Source: Jaapia argillacea MUCL 33604 (Eukaryota; Basidiomycota; Agaricomycetes; Jaapiales; Jaapiaceae). Taken from it: DNA of 64,000 nucleotides. Location: assembly GCA_000697665.1 (NCBI GenBank), contig KL197728.1:447154-511153 (forward strand). Reading direction: 5' to 3'. The position numbers were made by a program, and so were the translations under genes. This document shows positions 1 through 64,000 of the stretch, one piece after another (the first letter of the stretch is position 1; each line of letters begins with the position of its first letter). Under the pieces are notes generated by a model. The model was not told the DNA's origin, searched no databases, and saw only the letters and a program-made list of their open reading frames with translations.

Positions 1-228
1 ACGTGATAATATATCCCAGAAGGGGGCCTCCATTTTATTGGTCGAGTGGCTCGACAACTTTCACTTCTGCCAGATAGTATATAACGCCGCTCCATGATGA
101 TCTTCTGTCCGCCGTGCGTATCCAACGTATCTCGGAGATTGCACACGGTCTTTGCAATCAGCTTATTCCCCCCCCTGATCTTCGGGTTTCCCGAATTCAC
201 GGAGAGAAGTTGTGGGGGGTCCTCCTGG

Positions 229-234
229 TATAAA
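229..234 (+). promoter_or_regulatory. TATA-like box before beta-lactamase-like copy 1
   Basis: A TATAAA hexamer lies 62 nt before the ATG at 291 but only 9 nt before an earlier in-frame ATG at 243. That spacing favours 291 as the start codon, which also matches the start of the paralogue at 48872. The role as a promoter is inferred from sequence only. Confidence 0.3.
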
Positions 235-290
235 GCTGCGTCATGATTTACGGTAGCATCTCAGGCTCTGCTTCTTACCCGCTGCTCCCA

Positions 291-1875
291 ATGACCTTAT
301 CTGAAAACCTCAGATACGACCATCAGAGGGTCTTTCAGGACTCTCTCGACGATGCCGTGCGGAGGGGGGTCGCTCCAGGATTTCAGTATGTCATATTTGA
401 CGGATCGTCTGTCCTCTTCAACGGGGTGTCTGGTTTCTCTACACTTCCATCCCCTGCGCACCCTTCCGGTATTCATTGGAAGAACTCGACCGTCTTGAAT
501 CTAGCGTCTTGCACCAAACTCTGTGTCTCACTGGTCGCTCTCCATATCATCAGTCGTAACTTATGCAACACTGGGTTTACTTTTGATGATCTGGACGATG
601 CCGACAAATTGGCCGAGGTATTACCCGAATTTCGTCCTGGGTCGGGGAGCTTGACCGTCAAGATTCTGGAAGGGTTGGGAAACGTTGGGCCGGACGGGAA
701 GCGCGAGCTGAAGCTCAGAGATGCGAAAGAGAGGCTTACGCTCCGACATTTGTTGACCCATACAGCTGGGATGGGTTACTCATGGACCCACCCTGTTATG
801 AACGAAGTAGTAAGTGACTTGACCGTTCCTATCGATATCTGACTCATTCGACTCTCTGCAAGCTCGTTCCGTCCGATGGAACTGTCCCAAATAAGCCTTC
901 CGCCACCATGACAGGCAGTATTCTCGACTTCGATCTTCCCCTGCTTGGAGAACCAGGATTAACTTGGAGGTACTTCCTTCGATGACTTCTTTTACCCGCG
1001 CTCATAAAGAATGAACTTCTGTAGCTACGGGCAAGCCACAGATTGGCTTGCCCTGTTCGCCGTGCGCTCCACCAACAAGAATCTCCGCCAACTATTACAC
1101 GAAATTATAGTTCAGCCACTATCTATCCCACCCTCCGAGGCTGATTTATTCTTCGCCTCGAAGTCTCCGACCACTCATGCTTCTATGCACGTCCGTTCGC
1201 CTTCTTCGTCTTCTGGCTTTGAGGAAATACCATTTGGAGTCTGGACCACTGAAGACGGTGGTGACCCACCTCCGGGCAAGGCATATTTCGCGGGTGGTGG
1301 TCTGCTTGGGAGCTGTCAGGCATATGCGACAATTTTGCAAGCGGTGCTACGCCGGGATGAGAGGATTCTGAGTCGCGAGGTTTGGGTCGAGGCCATCAAA
1401 GACGACTTGAAGGACAGGGAGGTACCTGTCCAGTTGCCGAAGCCAATTTGGGACAGCCAAATTCCCTCAATGTCTTGCGAGCGAGTCTTATCCGCTCGTT
1501 GACGCCCGAGCCTGGGTGACTAACTCTTGTTCATCACAGTGTCGTAGAATTCGCGAAATCAACTGCTCAGGAAGGAGGCGCTAGTGTCAACCTGCTACAA
1601 TGCTTTGTTGCTACGGCTCCTGTGAGATTTACGTTCCCCTCTCTGTTCTTCCTGAGCTTACAATCACACGCCAGACGAAATCGGGAAGGCCGGCTGGCTC
1701 CTTTGGATGGGGGGGCCTCGGGAATACGTACTACTTTGTGGATCCCATCAACAATATCGGTGCCATCATATCGACACAGTTGTTCCCCTTCTTCGATGAG
1801 AAACTAGTGCAGATGAGGGATGAGCTGGAGGCCCTCGTTTATAACACGTTGAAGCCACGAAAGGCGAGGCTTTGA
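291..1875 (+). CDS. Serine beta-lactamase-like hydrolase (class C/esterase type), copy 1
   Basis: This is a member of the serine beta-lactamase / penicillin-binding-protein-like fold, which in fungi usually acts as an esterase or hydrolase of unknown substrate. The first exon holds a plausible catalytic S-x-x-K (SCTK in LASCTKLCVSL) and the family phrase LRHLLTHTAGM. A later exon begins with WSYG, candidate for the Tyr motif. Near the end are GRPAGSFGWGGLGNTYYFVD and INNIGAI, typical of the C-terminal lobe of the family. I infer five exons, with introns near 810, 971, 1490 and 1622, all placed by matching copy 2 at 48.9 kb. No signal peptide is evident. The intact frame after splicing suggests a working gene. 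Substrate is unknown. Confidence 0.8.
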
Positions 1876-2592
1876 TGTCGAGGGGGGGTGGGTCGAGGTT
1901 GAATGTTATGGGGATAAAGGACTGGGATTTATCTTGTGTATATGTATACTAAGCTCACCTCTTGGTTGTGCGAATTATCTTGTGCATCTGGTAGATAATA
2001 ATTTTAGGTGTACTATGGGTCCAGGTGCCTTAGGTCAGCGTCGGAACTTCGTTTCACAAAGTGTGTCTTGACTTTGACCTCGGAGGATCTGCATCTGCCA
2101 TTAATTACTTGTGCAATCGATATCCACCACCGTTTCTCGAAACTTTCTGATATGCCATCTTCCGTCCTTCCATCTCGCAATTGCGGGGCGTTCGCTGTCA
2201 TATACGGTTGCTGCAAGGTTCTAGCTCGGTATCCCTGCAGCGTCGATCGAGGGCCGTTGGAAAGATCATGATCCACATGATTCTTTGAGAGTGCAGTAAT
2301 TGTGAGTACCTTGTTTCAGTCGCATCACCGCCGACCGTCAGAGTTGGTCAAAGCAACGCAAGAGCAACGGCATTGTCACCCCAAACTGCCACGAAAATCG
2401 CGACATTTCCCTATCGCGTCGACGAGATGATCGCAGTTAGCGCTCTGGATATATTCGTCTGCTTCGCTTCTGCTCTTGGATTAAGCTTCACACTTCACAC
2501 TGTACATCTTGGAAGCTCAAAACCGCCTTATGGCCGAATAACACCACAGCCATCCCCGTCGTCGTACTTCCCCCTTCGTCAAGATTTCCAAA

Positions 2593-3398
2593 TGGCCTGG
2601 CTCTTTCTGTTGGCCTCTTTGCTCTGCCTGCTTCCTGTTGTCCAGGCTCAGTGCGCCATAAAGTCACCGCTGGTGTACATTATCATTGGGAGCGTTGGGC
2701 TAGGAGGACTTGTGTTGGGAGTATTTTTATCGGTGTGTATGGTCTGGCTTCGAGGACCTGGGATATTAGCGGTGCAACGATTAGGTATGCTCACCTTTAG
2801 ACGTTGACTTTGACCGCTTTTGTACACGTGGCTGACGCGAACTGGCGCTTCTGTACCTCAAGACGACAAGACGGGTCAGATGATATCATCTACGACAAAC
2901 CAGAGGAAGAATGTCAAACTGAGACGTGAGAGCACCGTTTGATCTTGTCACTTCAGCATGTTAACCAGTTTGCAGGCTCACACCCTCTTGACGACCCTCC
3001 ATTAGAGCTACCCAACGTTCCTGAAAAGGCTGGCACCTCCCCCACCCTAGAAAATGAATCGCAACCGGCTTTTCCTAGGCCTCAACTATATCCACCCGTT
3101 CTCTCTAACAGCTCGCAAGGGAGCTTCGGTTACGGAGGCAGAAACGCCGGAGCTTACTATGTAATTCACAGTCTTGAGTTCTCTCGCCACATTGTCTCTA
3201 ATACTGTTTGCATAGGATCCCAACAACCCAATGACGTACCCAACACAAACCCTCTCTGAGTCCACATCTACTTCGACTCTGTCGAGACCGCTGATCGGTC
3301 CCTACGTTCCTCCGTCCACCACGAACAAAAAGCACGGCATCGCCGGGATCGGTTCGGGCGCCCTCTCGATGTACCCACGACTTCCTGAGTTGCAGTAG
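2593..3398 (+). CDS. Miniature single-pass membrane protein, signal peptide and helix without ectodomain
   Basis: The product starts with a strong signal peptide (MAWLFLLASLLCLLPVVQAQ). Only about seven residues later comes a membrane helix (VYIIIGSVGLGGLVLGVFLS), followed by a basic and polar tail. Four exons fit GT..AG rules, with donors near 2785, 2927 and 3161, and run to a TAG at 3396-3398. The tail is Pro/Ser-rich and contains YGGRNAGAYY. It lies directly upstream of the six type I membrane-protein genes and shares their order of signal peptide, helix and soluble tail, but lacks the cysteine ectodomain and stalk. I infer a reduced relative or a decoy-like by-product of the array. An upstream in-frame ATG at 2427 would add a less convincing N-terminus. 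Confidence 0.5.
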
Positions 3399-3978
3399 AC
3401 CTCCCCGACGATGGGTATCTCCTCATTGTACGGTTAAAGCTGCCGCACGGTGCGCGGTCCCTGTTAAATTATTTTCTTGTGATCCTTCTGGAGAAACAGC
3501 ATGAGCTCGCTCTCTCATACTTTTTTTTATCATTGAAAGTCTCAACACGCGGCTCATCACACTTCTGCAAGGCATGATCTATTCTGCCGCAGCCTCAGCC
3601 TTTGCTCCCTGTTCTCGCACCAACTCACATTCCGAAACTTTTCATGCTTGTCGCTGACTTCTTTCGGGGTGATCAACATGTCATGACATCATATTTGATG
3701 GTACCTTTCATTGTCTGGGCGTTCTTTCCGGTGGCTGTGCCCCCGAGACACATGTGTTCCATCCTCCAGGATTGGTTTCCGTTGACGAACTCGAACATGC
3801 TAGGTCTTGGCACGACTTCGAAATCAGACGTGATTTACCGGTGCGACCCTCATGGACGAATCTAAGGCTGTAACAGGGCACAGCCAGCGCCACCTCCTTT
3901 GGCCCAGCCCGCCGCTGGCCAAGCGATAATAGACGGCTGCCATAGCTGTTCGTTGTGCATTCCTCTTCGGAGTCTTCA
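3399..3978. other. Intergenic, no gene seen
   Basis: I see no coding exon with family similarity here. It probably holds the 3' end of the miniature gene and the promoter of the gene at 3979. Confidence 0.5.
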
Positions 3979-5420
3979 ATGATGATCTACCCCCTTCGTA
4001 AAACTCCTCTTATTTTTCTTGTAGGATTATTTGCATGGTCCTTCTACCCGTCGCGTGAATTTTCTTTTGGCGCGAATGCCCAGTCGACCGCAGCAGTTTG
4101 CACTCTCAATTCCGCCCTAGTATGTCTATCCCCTTTCTATCCCCTTTCTATCTACACTCATGCTCATTTCATCGTTTCCCGTGTCGCAGACGACAAACTC
4201 ACTGGGTCTGGATGACTGTTTTCTGTTTGGGACGTTGTGGAGTCTTTGCATAGGGCAGTGTGAGTTTGTCAGCGATTATCTCCCTTGTTAAAGCTGACGC
4301 CGCGAGAAAGCTGGTACGGTTGGCCCTCTTCCTGCCGGATACCAATATGCTGGACCATACGCATCCAAGGGTCAGGTGAATAGCTGCTCCTGCAGTACGG
4401 TGATGTACAACATCGCTAGCGCTTGCGGCTACTGTCAAGGAGGGAATTGGATCACGTTCGTTTCTTTCTCTTTTCTCCCGTTTATAAGCTGAGCTATGTA
4501 CTCATAGGTATGCTCAGTGGGCCGGAAATTGCTCAACGTCACAAATGGTTACTGGGTGGGTTTCTAGGATATTTGTTTGTTTCGTCCCACACTCATATCA
4601 GACGCCTTTCGCAGATATCCTTCCCCCATCCCGCCTGGGGTAAATATCCCTCATTGGGCCTACATGTCCATGCCGGTATGTCTTATCCGTTATTGGATGA
4701 ATTGTACATCGATGACAGTTTCACCTTCTTGCGTGCGATTTTCCATAGTCCACGGGTACCTTCAGTCCGGTTGCGGCTCTTCAAGTTGGAGGTGTGTAGG
4801 AAAAGTATCGCACTTCTTATTGGGTCTCATCTTGTGTTTCTGTATGACGCAGATACCCCTGAATCTTCTGCAGTGCCCTCGCAATCGTCGACCACACCAG
4901 TACCCAGTGCCAGTCCCACTACACCAGTGCCAACACCCACACCTACACCCAAGAAGTCTCACGCAGGCGCAATAGCGGGTGGTGTAGTTGGAGCTGTCGT
5001 TGTAATTTGCATCGTGATCGCTGGTGCTCTCTTCCTCCGCCGGCGCTCACGCCAAAACAACCAGACCACAGCTAATCCTTGTAGGCTATCGCTTGTTATT
5101 GCTTTGGATCTTCCTCATCTTCCTCACTCCCAACAGATATGGCACCCCCAGTCCCGCAACCTATACCATCCCCAGCGATGACGCAGAACACCCAAGGCTA
5201 CTATGTGCGTCTTACCATCACCGGAACTTCTTCGCTTTTTCCCTAATCCTATTTCTTCAAGAACCCCGACGATCCCAGAACGTGGCCTTCAAGTGAGGCC
5301 TACAATAAACCTCCGATTCAGCCTTACAACAGCCAACCGACTTATGCCGCCCCTCCTCCTCCTCCTCCAGGTATCAACTACGCTGTGAACGGAGGTTACC
5401 CGAATCTGCCTCAACTTTGA
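3979..5420 (+). CDS. Type I membrane protein of the cysteine-ectodomain array, member 1
   Basis: A signal peptide (PLIFLVGLFAWSF) is followed by an ectodomain with the array's signature, here CSCSTVMYNIASACGYCQ, then WAGNC, then the YPSPIPPGVNIPHWAYM segment. A Ser/Thr/Pro stalk with a VPTPTPTP run follows. One membrane helix (AIAGGVVGAVVVICIVIAGA) and an RRRSR stop-transfer come next. The cytosolic tail is Pro-rich, with a run of six prolines near its end. The model has at least nine exons: an exon encoding FSPVAALQVG is recognisable by its counterpart in every paralogue (for example FDVAAASTMG at 24.1 kb). The function of this family is not known to me; the layout suggests a cell-surface sensor or adhesion protein. 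Confidence 0.7.
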
Positions 5421-5715
5421 ATCGCCTTCACCTCCCCAGCGTTTGCTCCCACTTTCATTCACGACTCATTCTGGCTCATGCATCTCTATTTCACGAACAT
5501 TTTATCGTTGTTACGAGACTATTCGGACTGGTCTATTATGTACAAGTATTTCTCTGCTATTTATCAGATTTAAGTTGGATGGTCGAATAGGTCCAGCCTT
5601 CAGTCGTGGTTGGCTCCCTACCGCTGCGATTCGCGCTGCTCAGCTTGAAGACACCCGCTTCAATGAACTTGGTTGAAGACTTCGAGCATATCGAGTCCGA
5701 AATTGGTCTCTACTA

Positions 5716-6824
5716 CTGTCCAATGCCTACTACTCGGCCACTCTACCGAATTTCGTCAATATCTTTCCCATCCCCCCACTGAATCCTAAGCAGTAATTTC
5801 TAGTGTGTAGTATACCTTCATGCTCATGTATGAGCACTGGCAAACTTATTTTTGAATTGAGTGAAACCTGCTACGAATATTTTGAGCGGGAGGGTGCGAA
5901 ACTGTGCTGTGACCGGGTGCTCGGCCATGTGTCACAATGGGAGGTGGGATTGGTATGGATGGGTCGTTTGGGCTCGTAGAGTATCATAGTGAACCAATAC
6001 ACATAATACAAGAACATTGGGGACCATCAGAGCCAACATAAGCATAAAATACGGGAGCAAAATCGGTCCCCCGGATGAGAAATAGGGTGTGAGGAGGGGT
6101 GTGGCAAAGAAAGTGAGGCCAGATAATGGGGAGGAATGCAAACGGCAGTTGAAACGGTATCTTCGTGGACCTGGGATGTCATAGAATCACATGGGAGGGG
6201 TTTTGAGGCAACAAAATGGCACGAGCAAGTAACCTTTCTTCGTGAGTGGGGGAGAAGGGGAAAACAGCACCTTCATCTTGATAGGCCTCCCCAGTATTGG
6301 CGTAGCGCAGAAAAATTCTAAAAACACGTGTGTCGCAGACTCAAAGGCTGATAGAAGAACCCACAGCAAATTGAAAGACACTCCTGCCCAATTTCAAGTC
6401 CCAGCCTCCAGTCTCCACCGGCCTCTCAAAACCCTGCAATCCCCGAGCCGCCCTAGTCCGAAGCTGATATCTCAGAGATAATTGCAATTTTGAGGAAAGA
6501 GAAAAAGCCAGTTGAAAGAAGGGATCTAATGGTGTAAGCTAGTCATGGAATGAAGCGAAACGAGATCGTATTGAGAGTGGGAGAGAGCGAAGGAGGGCAG
6601 GGCAGCTTGAGCACGTGAGATTTCATGCCGGATTTGGACTTGGTCAACTTCACCAGATGATTTCTCTTTCAATACTCTACCGATTTGCTTCAAATTTGGG
6701 AGACAGGATGCTGGGATTGTCTATTCCATGGTACTAGCAAAAAACTCTATGTATAGAGAATAGGAGGGCGTGGAGAGACGAATGGCCGAGTACCCAGTCT
6801 GGCCGAGTAGGGGGTGTGGGACAG
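5716..6824. mobile_element. Non-autonomous TIR DNA element, copy 1 (1,109 bp)
   Basis: The ends are inverted: CTGTCCAATGCC plus CTACTCGGCCACTC on the left, and GGCCGAGTAGGGGGTGTGG ending in GACAG on the right. The left end is preceded by TA; the right flank reads AA, one change from a TA target duplication. About 70% or more of the body can be followed in the next element (6867-7959) by eye. No transposase frame is present. TA duplication and short TIRs point to a Tc1/mariner-type MITE-like element, an inference from structure. Confidence 0.7.
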
Positions 6825-6866
6825 AATAGTCCGTCTCGGACCTCCAGTCATCCGTAACGAAGCTTA

Positions 6867-7959
6867 CTGTCCCACGCCCAGTACTCGGCCACTCTACCGT
6901 ATTTGCGAAATATCTTTACTGTCCTTCGACTGAATCCTAAACAGTCTTCACAGGTGTGTAGTAAACCTTCTAACTCATTCACGAGCGCTATAAGAATTAT
7001 TTTTGAGTGAGATCAAAAAGTGCTACGAATATTCTGGATCGGGGAGTCACAAAAGGTGCCGTGACCGTGTACTCGGCCAAGCGTTACAGTGGACGGTGGG
7101 GTCGATATAAGAGTGGTGCTTGGGCTCGTAAGGTGTCGTAGTGAAGCAATGGTCATTATACAGGGGCAACTAAGACATGGTCAGTAGGTGTGGGTGTGGG
7201 CTGAGAGGGGAAAATCATGGGTGGTGGAGTGCAAGTAGGGGTTGTGGCGGAATAAGGGATGCCATAGGGCAAGGAGGGGTTTAAACGAGACTGGGAAGGT
7301 GTGGATGTAGACCCAGGATGTGGTAGAATATATTGAGAAATGTTTTGAAGTGTCCGAAGGGCAAGAGCCGGTGATCTGCTTTCGTGAAGGGGGGAAGAGG
7401 AGCAGGCGAGAGTTTCATCTTGATAGGCTCCCCAAATATCGACAGAACACAGAAAAAATCTGAAAAGGTGAGCGTTAGAGACTCAAAGGTCAGCAGATGG
7501 ACTCACAGCAAAGAAAAAGCCACTCCTATTTGGCCTCGAGTCCTAGCCTCCCATCTCCCACTCCCACTCCAAACATTACAATCCCCAAGGCACCATAGTG
7601 TGAACCCCATAAAATGTCGCCGTTATGAGGGAATTGAACCCACCTTCTGAAAGAAGAGACCTAACAGTGTAGACTGGCGATTGAACCAAGCGAAACGAGA
7701 ACATATTCAGAGCAGGAGGAGAGGAGAACGGATGCAGAGGCTTGTCAACGTGGGAAATCCAGCTAGATTCGGAGTTGGTCCATTCAGTTGAATGATTTCT
7801 CTTTCAATATTGTACGGATTTGCTTCAAATTCGGGGTATAGCAAGCCGAGATTGTCTAATACATGAAAGTAGCAAAAGATTCTGTGTATAGAGCATACAA
7901 GGTGAAGGAGAGACGAATGGCCGAGTAGCCAGTCTGGCCGAGTAGGGGGCGTGGGACAG
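6867..7959. mobile_element. Non-autonomous TIR DNA element, copy 2 (1,093 bp)
   Basis: This copy has cleaner ends than its neighbour. It starts CTGTCCCACGCCC and ends GGGGCGTGGGACAG, flanked on both sides by TA. Inside the tips, CTACTCGGCC-type sequence recurs inverted, and near the right end a GGCCGAGTA word occurs twice. It lies only 42 bp after copy 1, in the same orientation. The body has no coding potential. The minus strand of 7629-7641 reads like a tRNA T-arm, but no complete tRNA can be folded around it. Confidence 0.75.
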
Positions 7960-8633
7960 TATATAGCTTCCGCATTGCATTTAACCGCCCAAGCACCTCT
8001 CGGCGCTCGCCGGACGATGCGTACTCAACGTTAACCTGAAGGGACGCTTGTCTTTCGACGTACAGAGGCTCGACTCTGGCGACAGAAGTGTCCGTGATGC
8101 CTCTGACCTCGCCCTTCGGCCTCCGTCAGACGCTGCACTTTCGACAAGCCTTCAAGCAAGTAACGCCGTCGCCAGCTTACCCCGTGCCCAAAGTGTTATT
8201 TTTATCGCTCATCGGAGTCAAGCACGCTCATTTCCGAGTCGTGCCTTGATCATCGTCGATAGACGGAGGAACTATTTCCTTGGCGTCTGGTCTCTGCAAC
8301 GCTTGACCTGTGCTTGGACTCTCCAGAATGCATTCGTGCCATATGTCATTGGCACATTGCAATCTCTTACTTACGATTTTCCATCCGAGGCTCCTCATCG
8401 TTTCAGTATTGTTTCGGACGTCAAATTCCATATCACTTCGCTTGGCCAAACCTGTGAAACCTCGCTAAATCATCTATTTTTGTCATAAGTACGACCGGAG
8501 GGGGTTACGGGGCCCTTGACGAGACGAGGGACAATGCGCATACATATAGCCCACTTCCTGATCTTCAGGGCTTTCTCCTGATACTACACCTCGCTCGCCG
8601 AATGTCCTGCTGCACGACTGGAATACGACAACA
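7960..8633. other. Intergenic, no gene seen
   Basis: One frame stays open from about 8048 to 8488, but it has no recognisable domain, no family match in the array and no plausible start. I read it as upstream sequence of the gene at 8634. Confidence 0.4.
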
Positions 8634-9936
8634 ATGATTTCCGCCATGAAGCTTGCATCGATGTTCTGGCTGCTGGCGTTATCCCTTAGTGGAGCAGTGC
8701 AAGCACAATTACTGGCGTATTGCACCATTACTCCCTCCGTCTTGGTGAGTCCACACGATCACCTCCTGTGTCACTGGTGATTCATTGGGAAGGACAGACG
8801 AAGAACTCACTCGGTCAAGATACATGTTTCGTTTACTATGAACTATTGACACAGTGTGTCGGCGCCAGTGAGTCCGTTAGTGAATCCTTGTGTTTATTAC
8901 TCATGACAGGCACACTTCCCAGCCGTTACTCTCTATCCACTCACTGCGGGCTTAACCTACAACGGACCTTCTGTAGCCAAAGGAATTGACCCCAGCGCGT
9001 GCACCTGCAGCTCGGTTAACTACATGCTCGCGAGTGCGTGTGGGTATTGCCAGAACCAAGCCTGGGTCACGTGCGTTCTCCCATTTCGCATTGTAGCTGC
9101 ATGTGCTGAGTTTTCGCGCGTAGTTTTGCTGAATTCACCTCGAATTGTGCCGCATCGGAGATCACCATTGGGTCAGCGCGCCCCAAATCCCTTCATCCTC
9201 CGAATTAGTGTGGACTGATTTCGCGTTAATGGTGTAGGTATCCGGACCCGGTCCCAGAGGCCGTCGTGGTTCCCGCTTGGGCGACCGTGAGCATCCCAGT
9301 AAGTACATCATGCGCTCAACAGTGTTTGATCGTCTAACAGCCACGAAATCAATGATCAGACATCTTACAATTTCGACCCAACAGCCGCACTTGAAGTCGG
9401 TGGTGAGTTGCATCCCCCCCACACACTTCCCTCGGTCGTGCATTTCTGAGCCTTCACTTTATCACGTAGGAGCGAGTGGGTCGATTGGATCCTCCCCAAC
9501 CACCGCTTTCACAACTACCCAGCCCCTCCCAACAACAAATTACGGAAGCCCTGGTGCCAGCAAAAGTAATGTCGGGGCGGCTGTAGGTGGAGGAGTCGGT
9601 GGTGGAGTCGGACTCATTGCTATCGTGAGTGGGCTGATCTACTGGTGGCGGAAGAAACGATCGCAGCCTCCTTCGAGTGGGGTTTATCCGCAAGGTTGGA
9701 ATTTTCTGTTTTGGATTCGTATCCTTCTACTGACTTGTATTTGATGTTTTACAGCACCACCGCAACCAATGCACCAAACATATACTACGCATCCAGCTTA
9801 CACACCGGTCCCACAGACTTCCCCGGACATGTGTCCAAAGGTTGAGATACCGAACGATTATGTGAGTACTCCGTGTTTCGCGGATGTGGGAAAGGAGTGT
9901 ACTTACGCCTGCTTTTCAGGAACCCACTACGTTGTA
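8634..9936 (+). CDS. Type I membrane protein of the cysteine-ectodomain array, member 2
   Basis: The signal peptide is MFWLLALSLSGAVQAQ. The second exon encodes KNSLGQDTCFVYYELLTQC, nearly the same as in member 1. The third carries the signature CTCSSVNYMLASACGYCQNQ. Later exons encode EFTSNCAASEITIG, PEAVVVPAWATVSIP and YNFDPTAALEVG. A short Thr/Pro stalk leads to a Gly-rich membrane helix (AAVGGGVGGGVGLIAIVSGL) and a WWRKKR stop-transfer. The cytosolic tail is short and ends at TAG 9934-9936 in a small last exon (EPTTL). This member and member 1 form a subgroup (GYCQ rather than LCQNG). Confidence 0.7.
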
Positions 9937-10553
9937 GCCGTCTCCCTTGGATGATGTGGTTTGGGGACGTGTGCTACGAAAGGATGGTGCTCCTGTACGT
10001 CCTGATAGTACAACGTATTATGTAGCCCATTCTTTATTGGGGTCGATCTTCCTAGCCAATTTGTACTTAACCCCATAAGTACACTGATGACGCATTACGA
10101 CACGTTACGTTGCCCAGAGCTCCGTTCCCAACAACGCCAGATCATCGGATGCAGATTTCCCTTTCTTCACAGTCCGTCGCATACTTATGGCTTTGGGCGC
10201 TTGTTGGGCGCTTATTTGCCTCCGCCCTCAACAGCGAGGGACAACAACGTACATATCCTCCCCAGATATTCTGTTACGCTGGGTGAACGACTTGATAAAT
10301 CTCTGCCCCCTCCTTCCCCGCACCGTCTCGCGATGGCTGAGTCGCCAACTCTGATAGCTTGATCAGCACTGCTTCCTAGGTTAGCATCACGAACCCAATC
10401 TCACGGGCGCTTCCCTTGATCAATGATCCAGATCAATTTACTTTCGACTGCCGTTGCCGGCCCAACGACCAAAGTGGACATTAAAGGTTCCGCAGGCAAG
10501 TTACCACTTTCTCTCTTGTTCCACGATTGCGCACTCCTCGAAACACGACCGCG
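9937..10553. other. Intergenic, no gene seen
   Basis: No coding exon with array similarity was found. It most likely holds the terminator of member 2 and the promoter of member 3. Confidence 0.45.
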
Positions 10554-12269
10554 ATGCCTTGCCTCCGGCGTCCACAACTGCTTGACTTCTGGATTTTCTT
10601 CACTTTGTTCGCGTTCTTTCGTCCTTCGAGTGCCCAATGGACAAATGCCACTTGTCTAAATCCGTCACTGCTCCCCGCAAGTTTGGTAGGCCAGGACCTT
10701 GTCGCGACTGACAACTGCACTGACATATCTGCGATTAGAGCAGCAATTCTGTGCATCAAAGCCCTTGCCTTGTCGCGGTCTATTTATGGAGTCCTTGCCA
10801 AGGTTATTTTACGCCTACTGAAGGAGCCGAACAAATCCTAACTTGTTCCTTGTCCCACCAGCCAATGCTACGATCGACGCTCTCCCACCTGGCGGATCTT
10901 ATAATACATCAGTACTTGAAGTTAACTCGTGCGTATGTAGTACTGTGTGGTATTCCCTCCTCGCTGCCTGCTCGCTTTGTCAAAACGGGACCTGGGACCT
11001 ATCGTGAGTAACACCTTCTCTGACTGCGGCAATGTGTTGATTTGTTTTGTATAGCTGGGCTCAGTGGGTCACACATTGTGCGAGTAATGAAGTCACCACT
11101 GGGTTTGTCCGTTCTCCACTTGAATCGTGAACCACTAACAAGTGTTTCTAGGTACAAGAATCCTATTCCCGACGGAATTTTTGTCCCTCAGTGGGCTTAC
11201 GTTGACGTTACAGTTGGTGACTCCATATATCTCCTCGATCGAACTCAATCAATTCCATTCGTTAGATGACGAATGAATTCAACGTGCAAGCCGCCGTTCA
11301 AGCTGGCAGTGAGTTCCGCAGTCCTCTTCGCCCCTTCCCTCCCATGACAATTCCACTTTCGCAATAGATTCTCCGGAATCTTCAGGCGTTCCCTCCTCCA
11401 CTTCGTCAGCATCATCCACATCCAAACCAACAGCGCCACCCTCTGCTACCGGCACAAGCGGATCAGTGAACATAGGTGCCGTGATTGGCGGGCTCTTTGG
11501 TGGTCTCGCAGCAGTTTGTGCTGTGGGCTTTTTGTATTATCGGCGACGCAGGCTTGCTTTCGAGTGTAAGTCGGTTCTGCATCGACGTCCAAATTTAAGC
11601 CTGCTTTGCTCAGTTTTTCTCCTCGCACCAGACCAAGTGATGGGCTCTCATGACCAAAACGTCAAGTTGGTCATCAATCAATATACAGTGAGTACTTACT
11701 TGTGCGATCCAAGTTCATGGCAAGCCCTGACCATTTCGCTTGTACAGGGATCCACAGAGTCGGGGAAGGGCGCCTTCAGTTTGAAGCGTGCTGCATCAAC
11801 TGCTTCCTCATACGTCTCGGAGATGTTCAGCCTTTCGGAACTCAATTCCCACCCACTTTCTCCGACTCAGTCATCCATCCATGGTTCAGTTCCCGCTCCT
11901 CAATATCAACCTTATGATCCCCCACCAGCGATCCAGACGTCAAGCACAACGCTCTTTCATCGATCACCTAACGAGTTGGTCTCACCGACTTCGCCTGTCA
12001 TATCCCAACATTCCGCCACCAGTCAGGTACCAGATGTAGAGCCACATCACGATCCCAGGTCGCCAGACGTGGAGCTCATTACTCCCACCACCGTAGACTC
12101 GACTTCGCCACCGCCACCCGAGGAGCACCCGGTGGACGATATGGCCTCCACACTTGAACGTGAGACTTCGGGGGCATCTCGAGCGTCTTACCACCCGACG
12201 GTTCTTCATCTGGATACATATGATTATGATCCTGATTCCGCACCTCCTCTACCCAAAACTGTAAACTAA
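10554..12269 (+). CDS. Type I membrane protein of the cysteine-ectodomain array, member 3
   Basis: A basic N-region and signal peptide (FWIFFTLFAFFRPSSAQ) precede the first-exon motif CLNPSLLPASL. Exon 2 encodes HQSPCLVAVYLWSPCQG, exon 3 the signature CVCSTVWYSLLAACSLCQNG, exon 4 WAQWVTHCASNEVTTG, and exon 5 PDGIFVPQWAYVDVT. A short Ser/Thr stalk is followed by the helix IGAVIGGLFGGLAAVCAVGF and RRRR. The tail of more than 180 residues is Ser/Pro-rich with repeated SP/TP dipeptides, as expected for a phosphorylated signalling tail, and ends PPLPKTVN. About nine exons. It is the longest intact tail together with member 4. Confidence 0.75.
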
Positions 12270-13429
12270 CACTACTTACTGCGCACTTCGGACAACTGTC
12301 CAACTGACGACCGCTTTTCTTTGTTATGATCTACTCGCTTGTACGTCCTGGGGCGCATTTGTTGTACGTAGACGGACGATCTTCGTTGACACGGTTCTGT
12401 GCTTTGGATATGCTCTGTTGTTAGAATTATTTGCGGATTGCTTGACCCTGCTCGACCCCTTATTATTTTTGGATTACATTGCTATTATTATTCCCCGCAA
12501 GGAGGAGCGGTCAGCATCGCACTGGGAGTCGTCGCGACATCTTTGTTTCCGAATGGACAAGACTCGACCACAAGGCTAACTGTTCGTACTTGAAGTGTAT
12601 GGCCTTATATAAAGTTATCTTCTCTCCGCATTGGGCTCTGGGATCCTGGACTGTACAGTATCTCGCCATCGAATTGGTGACCACTCTTGACCACTGCAAA
12701 CCGCATGGCACATGAGGAGCGGATCACACGCTGGCACACTCTCATCTGGTTACCGGTCTGACTCTGTCTGACTGTAGAGCCAATGTCACCTCACCTCACC
12801 TCCCACTGGCAGTTCTCCTTGTGTAAAACACGACTGCTCTGGGAGAGATCTCGCTCTATCATCTGACTGCAAGGGCTGAAGATTTCATCACTTTCTGATG
12901 AGCCCGTCACACCCTGGAGCTTCTTGGGCGCCTATTCGTCGCGTATTCCCATGGTCCTGACTCGAAAGTCATATCAGGCGCCTTGCGGGAGCGACTGGTC
13001 CTTATCGCCGTTCCATCGCCTGCTAGGAAGCTGGAGTGACCAGGGGCCACCCCAGTTCGTGCAATCGGCGTGATAAACTCAAAGTTTTCCCCCCAGGATC
13101 AAGAGACTATCCCGTTCCTAGAGGGGTGTCAGGAGGATTCCAGTGGGGTATACAATGAGGAAGAAGTGCCAGTCTCTTTCAAGGCTCGCCATGTGCGGAG
13201 GCGGTGTCGGTCTTCTCGTGAACTGAGCTACGATCTCACCGCTTCTCACCGGGGCCTGTCATTGTCTTGTCTATCTGATTCTCCGACATAGTGGTCCGCC
13301 TTTTCTCACCTTACCAGAAGGGCCAAACGCAGTTTCCAAGCCTTGGCGTGACCCCTTCGTGATTGTGACTTACTCCCCGTTGTTCCTGCAACTTCCTCGC
13401 CTCCCCTAGGCCCTCAATCAGCCATTGCC
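12270..13429. other. Intergenic (1.2 kb), no gene seen
   Basis: No frame here resembles a family protein and none has a convincing start with splice signals. Short direct repeats such as CACCTCACCTCACCTC near 12787 are present. I see no element ends. Confidence 0.45.
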
Positions 13430-15488
13430 ATGAAGCCCCCCACTACCTTTAGAGGGATCCTCTCCGTCTTGCTGCTCCATGGCGTACTACTCAACTCTAT
13501 TGACAAAGGAGGGGCACAGAAGTCTCTTGCTGTTTGTCTGACGCCCTCGTTGCTACCTCAGAGCATGGTCCGTACATTCCCTTCCGTCCTCTTCCTTTGG
13601 TTGCGACTCGGGGCGCTTATTTTAGGCCGATTCTAGTATTCCAATTCCTTGCACCAGGATCCTTGCCTAGTCGGGGCATGGTTATGGGGCGTATGCGGTG
13701 GTCGTGCGTAGTCATCGACTTCAATCCCTTACACCTCTCTTGATCTAACACAACATGACACTCTTATACAGAAGTAACAATAGGCGCAATCAAACCAGGC
13801 GTCACCTACATGACTCCTGGTCAAATGGGGCCCAACAGTTGTATATGTAGCTCAGTATGGTATGCCGTGATGGCTGCGTGCACCCTCTGTCAAAATGGGA
13901 CCAACGTAAAGTGCGTTTTCCTTGGATTATGCATCCGCATTCGTGCTGACTTGCTGCATTTATTCTAGTTGGCAGACTTGGGTATCCGGTTGCGCCACGG
14001 GAGAGGTCTCTGTCGGGACGTGAGTTTATTGTCCGAACTTGTCTTCCTTGGTGGATTCCCACAAGTATTTTCCAGATTCCCCTATTCCATTCCTGCAGGG
14101 CTTGCCGTACCTGCCTGGGCATATGTCGATGTCACTGTTAGTCCTGCTCTTAATGATCCGTACAAAGTCGCTAACTCGACGCCGAACTGAGCAGAAGACA
14201 GGCACCTTCGATCTTAACAACGCCTTGGAACTTGCAAGTGAGTCAACAGCGAAATCACTCTTGTCCGTATGTGTCTTTTCATTAATTTGAACATGGCAGA
14301 GGGACCGGAGTCTACGGCCGTACCGTCTGCTTCTGCCACCTCTTCAGGTTCCTCAAACGCCACCTCTACAGCATCAACATCCTCTACATCGACTTCTACC
14401 GGGGTCCCATCTCTCCCGTCTGTCTCAAGTTCGAGTTCTTCGTCCTCAGCTCCGTACATTATTGCCGCTGCTATAGGTGGGGTGTTAGCACTTGCACTAG
14501 GCGGGTGGTATTGGTATCGTCGACGCACCCGCTCTGGCTCAAGCGGTGGGGACTGTAAGTGGCCTTTGTGTTGATTCCTCGAACTTATCAAAGTGAATGT
14601 TATCGCAGATTCCAGACTTGGCATGCCAATGAACGAGCAACACTTCAACTTTGTCGTCAGCCAGAAGGTTTTTGGGGTGAGTCTCCTGCTTATTGGCGAG
14701 CGACGTACTCACATCCCACCTTCGTTTCCTTACCGGGTCCTGATCAGGACGACGACGAAACATCAATGAAAAGTCGTAAAACCCCCTTGAAGGCGACCGA
14801 GTCCTTCGAACTGCCAGATTTCTCGCCCACAGCAAATGCAGCGCCGGGAGCGAGCGGACCAGCTTCCCCCAGTGTTGTGTCTTCTCCGCCTCCGATTCAT
14901 CAGCCCCGTGCCTCAACGCCACTCACCTCTCCGTGGTCTAAATACGGCGCCGCAGCTAGTCCCCGACCGTCATCATTTTTTGCGTCACCCACGAGCAACG
15001 ATTTCCACGAACCAGACGCATACACTTATCGCGACGTTGAGCAGGGAGGTCATTACGCTGATCCGACTTCCCCACCTGCCGGGATGGATGTTCCTGGACC
15101 TTCCACTCCTCAAAGTTCTGCACGGAGATTCGTACGTCCTCAGGCCTTTTGCCGGATATTTATTCATTTGTTGAATCCTTGTCTTTAGAACATGGGCTTC
15201 GAGAACCCATCGTCATCGGTAGCGACACCGCAACTCAACTCGGCACCCCTCGATGATGCAGCCTCCATTGGGTCCTCCCACTTCTCTATCATCAGTGCCC
15301 GTCCGCAATCTGCGCAGGCTCCTTACTCGCAAGGTTCCTCGGCACCTGTTGCTACGCCTGGGGTTCCGGGGTTGAAGTACCCCTCGCCACCGGATACGGT
15401 GCCCTCTGACGCTGAACATGACCATGATGACTATGATGCCAATTCGATCCATCCTACATTCCTCTCTCTTAATAGTCGAGTGAGATGA
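13430..15488 (+). CDS. Type I membrane protein of the cysteine-ectodomain array, member 4
   Basis: The signal peptide region (GILSVLLLHGVLL) is followed by VCLTPSLLPQSM. Exon 2 encodes NSLHQDPCLVGAWLWGVCG, exon 3 the signature CICSSVWYAVMAACTLCQNG, and later exons PAGLAVPAWAYVDVT and FDLNNALELA. The stalk is a dense Ser/Thr tract before the helix IIAAAIGGVLALALGGWYWY and RRRTR. The long tail (over 270 residues) is Ser/Pro-rich with YTYRDVEQGGHYADP and an acidic stretch near the end; a further intron splits it near 15133. It is convergent with the minus-strand family that starts after 15.8 kb. Confidence 0.75.
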
Positions 15489-15866
15489 TTGGGTGGGTGT
15501 ATACCCTTCTCTGTTCAGGGTCTCTCGGATGTCGAAAGAATGAGTGATCCATATGTAGTGCTGATTTTTTTGTATGGTGTTTTTTTAGGACCATTTCTCC
15601 TCATCTCGGTAGGGTACTTGTGTGTATGTATGCTAGTATGTGGAGGATGAGGCCAATTGGAGGCTTTTTGTATTGACGATGGCGCAGGGAAGTAAGACTG
15701 ATTAGTCTCGCCACATCAAGGACCAGGGTGCGACACAAAACCGCACGAACGAGTGCATACATGTGTGATGGGGAGTACAAATGTCCGTGAAATGTCCATG
15801 AAAGACGGAAAGTCCGATATATGCAACGAGAACAAACAAGGATAATGCTATATAGTGATGCGGGGT

Positions 15867-16678
15867 TTAGGAAACCTGCGTCAGGGATGCACTCGACGAA
15901 GGGGTAGCATAGGTTTGGGACTCCAGACCGCCGGGAGGTGTTGTGGAAGATCCAGAGGATGGATGTGAGGTTGATGGGAAGACCGGTGGGGAGGAGGTGG
16001 AGGCGGAGGTAGAGTATGTCGACCCGTCGGATGGGGTATTGCCACTATTAGTAGCTTTCGGTGCCTGTGTGCCCGTCTGGGTAGTGGATTGACCCACAAC
16101 CGAATTGGCCATTTGGCTAACAGCGGAACTGCTACTAGTCCCCGACGATGTTGGATTCGATGGGCCAGGAACAATACTGGCGATGTCCGAAGTATGGTGC
16201 TTCCTCGACCCAACTACCCCTCCCACAACAGCTGCGATGATCACCACGCCAACGAGGACGACGAGTAGGATGAGACGACTTCTTCCTTTCCGAGAACGAG
16301 AGGATGAAGGAGGAGTAGATCGATGTGGCGAGGGTGTGAATCGCTCTTTGAAGAATGATCCAGTGGGGGTGTCTTGGTTCCCATCACCGATACCAGCGAA
16401 GGGACCACTCTCCGAGTGAGAGATAAGGGGATGGAGGATAGGTGGGCGGTACACGCTATTATTTCGACCTACTTGTGTCACAGGTTCTTCCAGTATGTCG
16501 ATATCATATCCAACCTAAAGACACAAGTGTTACCACTGATGATTCAATATCTACAATAGAGATATGGCTATGAGTCATGGCTGATTGGACTAACCTGTCT
16601 TTCTGCGCGACTCGTGGCAGGTGCATTGACAAGTAAGGATTCATCGTAACCTCCATCGCGTCCGTTTGAATGATACAT
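15867..16678 (-). CDS. N-in single-pass membrane protein with DxxLL repeat, member 1
   Basis: Two exons (16678-16595 and 16514-15867) give a 243-residue protein. Exon 1 encodes one diverged unit, MYHSNGRDGGYDESLL then VNAPATSRAERQ. Exon 2 opens with GYDIDILEEP, matching DGYNIDILDQ in member 4. A basic patch (SRSRKGRSR) precedes one helix (LILLVVLVGVVIIAAVVGGV), and the remaining 120 residues are almost entirely Ser, Thr, Pro and Gly. There is no signal peptide, so the N-terminus is predicted to be cytosolic and the C-terminus outside or luminal, probably O-glycosylated. DESLL fits the DxxLL motif that binds GGA adaptors. Function unknown. Confidence 0.7.
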
Positions 16679-17351
16679 CGAAGCAGAACTTGAAGTGAGC
16701 TAGAAGGCGTTTCGTACACCTCGAGAATCGAGAGACCTAAACGGTTTAGACAAGGTCCGAGTGGAGCATGCCTAATGAAGAACCACATAGATAGCACAAC
16801 AACGAGGCGCCTATCAGCGCTTCAGCCGTGGGCAGTGCATGAGATGATGAAGCACCTCGTGCCCGTGACGGTCGGGCGCTTGGGGCGAGGTAGGCGCCAG
16901 CCCCACTTCTGATAACGACGAGGCTGTGATTTGAAAACGCCAATCTACCAGGGTTATGGTTGATAACATTTTAAGTCCAAATTAGGAGGCGGACGGAATG
17001 ATAAATATTCACAAAACGTAGGAGAGAGAATAGTTCGAACGACGAACTGAAGGCAAAATCGATGCTGGGGCGAGAAGCATTGAACTGGTATAACAGGGTG
17101 ACCTACTGCCAAGAAACATACTTAAAGAGCTCCATCGACACCCCACGATGTGGTCAAGAGTCACGACCGTAACCCTGTACTAACCCTATTGATTCGACGT
17201 TAACTTGGAGACTGGTTGACCATTAAGCCTTCCACAACTTCCATCTCCCCAACTAGAACCCGTTTCTCCAAGAGGGGAACCTCGGTGTTGTTTAGAAGCG
17301 GAGGTGTTTGTATCTGATACGGTCCCGTCGCCGTTTCAACTACCAGAATAA
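16595..17351. repeat. Duplicated promoter/intergenic block, copy 1 (others near 18760-19438 and 20900-21227)
   Basis: The stretch before member 1 recurs before member 3 (minus family). Shared words in order include GATTCGAGAGACCTAAA, AAGGTCCGAGTGGAGCATGC, GTTGATAACATT with CCAAGTCCAAATTAGGAGGC, and GATTCGACGTTAACTTGG. A shorter third copy lies at about 20900-21227. Copies differ by many small changes and indels. Together with the genes this shows the four minus-strand genes arose by tandem segmental duplication in units of about 2 kb. Confidence 0.75.
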
Positions 17352-18361
17352 CTAGCCTGAGCTAGTCGCAGAAAATGCAGTCGGGTCGATTGACGCTATC
17401 CCAGTTACCTGTGGTGCCAGGGAACACGGCACGAGGGACGTGGTTGTGATGACGATGGGAGCCGTCATGGTGGTTGCGAAGTATGGGAACACCACGATCG
17501 TCGGAGATTCGCAAAAGGTGGGTCCGCTGGTTGTTGGCCACGTATCGACGGGTGACGAAATGCCGGTCGGGTAAGTCGCGATTGTGCTGGTAGCAGGGAC
17601 TGTGCCGGATGAGTTGGTCGGCACGTTTTTACCGAAAGATTCGGTAACGGAGCGTACCCCGGACTTCACGACCGTAGTCGTATTGGTTTTCTGGGACCCA
17701 CTGCTCGCAAGCTTCCTAGTTCCTCCCACAGCTCCTCCGACTATGGCGGCAATGATAACGATGCCGAGTAAGAGTAGGATAGTAGGGGTGCGCCTGCTGA
17801 ATCGTGTGCGGGGAAGAGGGGAAGGAGGTGTTCCAGGTGACGTGGAACGGCTTTCTTTCAGCGTCGGCTCATTGGGAGGCGAGTGGCTCTGAGCGGTTAA
17901 AGGATGGTGAGTTGGTTGATAAGGAACGGTGTCTTGGCCGACGTCGTATTCACCCTACATTATAGAGAAGAAAAGATATGTTGAGCGGCGAGAGGAGTAA
18001 CAACAAAAGACTAAACGGACTTCACTAACCTGCTTTTCTAACCGACTTGCCTGAGGTCCGCCTGCGAGGAGGGACCTATCGTGATACATTGCGTGAAGCT
18101 GGGAGGGGCAGAAAAGTCAACACCGCCGTTATAGCTTCTACAAAGGATTAACCACGAACCTGCTTGTCTGACTGATTTGCCTGAGGTGCGCCTACGAGGA
18201 GGGACCTATCATAATCCATCGTATGAAACTGAGAGGGCGAAGGGCAGAGGAGGGATATCGTCATTATAGCCTCGACAGAAAATGAAGCGGAAACCACGAA
18301 CCTGTGTTTCTGACCGATTGGCCTGAGGCGCGTTTGCGAGGAGGGACCTATCATAATCCAT
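17352..18361 (-). CDS. N-in single-pass membrane protein with three DxxLL repeat exons, member 2
   Basis: Four exons: 18361-18302, 18228-18160, 18098-18030 and 17954-17352, giving about 266 residues. The first three exons encode the repeat (MDYDRSLLANAPQANRSETQ, then two 23-residue units starting FHT and LHA). All three begin and end at codon boundaries. The last exon runs from GEYDVG through a basic patch (RTRFSRRTP), the helix ILLLLGIVIIAAIVGGAVGG and a Thr/Ser-rich C-terminus with two cysteines. The chosen start is the Met inside the first repeat; its exon still carries a 3' splice acceptor just upstream (CCCTCTCAG), so an additional upstream exon cannot be excluded. Confidence 0.65.
18030..18361 (-). 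repeat. Tandem exon-intron repeat, three units (member 2)
   Basis: Units of about 130 bp, each made of a 69-nt coding exon and a 60-70-nt intron. Acceptor (CTCTCAG or CTCCCAG), exon and donor (GTTCG or GTTAG) are conserved. The encoded consensus is FHTMDYDRSLL, two variable residues, APQA, two variable residues and S-x-KQ. All copies are phase 0, so units can be gained or lost without a frameshift. Confidence 0.8.
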
Positions 18362-18369
18362 CGTGCAAA

Positions 18370-18610
18370 ACTGAGAGGGCAAGAGAGTGATAGTGAGAGA
18401 AGAGGAATATCACCACAAGTTGGGGCTCCGGGGGTTACGATCTCGAGGCACATCAGTCAATTTTTGCAAGGATATTGATAGGAGCGTAAATGGCGAGGAT
18501 ATTTCCATTTATGAAAGAGGGCGCTCATCTGCGTCGCTACGCTGTCAGTTTACCTTGATTGCTTGTGAATGCGCAGTTTGCGGATCCTTGTTGCTAAGCT
18601 TGAGAAATAG
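18370..18610 (-). promoter_or_regulatory. Conserved upstream block of the DxxLL family (copies at 20460-20702 and 22090-22303)
   Basis: Three members share an upstream block with the plus-strand words AGCGTAAATGGC, TATTT(C/A)TATTTA or TCTATCTATGAAAG, GAGGGCGCTAATC, CTGTCAGTTTAC and TTGCGGATCCTTG, in that order. Conservation in non-coding DNA of otherwise drifted copies suggests promoter function. It could also simply reflect recent duplication. Confidence 0.4.
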
Positions 18611-18759
18611 CATGTTCTCCGTCGTTCAAGGAATTGAACAAAGAACGCAATTCAACTCGGGTGATTGCCAATGTCGCCGCCTTCCGCCTGCTCTCCTGGA
18701 AGAATTATTGCGGAGTAACAGACCAGTCCACAAGTCTCGACACCCTTGCTTTCAAGGAT

Positions 18760-18816
18760 CGCGTTGACAAGTAAGGATTCATCATAAACTCCATCATATC
18801 CGTTTGAATGATACAT
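18760..18816 (-). pseudogene. Relic first exon of a DxxLL-family gene
   Basis: On the minus strand an ATG at 18816 opens MYHSNGYDGVYDESLLVN, almost the same as exon 1 of member 1. After VNA the similarity stops abruptly, the downstream splice donor is missing, and the sequence joins the upstream block of member 2. Its own upstream region is kept (18.8-19.4 kb). I infer a gene whose body was lost during unequal exchange. Confidence 0.6.
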
Positions 18817-19438
18817 CGAATCGGAAGCAGAACTTGAATTTAGCTAGAAGACGTTTCGTACGCCTCAAGATTCGAGAGACCTAAATGGTTTAGATCGATC
18901 ACAAGGTCCGAGTGGAGCATGCCTAACGAAGGACTGCATAGATAGCACAACAACGAGGTGCCCATCGGCCATGGGCAGTGCATGAGATGATGCATCTTGT
19001 GCCACGGTCAGGTGCTTGGGGCGAGATACTGTATCTGATAACGATGAGGCTGTGATTTGAAAATGTCGACCCAGGGTTATGGTTGATAACATTCCAAGTC
19101 CAAATTAGGAGGCGGAATGGGACAATATTCACTGAAACTGGGAGAGAGAAAAGTTCGAATAATGAAAAGGCAACATCGGTCTAGGAGAGAAGCAACTAGT
19201 GCGACATATTGACCTACTGGCAAGAAACACACTTGGGGCAATCCCATCTATATGCCACGATGCGACAAATTGCAATCGTAACCCTCTGCCAACCATATTG
19301 ATTCGACGTTAACTTGGGGGACCGAGCGGGCTGACCATTAAACCATCCACAGATTCCATCTCCCCCACTAGAGCCCCTTGCTCCAGGAGGGGAGCCTCGG
19401 GGCAACAGAATGACTAACCAATGGCGAGGAATTAATCC

Positions 19439-20447
19439 TCAACAACAAACTATCGGGTTCGTGCCGGATGGCGTGCTAACCGGTGATGCCACGGAACACA
19501 ACACAATGAACGTGGTTGGGACGAGGAAATCCAGTGAACCGGAAATAGTGCTAGTGACCACCGCAGTCGTTGGAGATCCATAAAAGGTAGATCCGTCCAC
19601 TATTTGCAACATACAGCCAGCTGACGGCACGACGGTCGAGCTAGTTGTGGTTGTGCTGGTAACAGGGATGGTGCTGGATGAGTTGGGCAGGATTGTGCTG
19701 AAAGGGTCGGTAACGGAGCGTGCCCCAGATGTCTCAGCCGTAGTCGTACTGGTCTTATGGGACCTGCTACTCTCCAACTTCTTAGTTCCTCCCACAGCAC
19801 CCCCGACTATGGCGGCAATGATAACTACGGCGAGTAAGAGTAGGATAATAAGGGTGCGCCTGCTGAATCGCGTGCAGGGAGTAGGGGGACGAGACGTTCC
19901 ACGCGGTGTTGAACGGCTTTCCTTCAGAGCCAGTCCATTGGGAGGTGGGTTGCTCTGAACGATTAAGGGACGGCGAGTTGGTTGATACGGAATGGAATCC
20001 TGGCGTTGGATCTGTTTGTCAATGATATCGACGTTGTATTCATCCTGTATTATGGAGAAGAAAGATAGGCTGAGCAAGAGAAGTAGCAACGAAAACCTGA
20101 GCGGAATTCACTAACCTGCTTCCCTGACCGACTTGTCTGAGATGAGTCTGTGAGGAGGGATCTATCATAATGCGTTGTGTGAAGCTGGGAGGGAGACAGG
20201 TCAGAAGGATCGACATCGCCGTTATAACTTCTACACAAAAATAATCACAAACCTGCGTTTCTGACCGACTGGGCTGAGGTGCATCTACGAGGAGGGACCT
20301 ATCATAATCCATCGAGTGAAACTGAGAGGGCGAAAGGGGAGGGTCGTCGTTATACCCTCGACAAAAAATGAAACGGAATTCACGAACCTGCCTTTCTGAC
20401 CCACTGACCTGAGGTGCTTTTGAGAGAAGGGACCTATCATAATCCAT
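19439..20447 (-). CDS. N-in single-pass membrane protein with three DxxLL repeat exons, member 3
   Basis: Exons 20447-20388, 20321-20253, 20184-20116 and 20044-19439 give about 267 residues. Repeat 1 starts at its own Met (MDYDRSLLSKAPQ); here the upstream splice acceptor has decayed (TTATTTTCG in place of CTCAGTTTTG), supporting this start. Repeat 3 has lost the Met (LHTTHYDRSLLTDSSQ) but keeps DRSLL. The last exon opens DEYNVDIIDKQIQRQ, then a basic patch, the helix IILLLLAVVIIAAIVGGAVG and a Ser/Thr-rich C-terminus with three cysteines. The membrane segment has GGAVGG, a possible helix-packing motif. Confidence 0.65.
20116..20447 (-). repeat. Tandem exon-intron repeat, three units (member 3)
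   Basis: The same 69-nt exon plus 60-70-nt intron unit as in member 2. Units 1 and 2 have MDYDRSLL and unit 3 has THYDRSLL. The units of members 2 and 3 correspond by position, so triplication predates the duplication that separated these two genes, or was homogenised afterwards. Confidence 0.75.
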
Positions 20448-21227
20448 TGTGCGAAAATAAGAGGGCAAGAGAGTGAGAGTGGAAGAGGAGGGATATCGCC
20501 ACGGGCTGGAGCTTTGAGGATACAACCTCGGAGCATATCTGACAATCTTCCAAAGACATTTATAGCAGCGTAAATGGCCGCGAGTATACTTCTATCTATG
20601 AAAGAGGGCGCTAATCTGTATCGCTACCTTGTCAGTTTACCTCGAATGCTTGTGAATGCATAGTTCGCGGGTCCTTGTTGCTCAGCTTGATCAAAAATAG
20701 CATGCGCTGTGTCGTTGGAATCGAACGGGGGTACAATAAAACAAGGGTCCTGCCGGTGTCGTCGTATCTCTCTGTTCTCCTAGCAGAATTATTGCAGAAT
20801 AACAATAACAGACCAGTCGGCAGGTCTCGGCACCCTTTCTTCCAATGATCGCAATGGTTTCCTGATAGGATGATGAGCTCGAGACCAGACAGGACAACAC
20901 GAAACGAGGGGACTACGAGACTAAGATAATGTAGGTGGACGCGACTAATGAGGAGTCGACAATGTCGAAGACAGAGAAACGAAAGCTGAAAGAAAAATAA
21001 AGTTCGGAGCCACGTGCGCCGTCCTCCCTCGGATAGACCTGCAATCGAACAACAAAATGACAACATCGGTGCTAGAGACCCAAGAAACAACTTGTAAACG
21101 CGATAATCTACGACCAAGAAACATAAAACAATCCCATCCATACTTCACGATGCGACATATCGTTACCCTCCGTTCGACTTTAACTTGGAGTGGGCTGATC
21201 AATAAACCTTCCACAGCTTCCGTATCC

Positions 21228-22040
21228 TCACATAGGAGCCATTGATACGCCGTGTGAGGGTGGGGGTGAGGGTGTTGATTGTGATTGCACGCCCCCATAA
21301 TCGCTTGAGGTAGTGGTCGGCGACGCAGAGAGGGAGCGCTGTGAGCTCGGGGCACACCACGCGATTGACGTGATTGACGTGAGGTAATCCGAGGAAGTGG
21401 GAGTCCATGTCACAGCGGTCCATGACACGATCGTCGGAGATCCATAAGTGCTGATTCCGTCCACCGTTTGCATCCCACAGCCGGCCGACGAAATGCTGCT
21501 TGAGACAGTCGCGTTTGTGCTGGTAGCAGGGATCATGCTGGATGTATTGGTAAGCACGATTGTGGGTAACTGGTCGGTAACGGAGGGTGGATCGGAGGTC
21601 TCGGTCGTAGTCCCATTGGTTTCATGGGACACGGTGCTCGCGGGCTTCCTAGTTCCTCCCACAGCGCCTCCGACAATGGCGGCAACGATAACAATGCCAA
21701 CCAGGAGTAGGATGATCGGGGTGCACCTTCTGGATCGCGTGCGGGGAGGAGGGGGACGCGTCGTTCCACGTAACGCGGAACGATTTTCTTTCCACGCCAG
21801 CTCATTGGGAGGTGGGTGGCTCTGAGCGGTTAAGGGACGATGAGTCGGTCTATACGCGACGGATGGGTTGCGTTGGATCGGTTGGTCGAGGATATCGATG
21901 TTGTATCCATCCTGCGTGAGGGAGAAGAAAGATATGTTGAGCGGGAGGGGTAACAGCGAGATGAGGTAGACTTTACGAACCTGCTTTTCTGTCCGACTGG
22001 CCTGAGGCGCATCTGCGAGGAGGGATGTATCATAATCCAT
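21228..22040 (-). CDS. N-in single-pass membrane protein with one DxxLL repeat, member 4
   Basis: Exon 1 (22040-21981) encodes MDYDTSLLADAPQASRTEKQ; exon 2 (21911-21228) opens DGYNIDILDQPIQRN. A basic patch (RTRSRRCTP) precedes the helix IILLLVGIVIVAAIVGGAVG. The C-terminus is Ser/Thr-rich with three cysteines, then a Pro/Ser tail ending HGVSMAPM. The 69-nt intron has no stop and keeps frame, so retention would give a longer protein with 23 extra hydrophobic residues. About 247 residues if spliced. Confidence 0.65.
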   Translation of the reverse strand: MDYDTSLLADAPQASRTEKQVRKVYLISLLPLPLNISFFSLTQDGYNIDILDQPIQRNPSVAYRPTHRPLTAQSHPPPNELAWKENRSALRGTTRPPPPRTRSRRCTPIILLLVGIVIVAAIVGGAVGGTRKPASTVSHETNGTTTETSDPPSVTDQLPTIVLTNTSSMIPATSTNATVSSSISSAGCGMQTVDGISTYGSPTIVSWTAVTWTPTSSDYLTSITSIAWCAPSSQRSLSASPTTTSSDYGGVQSQSTPSPPPSHGVSMAPM

Positions 22041-22053
22041 CGGGTGGAACTGA

Positions 22054-22083
22054 GAGGGCGAGGGCGAGGGCGAGGGCGAGGGG
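22054..22083. repeat. GAGGGC hexanucleotide microsatellite
   Basis: Four perfect GAGGGC units and a partial fifth. On the minus strand this is a pyrimidine tract directly before the CTCAG that precedes the start of member 4. The same place in the paralogues holds the acceptor of the repeat exons. Confidence 0.8.
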
Positions 22084-22303
22084 GTGAAGGAGAGTCGCCG
22101 TTGTAGCTTTGATAAAACCGCCTTGGAGCATACTCGACAGCCCTTCGTACATTTTGATAGCGGTATAATTGGCCAGGAGATTTCTATTTACGACGGGGCG
22201 CTAATCAGCATCACCCCATCCACGCTGTCAGTTTACATTTGAGCAATACTTGTTTGTGCGTCCACAGTTTGCGGATCCTTGACCAGAAGCTTCGGAAATA
22301 GCA

Positions 22304-23334
22304 TGGATGCCATTCTACGTAGAGGAAATCAAGCTGGAATATAAAGTCGGGTCTCTCTCCTCCTCTTCTCCGGCCAGAGTTCGCAGCACCATTCGTCCAA
22401 GGGTGACAATGTGTTTTCTGATGCGAGAGGGCGTATCTGTCCGCGGTAACGATAGGACGCTATGTTTAGCTGCTTGTCAGATCGTCTCGAGATACCTACG
22501 CGCCGTTCGTGAAAAGCTCGTAAGGGTCACCCTTTTAGGAGAGGTAATTGCCTTGAGAATCGAGTGATGATAGGATCAGTACATGAAAACTTGTCCGCTA
22601 CTTACGTTGGCAGCTTGGTTCCTCGTACCTTTGCACCGCTAGTGTCCGCCGTTGGTCCGCCGACAGCCTCTTGCAGATCTGATTCGTATCGGCATATGGC
22701 GTCGGAGTCGTAACCGTGCAGTTTACGTCCTGATCTTGGTCAATGGTGGCATTGGTGGTCCGGCAACTGCTTCCAAGACTGTCGGTAGGTGCGTGACATA
22801 GCATCCAGAGATTTCAGACATAACAGAACTTTTTCCAGTCTGTAGGCGCCTGATGAACTCACAGATATGGCATGTTTTGCTAAATGGGGATGTTGAATAC
22901 TCTTCTCGACTTCCACCACATCTCCAGCGTCTCTTTTGCCCTGATTCCGTCACGAACAGTAAGCTCGGGTTGGGTGACCTTGGTGTCTTGACAAGGCTTT
23001 GATTGTTCCGGAGTCCAGCTGACAGCTCCCATGGAGCTGGGATGCAGCGAAATCAAGCAGACACCGCTGCCGTGTCCTCGTGCACAGGGCCCCATGCGAC
23101 ATCTCCAGAACGAAAGCTCTTATCTGTAGTTGGGTCCGTGGATTTGATCATTGCATCGTTTGTCATCACATATATCAATGTTCACATGGTTTTCCACCTC
23201 CGAATCCTCTCTCGGAACTCACGGCCTCCATCGACACCACGAACAACGATCCTCGACTTTGTCGCTCACGACAGATCTCACAAGCAAGACTACAACGTTT
23301 ACCTCGTCGATTTTTGTGCGCATATCACGACGGG
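22304..23334. other. Intergenic (1.0 kb) between the two families, no gene seen
   Basis: An open frame at 22307-22567 has no family resemblance, signal or domain. This region separates divergent genes (minus member 4 and plus member 5) and probably carries both promoters. Confidence 0.4.
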
Positions 23335-24908
23335 ATGTCGAATCTTAGGTCCCACGCTCGGAATAATCGGGTTGTCGGAGCGCGACTACTCCCCGGCACC
23401 ACCGTCATCGCTGTCGTTTTCTTGTTGGCGAAGATTGTGACCGCCCAATCCACAAACGCTGTTTGCCTCACTCCATCCCTCCTACCGGCCGGTCTAGTAA
23501 GTGGTCTTGACTGGTATCCTCCTTGTAGGTTGGCAATTACTCACCAGGCGTCCCCCATTGGCATACTTAGTACGACAATTCCCTGCAGCAAACTCCTTGT
23601 AAAGTAGCTGCGGTCGTATGGAGTCCATGTGTTGGCTGTGTGTATTCTACTCTCGTCAAGCTTTTGACATACCCTTACATCAGTCGCGTTGAATAGCCAA
23701 CAACATTAACAACATCTCTGTGGGGGAATCCTATGCTTCCCCCACTCCCAACGGATGTGCATGCAGCTCGGTGTTCTACTCTCTTGTTTCTGCGTGCGCC
23801 TTGTGTCAGAATGGCACCACTACAACGTACGTCTCAAAGCTGGTCGTTGTGGATTGAAGTATAACTTGGTGGTGTTGGACAGGTGGTCGGCGTGGGTCAA
23901 GAACTGCACCATCACGGAGACTACTGTTGCAGGGTCAGTTCGGCCTCTTGTGCTGACGTGACTCCTGGACATTAATCATTGACAATCGTTTCAGATATCC
24001 TTACGCGTTGCCATCAGGGATCGCCGTACCTCATTGGGCATATATAGATCCGACTGTAAGTTCGTCCCGCAATAGTGTCGCCTGTTTTTTATCAATAGTC
24101 ATCGTAGATAACGGACAACTTTGATGTGGCCGCTGCCTCAACTATGGGGGGTACGTCTTCCACTGATCGCACTCGATTGTACGTGATTTAATTCTGCCTT
24201 AATCAGACACGCCGGAATCATCGTCAACAGCATCAAAATCGTCAACATCCGCGTCGTCGTCGTCGTCGTCATCATCATCATCTTCGGTTTCGTCCCAGAG
24301 TTCTAGCACTGCGGCTGTTACTGCGACAGTAACTGTGATTCCTACTCCTCACAAAACCAACGCCGGGGCTATTGCTGGAGGAGTCATCGCTGGCATCGCG
24401 GTGTTGCTGGCAGGATTCTTGTTCTGGTTCTTCAAGATGCGGCGGAGCGCGCAAGCTAACGGTACCCGCGTGGAGCATTCTACGAACCAAGACCAGGGTG
24501 TGGAAAAGGTGCAGTAATAGTCTTCCTCCATCTCACCCTTATGTGGACTCATTGCCGATCGTCACGTGACAGAGCTATCGTGATCCCGCGATTGCAGCAC
24601 CTCTACTAACAGAAGATTATGTCCACCCGTCTTCTCCAGAAAGTTCTGGATACACGCCTCCCCCCTATCAACCAGCTCAATCGCATCCTTCTCCGATTGG
24701 TCCAACGCCACACACTCCCACGTCAGCGAGTTATAGGCCGGGAGAAGCGACCTATGATGCATCGATATTATATGGAGCTGGGCCAACCGGAAACATCGGG
24801 CAGGCGCCGAATGCTTTTGTGCCGAACCCGACGATGTCAGATGGAGTTGTGGGTGGTCACGGGAGGGACTCGATGGTGCTTCCTCATCCTGGATTGCCGG
24901 AGTTATGA
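23335..24908 (+). CDS. Type I membrane protein of the cysteine-ectodomain array, member 5
   Basis: The signal peptide TTVIAVVFLLAKIVTAQ is followed by VCLTPSLLPAGL. Exon 2 encodes NSLQQTPCKVAAVVWSPCVG. Exon 3 has the signature CACSSVFYSLVSACALCQNG, then WSAWVKNCTITETTVAG, PSGIAVPHWAYIDPT and FDVAAASTMG. The stalk includes an 11-Ser run written by TCG and TCA codons. The helix is AGAIAGGVIAGIAVLLAGFL, then FFKMRRSAQ. The tail has the phrase DPAIAAPLLTEDY and Pro/Ser-rich sequence ending HPGLPEL. It resembles member 6 in the tail (GSAAPLLPHNY there), so members 5 and 6 are sister copies. Confidence 0.75.
24254..24286 (+). repeat. Polyserine codon microsatellite in the stalk of member 5
   Basis: Five TCG, four TCA, one TCT and one TCG codon in a row encode 11 serines. 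A pure trinucleotide run in frame can change length without breaking the gene, so stalk length may vary between strains. Confidence 0.85.
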
Positions 24909-25631
24909 GACGGTATTTGAGGTCGCTCTGACTTGTATGCTTATTGGATGGCTTCTATGGATGTATTTATTTTTATGGTGGATTATTGTGGTACTTTCTA
25001 TCTGCTTTTTTCGCCTCATTTGCTTATTGTTTCGAACTATTCAGGATCGGACATTTGTTGTTACATTGCACTATCAATTTTACAAGGCTGCTTCTACGGA
25101 TCCATCGTCCTCAAGTCCTCGTGTTACACTCAAAAATTGCGACGGGAAGCGTGAGATATTACACAGGATGGTTTCGTACGTCTGCTTGGCGTTTTTCATC
25201 CTTGATCGCCGTGGTCTCTCAGGTTAATGCGATGGTAAGACGGGTAAACAGACAGTTCACTCTTCAAACGATCGGAGGGTGTCAGATAATTATAAATGGG
25301 TCGAGGTCGTGCACATCAAGCGCCGAGCATTTTTATCCTGCCTCGAGGGATCGCTTTCTAACATGTTCGTTGATTCGGAGAGCTTTTCTGTGTTGTTCGC
25401 GAGAAGAGGCTTCAGTAAACGCTCGGTGACGGAGTATATCTGACAGTAAACTTCTCTGATCAGTTCTACTACCGCAGATACCCCTTCAGTTGAAATCCTA
25501 TCGCATCGCCCTCAAACATAGCCTCTGTTGTTCACATGATGCACGGTAAGGCGCTAAGATACAGAGGCCTGCTTAATATATCTGCTTGCACTAGCTAGGT
25601 GAGTACCATTGTCGGTGGCCCCTTCAGTCGC
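24909..25631. other. Intergenic, no gene seen
   Basis: Frames here run on from the member 5 tail in other phases and show no domain. It probably holds the 3' end of member 5 and the promoter of member 6. Confidence 0.4.
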
Positions 25632-27502
25632 ATGGAGGGTTACTCTCGCCTTACCTCCCTCCCGATGTTTACCCTCATTGCGATTATATTTTCTGGGCTC
25701 GCAGGGATCGGCTGTGTCTTCGCACAGACGACAAACGTGACATGTCTCAGCCCATCCTTGCTGCCCTCATCACTGGTACGTACTTTCGTTGCCTAAGTAA
25801 TGTGCCTCACCTTTGCCTACATCGCACAGTATCCGGATCAATCTTCGCCTGACCAAAATCCATGCTTTATAGTGGCTGGATTATGGGCTCAATGTGTTGG
25901 TCGTAAGTCTCCCTGGTACTACTATGACCAGGAATTATTGAAGTTGTTTGCTTGGAAGCCTGTAATGTTGACCAGATCCCGCCTGGTGAGACATACAACC
26001 CACCTTCTCCCTCGAACTGTTCGTGCAATTCGGTGTTTTATTCCCTTGTCTCGGCTTGCTCGCTTTGCCAGAACGGAACGGTGGCATCGTCAGTATATTC
26101 CCCCTTGATTTCGAGCCTATACCTGATTATGAGGATAGATTGAGTTCTTGGACAACTAATTGTTCCTCGTCGATGATGGATCAGTGAGATGAAGTCTACT
26201 CTCCAGAGAGCAAGAAATTAACACGGTTTCAATCTAGATATCCCAATCGCAATTCCTTACCAGATGGAGTGGTCGTCCCTCTTTGGGCATATCTTGAAGT
26301 TCCTGTAAGTCCATTTCATAGGTCTTCTCTTCAACTTCTGTTCTCAAGAATAGGATAGGCCAATGGATCGTTCAACGTGTCCTTTGCTTCGGCGATAATA
26401 GGTGAAAATCTACAATACAATGGCAACTATATCTTGCTTATCCCAACGCCTGCCACTGCTCAGATTCGCTTTCTACGACGACAAGCATATCTAGCACGAC
26501 GTCATCTACGACACACAGTGCCACCTCAACGACAGTCACCACTCGCACTAAGACGACTACTTCGACAACCGCCACCACATCGACAACTGCCACTACATCG
26601 ACAGCGGCGACCACGACCTCTGTGATTGTATCCGTAACAACTACTTCGACAGTGGCACCTTCACCGTCGCCAATCGTCGGGAACGTGGCTGGGGGTAATA
26701 CTACTCAGACCCCAAGCGCCACCCCTACGCCATCACCGCAGGCGAAGCCCACTGACACACGTGTCGTTGCTGGTAGCGTTGGCGCAGTCGCTGCTGTTGG
26801 TATTATAGCTGGCTGTGGGTTTTGGCTCTTAAGACGGAGAAGATCATCTTCACCAAGTCAGTTGCCTCTCACGATCACCGGCAAATCTTGCGATAGCTGA
26901 ACTACTTCATCACCACAGATCGCGGTACGCAGAAACATAGTGCTTTGCCCCAGAACGACGAGGACCAGGTGCGAATTTTAACCATTGCAGTATAACTCTA
27001 ACCGGACGGATGTCTTTGCTAGGATAATCGCGATCCGGGATCGGCAGCGCCTCTGCTTCCTCATAACTACTCGCCGCCAGCTCCCTTCGGATCCTTAGGG
27101 TACATCCCTCCCCAAGACCTCCGAGCCCCTATCCGATATACTTCACCCATTTCACTGACTCCCCCAACTCGCGGTGGCTCACGACTAACTCGTGCTTCAA
27201 ACGAGGCGACCACCACGGCAAATCCCAGCTACAACACCAACTTGAAATTACTCCACGATACGCAAGTGGACAATGCGAGCCCCACTTCGTTGTATGGCCC
27301 TGCGATGGCTGGGCACACAGTTTCTGGTGGGACCCGTTCTACGCGCACGGCCTCGAATGAATCAGGCCGGAGACGCAGCACTACGTCCCCTTTCACCTCC
27401 GGTAAAAATACTGGGACAGTACGTTCTCTTGATAATATGGCGAGTGTCGGTGTACCAGCCTCTCATCCTGGTATTCCCGAACTATACGAGCCTCCTCGAT
27501 AA
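25632..27502 (+). CDS. Type I membrane protein of the cysteine-ectodomain array, member 6
   Basis: The signal peptide is FTLIAIIFSGLAGIGCVFAQ, then CLSPSLLPSSL. Exon 2 encodes DQNPCFIVAGLWAQCVG; exon 3 has CSCNSVFYSLVSACSLCQNG; a short exon gives SSWTTNC; then PDGVVVPLWAYLEVP and FNVSFASAIIG. The stalk is the longest of the array: repeated TTTSTTAT-type blocks about 100 residues long. The helix is VAGSVGAVAAVGIIAGCGFW with RRRR. The tail (about 190 residues) is Ser/Thr/Pro-rich and ends GIPELYEPPR, recalling the LPEL end of member 5. One exon (26110-26190) is diverged and its borders are uncertain. Confidence 0.7.
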
Positions 27503-28086
27503 CGATTGGCATCCTTGGTGGACTTGGGATTGACCTGAGTGAAACAGACATCGAGGATATTGCATTAATACACGGAGGACATCCCATTGTTTCGGACTCG
27601 CACGTACCTTGGTGTGATTTGGCCTAGCATTTAATGGGATTGGACTTTAGGTATCATGTCAGCCCAGTATGTACTCATGTAGAGGGGGAAGATCATAAAC
27701 ATCGTTTTGGATACGTCGATGCACTATCTTCCCGCCGGGTCCGGGTAGACCTCTGGAAAGCAGCTACTGATACTTGAGCTGCATTTCCATCGTTGTCTGA
27801 TGAGTGATGATTCTTCAATCATTCTCAATACTTGTTGCATCCATGGGTGAAGTTGGGAATCCCGAATTCCTGGCGAAACAAGGGTTGAAACAACCATCAC
27901 GTAGAGATTCCACAGGGACATATGGGCAGATGAGGGTGGGTGAGCAATGGACATCACAAGATCGCGACGCAATATCACATTGTTGAAGACCAGAGGAAGA
28001 CTTGTCTGAGGGTGGCACATTACTATGGTATTTTCCCTTCCGCTCCACAACCTCTCGAACGAAATCCTAGTCGTTTCCACGAGATG
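27503..28086. other. Intergenic between convergent genes, no gene seen
   Basis: Contains the 3' ends of member 6 and of bL31m. Open frames at 27724-28080 show no domain. Confidence 0.4.
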
Positions 28087-28629
28087 CTACTTCGAGGATG
28101 GGGTAGGAGGAGCATTGGCATCTCCATCTCCAGTAACTGAACTCCAATCACCATCCCAATCCATCGCACCCTCCTGAGGCGAACCGAAACGTCTCTTGAA
28201 TCGACCCAGACGACCACTAGTCTCGCTCTCTTCCTCTTCGCTTTCTCCCTTCATTAATGACGAGTTCCTGCACCACACAAACACAAGAATACCACAGTGT
28301 TAAGATTCCGGGACTGAAAAAGTGTGGAGAATGTAAACGCACCAAAGTGGGTTATTCGTCAAATCCCTAGCCAACCTGATGAGAGACCTGGGAGACGTCG
28401 TCCAGTGCACGAATGTAGACCCGTCTGCGCGGATAACCTTTTGAGGGAATTGGGGGACGACCGGGTTGGGGAGTTTTCGGGCTCGGCGTTTCCAGACGTG
28501 GGTGCGTCCGTATGGGGAGGAGGATATGGGACGCGTTTGTGTGTGAGCGTTAAGACATTTTGGTGTTGCACGCGATAACGAATGGAAGGATATGTTGGAG
28601 GAGCTCGCAAGTTGGCACAGAAGGGACAT
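28087..28629 (-). CDS. Mitochondrial large-subunit ribosomal protein bL31m
   Basis: Exon 1 (28629 to about 28342) encodes an Arg/Ser-rich mitochondrial targeting region, then the bL31m core: KRRARKLPNPVVPQFPQKV, DGSTFVHWTTSPRS and RLARDLTNNPLW. A short intron splits the Trp codon; exon 2 (from 28268) continues NSSLMKG and an acidic tail ending PPTPSSK. The FPQ, DGSTF and TTSPR words and the NNPLW end are typical of fungal mitochondrial L31 (the yeast MRPL36 family). It acts in the mitochondrial ribosome. The frame is clean. Confidence 0.85.
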
Positions 28630-29175
28630 GGTGGTGGTGATCAGGTTATTTTCGAGGATGGTGAAACATAGCAGTGTAAATTACGTAATATACAAGGTCC
28701 TTGAAATATGAGCAGTTGGCTCGAGCGTTGGGCTGGTACTGTTGGTTGGATGTAGAAAGCCCATTTTTTTCACGAGCCACGACATGTTTTAGCGTTCAGG
28801 CAATGTGGGAGATTGTTCGATTGGTCCAGGTAACGTCCAGTGGAGCTGGCAGCCATTTAGATCCTAGTTAACCTTCATTGCAGTGTTTCATATCCGCACA
28901 TTCGGGTCCCACTGGTATATCTACAGCTACACAGTTTGTGCCATCCACCTTTATTCTGTTTGCACGTTCCCTGCTGCCACCCGAATCGTATGGTGGCTTC
29001 ATAACGACTGAAGTATTGAACTTTGAAGCTCAGCCTCAGACCATTTCACCAACATGACCCCTCCTCGTTTTCTTCCACAAAAGCGACGCCTGTTTCTGGA
29101 TGCTGCTCAGGCGTTCTATTCTCCACTGAAGCCACCCTTCTTTTTATTGGTTAGTTTGTGTACCGACTCCTAAGG
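28630..29175. other. Divergent intergenic region between bL31m and P450 copy 1
   Basis: 546 nt between two divergently transcribed genes, expected to carry both promoters. No coding signal was seen. Confidence 0.5.
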
Positions 29176-31221
29176 ATGGCCTCTCCGGCTTTGTCACCAC
29201 TCGAAGTGATCGTCGCAGCTCTCATTGTGCTGGGTGTCGTGAAGTCGTTCCTTCACCGAAAGCGCTCGCAATATCATCCGGGGCCACCAGGACTTCCCCT
29301 CGTTGGGAACACCTTCCAAGTCCCACCAAAGTCCTGGAACTACTTCAAAAGTCTGGGGCTCAAGTACGGTGCGTACTCCCAGTCCCTTTTCTCACTGTTT
29401 GATGCTGACTATTTGACTAGGCCCTGTCGTGCACATCTCGGTTGGAGGCGACAACGTTCTTTTGCTCAGTCGGGCGTTAGAAGCCAACGAACTCGTGAGT
29501 TCTCCATCCTTATCATGTGGAGCTCCTCCCGTTGAGGTCCTTGCAGCTCGATAAACGAAGCGCCATCTATTCATCCCGTCCTCGGTCGATATACGCGGGC
29601 AAATATCAATCGCAGGGCAAGCGCACAGTGATTATGCCATATGGCCCCACACTTAGGCGTCATAGAGCTATATTCCAACAGTTGCTCCAGACTAAATGTA
29701 TGCGTTTTGCCCTATCCATTCCGTCACCCCCTATGAACCTCGTGCCGAACTCACAGCTATTGGCGCGTACGAAATATATCAGGACGCCGGCTCAGTCAAG
29801 CTTCTACATGACATACTGACGCAACCCGATGACACATTCATGAACGTCCACCGCTTCTCCGCGTCGCTCATCTTCCAGTTGACTTATGGCCGTCGCCTGG
29901 AGGGTGACGACAAGGATCTCAAGGCCGTCCTTCGTGTACTGGAGAATTTTGTTCGAGAGATTACTCCCGGTAGTCATTTAGTCGATGCCTTGCCGATTTT
30001 GGACATCTTACCCGATTTATTGGCGCCCTGGAGGGTTAAAGCTTTGAAAGCACACGAAGAAGAGATGAAGGTGCCGACAGCCTTCTTTCAGTCTATTGAT
30101 CTTCCTCATGATGTGATTGCCCCAGCTGTACTTTCGGCTTGCAAAGGAGGTGAAGACTAAAATGGATACAGGCGGATCGAATGCGGAATGTTTTTTGGCC
30201 CATATTTGGGAAGAGCAAGAGAAACTCGACATTGATGAGAAGGAGATTGCTTACGGTGTGTCAACGTTTTACTCTCGACACCTGCCCGTATTTATACTCG
30301 AGTTGCCATCGTCTAGTTGGCGGCACAGCCTTTGAAGCAGGAACGGGGACGACAGCGGATTCAATCCTTTGGTTCCTAGCTGCAGCTCTTCTGTTTCCAG
30401 ACCCAATTCATCGCGCCCAGCAGGAGATCGACGCCATTGTGGGGGATCGAATGCCCACATTCGCCGATTTCAAGGATATGCCCTATTGTGCGGCGCTGGT
30501 GAAAGAGATCTTTAGATGGTGCCCGAGCATTCCTGGAATGCCCCACGTGAGCCAAATTAGATATCCGTTGTAGCCTGCATCTCTAAATGTTGTCGATATC
30601 TGAAGGCTTCGGATAGGGATGATAACTTTCAGGGATATCGTGTCGATAAGGGGACGGTTATTATGCCTAACATTTGGGGCATGCATCATGATGAAGAGGT
30701 ATGCGCTTTGCCTTTGTTCTCTCGTTCTCAATCATACAAATTTCGCGTCTTGCGTAGCTGTTCCCCGATAGCGAGAAGTTTGATCCATCGCGGTATCTAT
30801 GCTCCGAAAACTCTGACCCGGAGGCGCTCTCTTTCGAGGGTCTAGTAGACGGTCATTACCTTTTCGTCAGTGAAATTTACTTCGCATTTTCGAAGGGCCA
30901 ATAATCTCCTCTGGATCTGCAGGGGTTTGGTAGGAGGTAATATCCGTTGTCTCGTATAATTCCTTGATTTGGACCCTTCTATTCTTTCACAGGATATGCC
31001 CTGGGCGATACCTAGCATCCAAATCGGTGTGGCTTGCCGTCACTCGAATTTTGTGGGCTTTCAGCATTCTCCCTGTTGTTGATATCGACGGAAAACCTAT
31101 CCTACCTGATATGAGCAAGTGTTCAGGGGGTGTTACAAAGTCAGTAAAACCGAATTTACTGTGTTGGCGATGTGTGGCTGATCGCGTGGGGGATGTAGCA
31201 CTCCAGATGAATTTCCTGTGA
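29176..31221 (+). CDS. Cytochrome P450, intact copy
   Basis: A haem-thiolate monooxygenase. An N-terminal membrane anchor (EVIVAALIVLGVVKSFL) is followed by the hinge YHPGPPGLPLVGN. The I-helix reads FEAGTGTTADS, where the usual acidic residue before the Thr pair is Gly. The K-helix ExxR is EIFR, and the PERF region is FDPSRY. The haem loop FGFGRRICPGR is built from three exons, one of them only 14 nt (30923-30936, GGGTTTGGTAGGAG). About ten exons join cleanly. The layout resembles fungal P450s related to the O-methylsterigmatocystin oxidoreductase type. Substrate unknown. No secondary-metabolite core gene lies nearby. Confidence 0.85.
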
Positions 31222-32153
31222 GGCTGGTTTGTAGATCGGAGGAGAGGGCAAACACCGTCAGACAAGCCACGGAGAATGTTATCTAGAGGGACAGTTACGG
31301 CCCGTGTTCAAGCGACTGGCATTAGGAGGCGTGGCTTGCCGCGTTTAGGAGACACGAGACCGCTTTGAGCTCGAGTCTCATGGACGAACGGGCCAGGAAG
31401 AATCCTGGACAGAAGGTTGGTTTACCGGGGTTCTTGTAATTTTCTGAATCGTATGAATGTATACTAATTATAAGGCTCCTGGGAGGGATGCCAGTGTCCG
31501 TGCTGACGGAAAAGACGCGTCGCGGCGAGGTCACGTGGTGTGAGACTCGCACATCGTCGTTTATCCTCGGTTCATCCACGGATTACTCTTGGATCATTCG
31601 GACCTTCATGCTATTGCCTTGCTAGCTCACAAATCGCATAGTCACATCCCTCTGAGGCGTCAGACACCTGGTCCCACGATACTGTGACCAGGCCGTTGAA
31701 ATATACGCCCCTCCTGATGTCCTACTTGCAGCCGTCAATTCGGCTGCATGTCTTGCGCTACATTCTTTGCTCGACTAACACCGCATTCTTATTGCTATTC
31801 GAAAAGCCGCTATTAACCGTTGCTGAATTTCTCATTATTTCGACATGGCTACCGATTCCTTCGATCCACGGAATCCAGGATATCATCTGTCCAACAACCT
31901 CTCCAGCTTCGACTGTGCTTATCAACACTTGGAAAGCGGACCCGAGTGATGCAAGGTCTCATGCCACTAGTATCTTTGCCGCAGATTCTCCACCTGGCCG
32001 TACACGAGGAGACACTTGACCTGGAGACCTGTGCTCCTTCGCATTTCGTGACTCCACTTTTGCGTGGTATGATTTGTAATAAGAGATGGCGTTCTTATAT
32101 GTGTGGGGACCATCCCTCGAGAGTCTATCCTGAAACGTCTACCGACTCTTACG
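31222..32153. repeat. Spacer of the P450 tandem duplication; first 125 bp repeated at 34210-34345
   Basis: After each P450 stop the same 3' sequence follows: GGTTTGTAG, TCGGAGGAGAGGGC, AACACCGTCAG, CAAGCCACGGAGAAT, then GGCGTGGCTTG and GACACGAGAC. So the duplicated unit includes the 3' flank. The rest of the spacer shows no gene. Confidence 0.7.
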
Positions 32154-34209
32154 ATGGCTTCTCGAGCTATCACACCATTCGAGGCGATCATTGCAATCTT
32201 CATTGTGCTGGGCGTCGTGAGGTCGTACCTTCACCAAAAACGCTCGCAATATCACCCAGGGCCGCCGGGATTTCCGTTAGTCGGGAACACCTTTCAAGTT
32301 CCACAAAAGTCCTGGAACTATTTCAAAGGTCTTGGGCAAAAGTATGGTGCGAACGACCACCCCATTTTCTCGATGTTTGATGCTGACTATGTGACTAGGA
32401 CCCGTTGTGCACATCTCGATTGGAGGCGACAACGTTCTTTTGCTCAGCCGAGCGTCGGAAGCCAACGAACTCGTGAGTTCCCAATCCTTACCCTCTGGAG
32501 CTCCTCCTGTTGATACCCCTGCAGCTCGATAAACGTGGTGCCATCTATTCATCCCGTCCTCGGTCGATTTACACGGGAAAGTATCAATCGCAGGGCAGGC
32601 GTATGTTAACAATACCATATGGCCCCACCCATAGGCGTTATAGAGCTGCATTCCAACAGATGCTCCAGACTAAAGGCATGTATATATCCATATCCCCACC
32701 ACGATACCCCCTGCTAACCTTGTTTCCGAACTCATAGCTATCGGCGCGTATGAAATCTATCAAGACACCGGTTCAGTCAAGCTCCTCCATGACATCCTAA
32801 CGCGACCCAACGACACCTTCATGAACGTTCAGCGCTTCTCCGCATCGCTCATCTTCTTGCTGACTTACGGACGCCGCCTAGGCGCTGACGATAGCGATCT
32901 TAGGGCCGTTCTTCGCGTCCTTGAGAATGTCGTTAGAGAGGTTACTCCTGGTAGGCACTTAGTTGATACCTTGCCCATCTTGGACACGTTGCCGGATCTT
33001 TTGGCGCCTTGGAGAGTTAAGGCTTTGAGAGCGCATGAAGACGAGATGAAGGTTCTCACAATCTTCCTTGGGTCAATGGATGCCACTTACGATAATTGCC
33101 CTAGCTGTACCTTCGGCTTGCGAAGGAGGTGAAAGATAAAATGGATACAGGTGGATCAAATGTCGAATGTTTCGTGGCGAACCTTTGGGAAGACTAACAG
33201 AAACTCGGAATCGACGAGAAAGGGATCGCCTACCGTGCGTACACGTCTTCCTCTCGATATCTATTCATTTTGACTGTCCGCTGTCCTTCGTCTAGTTGGT
33301 GGTTCAGCCTTCGAAGCAGGGACTGGGACTACTGCGGATTCAATCCTCTGGTTCCTGGCCGCAGCTCTTCTGTTTCCGGACCCTATTCTTCGCGCCCAGC
33401 AGGAGATCGACACCGTTGTGGGGGACCGAATGCCCACATTCGCTGATTTCAAGGATATGCCTTATTGTGCCGCACTTGTGAAAGAGATCTTCAGATGGAG
33501 CCCGAGCATTACTGGAATACCTCACGTGAGCCCAGTCAACTATGCCGTCGTGTTGAGTCACTGAATGATATACTATGTGAAGGCTTTGGACAAGGATGAC
33601 GAGTTTCAGGGCTACCGCGTTGACAAGGGGACGATTATCATGCCGAACATTTGGGGTATGCATCATGATGAAGAGGTGTGTGTTTTTTGCTTTGTTCTCT
33701 CATTTTCAATGATACAAGCGTTGCATTTTCCGTAGCTGTTCCCTGATAGCGGGAAATTTGACCCATCGCGGTACCAATGTGCTGAAAACTCTGACTCAGA
33801 GTCATCCTCTTTTGACCGTCTAGTGGACGGTCATTACCTTTTCGTAAGTGGTTTCTGCCTCATCCCTTCGAATAGCACAATAATCTTTGGTGGATCTCCA
33901 GGGGTTTGGAAGGAGGTAGCGTCCCTCGCCTTACGTTATGCCTAGGTTTTCGTATTGAGCCCCCTTATATTTGCCTACAGGGTATGCCCCGGGCGATTTC
34001 TAGCATCCAAGTCGGTGTGGCTCGCCGTCACTAGAATTCTGTGGGCTTTCAACGTTCATCCCACTGTTGATATCGACGGAACCCCCATCCTACCCGATTT
34101 GAGCAAGTGTTCGGAAGGCATTACAAAGTCAGTAGAAACGAAGTTGCTATGTTGGCAATGTGTGGCTGATCGCGTTGGGAATGTAGCACTCCCGATGAAT
34201 TTCCTGTGA
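32154..34209 (+). pseudogene. Cytochrome P450, tandem copy with one nonsense codon
   Basis: This copy matches the neighbour exon by exon: anchor EAIIAIFIVLGVVRSYL, YHPGPPGFPLVGN, I-helix FEAGTGTTADS, ExxR EIFR, the 14-nt exon (33902-33915), and haem loop FGFGRRVCPGR. One in-frame TAA at 33195-33197 replaces the Gln of the neighbour's EEQEKL, in the exon before the I-helix. All visible splice sites and the rest of the frame are kept, so the loss is recent, strain-specific, or a sequencing error. Truncation here would remove the haem site, so no active enzyme is expected. Confidence 0.75.
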
Positions 34210-34545
34210 GACTGGTTTGTAGGTCGGAGGAGAGGGCGAACACCGTCAGGCAAGCCACGGAGAATATAATATACTAGGATAGACTTGCGAATCGCAGTCA
34301 AGCGATTGTCACCAGCAGGCGTGGCTTGTCGCGTCGAGGGGACACGAGACTGGACGAGAAAGGCTCCGGGGGAAATGTTAATTCAAAGGTGATGGAGACA
34401 CCGGGAGGCCGATGGAAAGGACGCGATGTGTGCCCTGGTATATGCACATATGCATCCCGTCTGATTTGGACCTTTCTAACTCACAACCTGTATATATATC
34501 ATCTATTGTCTGCTCTACCAGACGAACATCGCCGCTCAGGCATGT

Positions 34546-35740
34546 TTAGACCAACTTTTTCGCCTCGGCCTTGGTGGTCTCCTTGAACTCTTCAGCATTC
34601 TTCCCAACTAGCTCCTTATCCGTCTCAGCCAACTTCACGACCTCCTCCTTACCAACCTTCACCCGCTCTACAGTCTCCTTCCCAACACCCTCTACAAGCT
34701 CAGCAACTAAGCTCTCGTCGGTTTGAAGCATCTTACGAATATCCTCTTTCCCAACTTTCAACCTCTCCACTGTCTCCCTCTTCACGTCCCTAGCGAAAGC
34801 CTTTGCGAGGTTCTCATCCTTCTCCAACAACTTGCCCACAGCACTGCCAACCTCCTTTGTCCTAATCTCAGTCTGATGCAAAACACCTTCACTCCATCCC
34901 AATGCTTCACGGATCTTCAAACCCGTAAGACCCTGAACCCAATCCACTCCGTTGCCGACACCTTTCCCGAATCCTTCCCTTGCACCTGCCAAACTATCCT
35001 TCACCCGATCAACTGCCATGGCAGAGTGTGCGACACCGATCCTACGTTTCTCACCAAATGTAGGAGCGAACCTGTCTTCGAGTTCCTCATAGTAGTCGGA
35101 GACGTTGGAAGAGGTTTTCGGGAGGAAGTAGGAGAGGGAGACGAGGAAGGCTGTTGGTGGAAGGATGAGACGGGTTGGGAGACCTCTAGAACGGGTGACG
35201 ATAGATGTTGAGAGGGTTGCTATTGTTGTGTAGAGCAGTCCCGGTGTGATCTCCTCCGTGGGATCAAGGAGGGACTTTATCCGCGCTGGAGACCCATGAG
35301 TTTAACGCGACAAAATATGGATGCCCCGTGAAAGGGAACCTACACTCGACGGCATGCTCGACTCCAATCCATCTTGAGACAACGCCTTGAACGCTAGCAT
35401 GAGCATCCAGATACGCCCCAGTGACCTTCCTCCGAACGTCCCCGATTTGCTTCTCCAACTCTGAAGGCTCGTCGACGACGAGGATCTGGGCTTCAGGTAA
35501 TGGATAAATAAGGAGCTGATTTGAATAAACCATCCAGGAATTAGAGTCAGATACGCGGATGTGATGGGAGGAATACGACGAAGATTGGACTGGTTTGAAC
35601 AGACCTTTTCTTTGGCGGGTTCGTGCGTGGATGCGAGGGCTAAAGCCGAGGCGGCCAGCACCGTACGAGGCTGCTCATTCTTCTATGAATTTCTGGAGAT
35701 AATGAGATGTTTCACCACGTACCATCCGTAGCCGATTCAT
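34546..35740 (-). CDS. MICOS subunit MIC26/MIC27 (apolipoprotein O family)
   Basis: The product fits the Mic26/Mic27 family, inner-membrane proteins that help organise crista junctions. A short first exon (35740-35723, MNRLRM) is proposed; exon 2 encodes LAASALALASTHEPAKEK. Then LLIYPLPEAQILVVDEPSE, the core SLLDPTEEITPGLLY and the membrane segment region TLSTSIVTRSRGLPTR, LILPPTAFLVSLSYFLP. SDYYEELEDRFAPTF is a strong family phrase. The C-terminal third is a Lys/Glu-rich helical region with repeated ETVERVKVGKE-like units. Exon 1 and the third splice junction are my best fit and uncertain. Confidence 0.75.
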
Positions 35741-36979
35741 TGGGAGAGTTGCAGGCGTCGCGTTCCGGATTGAGAGGAAGGGGGGATACAGACGCCACGT
35801 GGCTCAGGTTTCCTCTTTTCTTTTTTCTTCGGCCTGGCAGCTGCTCCCTAGATTATTCTTGCGAATGCTGTGGCAACAATCTTGCAGCGCCGGCATCTGT
35901 ACTCTCTTTATCTTAGTACGCTACCGCAGCTTTACAATTATCTTTGGAGAGCTGGCGACTATTTTTCGTCTGGCTCACACACCTCATCTCCTGGGCCCCT
36001 TTTTCCATCTCTTCCTCTGGGGACAGCTTTAGACAAGGTTTGTTGATCGCACACGTTTCTTCCGAAGATTTGGAACAGAGGTTCAGTCCTGTTGGGGAGT
36101 CGAAAGGGCCGACCACGTGGCACGCTTTGATACTTCGTTCCTTCCACCATTGCTTCCAGAGCTTTCTTTGATCCATTTGGCAAACGCGATAACAACACTC
36201 GTTCAACGTCGCTACTTCACATCCCCCGACAGTCCCTTGGTTTGTGGACCAGGCTCTACTCAGGTTGTTGGGAATGATCCTTGGTGTCGGCTTGGTATCT
36301 CGGAATCCAACACAGGCCGCAAAACTGGAGACGGCACAAAAAAAAGTGGCTCGAGTATAATTACCTTTGATGAATCGATTTTCATCTCTGCGCTCCTAAT
36401 AACCTTCGATACAACTCTTGGTTCCTACAGGTCCCTCGACTGTTCGGATACGAACCTTGCACTCGAGAAGTTCGCTCATCGTCAGCCTTCCCCGAAAGGC
36501 TCTGGGGCTTATCACAATGACCGCATGCACTACTGCCTCTCAAAGTCCAGCTGGCCACTCCTATTCGTGTTCCTAAACTTAAACGCTCCTCCGCGTCTCC
36601 CACTCTACATCCACGAGAATCACAAGGATAGGAGATAAGATTTATACACCCAGCTGTGGCAGGGATGCTTCGTTTCGGCGAAACTTAGGAACCGGACAAC
36701 GAATCACGGCTTCTGCACTCTAGCATCACCAGGCTGCCTCTCTTCCCCCCCAGGTCGTGAAGTGATCTGCGAACCCCCGGCAGCACGAAACCAGCGGACG
36801 GATACTTGAGAGCACCGGTACTCGGAGATGCTTGAGCTTATCGAGAATTCTCGTTCTCGATACCCTCGACGGATAAAAGCCTGTCATGGAACATATTAAT
36901 TTCCCAGCACCCGCAAACCTCCCGCACCTCACTGTGAGTTCTGCTGTTGCTTAGAAAACCCTGCCATACTAACACTGCT
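35741..36979. other. Intergenic (1.2 kb), no gene seen
   Basis: Divergent region between MIC26/27 and the lipase. A 173-codon open frame at 36117-36638 has no domain and no supporting homology in the window. Confidence 0.45.
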
Positions 36980-38353
36980 ATGAAGATGTCGCACGACAAG
37001 GCATTCCAGGATGTGTTCGGGCTGTCACTCGTCTCAAACATCATCCAACATCAGAAGGGAACGCAAGCAGCCTTGCAGGCTGCGATGGAGTCTGCGCTCC
37101 CCGTCGCTCTAGAGGCAATTGGGACTTGGGAGATTGTCTGGGGCCCCGTTGTTTGGAAGCGGTATCCTTCCGACCGTAATAGCGGGCCTGACAATATCTG
37201 GTACATCGCCAAGAACCCTCTCGTCCAATTTTCAGACGAAACTACGCACGAGACCTATGTCCTCGCTATAGCTGCATCGGCCGATACGCTGCACGATTGG
37301 CTCGTCGAGGATCTTGACGTCGGCGGTGTTGTTGATTTCGAGAAGTGGGTGAAAGGTTCATGCCGTAACCGTCCCGTCAATGCGAATTGGCTCTTTATAC
37401 ATGATTCGACCCATACCTACATCGCATCTGGGACAGCTGGGGGTGTTTGGAACCTCATTTCCACAACTGCACCCTCCAGTGCAAAGGGGTCTTCCTATAC
37501 GGCACCGCAATTCCTTGCCAACTTACGCCCAGATACTCCGACGGCGAGGCTCGTGGTTACGGGCCACAGCCTTGGAGGTGCGCTCGCCCCTACCCTCGCT
37601 CTCGCAATGAAGGAGATCGGCGTCCTCTCTGCCTTTTCGCCGGACAATGTCCTCGTATACCCTACCGCAGGCGCGTCCCCCGGTAACGAGAACTTTGCGA
37701 AGCGCTATGCAAAGGCGTTCCCTAAGTCTCGGGGCAGTGATTACAAAGTTTGGAATGCTGATATCATCAATACCCTTGATATCGTCCCCCAGGCATGGTG
37801 TACCAACACTTCGAAGTCACCGTCACAATGCCTCGAGAATATCCCTGGAATGTACGGACCATCGGTATGGGAAGTCAAAGGAGCAATCGACATTACTATC
37901 CTTGACGTTAACCTGTGCGGGATTACCTACTTCCCCTTACAAAGCAGCTCCTTCACGGGAGCTCAAACATCCTCAGTTCCCACTACTATCACTAAATTCT
38001 TCGAAATCGCTGGCCAGCAGCACGTCCCCCAGTATGCGAAACACATTGGTGTGCCGATGCCGAATTTTGCTACCTTGCCGGTGCTGGAGTCTATACGACG
38101 AGATCTTCATGCCAAGACACCCGAGGAGGTTCGCCAAGCCTACCCAGTCATTGGCAGACTCGAGTCCGATGCCAACAGGGTAGCTGCCGATGGCGTCGGA
38201 CCCTTGGAGGATGAGGAGGCGGTGAGAGCATATGTGGCTGCCATTGCTAGCCGAGGACCACCTCCGGCCGCCCATGACGCCGCTGACCCGGCGCTTGTGA
38301 TCCAAGAGGTGAACGATCAGCCTCCCGTTTCAAAAACAGTCGCCGTGGTTTAG
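36980..38353 (+). CDS. Class 3 lipase-like alpha/beta hydrolase, single exon
   Basis: An uninterrupted frame of 457 codons from ATG 36980. The nucleophile elbow is VVTGHSLGGALAP (GHSLG), the usual lipase class 3 motif. A candidate acid residue sits in NTLDIVPQAW, and a His in QQHVPQYAKHI. YPTAGASPGNENFAKRY corresponds to the segment after the elbow in fungal class 3 lipases. There is no signal peptide, so an intracellular role is likely. Unlike almost all neighbours it has no intron, which could reflect retroposition or transfer; codon use looks ordinary and somewhat GC-rich. Substrate is unknown. Confidence 0.8.
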   Translation: MKMSHDKAFQDVFGLSLVSNIIQHQKGTQAALQAAMESALPVALEAIGTWEIVWGPVVWKRYPSDRNSGPDNIWYIAKNPLVQFSDETTHETYVLAIAASADTLHDWLVEDLDVGGVVDFEKWVKGSCRNRPVNANWLFIHDSTHTYIASGTAGGVWNLISTTAPSSAKGSSYTAPQFLANLRPDTPTARLVVTGHSLGGALAPTLALAMKEIGVLSAFSPDNVLVYPTAGASPGNENFAKRYAKAFPKSRGSDYKVWNADIINTLDIVPQAWCTNTSKSPSQCLENIPGMYGPSVWEVKGAIDITILDVNLCGITYFPLQSSSFTGAQTSSVPTTITKFFEIAGQQHVPQYAKHIGVPMPNFATLPVLESIRRDLHAKTPEEVRQAYPVIGRLESDANRVAADGVGPLEDEEAVRAYVAAIASRGPPPAAHDAADPALVIQEVNDQPPVSKTVAVV

Positions 38354-38823
38354 ACCGAGCCCATGGAGTACCTCACGCCTTCGTGGTTCGTCGTTGTTCC
38401 TCTTTACGAGTCCCCTCATGACCGTCACACTCGTCCAGAACTTGAGAAATATATCGGTTGTCTTTGTTGTCTGTATGTTGTACTATGAACCATACTCCGA
38501 TCGTACGTTTGTTATTCTGTGTAAGACTGGTTCGCTTTATCTTCGTTGCTCGAGTACCTTGCTCCTTGCCATGTTTTTAGCTTCCATTGAATGTTTCACC
38601 GAGTCGTTTTATGGGATTCTCAGTGTCCGCCACACAACGCCGGTCGACCACCTCCACATCGCTTGAGCTCATAAGTCCTGTTGACGACCTCCTCCCGTAG
38701 GTCGGAATTTCCTCGGACACCCATGCCGTCATCCTGACCAGGTCAGGTGCACCATTGCAATCCATACTTATATCTCGGAGGGCGCGCCTCAGCCTCCAGT
38801 GTCCTTCTCTCGCCACAGCGATC
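38354..38823. other. Intergenic, no gene seen
   Basis: Probably 3' sequence of the lipase gene and the promoter of the next gene. Confidence 0.5.
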
Positions 38824-40388
38824 ATGGAACAACAACAGGAGAGGAAGGTAAAGGTCCTCGTTTGCAGAACCCGCATTTATTCATCTCATTTTACCAGGGT
38901 ATGATCGAGAAAGTGGTCAGGGCTATGATGTGCATGGTCCGTCCTTCGGTTCTGTGACCTAAACTCCATGCTGAACGACTTGGTCAATACAGTCTAGAGC
39001 GTCCTGGGAACAAGGTACTGCGGCACAAGCAATGTACGAACTCCACAAATCGTTCCCTGAAGACTTTGGAACCCAATATTTTGTGTGTTTGTCTCATGAC
39101 GGTCAGGATCAAATTCTACGTGGCCACACTACGCCATGCGCTCAATGAGTACCTTCGGTATGTTTAGCTGTGGTTCGACAAAGCGACGATGGTCGATTAT
39201 CGGCACGGTTATGTCGAGGTGATCAGTGAGCGGGCTCTAGCACCTTGCTATCTCTCAGCTTATCGAGTTGGCGCCGAATAGAGGATCGCTTGATACCACT
39301 GCAGGGTTGGAAGCTCTAATTCGGGCCTACGAAGTGACCTTGGATGATTTTTACTTGAGCGCTGCGAAGCGTGTCACATCGTACCTCCTCACCGGCATAC
39401 CAAAATCAGAAAACGGGACATGGAGCCGTAAGTCATTCCATTGTGCCGTTCTTTCCTGAATTTCTGAACCCCGCCGCTGACTGTCCAATCCATAGACCTC
39501 GCCGAGAAAGTAGAACTCTGGATAGACGCACTCTACATGGGTCCACCTGGCTTAGCAGCTGCTGGCGCGGCGTGGGGAGAACTTGAATACATCAAGGAAG
39601 CGATAAAACAGATCAAGGGATATGTGGACGCTATGTGGGATCGGGAACAGAAGTTGTTCTCCCATATTTGGGATCCGATTGGGAAGAAGTTTATTCGGAG
39701 GGCATTTTGGGGTAGGTACTTCTTTTGCTTGATTTAATTTGATCTAATTTGGGGATCGTGAAGGGGTTGGGAACGGCTGGGCGATTTCTGGCATGGCACG
39801 GTGTGTTTACACCCGCATTTTACCGTTTCATCTCCTCCTAAGCCTCGGTTTATCCAGGGTACTAGATTTCATCCCAGAATCTTTACAACAGGACAGGTCC
39901 TACATCATCTCGGTGATATTCGAAACGATCAACTCCCTACTCTCCCACATCCGCCCTGACCACCTCTTTCACGACATCGTTGACGATCCATCCACTTTCG
40001 TCGAGACCAACCTTTCCCAACAATTGGCCTATACAATATTTACGTTACGCAATGCTGGGTACTTGGCGGCGGACCGCGAGAATGGGTGGATTGAAAAAGC
40101 TAGGTTGATGCGACAAGCAGCTTGGGAGAAGGTCGACGGATTGGGGCTCGTTCAGGGAGTTTGTGGGAGTCCTTCATTTGATCGTGAGTGACTTGACGGA
40201 GCATTCGTCCAGCTTTTCTTGTTTGAGCTAATGTTTGTGTTACCATAGACGCTGGAACGGCTACGGAAGGCCAGGTTTGTCCATTTATGTTGGTGCTGAG
40301 TGCACCTCGATTTGATAAGATTTTGACAGGCTTTCTTCATCTTAATGGAGGCCGAATACCAGAAATTTCTGGAGCACAAGACTGAATG
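38824..40388 (+). CDS. Six-hairpin glycosidase-like protein (GH105/GH88-related)
   Basis: The downstream exons form a clear unsaturated-uronyl-hydrolase-like (alpha/alpha)6 barrel. Key phrases are SWEQGTAAQA, VELWIDALYMGPPGLAAAG with the likely catalytic Asp, LFSHIWDP, GNGWAISGMARVLDFIP, VDDPSTFVETNLSQQLAYTI, and GVCGSPSFDHAGTATEGQAF. Introns near 39431, 39712, 39801, 40184 and 40272 splice cleanly. Upstream, the joins between 38850 and 39250 are not settled: STWPHYAMRSMSTF is in a frame I could not connect to the exons on either side with standard sites, so a frame break is possible. No signal peptide was found, which would suit an intracellular enzyme. Confidence 0.65.
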
Positions 40389-40861
40389 ATAGAACGGCTT
40401 CGTGTTGTGATGGCCCTGTCGGGGAGGTGGGGTTAGGGTTTCCTGCCCACCATATAGTCGATGAGATTCATGCATGGCTTTTGCTTGATGACATGTCACG
40501 TCGACCTTACTCTCTCAGTCTATCCTGGAGTCCTGTATTGATCGGAATAAGCCAACTCTTGCAGATGTACAACGCTTTTACGTTGGAGTCCTTTTCGACT
40601 CGGATTTCGGGAGAGGTCGATGCAACTACACGTCAAATGGATACATGCTAGGCTCCTCATATTCACCAGAACCCCCAAGCATCACTGCTTGGATGAGTTG
40701 GTGGATGCGCCGAGATAACAGTAACTCCACACAACAACTATGCATATAATCACAAAAACACACACAAGGCCATAGACATCAAGTGCCCCTGTACAAGAAC
40801 TATACAAAATATGGCATCGCACCCTACGAAAGCGTCAAAACCAAAAATCAGCGATCGATGA

Positions 40862-42602
40862 CTACGGGGCAGGCTGTCTCGAACGAAGACAGTGTATATG
40901 CGGACGTACCATCTTCCGAGTCGCCTGACTCTTATCCCTCTCGTTCTCCTCTGCAGCTTCATAAACCGTGAACTCCTTCTCTCCATTCGGCCCGATGGTT
41001 AATATTGATGCCATGTTGCCGCATCTGAGGAAGACCGAAATGTCAGCGTCGGACGTCAACCCAGTAGGAGGGCTCGTATCAGTGGAGGGCAACCAAGCTA
41101 CGGCGCCCCGAGGTGGAGACCTTGCGACTGCTAGTAGAGATACGAATTCTGTGGCCAAGACTCACCGATAACAATAGTTCGGTGCACTCCAGACGGTCAC
41201 CAATTGCTCGTCGAACATGAATTTATAACCTTCTTGGACCAATTGGTGGGCTCGGGCTATTAGTGAGAGGGAGTTTACGTGGTTGAACTATAGAAAGGGT
41301 TGTTGGTTGGATTAGTAACAGGAAAGGGCATGAGTGGCGTAGAAGGGTGAAGACGCACCTCTTTCGTGACACTGGCGCCGAACAACCATCCCGCACCCCT
41401 TGGACTAACCGCCCAGTTCTCGACTTCGTCTGGGTCTGACCACATCAGATCTGCACGCGGGATGCCGTAAGTTGGGATGAAGATATAAGGCACGAACGAA
41501 GCAGGAACGATTAAAAACGAAACGGTGTGACGAAGGAGAGTGAGACCAAGAAAGGAATGAAGACATACCGCAGAAAGCACCCTCATGAGGAATCTCCTGT
41601 GCCCTTGACAAGACTCTTATCTGATCTAGTGTGCGGATGTCGGGGGAGAGACCACCATGCACGCAGAGAGTTTGACCGTCTATTATCTGAGTGAACAACA
41701 GGATTGAAAACCAAGGCCGCACAAGAAATCGGAAGACGGAAGACGAAGGACTGAGCGTACAGCTGCGAGATTTAAGTAATCGAAAACGTTACAGCAGCCT
41801 TTCCAGACTGCTGCCGAACCATACTTTTGTTGGCATTCATCTGCAAGAAGGAACAAAGATCAATTGTCGCCTTAACAGAAAGAGCTGAGCGAACCATAAA
41901 ACCCATAAACTTGCGTTATCTGTCTACTCTCATGGTTCCCTCGTAACAGTGTTACTTTGTCTGGATATCTAGAAGGTTTAGAATTTTGAGCGGTTCGAGA
42001 TGCCAGAAAGGAGGAAGTTGGGCGCGGAAGAGGTGAATAAGACGGACCTGGCTTTCAGAGCAAAAAGTAGGGAGACGGTTTCAAGACTGTAGTGCCCTCG
42101 ATCGACAAAATCGCCCTACTACCACTCGCATCAGCCGTCTGTTTCACATTCACACCATATCTCCCCCCATCTCTTTCCCCCTGCAAGCGAGAAAGCGAAA
42201 AACTATAAGAACAGGATGAGACGGACCATAAAGATGTAACTCCGGTCACCGACAGCGCCGCCCTTCCTCAGCAACTCCAAAAGATCCCAAAATTGACCAT
42301 GTATATCACCTTCGAGGTAGGGTGAGACGGGTCACTTCAGCTCTCCAGTATCCAGATTACTCCGATTGCGAATCAGCAAGACTCACCTATGAATGAAACA
42401 GGTGACAGTCAGATCCCGTCCACACACCAAACATGAAGGCTATCTCACCGCAGATGGTCACCGGAGAGGAAACGGGTTGGATGTTGGATTCTTCGATCAA
42501 GATGTTGCGAACTTGTGAGCAGAGGAGTTTGATGTCTGGTTCGGGGAGGTGTGTGTTGGTGAGCAGTAACGAGATCCACGCATCTGGATTTGATTTGGTC
42601 AT
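40862..42602 (-). CDS. PP2A-family Ser/Thr phosphatase catalytic subunit (PP6/SIT4- or PPG1-like)
   Basis: The exons join to a PPP-family phosphatase of about 310 residues. Metal- and substrate-binding signatures are visible: GDIHGQ (across a splice), [75 protein letters not shown] and [16 protein letters not shown]-terminus [14 protein letters not shown] and [14 protein letters not shown] fit the PP2A/PP4/PP6 branch. The C-terminus, [20 protein letters not shown] then PAP, lacks the usual YFL end that is methylated and bound by regulatory partners. A second-last intron may hide the true end. The exact subfamily is undecided. Confidence 0.8.
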
Positions 42603-43022
42603 AGCGAGGACACTCGGAGCGATATGATGGTCGAGTGTATGCGGCCTTGATATTCAGAGTTGGTGGGACAAGGAAACGTTCTGAGCTACGAGGGAACCAG
42701 AAGAATGTATGTCTAGAATGTAGGACGCTGAGAACCGCAAGACCGACAACTTTAGGATAGGATTCTTGCTGGCCCAGCACTGAGCGCTGATGACCCCATT
42801 CGGTCGTCACACAGGTGAACGTCGCTCAATATCCCCTTGCCCTGCCTGACTACTAGTTTCGTTGAAATATACGGAAGTAGGATTCCGTCAAACACCACTC
42901 AGTAAACTGTCCACGATACATTAAGATACCGTGACATCCGAGTCCTCGAGCGGGTAATATAAAACAGTAAACTACAGATACAGTAGGTCATATGGGTGGG
43001 GCGTCTTCAAGATTGCTTTGTG
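42603..43022. other. Intergenic, no gene seen
   Basis: No coding exon recognised. Confidence 0.4.
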
Positions 43023-44980
43023 TTACTTCTCGGCAGACTTTATCAAGGGTTGGAGGACTTGGCGAGCTGAATGCTTGGGGTATTCAAAGCGACGCATGAT
43101 GGCTTTCGGTTTCTCCGTCTGCGGAGGTATACTTTCCCAATGTTCCTTCAACTCCTTCTCTCGCTGATTCCTGCTTTTTTCTTCGTCCTTCGACAAGCGT
43201 CTCTCCTTAGGCTCATTCCACATAGTAGTGACAAGAACGACCTTTTCAAACCACTCTTTCCCCAAGAGTCGTTGAAACTTCAAGTGATTGTCGGCCGAGC
43301 AGTACGTGAGCCTATTGTCGGTGATATTGTGAAAGTAGAGAAGTCCGCTGAGCAAAAATCCATCGCCGTACCTGAGCGAGAATGAAACGTGAACAAGTGA
43401 TAAAGTAATAGTGATCAAGATAGTTGTACTTCTCTTTCAACCACCCAGACAGTTGATCGAGTGCTTCCTTTGAGTCGTCGAAGCCAGGTACGTCGATCAA
43501 GACAACGTCGAAGGCGCGATCTTGCATGAGCTTGTGTGACGCAATTCCAGAGGTGCAGGGCTGCAAACTGTTCCCAACCTTCGGGAGTGCCCCAGTCACT
43601 CCAGCCCAGCTAATGAACTGTTGGCGGCTGTCAGCATACATAGTCCCAGCTTCCTTCGACGATGAAAAACGAATCTCACCGAACTCTTTCCAGAGCCTGA
43701 CGGACCCAATAACCTATAATGGCGGTCAAGTTTGTCGTCCTTTGATCACGTGGGTAATCTCGCTCACGCAATAACTACATCTTCCCTTCTCTTCCGAGCC
43801 TGCGGTGGGGGAACATGGATGGGACGCTTGGGATGGTCAGACCGGGAAAAAAACGCTCTGGAGTGAGGCGTAACTCACTGCACGGGGTTTCCGGAAGGTG
43901 AAGAACATGCGGATCTTCTTTCCGAGGGGGATCTTCAGTACTTCGAGTTGCCTGAATGTAGCGTCCAACTCCGCCTGAATCCGTTGACGCTCTCCCTCCA
44001 GGTGCTTCGCAAGTTCTGAATCGCACTGAGATGCTGCCTGCTCGGCCAGCATGCGAGTAGTCTTGATCCGTTCCGAGAGTAGCTTCTCGAGTGAGGCATA
44101 AAGCGTCTTGCCGGCGGCGGTCTCGTTCAGGTGCATTTGAAGGTCTCCCATTTCCTCCTGAAGTAACAGCGCCTCCCTCTCCGCCGCGTTCTCCGCGACT
44201 TTGCCGATGATAGACCATGCGGAATCGGGTGTGTTGGTGAATCGAGCAGTACTGGCTCGATTATCCAGCAACCCTCGCCAATACCGCCTTTTCAATTCGC
44301 CCTCCCTACTTTCTCCGATCTTCGGGTCCACTTCGTCCCACATCGTCGACACTAGGATGACGCGCTGAGCGGCAGAGTCTCCACACAACTTTCCGAACAT
44401 GCGCAGGTTCTTGTGCGTGGAGCCAGACATTCGGTTGTCTGAGATGCGATGCAGATAGATGATCCCGGCAAGTTTAACATCGTTCCCATACCTATCCACT
44501 GGGGAGTCAGTTTTTTTGTTCGCGAAACTATCTGAAATTACTCCGCTCACGCTTCCACCAACCAGTCGCCAATCATATTCAGAATATCCATGTCCGACTT
44601 GCTTGTGTCGTCGAACCCTGGAGTGTCGACCAAGACAATGCGACTCCGATTCGTTGCGTTGGGGAGGTGTTGCGCCACTAACGCAGGAGGTAGCGTAACG
44701 GCTTGAACTTTGTCGGTACACGACCAGAGCTGATTGCCAGATCGTCCATGCTCGGAGCCCTTCTGCTCCATGAGTGTGTCGACAAGCTGCTACACGGTCA
44801 GGAAACTTAAATCCCAGTGCAAGTGATAACATACGTTGCTTTTCCCAGACCCCGTTGGACCCATGATTCTGTTGTCCGATTGATACCATTAGTGTGTTGA
44901 TAACGATTCAAGAAAACCACGCACGCGATGACAATATCGTCGGGGCGAACAGTTCCAGCGTCCATGTTAGATTCGGTCAT
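43023..44980 (-). CDS. Protein with two tandem P-loop GTPase domains (AIG1-like)
   Basis: One gene of about nine exons encodes two full G domains in series. Domain 1: DDIVIAIMGPTGSGKSN (P-loop), IVLVDTPGFDD (switch II/G3), VILVSTMWDEV (G4 position). After a coiled-coil-like stretch (SERIKTTRMLAEQAASQCD, HLEGERQRIQAELDATFRQL) and IRMFFTFRKPRA comes domain 2: VVIALLGPSGSGKSS, VVLIDVPGFDD, VVLVTTMWNEP. Introns fall at matching places in both domains (inside the P-loop exon and before YGxD), so the second domain arose by internal duplication. Domain 2 has Asn for Asp in its G4 motif. The family resembles the GTPases common in agaric genomes; role unknown. Confidence 0.75.
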
Positions 44981-45940
44981 CGCTCAGAATCAGTGCAAGG
45001 GGAAAGATGCGCAGCGTTACTAGTCCAGAGAGAACACCTTTGACAAAGTGCGAACATGGTTTGACGGTCTAGGTACTTGAATGCGAGGACATGCATTCCC
45101 TGCGAAGGGTTGTCGAGCCTCGTGTCAACACGCTTGCCTGCCAAGCACGCTATGGGACGGCGATATGGCAAATTAAACGTGTTGAGGAAGCCTTTGTCCC
45201 TAAGCAACTCCCAGCCGCCGATCCATATCAATTGTGAGCGTGTAGCCAACACATTGCGTGGGGAAGTTCTATCTTAGCCTTCAACGTCCCAAGCCGAGGT
45301 ATGAAACACACGCTGCTTGCAGGCACCTTCAATGCCAGACATACGAGCCTTCGCAATTCCAAAAAGCTGAAGGTATGACAGGATGACGTATGATATCGAT
45401 TGCAACAACTGAAGCTTGAGGCCTGAGGGGCTGAAATGTTGCGGTGATGCATATGCCTCCGCCGAGTCCGTCAAGGTGAGTATGCAACGATTGTCGCATG
45501 GAAGTGAAGGACAGACAAAGTAAATCAACAGACTGCCAGTTAGATACCGAACGCGGCGTGGGATGGATGGTCGTAGGAATGAGAGAAGGAAAACAGACCG
45601 AGCATTAGTAACGCCGGCGCAACAAGTTAAGAGGAAGGTGTACCTCTTCATCAAGCGATTCAAACCTTTGGACACCACCAACCTACTGAGCGTTGAGGTC
45701 CAAGTGAATCAATAAAGATACACCACACACGACTGGCCGTCTGGTAGCGGAATCGGAGAGGATCGAAGCGAAGACCAGAGAGTTCGTCTATTTCATCGCA
45801 CTGACTCATGGAGTTCAAGCATCGTGCATACATCCGCAACCACCAAGATCACCATTATCAAACAACGCCGACACATCCTAAGTAGTCCATCAAAAAATCA
45901 AGCAGCTCCCAGTCTACAACCTCACCGTCAACACCAACGG
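44981..45940. other. Intergenic (1.0 kb), no recognised gene
   Basis: Two minus-strand frames (44977-45252 and 45274-45681) are open but have no domain, no splice-supported extension and no paralogue in the window. A small lineage-specific gene cannot be ruled out. Confidence 0.4.
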
Positions 45941-47096
45941 CTACAATCTCTTCAACGCCTTCTTCCTCTTCTCCGCCCCACTTCCCGCACTACCAGCACT
46001 TCTCTTGACAGCCTTATTCGCACCATCCCCTCCTCCACCCACATTAATACCACTCTTATCCTTATCCTTCGCGGTCATGGTGCCAGCATTGAGGCCAGTA
46101 CCATGACCTGAGCGGACGTTAGAGTTTGAATCGGCAGGACCCAGGGGAGACGGGGAGACGTGGCGATCTTTGGCTTTAGAACTGTCTGGGAGGGTAAGGG
46201 TGGTGGCGGATGGCGAAGGGGAGAGGGGAAGGGAGATAAATGTTGATGAGGCTGTGGTGGGTAGTATTGTGGGCTGGGAGGGAGATTTGGAGGGCGCTGA
46301 AGATGCGGAGGATAATGCAGAAGTCGAAGCCGATGTAGAAGCCTCGGATGATGATGTAGAAGCGGGGGTGTCAAATTCAGGAGGTGGCACCTGGAAATGA
46401 TATGAGCGATCTCCTCGAACCAGTTCGAAAAATAACACCCTCACCCTTGGCGTAGCATGCACACTGGTAATCAACCGCGCTCTTTCGCAATAGCTTTCAT
46501 AATTCTCCAATAACAGTTTCCCCGCCTCTTCATCTAAGGCTGATTCGGGGTTGGGATAAATCAACAGGCATTTAACGGTTACGAGAATGTGTGAGATGCC
46601 ATAAGACGCCTGCCAGTCCTTTTTGAGGGTGTTGACACAAATCTCGCCTGCGGTAGACACGTTTGGATGGAATATCTTGGTCGCGAACCAGCCTATCAAT
46701 CACATGAGTTTGTAATCAGCACGGTGGAACGAAAATGGAACGGGTAGTACAAACATTTGGGAGGTGCAGCGGGAAACTCTTCCGTGAAACTAAATCTCAC
46801 TTTAAAGTAACCACCAGCGTACGGAGTCCCCTCTGCGCGTGCCACATCGGTCAGCGACGCGGTCCGGCCAAGCGGCAGACTTCAAACTCACCGGGCCCCT
46901 GGATGATTCCTGTAATATCAAGCATATTGTCATCGCTGGTAACGACTCGGATGCCCTCTGGCGGGGACGTCTTGAGCTCTGTGAGCTCGCGCATCAAACG
47001 ACGCATGACAGCTGGTCTAACGGACTAGAGTTCGGGTACGGTCGTGAGCAACAGTTCACTGAGGCATAGAGAGACCAGAAAGCTAGTTCTTACCAT
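45941..47096 (-). CDS. UBE2S: Ubiquitin-conjugating enzyme E2 S
   Basis: An E2 that extends ubiquitin chains on APC/C substrates. The fold can be read through: [67 protein letters not shown], and the active-site segment [13 protein letters not shown] with the catalytic Cys. [19 protein letters not shown] is UBE2S-typical. A Ser-rich linker leads to a Lys-rich tail ending KKALKRL, comparable to the C-terminal tail by which UBE2S docks on APC2. Four exons; the first appears to hold only the ATG (47096-47094) before a GTAAGA donor. The final exon is long (to 45941). Confidence 0.9.
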
Positions 47097-47358
47097 AATT
47101 ATTGCGATGGAGAGGCAAAGGGATCCAGAGATCAAAAGCGTTGGAGGACAAGATGCAGTTGACGGAAAGAGCAAACTCTGTTGCCGAGATCCCTTCAACA
47201 TCCACGTGGCACGACACGTGACTAGGGTGGCTGACGCGTTGTGGCGCAGCGATGTGTGACGCGACTTGCCTTGGGGGATACACATGAACGGTACCGTATC
47301 GCATACAAAATCAGCTTGGAATATAGGGTAAATGTCTCCAGAATTATGGAACATGAGA

Positions 47359-48452
47359 CTAGAACTGGACATCAACTTTTCCCCTCTTCACAACCATATC
47401 CTTTCCAACCATCAAACATTCATTCTTATCGATCAATTCCCAGTCATCCTTCTTGAACGTCGTCGGCTCACTGGCGACGATGACATGGTTGCCATGCTCT
47501 TCAACCGCCTTCGCCCCACCATCACCCTCCATATCCGGATGTCCAGGATATTTGCGATTCAACGCAATCCCGGCCGTAGTCGAGAAATACAACGAAGGGG
47601 GGTGTTGAGTCGGATGGTTCCTAAACCTGATCGCTAGGAGTTGATTACCGTCTGTGATGGCGACGTTCAAACTTGAAGCCTCGAACGGGATACCCTTCTG
47701 CGACAAGACGCGCTTCTGAATCTCGATGATTTTAGCGATGGCACTCTCCAAAGCCTTCTTGACGTTCTCCAAAGGATGTTCGTCATCCCAAACGCTCGCG
47801 CCACCCCCGTTCTGTTCTTCCATCATTGTGAAGAATAACCCTGCAAGGTGCTCAGAGTCTGTTGTCCCCTTGACCCGTTCCATGGCCTCCTCACTCAAAC
47901 GAGCCACCACCTCCCTCTTCACCGCACCCACTTCAAAGTTGCTTACGCCACCGTTGTGCATAAACGTCCACCTCCCAAAGGTAAATGGATGGGCATTATA
48001 GAGAGTGATCGGTGACGAAGGTGATGCGGCACGAATATGTGCGAATAGTGTCAAAGTGGATGTATGAGCGCAGATGGAGTTGAAGATCGGGTCCGTGGTT
48101 GGCTGAGAGAGGACTTTATACATCACTGGACGAGGACCGACGCATTCGTCATAGGCTTCGCGCGTGTTCGTATACCTGAGGTTGGAATATACATCAGAAA
48201 TTTAGATCGCGATAACGTTGTGACAGTCAGAAGCACTCACCAAACCATACCCAACCCATCGGCATTGAACATCCTATTCCTCATGGTGATCTCCCTTTCA
48301 GTAGCTTTTGGATCTTCATCAGGCTCATGATGCATCAACTTTGGCAGATAATGATCATGGACCTGTTTCGAAAGCGAGTGGGCAGGAACGATGAGAACAT
48401 CTTCTAAGAGACAAGGCTCCGTATCGGAGATGTAGGCAAACCAGCGGCACAT
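47359..48452 (-). CDS. DUG3: Class II glutamine amidotransferase, DUG3-like
   Basis: The start is MCRWFAYIS, with Cys2 free to be the N-terminal nucleophile after Met removal, as in class II glutamine amidotransferases. Other family marks are NADGLGMVWY (across an intron), LFAHIRAAS, NAHPFTFGRWTFMHNGGVSNF, GTTDSEHLAGLFF, NVAITDGNQLLAIRF and VIVASEPTTFKKDDWELI. These match yeast Dug3, which works with Dug2 in gamma-glutamyl cleavage of glutathione. Two exons: 48452 to about 48240 and about 48175 to 47359. A DUG2 partner is not in this window. Confidence 0.85.
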
Positions 48453-48871
48453 CTCTCAAGGGTATAGAGGTGGGGAGTTGCTGCAGCGAGGGCGATGCGA
48501 TAGCTGGGCTGGGGACCAGATTTGCCAACATTGGAACAATTATACTCGGAGTGAGGCGTCAAGCCTCGAGGCGAGTTTCTCTGGACATTAAGGGATAGCG
48601 TCATGGGTTCCAATAGACCTAAAATAGACAGGGAGGGAGATGACAAGGTGTTTCGCATTGGAGGTATCGTTTTGGAAACATTGGGCGAAAGTCGCTCGCA
48701 AAAACTCAGATAACATTGTCGACTGGGAGTGAGGTCAGGACTTCGCTGAAATGAGCGCTGGATCATAATGTGATGCTTCGGATGAATATGATGATGGTCC
48801 TGCAACCAGAGGAACCAAAAGAATTGATTGTTGACTCGAAGTGGTGGCGGAGGTCGATCCCACGTCTGTCC
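48453..48871. other. Divergent intergenic region between DUG3 and beta-lactamase-like copy 2
   Basis: No coding exon recognised. An in-frame ATG at 48773 could extend the next gene by 33 codons (MLRMNMMMVL), but the paralogue at 291 supports the start at 48872. Confidence 0.45.
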
Positions 48872-50449
48872 ATGGCCTTGCCACAGGAAAAGCCTGCCTC
48901 CGACGCTCATCAGGTCGTTTTCCAGGACTTTCTCAACGATGCTGTTGCAAGGAAAGTCGGACCAGGATTCCAGTGCACGATATTCAATGAATCTTCCATT
49001 CTCTTCAATGGTGTTGCTGGTTTTTCTACCCTTCCATCCCCTGCGGCGCACACGTCCGGTGTGCCTTGGAAGACCTCCACTGTAGCTTGGCTAGCCTCCT
49101 GCACCAAACTCTGCGTCTCATTAATCGCTCTCCATATTATCACCCACAACCCCTCAAACACTGGATTTATGTTCGCTGATCTGGATGACGCAGACAAATT
49201 GGCAGAAGTGTTGCCCGAACTTCGTCCTGGGTCGGGGTACCTGACTTCCAAGATTTTGGAAGGCTTCGGAGACGTTCAAGTGGACGGGAAGCGCGAGATG
49301 AAACTCAAGGACACGGAAGGGAGGGTTACACTTCGACATTTGTTGACGCATACAGCTGGGATGTCGTATACTTGGGCAAATTCCCTGTTGCGTGAATTGG
49401 TACGCGGTTCATAACTCGATATTTCCCGCTAATAGAAATTACCAACAGATTGTTCCATCCGATGGAAGTGTCCCGAACAAGGCCTTCCCACGTATGGCCG
49501 GCGATATCTTTGATTTCGACCTTCCCTTGGTAGGCGAGCCTGGATTGACTTGGAGGTATGGGTTTTCCCTTGTCTCAAAGTCCATCTTTTAATCCTTTTG
49601 CTCCTCTCGCCATACAGTTATGGTCACGCCTCAGATTGGCTCGGTCTCTTCGCCGTCCGCTCAACCAACAAGAATCTCCGCCAATTATTCCACCAAATCA
49701 TATCTCAACCACTCTCTATCCCACCCTCCGAAGCCGATTTCTTCTTCTCCTCTAAATCCCCTGCCACACACGCGTCGATGTACGTCCGTTCCCGTTCCTC
49801 ACCCACTGGATTCCAAGAAGTTCCGTTCGCTCTGTGGACCCCGGAGAATGGCGGTGACCCTCCTCCTGGAAAGGCTTATTATGCGGGTGGCGGTTTGTAC
49901 GGGAGTTCTGAGGCTTATGCGACGATATTGCAGGCCGTGATTCGTCGCGATACGAGGATTTTGAGTCGTGAGGTTTGGGCAGAGACTATCCGAGATGATC
50001 TACAGGATAGGGAGATACCCGTGCGAATACCCAGGCCGGCGTGGGTTAGTCAAGTACCTTCTGTTTCTCGGTCGTTCGTGTGATTTTCCTCCCTCTCCCG
50101 TAAGACCTAACTGATCATGCTTCAGCGTGATGGAATTCGCGGAATCCACTGCTGTTGACGGAGGCGCTAGCGTAAATCTTCTCCAATGTTGTCTCGCGAC
50201 AGCCCCCGTAAGTTATCTCTGCCAACTAGTCACCTGCCGACCTGAACTCATGGTTGGCAGACGAAGTCTGGTAGACCCGCTGGTTCTTTTGGTTGGGCGG
50301 GTCTTGCCAACACATACTATTTCGTTGATCCTGTCAACAATATTGGTGCTATCCTAACCGCACAACTTCTCCCCTTCTTCGACGAGAGGGTGGTGGAGAC
50401 CAGGGATACGCTGGAGGCTCTGGTCTATCAGACCTTGAACATACCATAG
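48872..50449 (+). CDS. Serine beta-lactamase-like hydrolase, copy 2
   Basis: A close paralogue of the gene at 291-1875 with the same five-exon layout. The catalytic S-x-x-K is SCTK in LASCTKLCVSLIAL; LRHLLTHTAGMSY follows. Exon 2 gives VPSDGSVPNKAF and FDLPLVGEPGLTW; exon 3 starts SYGHASDWLGLFAVRSTN; exon 4 is VMEFAESTAVDGGASVNLL; and exon 5 has TKSGRPAGSFGWAGLANTYY and ends LNIP. All joins use standard sites except the third donor, whose place is approximate. It lies beside, and convergent with, the NACHT-WD40 gene. Confidence 0.8.
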
Positions 50450-50761
50450 TCGGAGATCCAGATGTGAATATCTACTCGTGTACGCATAAAAAGATGATGA
50501 ACATGGTAAGGAGGACACCACTTTTAGTGAAGGTTTTAATGTCTCGAGAGTGTTGTAGTGACTCGGCGAGGATTTTCGATGCTGAGCGGGCCTTTACCAT
50601 ACCACATTCCATCCGAGATCACACATTCCTTCAACCAGAGCACTTGAGCATGGCAAAGGACCTGTTGGTATGTTCCCACCAACCACTACACATCCATACT
50701 CTAACAACCGAAGTAAAGAACATAGTCGCTGATCTTACTAAGTACAAGCAGCAGAGTTGCG

Positions 50762-53700
50762 TCACCCTTGATGCCCTCGAGCTCCCCCAAAGATTGGTGT
50801 CGTAGCCGTACATATCACGGTTGTTTCTTCGGTTTCCAGGATAAGGGTATTGAGGTTACTCCAAAGGTCGTAAGATTGGGGACGGAATTGTGGAGGAATC
50901 CACCACAGCCGTCGCCCAGATGGCGTGGAAATCCACCCCGTCTCGTCAATATAAGAAGGATTGGTTGAGTGTTTATCCCATGGATTCACTTCAGGAAGCT
51001 TGAGATAATCAGGTGGCGAACAAGATGAATGAAGGACTCACTTTCAACAGAGTTTGTCAGACCTTGGTCTTCGAGGAGTTTCAGGATGGGAGACTTGTCA
51101 TAGAACTCGATTCCTTCTAGTAAGTTGAGGGGCAAATAGCGATCGGAAAGGAGTGAGCTCCGCTCGACATCCCAGATCTGAAGCTTTCTACTGGATCCAA
51201 TCTGATCCATTGTGGACGTGGCCACCCTTTTCCCGTCTGTCGAGAAGATGATCTTCGCGTATTTGGCGAAGCGGACGATGTCGTTTTCCTGTGGAAGTCG
51301 TGTCAAAACACCTTCCGTGTATGTCCCAATAAAGCACCACCCCCCCAGAGCTAATCGTGAGCCGTCATGCGAGAACGACGCAGTACTTATGGAATCCTCC
51401 ACCAACACCTCGTTGATAACCAAACCCGTGGTTGTGTCCCAAATCAGGATGCTGCTCCTGCTGTTCCTGGGACCACTACGCCTGCTGTTCACGGGACCAT
51501 CCCACGTTGAACCAGTGACCAAGCGGCAGCCACTTGGTGATATAGCAAGAAGCTCGACAAATTTTGAATCATGCTTGAGTGGATTCTCAGTGATACGCGC
51601 ACCAGACACACCATCCCATAGCCGGATGTGTCCTGTGCTCCGCACACTGACAAGCCTGTTTCCACCTGAAGAAAATTTTAGGCTTCCTTTGGACCACAGC
51701 AACTTGTCATCCACCGCATGAGCAGTCGACACATTCGAGTGCCGCAGGCGCAGGTCCTCGTACTCGACCCCTCCTTCACGAAATTGGATGTGTGATTCCC
51801 TGAGATCTTCACCTGTCACTGTATCCCACAAATGAACAACACCACCTTGAGACTCTGTTGCCAGACGAGAGCCGTCAAACGAAAAGGCTGCTGCAATGAT
51901 TGAGCTTGAGCTATTCCTCGAGGGATGGCTTTAATGGGGTTGAAACACCGGCATAACAGCCAAAGTCCCATCGGCCAAGTCCACTAACATCCCGGAGTTA
52001 TCGGAACTAAGGAGTGGCTCCCAAGGTGGGGAAGAAAATATTGAGTATGATTGACCAATTGGAACAACAGTCTTGTCTCCGATGAGTCTACGGTTACGAG
52101 GATCGAATAATTGCTTGTGAGATGAGCCTTCGCTGGCAGAGAACACCGCAAGCATCGATGCATCGACATTTGGAACCACTCTAACCTTATTATTCCTTGA
52201 AGGGTGGCCTTCATCACTTGCACGGCGGCTACCAAATTCAACGAAAGCAGCCGTTTCATCACGAGTTTCCCAGATGCGTATGCTGCCACCTTCATCGCCT
52301 GATGCCACTCGCAATCCATCTGGGGAGAAGGCGACAGAGGTAATAGGGGAAAAATGACCGGAAAGATTGTACACAGAACGAGCCCGTGGGTCCAAGTCGT
52401 GATTATGGAGACGATGAGATCCGGATCCAGATTCAAGGACTAGCTTGGTCAGATCAGGGTGATGGTAAACACGATTTTGGGAGCAGTGTATGGAGTAGTC
52501 CCGGCACCATATTGTGGGAGACTTGTCATCAAATATCCAGATAATGGTCACAACTGAGCACCAATCCAAAAAAATTTCCTGCCCAACCTGGAAAAGTTGA
52601 GAAGCAACAGGCATGAAGAAGAAGTTGTTCTGGTGAAGATCATTGGAAGGAGAGTTGGTGGCATGATCAGCTTTTCGCACAATGGTGCCATCAGCTACAT
52701 TGCGGATGGTAGTACTCCCATGTTTCAAGTGGCAGTTGATAACTTGGGAGTTGTCTGAGCTAAAGGATAAGTTTTCCCCTATTCCTGTTGCATCCGGCAG
52801 AATGGCATCCCAACAGAGCACTGCCTGTGAGATGTTCCAAAGCTGTAATGTTCCTCCCTGGGAGCACATTGCAACCTTTACACCATCACTGGAAAATGTC
52901 ATTGAGGATACGGTGTCTGATCCCATGGGGAGAAGACTTCTAATTGTGTGGTGGATGGTGATGTCATAAACAAATGCTGACCCATCAGATGATCCAACTG
53001 CAAGGTGGGATGGGATATTCAAAAATTGAAGGCATGTGATTGGGTGGATGCCCTCATGAAGAACACCCTCTAGAGTAAGGCATTTTGCAGTGGTTCTGAT
53101 GTCCCACATACCCACTGTACCATCCCCATGACCACTGACAAGGTGGTTTCCATCAAGTGAGAAAGTCAATGTTGTGACTGGGCTCTCCAGACCAATTGCA
53201 GATATTCCAAACACATCTTCTTCATCCAGCTTCCAGAATTGCAATTGGCCTCCCTCAAAACCACATGCAAGATGAGAACCATCTGGAGAAAGGGCTAATG
53301 ATGAAATGATAAAATTTCTGGCTGTCACCCGAGTCAAGGTACAGCACCCAAGTGACATAATATAGATGAAGCCATTGTTAAATGCCACAGCAGCTTGATG
53401 GTTTGCCATGGCCTTCTCAAAGACAACCACTCTAATGATTCTGGGAGGAGATCGCTGGAGTTCCATCTCATCCTCCCCATTCAAGAGAACCACCAAATTG
53501 TCTGTTTGAATGAGGGATGCCACATAGGAGCCATTGGATGCTTGGACAAGAGTATAATGGGGTTCAACATACTGCCAGAGCAGAGGAATCTCAGTGCCAG
53601 AGTCTCTGTTCCACAATTGAATTCCATTGAGAGGTATTTGTGATGGTGCTTCTTGCAATTGTGGAAGAAGTGCAAGATTTTTGGAGTCACCACAAAAGCT

Positions 53701-56700
53701 CAGCACTTTGGAATCATTTGATGTAAATGACAGGGATTTCACTTCGTCACCAATCTGTATGCTTGAGCATATGATTCCACCAATCTCAAGACTCCAAATC
53801 TGAATGTTGCCCTTCTCATCACCACTCACAAGGTGGGTACCATCATTGGAGAAAGCAAGTGCAGTAATATCTGCCCTGTGAAACTCCAGCGACAATAAAA
53901 GGGGTGACCAGGTGCTCTCTCGTCCATGTAAGACAAAAGGAGCAGTCTTGTCAACCAAGTGACCATATGTGTGGTGTATTGATGACTTGAAAGGCAAGAA
54001 TGGCAGAGCTGAAGTATATAATTGAAGAGGACCAGATGATAGTGGAGTGAAAAATGTTTGGATGAAGCGAATGGCATCCATAGTCATTGAGTGGAGTTTA
54101 GGGTTCTGTGGCACAGATGTCTATGACCAGATCAATACCTGGAGAACTCTGCATGAAGTGATAGACCTACCAAAAGCCATGCAGCAACTTCATAGAGGGA
54201 TCTCACAGTTTCATCGAACTTGTGAAGAATATTCATCACCTCAATCCATGACAAAAGGTGGGAACAAAGAAATGCTTCGATCTGCACAATGTAACAGGTT
54301 GTGTTGGTTGTGACTGTAGACAGATGGGAGGTCCAAAATCGACATGCATATTGTAGAGCTTCTGGAAGATGCTCAGAGATGATCCTCGATAAATCTTCTG
54401 AAGAGATCTCCATGAATGTTGTGAATTGGTCCTTGAAATCACAGATGTTCTGACACAATCCAAGGATCATGGTATCTAGGCATGACCTTGCAAGCACTGC
54501 ATTGGACAACACAGTGTCAATCACGAATTTGTCACTTGCTGATGGGTCGGCAATAAAATCCCGGAAAGAGGTATGGAGGACTTGCACAGGCAAGGTGTCA
54601 CTGGATGCTCCACTAAAGAGTGATCCAAGAGGTCGAAGGATGTTTCGAGCAGAACTATAATTTATAGTTCCAGGGTGTAGTAGTGCATCCAGGGAACGGA
54701 TGGTAAGTGGTGTTCTGATTACAACGACTGTCCCCATGATGGATTGGAACAAATCAAGAAACTCTTCATCGAGCCAGGGGAATGAATGGAGTAAGACTTC
54801 AAGATATAAATGATTTAGGACAGATCCACCGGATGTGATGATTTCAAATCGACGAGCAGGATCTGTGCCGATACCATCTTGTTGGATGAACCTGCAAGCA
54901 GTAGCAGCCCATTGAAACAGCTGGTCTGCCTTTGAAACGAGCTCCGTGCGCCATTGCCCCTTTGGCCATTGACGCTCCAGTGACTCAACAACATCGGTAT
55001 CGTTGAGCAATTGGCTGTCAACAAAGGACAATATATCTTCAGAGGTAGATCGTGGTGGAATCTCTTCCATATGTTGGTGGCGTGTGTAGAGCGACTTTTC
55101 GAACTTGGAACAGATTGCATACTCGGCTCGTGCAGTGACAACAATACGAAGGTTTTGAGGAAGTGTGTCAAGTTGGGTGGCAAGGATGTCGAGGATACCT
55201 TTGTAATCCTTACACTCGTCCAACGCGTCGATGACAATAACCACAGGCCCAACCATCCTAAGATCCTTTGTGGGTTCCAAGATAAAGCTCCGAAACTGGC
55301 GTAGGACTGAGGTCGTCTGAATCAAGCTACGACTACCTCTGACCACTCCGAGGAGCTTAGAGCGAAATTCGGGGTCAGAGTCTGCTAGATCTCGGGCTAT
55401 GGTGCCGAACAAGGTCTCAGGGCGCTCGGTGATATCACGCTTGAAGAAAAGGGAAGAACCTAGGCGCTTCTGATCCGAAAAGTGACGTGCAATGGTGTGC
55501 GCAATGGCTGACTTGCCAGACCCCGCAATGCCGGTGATGAGGAATACTCTCGATTGGGTACTGTCTTCACTTGCACTGTTCACCCAGTCGATAATTTCTT
55601 CCAAAATCTCCTGGCGAGATCCAGGAAGACACCCGAGTTCGATTTGGTAGCTTGCCGATGCATACGGTAGGTCGTGTAGCACGAGAGCCTCTTCTACTCC
55701 ACTTGTATGAGCATCCCATCCCTCCAAGTGCAAAGTCTCTCACCTATATCTGTGACGGTATCTAACATACGAAACACAGCAATGGATGATTGTATTGTGG
55801 CCTTGTTTTGAAGGTCCGACTTTAGCCCATCAAACGTCGTCTTGAACAATTCAATCTTGGCATCGATAGGGTACACTTGGTTCTTGACAGTACGACTCGC
55901 TGCGAAGCACAGTCAGCACAAGGCTCATGCTAACAAACAAGGTAACCATTACCAAAGCCCTTGGTCTCAGCGTACTCCCTGATAAAGTAGGCACACTCCG
56001 TCGTTTGCATTAGCATGCACTGCAAAGTTTTGCCGATTGTACCATATTCTTTCAGCGGATCGGCATCCTTGGCGGCTTCGTAGATTTCGCGGATCACGTC
56101 AGCCAAGCGATTGACTTTGGCGTCAAGTGCGATTTGATTGATCACGGTCTATGAAGAAGCTGAGGATCGCGGGTCAATAGGGGATAAAGTTACGCACCTT
56201 ATACACAAATGATAAAAGAGTCCAAGCCGCCTTTGCATATGGATGGATCTAAGAAGGTGAGGGGTTGAGTTCGGTAGAGACCAAGCAGCAAGGGAGCCTG
56301 ACCTCCGCAAGTGCATCAACGACTCTCACAGTGGCCTTGAGACCTTCCAAGAAGCTCTCAACAGACTTCAACGCTGGCTGCCAGATATCCGCGGTTGATT
56401 GGTATGCGGTCGCGATGGATGAAACGACGTTTGATACCGGATCAGGTATCGGCTTGACCCAACCTGGAGTACACAATTGGCGAAGATCTTCGTCGACGTT
56501 GTCGAGAACGGGCTCGAATCCAGTTACATCGCCCAGGGCATTGACGGTGACGTGTACAATGACGCTACCTGCAAAGTCCACCCCTGAACGACCGAGGCTG
56601 TCGAGTTGTCGAGTGATGACTGGCGATGAAGGTCAGGTTAGAGCTTCTCCTCATATGGATCACAGACTAAATCTACGGAGAGGTCGATTCACCTGTTTCA

Positions 56701-56993
56701 CGCTGAAGAGCGTTCCGGTCTACTGTTATCCCACCGACAAACGAGGGGCCCATTGACACCACAGGGTGGTCAAAAACCTCGACCGTGAGATGAGATGAAT
56801 CAGAGAGGACGCTGAATAACGGGCGGTACAATGGTTCGTCGGTGAGAGACTGACAGACTGCCTGAGGAAGTAAGACGCACAATACGAAATCTAAATCCAA
56901 CCATGAAGGGTCCTTTGTCCTCTCGGTTTCCCTCGAAGTCTTGATTTCGTGTCCAATTGTTGCTTTGACCAAATGCTTTCTGTTATGCTTCAT
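50762..56993 (-). CDS. NACHT-WD40 STAND (NLR-like) protein with one in-frame stop
   Basis: Order from the N-terminus: a C2-like region (KATIGHEIKTSRETERTKDP, SSHLTVEVFDHPV); a helical N-terminal region of fungal STAND type (about 56.6-55.8 kb, KSVESFLEGLKATVRVVDAL); a NACHT ATPase with Walker A FLITGIAGSGKSAIAHTIAR and Walker B VVIVIDALDECKD; a winged-helix part with HTSFRDFIADPSASDKFVID; then WD40 repeats (LVSGHGDGTVGMWDIR, RVASGDEGGSIRIWETR, LATESQGGVVHLWDTV). The last exon gives GWISTPSGRRLWWIPP, a usual end of such proteins. A single TAA at 51931-51933 cuts the propeller, yet the same frame continues with WD40 sequence for about 280 codons. Start is uncertain: ATG 56993, or a first exon at 57181. 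Probable role: self/non-self recognition. Confidence 0.75.
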
Positions 56994-57649
56994 TCCCGAG
57001 GCAGATATTTCTGATGGCGGAGTCAAGGACTGGTCGGACGATGAGGTGGATTAGCATACTTTTCACAATCAGCCGCAAGTCGCTGCGACGAGATGATGAT
57101 TCGTCAACTCGTGTCAGCATTCCAGTCTGAGAGAATCAAATCTCACCCCGAAACGCTATCGCCGACCACAGGCGCGGCCATGGTGTCTTGGATTGTGAAG
57201 ATCTGCTACCAAGTGTTAGCCAAGGGTGATTCGACAAGGTGGAAGTGGATGGAGAGAACGAAGAGGTAGGTCGCAGGTTGCAATGCGCAGATAGAATGGT
57301 CCTGATAGCGGCATAAGCACGGCATGCAGTGATGGAGTTGGCCGAACAGTCCGTTTCAGTCGCTGTGAAGTTACAGTCGATGCAGCAAGTCGATCGCTTA
57401 CGACTAGGCTTGTAACCGAGCCCGACTATCGAAACGAAAACGGTGTCAAACTTGTCTGTTGACCTTCGTACTGCTCTCACAGACCCAACCGTTACCAGCC
57501 TTTGGTAGGCTCCCATGGAGCAGTTGGTAGGTTTCGGGTTTGAGCTCAGGAAGAAGACATGACTTCAGCTGCCTCCTCCTCCTCACTGCGTGCGATCCCT
57601 CAGTGCTCTCGAGCGGCGTCTAGGGCTATTTTTGCGGGACCTTTAAGGG

Positions 57650-58590
57650 TACCGTCGAATTTGGGGGATAAGGTCTGTTTCGTTCTTTCTATCATCGTGA
57701 TACGCACATAATCGAGAGCAGTCAGCCCAACTAGGACACCTGGCTCAGGGGCGGCGTACTCGTTTGCCCGTTCTGCGAAACGGGCTACCCAAGCCCCATC
57801 AAACCCTTCCACACCACTCTCTCAACGATCATTCTCCAACTCCCCTCACGCCGTTAACCATTCCCCACAACTACCATCCTCATCGCACCTTACGTCGGTG
57901 CCACATCTCATGGAGCGCGGACGGTGAGGGTGATGCGAGACTGGGGGTCCGATTCAGGGTCTGGCATGTCGAGTTTAACCCGCAGTGTAAAGGCGGTTTG
58001 AGGAAGGTTGTTAACAATTTTTGTGATATGTTAAACGATGGTGTGTCTCTCCTCCTTTTCCTATTTCCCTTATATTACCTCCACCCAACTTGAATAGAGA
58101 CAACTATGGTAGAAGTCCTACAATCTAACAAAACTTGGTCGGACCCTCGCCAACAGAACGTTGGATGGAAGATGGAAGGTTCACACGGGAGCGTCGTTGG
58201 ATATCGGATGGTGTTTTTCTCCTGACTCGTGGATATGACTTGTGACGCCCGTCTGTGCGGATGGGCGGTGTGGATGTGTCTTGGCGCAGCTTTCTCATAA
58301 CACTTGTTTTTCACCCACAAACTGATTCCAGATTATTTTCCCCCCTTCTGCAGATCCTCTGGCCAGCCCTCCACGACGCGGTCTCCGACGCCGCCAAAAT
58401 GAGTTCGTATCAACAGGATGTAGCTGTTAACAAGACCTTTGCAGGCTCTATCGTGGAGAATCCTCAAGTTCGGGACATCGGTGCGCCTTTTTCATTCATT
58501 GGTCGTGTACTCGACGAGGATGTTAACAACCTCCCCTATATAGTGTGGATGAACGGTTATCACGTGATATTTATCCCTACTTGATCCCAT
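57650..58590. repeat. Decayed duplicated block, copy A
   Basis: Shares words in order with 62690-63620: GATAAGGTC(T/C)GTTTC, TCTGCGAAACGGGC against TTTCGCAGACCC, CTGGCCAGCCCTCCAC, and GTAGCTGTTAACAAGACCTTTGCAGGCTCTATCG against a close variant. No intact frame spans it in either copy. The source gene was not identified. Confidence 0.55.
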
Positions 58591-60687
58591 CGCACCTTTC
58601 CCCGCATTCGCTATTGGGTTCTTCCACCACCTGATGGACAAGACCCGGGGGTGGAAGTGAGGTTACATCGCTTAAATACAGGTAAGCGGAGATGGTGATT
58701 GTTGGGTGTTATAAGTTCACATGGGTTTTTGTATTTTTCGGGAGGTGGGTCGATGTCGACCTCTTTCTTTGGCTTTTATTGGATGTACACGCGTCGCCTT
58801 GATTTCTTGCAGGTGTATGCGCGTGACTTTCGTTACTCGCTCGCTGTATACATCTTCGATAGTGATGTATAGGGTGTAAGACTAAGCCGAGGCTTTCGTA
58901 GTGCCCTGTAGAAACTTCCGGAGCGTCTCGACAAGGTGAGTTCTTTCCCCTCCCGTCTCCGTCACTCTCCCGACTCCTTCTCTTCCGAATTTATTCACAC
59001 CAAGACCCCACATGGATTGTCCCAATCCGAGTAGCCCTCCACGCAACCGAAACAACCGAGCTCCAAGGTGAATAGCCGACGTATGCCACTTCTCAGTCCG
59101 TTGTATTCTCACATACGGATGCCTTTTTTTCGTTTCTAGTTTGCGATAGGTGAGTGCTCGTTTTGTTGGTTTTCTGCGGAGCGGGAAGTGATGGGGAACT
59201 TGGGATTCGGGGAATGGTGCTCTACGCACGTGAGTGCGGGGTGGCATCGCTTTTGATTCTTAGCGAGGTGAGTATCCATTTTCATTGAATGTACGTTGGG
59301 ATGGGATGCTGACGGTTTTTTATTTACATTCATTGAGTGGGGGGATGATGCACTGGGGACAGGGGACGGCGGACAGTGGGTTGGCAAAGAAGTTGAGTGT
59401 ATGAGTACATTCCCTGATTTCCTTGAATTCGTGAAACGGTCGAGTCGCCTAGAATGCTAGATTTGCCTTGTACCCCTGTTCGAAGCTGAGAAGGTCGTTC
59501 AACAAATTTAGCCAACCTTAGAGTACGCAGAATATTTTGATTGTCTAATGAAGCAAAGAGACTCCACATAACGTTGCACACGGCCGGTAACTATTGGGGT
59601 GGCAGAGAATCCAAGTGAACTTAAGCACGATACGACCCTCTTAGATCTCAGGTGTGAATTCAAGATGGGCATTTGGGCGGGGATTTTTAGTTTGAAAATT
59701 ACCTGAAAGTACCCAAGGTCTAAGGCCGTGGCGTCTGCGTAGAGAATTGAGAATTCAACTCGGACCGACAAAGAAGTAGGGTGGGAAGGAACCTTTAGTG
59801 AAATCCTCATCTTCCTCCTCCGAACACCAGATCTTCACTTTATCGGGGTTGCTCCGGGCGCGAACATCGTTAAGGCGAACCGAAAGAAAAGCTCGATAGA
59901 TTGAAGACGAAATCGATCTCATCTTGGAATCATCGACCATTCCAAGAAATTTGCGCGTAAGAGTGGGTAGGACATGAACGGAATTGTAGGACAGGGTCCA
60001 TATTCCTCCCCTAGCAACAGATTCAGTGGACTGACAAGGAAGTGAAGTGAAACAGAACTGACCTTGGTCACTGTGGAAACATCCTCGTGGATTCTACCTA
60101 CACCTGATACATCCACCAGTGGCGTCAGACACTTCACTACTTATACCACGAATACACTCACCAACGATGGCAACATGCCCAGGTCACCTGAGTTAGCACT
60201 CTCGTATGCGACACGCCAAGTGCGCCCTTCCTCTCGACAACGTCTCTCAAATACGGAGCGGCTACTTCAGGAGTATCTAGGCCCCCGTCCTTGAATATGT
60301 TGTGACCAAACAGTATGTCTACTCGTAGGGCGTCGCCTACACGTATAAAGTCAGGGCTCAAGCTCACGTGTCTGCCAAGACGTTAGAGGAACGTACCAGC
60401 CTATTAGCAGTGTTCCTGTAGAACCAATCGTCTCGCCAGTACGTTCGAAAGAATTGCATGTCCAGGAATATGAAATAACAGTTGACTACTGTTACGATCA
60501 GGTGAAGTGGACTGTTGGCCCTGATATCGAGTCGCTCGCCGTTGTCATCGGTTTGGCGTTCTCATTGAGGTCCCAGCCCCTGATGCGAGGAACAGTGGGG
60601 CACTACATCTGGGCTGCGTGATAATTGCGCAAGTCGAATGACTTTCCGGTGATTTCCGGGATATCGGTTCGAAGGGTTGCGCAATAA
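58591..60687. other. Gene-poor stretch (2.1 kb), nothing recognised
   Basis: Several minus-strand frames of 60-120 codons are open (for example 58882-59247 and 60158-60367), but none has a known domain or joins convincingly to another. No element ends were found. Confidence 0.4.
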
Positions 60688-61749
60688 CTACTCGAAGGTG
60701 GATTGGTATGAGGAAAAAAATTGAGAGTTCCCAATCCCTCTAGGCTTGTTATGGGATCGGTAGACGGCGAAGGGAAGATTGTCTACGAGGGAGGGTGTGA
60801 AGTCGGAATCGGCAGCCGATATCAAAGACGAAGTCCAGAAGGCGAGATAGGCGTAAGGTGCGTTTCGAGGCGCCGAAAGCTGATGACTTGGCTTGGGAAG
60901 GAGTGAACCAGCGAACACCAAAGCCAGTTTCTCTATGGTGAGGCGGTTTTCGAGCATGGCGACGAAGAGTTTCGACGAAGGAGGTGTGCCATCGTGCTCA
61001 TTGGGCAGGTAGAGTGAAGAGACGTTACGGAATAAGGCGAAGTCCACAGTAGGGAGGTGGGTTCTAGGACGAGGTGTCGAAGGCGTACAGCAGAAGGGAG
61101 TAAATAGGAGCGAGAGCAGAATCAGAATTTCTTTCGATTGTTGATCCGAAAATTTGACGACAGAATGTCCAAACGCCGCGTCGTTGTACAGTCGAGGTTT
61201 GTAGGAGGTGTGCAGCAACGCTCCAAGGTGTCTCGATAACGTAGGGATTGTGGATGGGAGTATAGTGGGACGGGATCGACTTGAGGGCGTTGGTGAAAGA
61301 GGCGCCGCGGACGGTGATTTCTACGGGTACTTCCTTCGATCAACGAGGCAGACCGTCTGCCGTGGGCTTTCGTGGGCGACTCAGATCGTCGTCCAGAGAT
61401 CCGGAGTCGAAATGGTTAGATCTTGCAAAAGAGGACATACGGGAGCTCTCTCGGCTCCAAATGGTGGTATGCGAACAATATGCTGGAAGATATGAGCGGG
61501 TTCACTTTCGAAGGAGGCAAGAGCGTGGAGCGAGGTGTCGTGGGCGACTGTGATCGCAACGCATGGTTCTGGAGTCGAGATAGCGGCGTTCGTCAAAATT
61601 CGGTATGCAAGTAACGTCGTGATCATGAAATTCACTCTTCTGAGAAGTTGGATTTGGGCATATGCTATGATATGCGCGAGGACCAGGTCCTTTGGACGGT
61701 AGGTCAAATCGACGAGGTCACCTTGATGTATTTCCTCTACACGCGGCAT
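60688..61749 (-). pseudogene. Probable remnant of an F-box-type protein
   Basis: The minus strand contains CPLLQDLTISTPDLWTTI, close to the TPxLWxxI phrase that follows the F-box in many basidiomycete F-box proteins, followed at once by a stop. Further on (60688-61218) a frame with Leu-spaced sequence such as NVSSLYLPNEHDG and NRLTIEKLALVFAGSLLP resembles the irregular leucine-rich part of those proteins. The pieces lie in different frames and no start or F-box core is visible. I read it as a broken gene; a multi-exon functional gene is less likely. Confidence 0.35.
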
Positions 61750-62689
61750 AACGCGACGGGCATCTTTGTGAAAAGCACATGAATGAGCTCAAAATGAATG
61801 CGACTAAGTTCAAAATCCACGTACCTTCGGAAGGCAAGGTGTATCGTTGTAAGGCTTGGCGATTGTCTTCCTTTCCTACCCCTCCAACCTTCGCACCGTT
61901 TTTGCAACAGCATTGCACAAGAATCTAGTGAACAATAGGGCGTCGTGTTTGATGCCTCTCCCAACATCCCTTGTTCGACTACGCGTTCCCGCCCAAATTT
62001 AGGTCGACATGAATACCGAGGACCAGGTGTGTAGAGCTTGCTTACCATAGAGATGCTACACACCCAGTTGGGCCAACTCATAAGACTAATTGACACAAAT
62101 TCTCCATTGTGCCCCATCAGTCTCGCGGTGGTCCATGCCTGGAATTCACGTGAACCGCAGAATAACAGCGATGGAGACGTGATAGGCTTGGTTGAAGGAT
62201 GAGAATTGATTGATGAGCGACAGTGCCAAGCTGAAGTCCGTGAGTTTCAAGAAGGGTGGGAGCGCTGGAAATCTCCAGTAGACAGACCCCAGGTTTATAT
62301 ACGAGGAAGGAGCTCGAGCAGGACCCGGAGACGTTCCGTCTAGATCTGCGAGCTGGAGGTGAAGCAGAACCGGAAAGCAGACGACTCAGAGCTGGTGTAC
62401 TAATTCCAATTCCAACAATGACGTCACATTTCGGACAAGTCCACGACTTCAAGCTTCGAGCTTCAAACTGTGCCTCTGCCCAACCTCTGCCACTGATTGA
62501 AGTAATCCCTCGGCGCCATCTCTCTGCACTCATCTGCCTCTTCGTCCACAAGCTGTCCTGAGTGAGGCGGACTCTCCATCCTCACACGAACAGATCGCTC
62601 TACCAAGCAACTTCAACCTATCCGGACCTGCCACTCGTTCCCTCCCTCTGGCCCAGGACTTGGACTCCTCTTTGAGATGGAGCATCAGT
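61750..62689. other. Gene-poor stretch, nothing recognised
   Basis: Minus-strand frames at 61737-62117 and 62117-62551 are open but carry no identifiable domain. Confidence 0.4.
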
Positions 62690-63620
62690 AAGGGTTGGAA
62701 GGATAAGGTCCGTTTCTTTCCCGTCGTCGTCGTGCGATTATGGCTGATACATGTGTATTCAGCCCAACCACAAAACCAGGTTCACAGACGACAAACTGCT
62801 TTCCGCATTTCGCAGACCCAGCAACTCAAGTTACATCACTATCGTCCACCCCCTTCTTCGTTCAACCACCATTCTCAAACTCGCTAACCACCATCGACCT
62901 TTCATCACAAGTGCTCCTCCTTGGATGGGCATATCCCATATAATCCAGAGCATGACGTCCGGTCGCCCAGTACGTCTCCTGTAGGCGCGAACGGAGAGTG
63001 ATTCGGAGACTTTAGGGGCAGGTGGAAATGGCGAGTCGATCCCGCCTTGTAATGGGGTTTGAGTCACAGGGTTGGGGACAGGTTCAATAACCGGTATGCC
63101 TCTCCTCTCTCCCCTTTCTTTTCCGCCCCCTCTACACCACCTTCTACTAACTAATACGATGCTCGAATGACTTCTGGCCAGATCCTCTCGAACGGATCGT
63201 TAAACAGAAGCGAAAGATTTGTGCGGCAGTGGGGCTTGGATACCGGATGGAGTGTTTAGTGGGTTTTATGACGGGTTTTATCATCAGGTACAGTCTTGTT
63301 ATACCCTGATTTTGGACGGATCGATCGTACGGACGGCTTTCTGGGTGGATGGACCGTGTCGACACCCTTCGGCGTGTACACTCCTTGTCCACATTCTCCA
63401 AATACTCGTTTACCATCTCGCTTCCTATTCATTCCTCGCACTTTTCTCCTTATATGCCCTCTTGTCATCTACAAAACCGGTACTCACATCCCTCCGCAGG
63501 CCATCTGGCCAGCCCTCCACTACCCAGTCCCCGACGTTCTCCAAACCATACTTTCTCCGAAACTAATTTCTACAAACAATACGTCGCTGTTAACATAAGG
63601 TTTACAGAGGCTATCGCGAA
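62690..63620. repeat. Decayed duplicated block, copy B
   Basis: Counterpart of 57650-58590, in the same orientation and 5 kb away. It ends about 270 bp before the third beta-lactamase-like fragment, while copy A lies beyond the NACHT-WD40 gene that follows the second beta-lactamase-like copy, so both members of each pair sit in the same neighbourhood. Confidence 0.55.
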
Positions 63621-63886
63621 GAATCATCGAGACGGGATATCAGTGAGTCTTGGTTGATTCGTTTGGTTGTCGAGGATGCTATTCACCTCCCTCTTATATA
63701 GTTTAGGTGAATGTCGTTGCCTTGATCACGGCGCGCCTCCAATATGTGCCGTGCTGTACTCTCCGTAGTGAACTGGTCGAGGGTTTGATTGCCAGGGGCC
63801 GCGGTGTTTTGGGCGAGTCGGAGCCAATTGATTCGAGGCTCGGAGCGATGTTTTATACCCACTCTCAACGACTTTGCCTCCTCGCT

Positions 63887-64000
63887 CTCCTCGCCGTCCG
63901 CTCAACCAACGGGAACCTCCGTCAACTATTCCACAAAATCATATCTCAACCACTCTCTATCCCACCCTCGGAGGCCATTTTTTTCTTCCTTCCTACATCC
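63887..64000 (+). CDS. Beta-lactamase-like copy 3, partial, cut by the window end
   Basis: The frame reads LLALLAVRSTNGNLRQLF, then HKIISQPLSIPPSEA, matching exon 3 of the copies at 1.0 and 49.6 kb and about 90% like copy 2 at the nucleotide level by eye. The upstream exons with S-x-x-K are not found in the 1-2 kb before it, so this may be a 5'-truncated pseudogene. The rest lies outside the window. Confidence 0.6.

Follow-up and report, generated by a model that had tools for sequence, protein, structure and literature searches.

An array of eight-cysteine type I membrane proteins, candidate surface sensors, encloses four N-in membrane protein genes in Jaapia argillacea

Introduction

The described systems that come closest to the genes treated here belong to fungal surfaces and to immune receptors. 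The CFEM pattern comprises eight cysteines, with a CxC and then a further Cys about ten residues on, and CD3-zeta and DAP12 are adaptor chains of immune receptors. In the excerpted account of Wsc1, the architecture is that of an eight-cysteine domain, a Ser/Thr-rich region, one transmembrane (TM) span, and a short inner tail (PMC7915640). The Wsc-Mid2-like proteins Wml1 and Wml2 of Cryptococcus neoformans have, in the part of their description available, a Ser/Thr-rich region and a TM span, and they feed Mpk1 signaling (PMC9765558). Among the developmental genes conserved in mushroom-forming fungi, many either lack annotation or encode domains whose function is unknown; in Coprinopsis cinerea, 158 such families are counted (PMC10949477).

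Here, we describe a locus of Jaapia argillacea MUCL 33604 in which two families of single-pass membrane proteins lie together. The window, by which we mean the whole stretch of 64,000 nucleotides that was analyzed (contig C20, positions 447154 to 511153), belongs to a genome of 43.7 Mb in 95 contigs. A preliminary description made from the letters of the window alone had proposed that the two families have opposite topology, that both were amplified by tandem duplication, and that together they could form a surface recognition, adhesion, or signaling system under diversifying pressure.

Results

Gene models and extent of the array

Codon-based automatic gene finding detected few genes at the array and was replaced by models built by hand, with splice sites fitted using the exon structure common to the members. 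Forced models with fixed ends were also revised by hand after the exon structure had been compared across members. All 11 window genes were modeled in frame, with GT-AG introns and 0 internal stops (Table 1). Seven of them are type I genes on the forward strand, namely six full genes and one miniature, and the other four are N-in genes that make up a single block on the reverse strand. These splice-resolved models confirmed the gene count and order of the preliminary description, as well as its placing of the N-in block on the opposite strand inside the type I array, between T1_5 and T1_6.

The genes stood as they had been described, but the array proved larger than the part first seen, as it continues upstream of the window (C20:437154-447153, here called L065) with two more full type I genes and a second miniature. 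Of the low-complexity length variation noted earlier, the type I part was borne out, with stalks of 33 to 99 aa among the six full type I genes of the window. Outside the genes lies a tandem repeat with inverted ends, further copies of which occur at other places in the genome.

Table 1. Features of the window, with positions counted from its first nucleotide
Feature	Kind	Position	Strand	Remarks
Beta-lactamase gene	Other gene	243-1502		Between the two miniatures; model incomplete
T1_1	Miniature type I	2592-3398	+	Putative signal peptide, outer part of about 9 residues (1 Cys), TM, long inner tail; tail end MYPRLPELQ
T1_2	Full type I	3979-5420	+	Eight-Cys head, stalk, TM, tail; ends GYPNLPQL
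Repeat with inverted ends	2 tandem copies, about 1.1 kb each	5714-7963	none	Outside the genes
T1_3	Full type I	8634-9937	+	Tail short, without terminal motif
T1_4	Full type I	10554-12269	+	Tail long, divergent, without terminal motif
T1_5	Full type I	13430-15488	+	Tail long, divergent, without terminal motif
N1	N-in single-pass	15867-16678	-	2 exons, one DESLL motif
N2	N-in	17352-18361	-	3 tandem phase-0 exons ahead of the TM exon
N3	N-in	19439-20447	-	Three-exon repeat as in N2
N4	N-in	21228-22040	-	Repeated exon in 1 copy (DTSLL)
T1_6	Full type I	23335-24908	+	Tail end LPHPGLPEL
T1_7	Full type I	25632-27502	+	Stalk of 99 aa, the longest; tail end HPGIPELYEPPR

Type I head and size of the family

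The type I head is about 130 aa long, has eight conserved cysteines, and is encoded by six coding exons whose intron phases are fixed; additional introns interrupt the part that encodes the inner tail. Each of the six full window genes has six head introns in phases 0, 1, 2, 2, 0, and 1, an agreement that is not independent because that phase pattern was one of the grounds on which the models were chosen by hand. Outside the window, a splice-aware profile aligner read the head at all 14 loci. It placed introns 1 to 5 at 8, 14, 14, 13, and 11 of the 14, with the window phases throughout, having been trained on the window genes and leaving exon 1 unresolved at 6 of the 14.

Exon 3 of T1_6 (43 aa), used as a query, found 19 places in the genome, and exon 3 of T1_2 added one more. 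There are thus at least 20 places with an eight-cysteine head, a lower bound, of which eight are on C20 (two of them upstream of the window), nine on C61, and one each on contigs C5, C17, and C30. At seven of the Cys columns, 19 to 20 of the 20 aligned rows retain the cysteine; 14 rows extend to the eighth column, and 13 of these have it there. Two C61 genes depart from the pattern: C61_101, in which one head Cys and a conserved Trp are changed, looks like a decayed copy, and exon 4 is irregular in C61_71. On C75, a relic of the T1_4 tail was found.

In a tree of 19 heads, with C61_101 left out, T1_4 to T1_7 came together (91/90) and the C5 head was nearest to them (94/88), both values being below the mark for firm support. 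The heads of C61_20, 24, 29, 32, and 36 were grouped with that of C17 (100/100), and T1_2 and T1_3 were unplaced.

Tail motif and miniatures

Many type I tails close on the motif [LIVM]P[EQ][LIVM], preceded by Pro or Gly. It was found in 16 of the 22 type I genes, both miniatures included, when the 1166 to 1400 bases downstream of the head were scanned in three frames for matches no more than 7 residues from a stop. The antisense control on the same stretches gave 0 of 22; this speaks for specificity and not for independent discovery, as the motif was written after the ends had been seen. The conserved tail is not universal, since six genes (T1_3, T1_4, T1_5, C61_97, C61_101, and the C30 gene) have no end motif. 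A DPxDPxT-like start of the last exon is present in T1_1, T1_2, the C5 and C17 genes, the second miniature, and five C61 genes. Genome searches with tails returned seven places apiece, all within the type I family, and missed most of the other family tails.

Both miniatures lack head and stalk and consist of an N-terminal hydrophobic stretch, an outer part of about nine residues that includes one Cys, a TM span, and the tail end. The second one, at L065:7709 onward, was read from its first and last exons. A genome search with it matched the query itself alone, and not even T1_1; because the query was too weak to find T1_1, further miniatures may exist.

Topology of the two families

In type I proteins, a hydrophobic peak at the N-terminus is read here as a putative signal peptide, and positive charge follows the TM span. 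The N-in proteins have no such peak, and their positive charge lies before the span, with a small difference in N2 and N3 (+4 before versus +3 after). Residue volume is lower in the N-terminal than in the C-terminal half of the span for 15 of 16 type I and miniature spans (T1_5 being the exception; 16 of the 22 were tested), and the reverse holds for 9 of 9 N-in spans tested, counts taken over paralogous, and thus not independent, rows of which 6 of 25 reach p < 0.05 singly and 19 do not. The small half would accordingly be the outer one in both families. In TM spans of fungal plasma membranes, residues are smaller on the side of the outer leaflet, and flat dimerization motifs are, in the excerpted part of the source, not substantially enriched (PMC2928124). 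Taken together, the hydrophobic peaks, the side of the charge, and the volume asymmetry of the spans support the opposite topology predicted for the two families.

N-in family

N1 to N4 follow a common plan, in which a first exon carries D-x-S-L-L and the last exon carries the TM span and a Ser/Thr-rich outer part. The first exon is present in three tandem in-frame copies in N2 and N3 and in one copy in N1 and N4. The N2 copies, one of 60 nt and two of 69 nt, each encode DRSLL, and across nine exon copies (eight in the window and one on C32) the D, both L residues, and the last Q are invariant. It is possible that the repeat exons of N2 and N3 are all spliced in, or they may be alternative first exons.

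We defined the family by a Dx[SA]LL exon followed by a TM exon starting near GY[DN]. N1 to N4 and the third of the C32 genes belong to it, the latter with the same two-part plan; N2 and N3 read EYD/EYN at the GY[DN] position, where N2 is shortened. Two other C32 genes and one C7 gene have a TM span of the N-in type, but their inner part is of a PPPYSS kind. A second C7 frame is similar to the C7 PPPYSS gene near the TM span, and PPPYSS was not seen in it. The N-in proteins form a separate family, probably of the plasma membrane, in which the inner DxSLL is conserved and the Ser/Thr-rich outer part is under weak constraint.

In its D-x-x-L-L form, the N-in motif is similar to the sorting signals of GGA and AP type, and yeast Chs3p carries DEESLL (PMC3463608). 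We do not claim a sorting role for the motif, because yeast GGAs are without the DXXLL pocket and the spacing of AP signals, with three residues ahead of LL, is different, according to the excerpt of the same source (PMC3463608).

Duplication and selection

The tandem duplication proposed for both families is plain at the DNA level for N2 to N4, whereas the type I copies of the window are old, with dS saturated in all three of the within-window head pairs tried. Omega was taken from pairwise Nei-Gojobori counts, the averages of which may mask selected sites. Among N2, N3, and N4 it was 0.22 to 0.55 for the TM span, 0.47 to 0.72 for the inner part, and 0.81 to 1.19 for the outer part, where all intervals spanned 1. 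Against N1, the outer part gave 0.48 to 1.13, at dS above 1.4. An outer omega of about 1 fits lost constraint as well as diversification.

For the type I heads, the pair C20_441/C20_443 gave 0.09, which is purifying selection. The remaining values were 0.34 for C61_69/71, 0.49 for C61_32/36, 0.66 for both C61_20/29 and C61_97/101, and 0.82 for C61_29/32, the intervals of the last three pairs all reaching above 1. No point estimate exceeded 1 in the six pairs. With such values for the heads, and values near 1 for the N-in outer parts, the proposal of diversifying pressure is not supported.

Genomic relation of the two families

The genome has five type I loci (C20, C61, C5, C17, and C30), and N-in genes lie near one of them, C20. 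N-in queries matched C20 strongly. On C32, the gene that had itself served as query came up at E 9e-105, and the other matches had E of 4.5e-5 to 0.014. The best match on C2 (2.6e-4) was to a frame seemingly sharing the TM span alone, and matches on C3, C7, C9, and C53 were weaker. Nothing on C61, C5, C17, or C30 was among the matches listed, and C61:19001-39000, read directly, held no N-in frame. As the N-in matches at type I loci fall on C20 alone, one of the five loci is known to hold N-in genes. Conversely, type I queries had none on C32 among the matches listed, and a scan of C32:406001-416000 found no eight-cysteine head. A type I protein of a different kind is encoded on the reverse strand of that segment.

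Pairing as a general feature of the two families is not upheld by these results, since, in searches limited to the top-scoring candidates, the families came out unlinked elsewhere in the genome and the C32 N-in locus showed no eight-cysteine gene. The preliminary description had itself held that families unlinked in related genomes, with no shared expression pattern, would make the arrangement a local accident, and as far as linkage goes, this is what is seen in this one genome. If placing were random, an overlap of one of two N-in loci with the type I loci, which cover 122 kb, would have a probability of about 0.6 percent, or 1.1 percent with four loci; this was computed after the fact, yet as an argument against chance it is not negligible. 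Most likely, the neighborhood of the two families results from chance plus local duplication and is a local accident.

Comparison with databases and literature

Seven of the 11 window proteins (all but T1_1, T1_3, T1_7, and N2) were scanned against Pfam at E up to 1, and nothing rose above the curated cut-offs. Matches below the cut-offs, several of them on the TM stretch (ErbB TM, Pilin_N), were dismissed as composition. For the heads, 15 of the 20 (all but C61_24, 29, 36, 71, and 101) were scanned at E up to 10, with filters that drop most matches above 0.1, and no Pfam family matched more than one of them. Amidase_5 matched one head at E 0.00029, and in the scan of the window proteins T1_5 had 18.9 bits against a cut-off of 21; this was called chance because no further member matched.

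Among the 15 heads scanned, there were 0 matches to WSC (PF01822) and 0 to CFEM (PF05730). Searched exon by exon, the whole genome gave 0 WSC matches over the cut-off (the strongest, on C3, had E 0.24), by a route that could miss a split domain and that gave five CFEM matches. The latter are on C13, C14, and C31, with none at C20 or C61. A head profile matched 0 of 177635 PDB sequences at E up to 10, and a search of viral contigs with exon 3 gave 54 pattern matches, 0 of them confirmed. Neither family was found in the literature searched on such proteins and sensors or in Pfam, nor was the head found in PDB, and judged from these sources both families are seemingly undescribed. Heads of this kind are presumably present among the hypothetical proteins of many Agaricomycetes.

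Discussion

The reading that we tentatively prefer, and that we hold to be not far short of an even chance, is that the locus is a tandem array of seemingly undescribed type I plasma-membrane sensors or receptors in which an unrelated N-in block became lodged by chance. The paired-system and diversifying parts of the earlier proposal did not pass the tests applied within this genome, but a role in surface recognition, sensing, or adhesion is reasonable for the type I proteins in view of their eight-cysteine head, predicted to be secreted, their Ser/Thr-rich stalk, their single TM span, and a tail that most members have in common. In such a role, the disulfide-knit head would contact a ligand of the wall, the matrix, or a cell surface, the stalk, if O-mannosylated, would cross the wall, and the tail would recruit an inner partner via its end motif. 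The miniatures could then act as head-less tail donors or as competitors within type I assemblies.

Some of the same features could be explained if the type I proteins were adhesins or structural mannoproteins, anchors between wall and membrane that do not signal and whose stalk length sets their reach. The Ser/Thr-rich stalks and their range of lengths agree with this, as does the Pfam scan, which recognized no inner domain in any of the four full type I proteins that it covered. A tail end conserved in 16 of the 22 genes, and kept by miniatures that have neither head nor stalk, argues against it, and we regard it as unlikely. Neutral birth and death, with redundant and drifting recent copies and a conserved role left to a C5-like single copy only, is somewhat unlikely. 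It agrees with the omega values of four young C61 pairs (0.49 to 0.82, three of the intervals reaching above 1), with the decayed C61_101 and the tail relic on C75, and with an omega of about 1 in the N-in outer part; against these stand the open frames of all 11 window gene models and the strong constraint on the C20_441/C20_443 heads.

It has also to be considered whether N-in and type I proteins are functionally paired, as co-receptors or as receptor and ligand, with their linkage kept by selection. The four N-in genes do sit inside the array, the overlap has a low probability under random placing, and the outer TM halves are small and glycine-rich in both families. Yet among the matches listed none of the N-in kind lies near the nine C61 genes or the C5, C17, and C30 copies, C32 has N-in genes and showed no eight-cysteine gene in these searches, and small outer TM residues are general in fungal plasma membranes in the excerpted survey (PMC2928124), all of which makes functional pairing improbable.

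Returning to the array of putative sensors, the type I family combines a modular plan, a tail motif, and natural head-less forms in a genome without a WSC match over the cut-off. Its members are concrete candidates for wall or neighbor sensing in mushroom-forming fungi. We consider this modular family to be of moderate interest and the pairing of N-in with type I genes to be of low interest. More speculatively, by analogy, the miniatures might be a fungal counterpart of immune adaptor chains, with the outer Cys beside the membrane serving for pairing, an idea that we regard as very doubtful. If it were true, the miniatures, having lost the head but not the common signaling tail, could join those headed receptors in which the tail has diverged (T1_3, T1_4, and T1_5). 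The array would then amount to a modular system of receptors and adaptors in mushroom-forming fungi, in which the end motif is the docking site for an inner partner. Like CD3-zeta and DAP12, the miniatures have a minimal outer part with one Cys, a TM span, and a long tail in common with headed receptors; they differ in having, by eye, no ITAM and no charged TM residue.

The full type I proteins invite three further comparisons. With CFEM proteins they share a fungal origin, a predicted extracellular location, eight cysteines, and CxC spacing, but the 15 heads scanned do not match the CFEM profile. Wml1 and Wml2 are, like them, basidiomycete surface proteins with a Ser/Thr-rich region and a TM span, a likeness by description only, and no eight-cysteine head figures in the available part of the Wml description (PMC9765558). 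The likeness to WSC sensors such as Wsc1, as the excerpted account presents them, extends to the eight-cysteine head, the Ser/Thr-rich region, the single TM span, and the inner tail, whereas the 15 type I heads scanned are without a WSC profile match and the type I genes stand in tandem arrays. By profile neither WSC nor CFEM, the type I proteins may, on the analogy of their overall plan, work in the manner of a WSC sensor.

Duplications within the array

Duplication is evident in the N-in block, the opposite-strand genes encoding single-pass proteins of opposite topology to the type I family. The first exons of members N2 and N3 are each triplicated in tandem and in frame. All six exon copies of the two genes retain DRSLL, and five of the six have their own ATG, and they may be either a repeated exon or alternative first exons. 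Upstream of N2, a duplication has left a relic of the N1 first exon, together with the region preceding that exon, which is 88 to 90 percent alike to its counterpart at 16623-16818.

The tandem repeat within the type I array has inverted ends of 27 nt (93 percent) in its second copy and 25 nt (80 percent) in its first. Of the 14 genome-wide matches to a 172-base end piece, 12 lie beyond the window and are spread over 10 places. The repeat is probably a member of a non-autonomous DNA transposon family.

Features in and upstream of the window
Feature	Coordinates	Basis
Beta-lactamase-family gene	window 243-1502	Pfam
Tandem repeat, two copies of ~1.1 kb each, inverted ends	window 5714-7963	
In-frame tandem exon triplications, N2 and N3	window 17988-18427, 20074-20513	
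Relic of N1 first exon and upstream region	window 18761-18969	Sequence similarity
NPHP3_N ATPase frame and WD40 repeat frame	window 51934-55739	Pfam
Second head-less type I miniature	L065:7709-8770	

Related loci and neighboring genes

In L065, directly upstream of the window, we read the first exon of the second miniature, plus its last exon with DPNDPTTYP...GIPEVYE. A 3.2-kb locus on contig C75 (L004) holds a fragment resembling the tail of type I member T1_4; the aligner detected no head there. N-in proteins at L064 (C32:406001-416000) and L073 (C7) have PPPYSSPAPP inner parts, whose PPxY motif recalls WW-domain binding. On C32, a different kind of type I protein adjoins them on the opposite strand.

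By eye, a second frame (48755-50083) is similar to the beta-lactamase gene, and frames at 29155 and 32674 form a mutually similar P450-like pair, from which a single piece submitted to Pfam gave no match. Approximately 24 kb from the array, the ATPase and WD40 frames are NLR-like, with the Pfam NACHT model scoring slightly below its cut-off at the ATPase frame. NLR-like genes are known from fungal non-self recognition.
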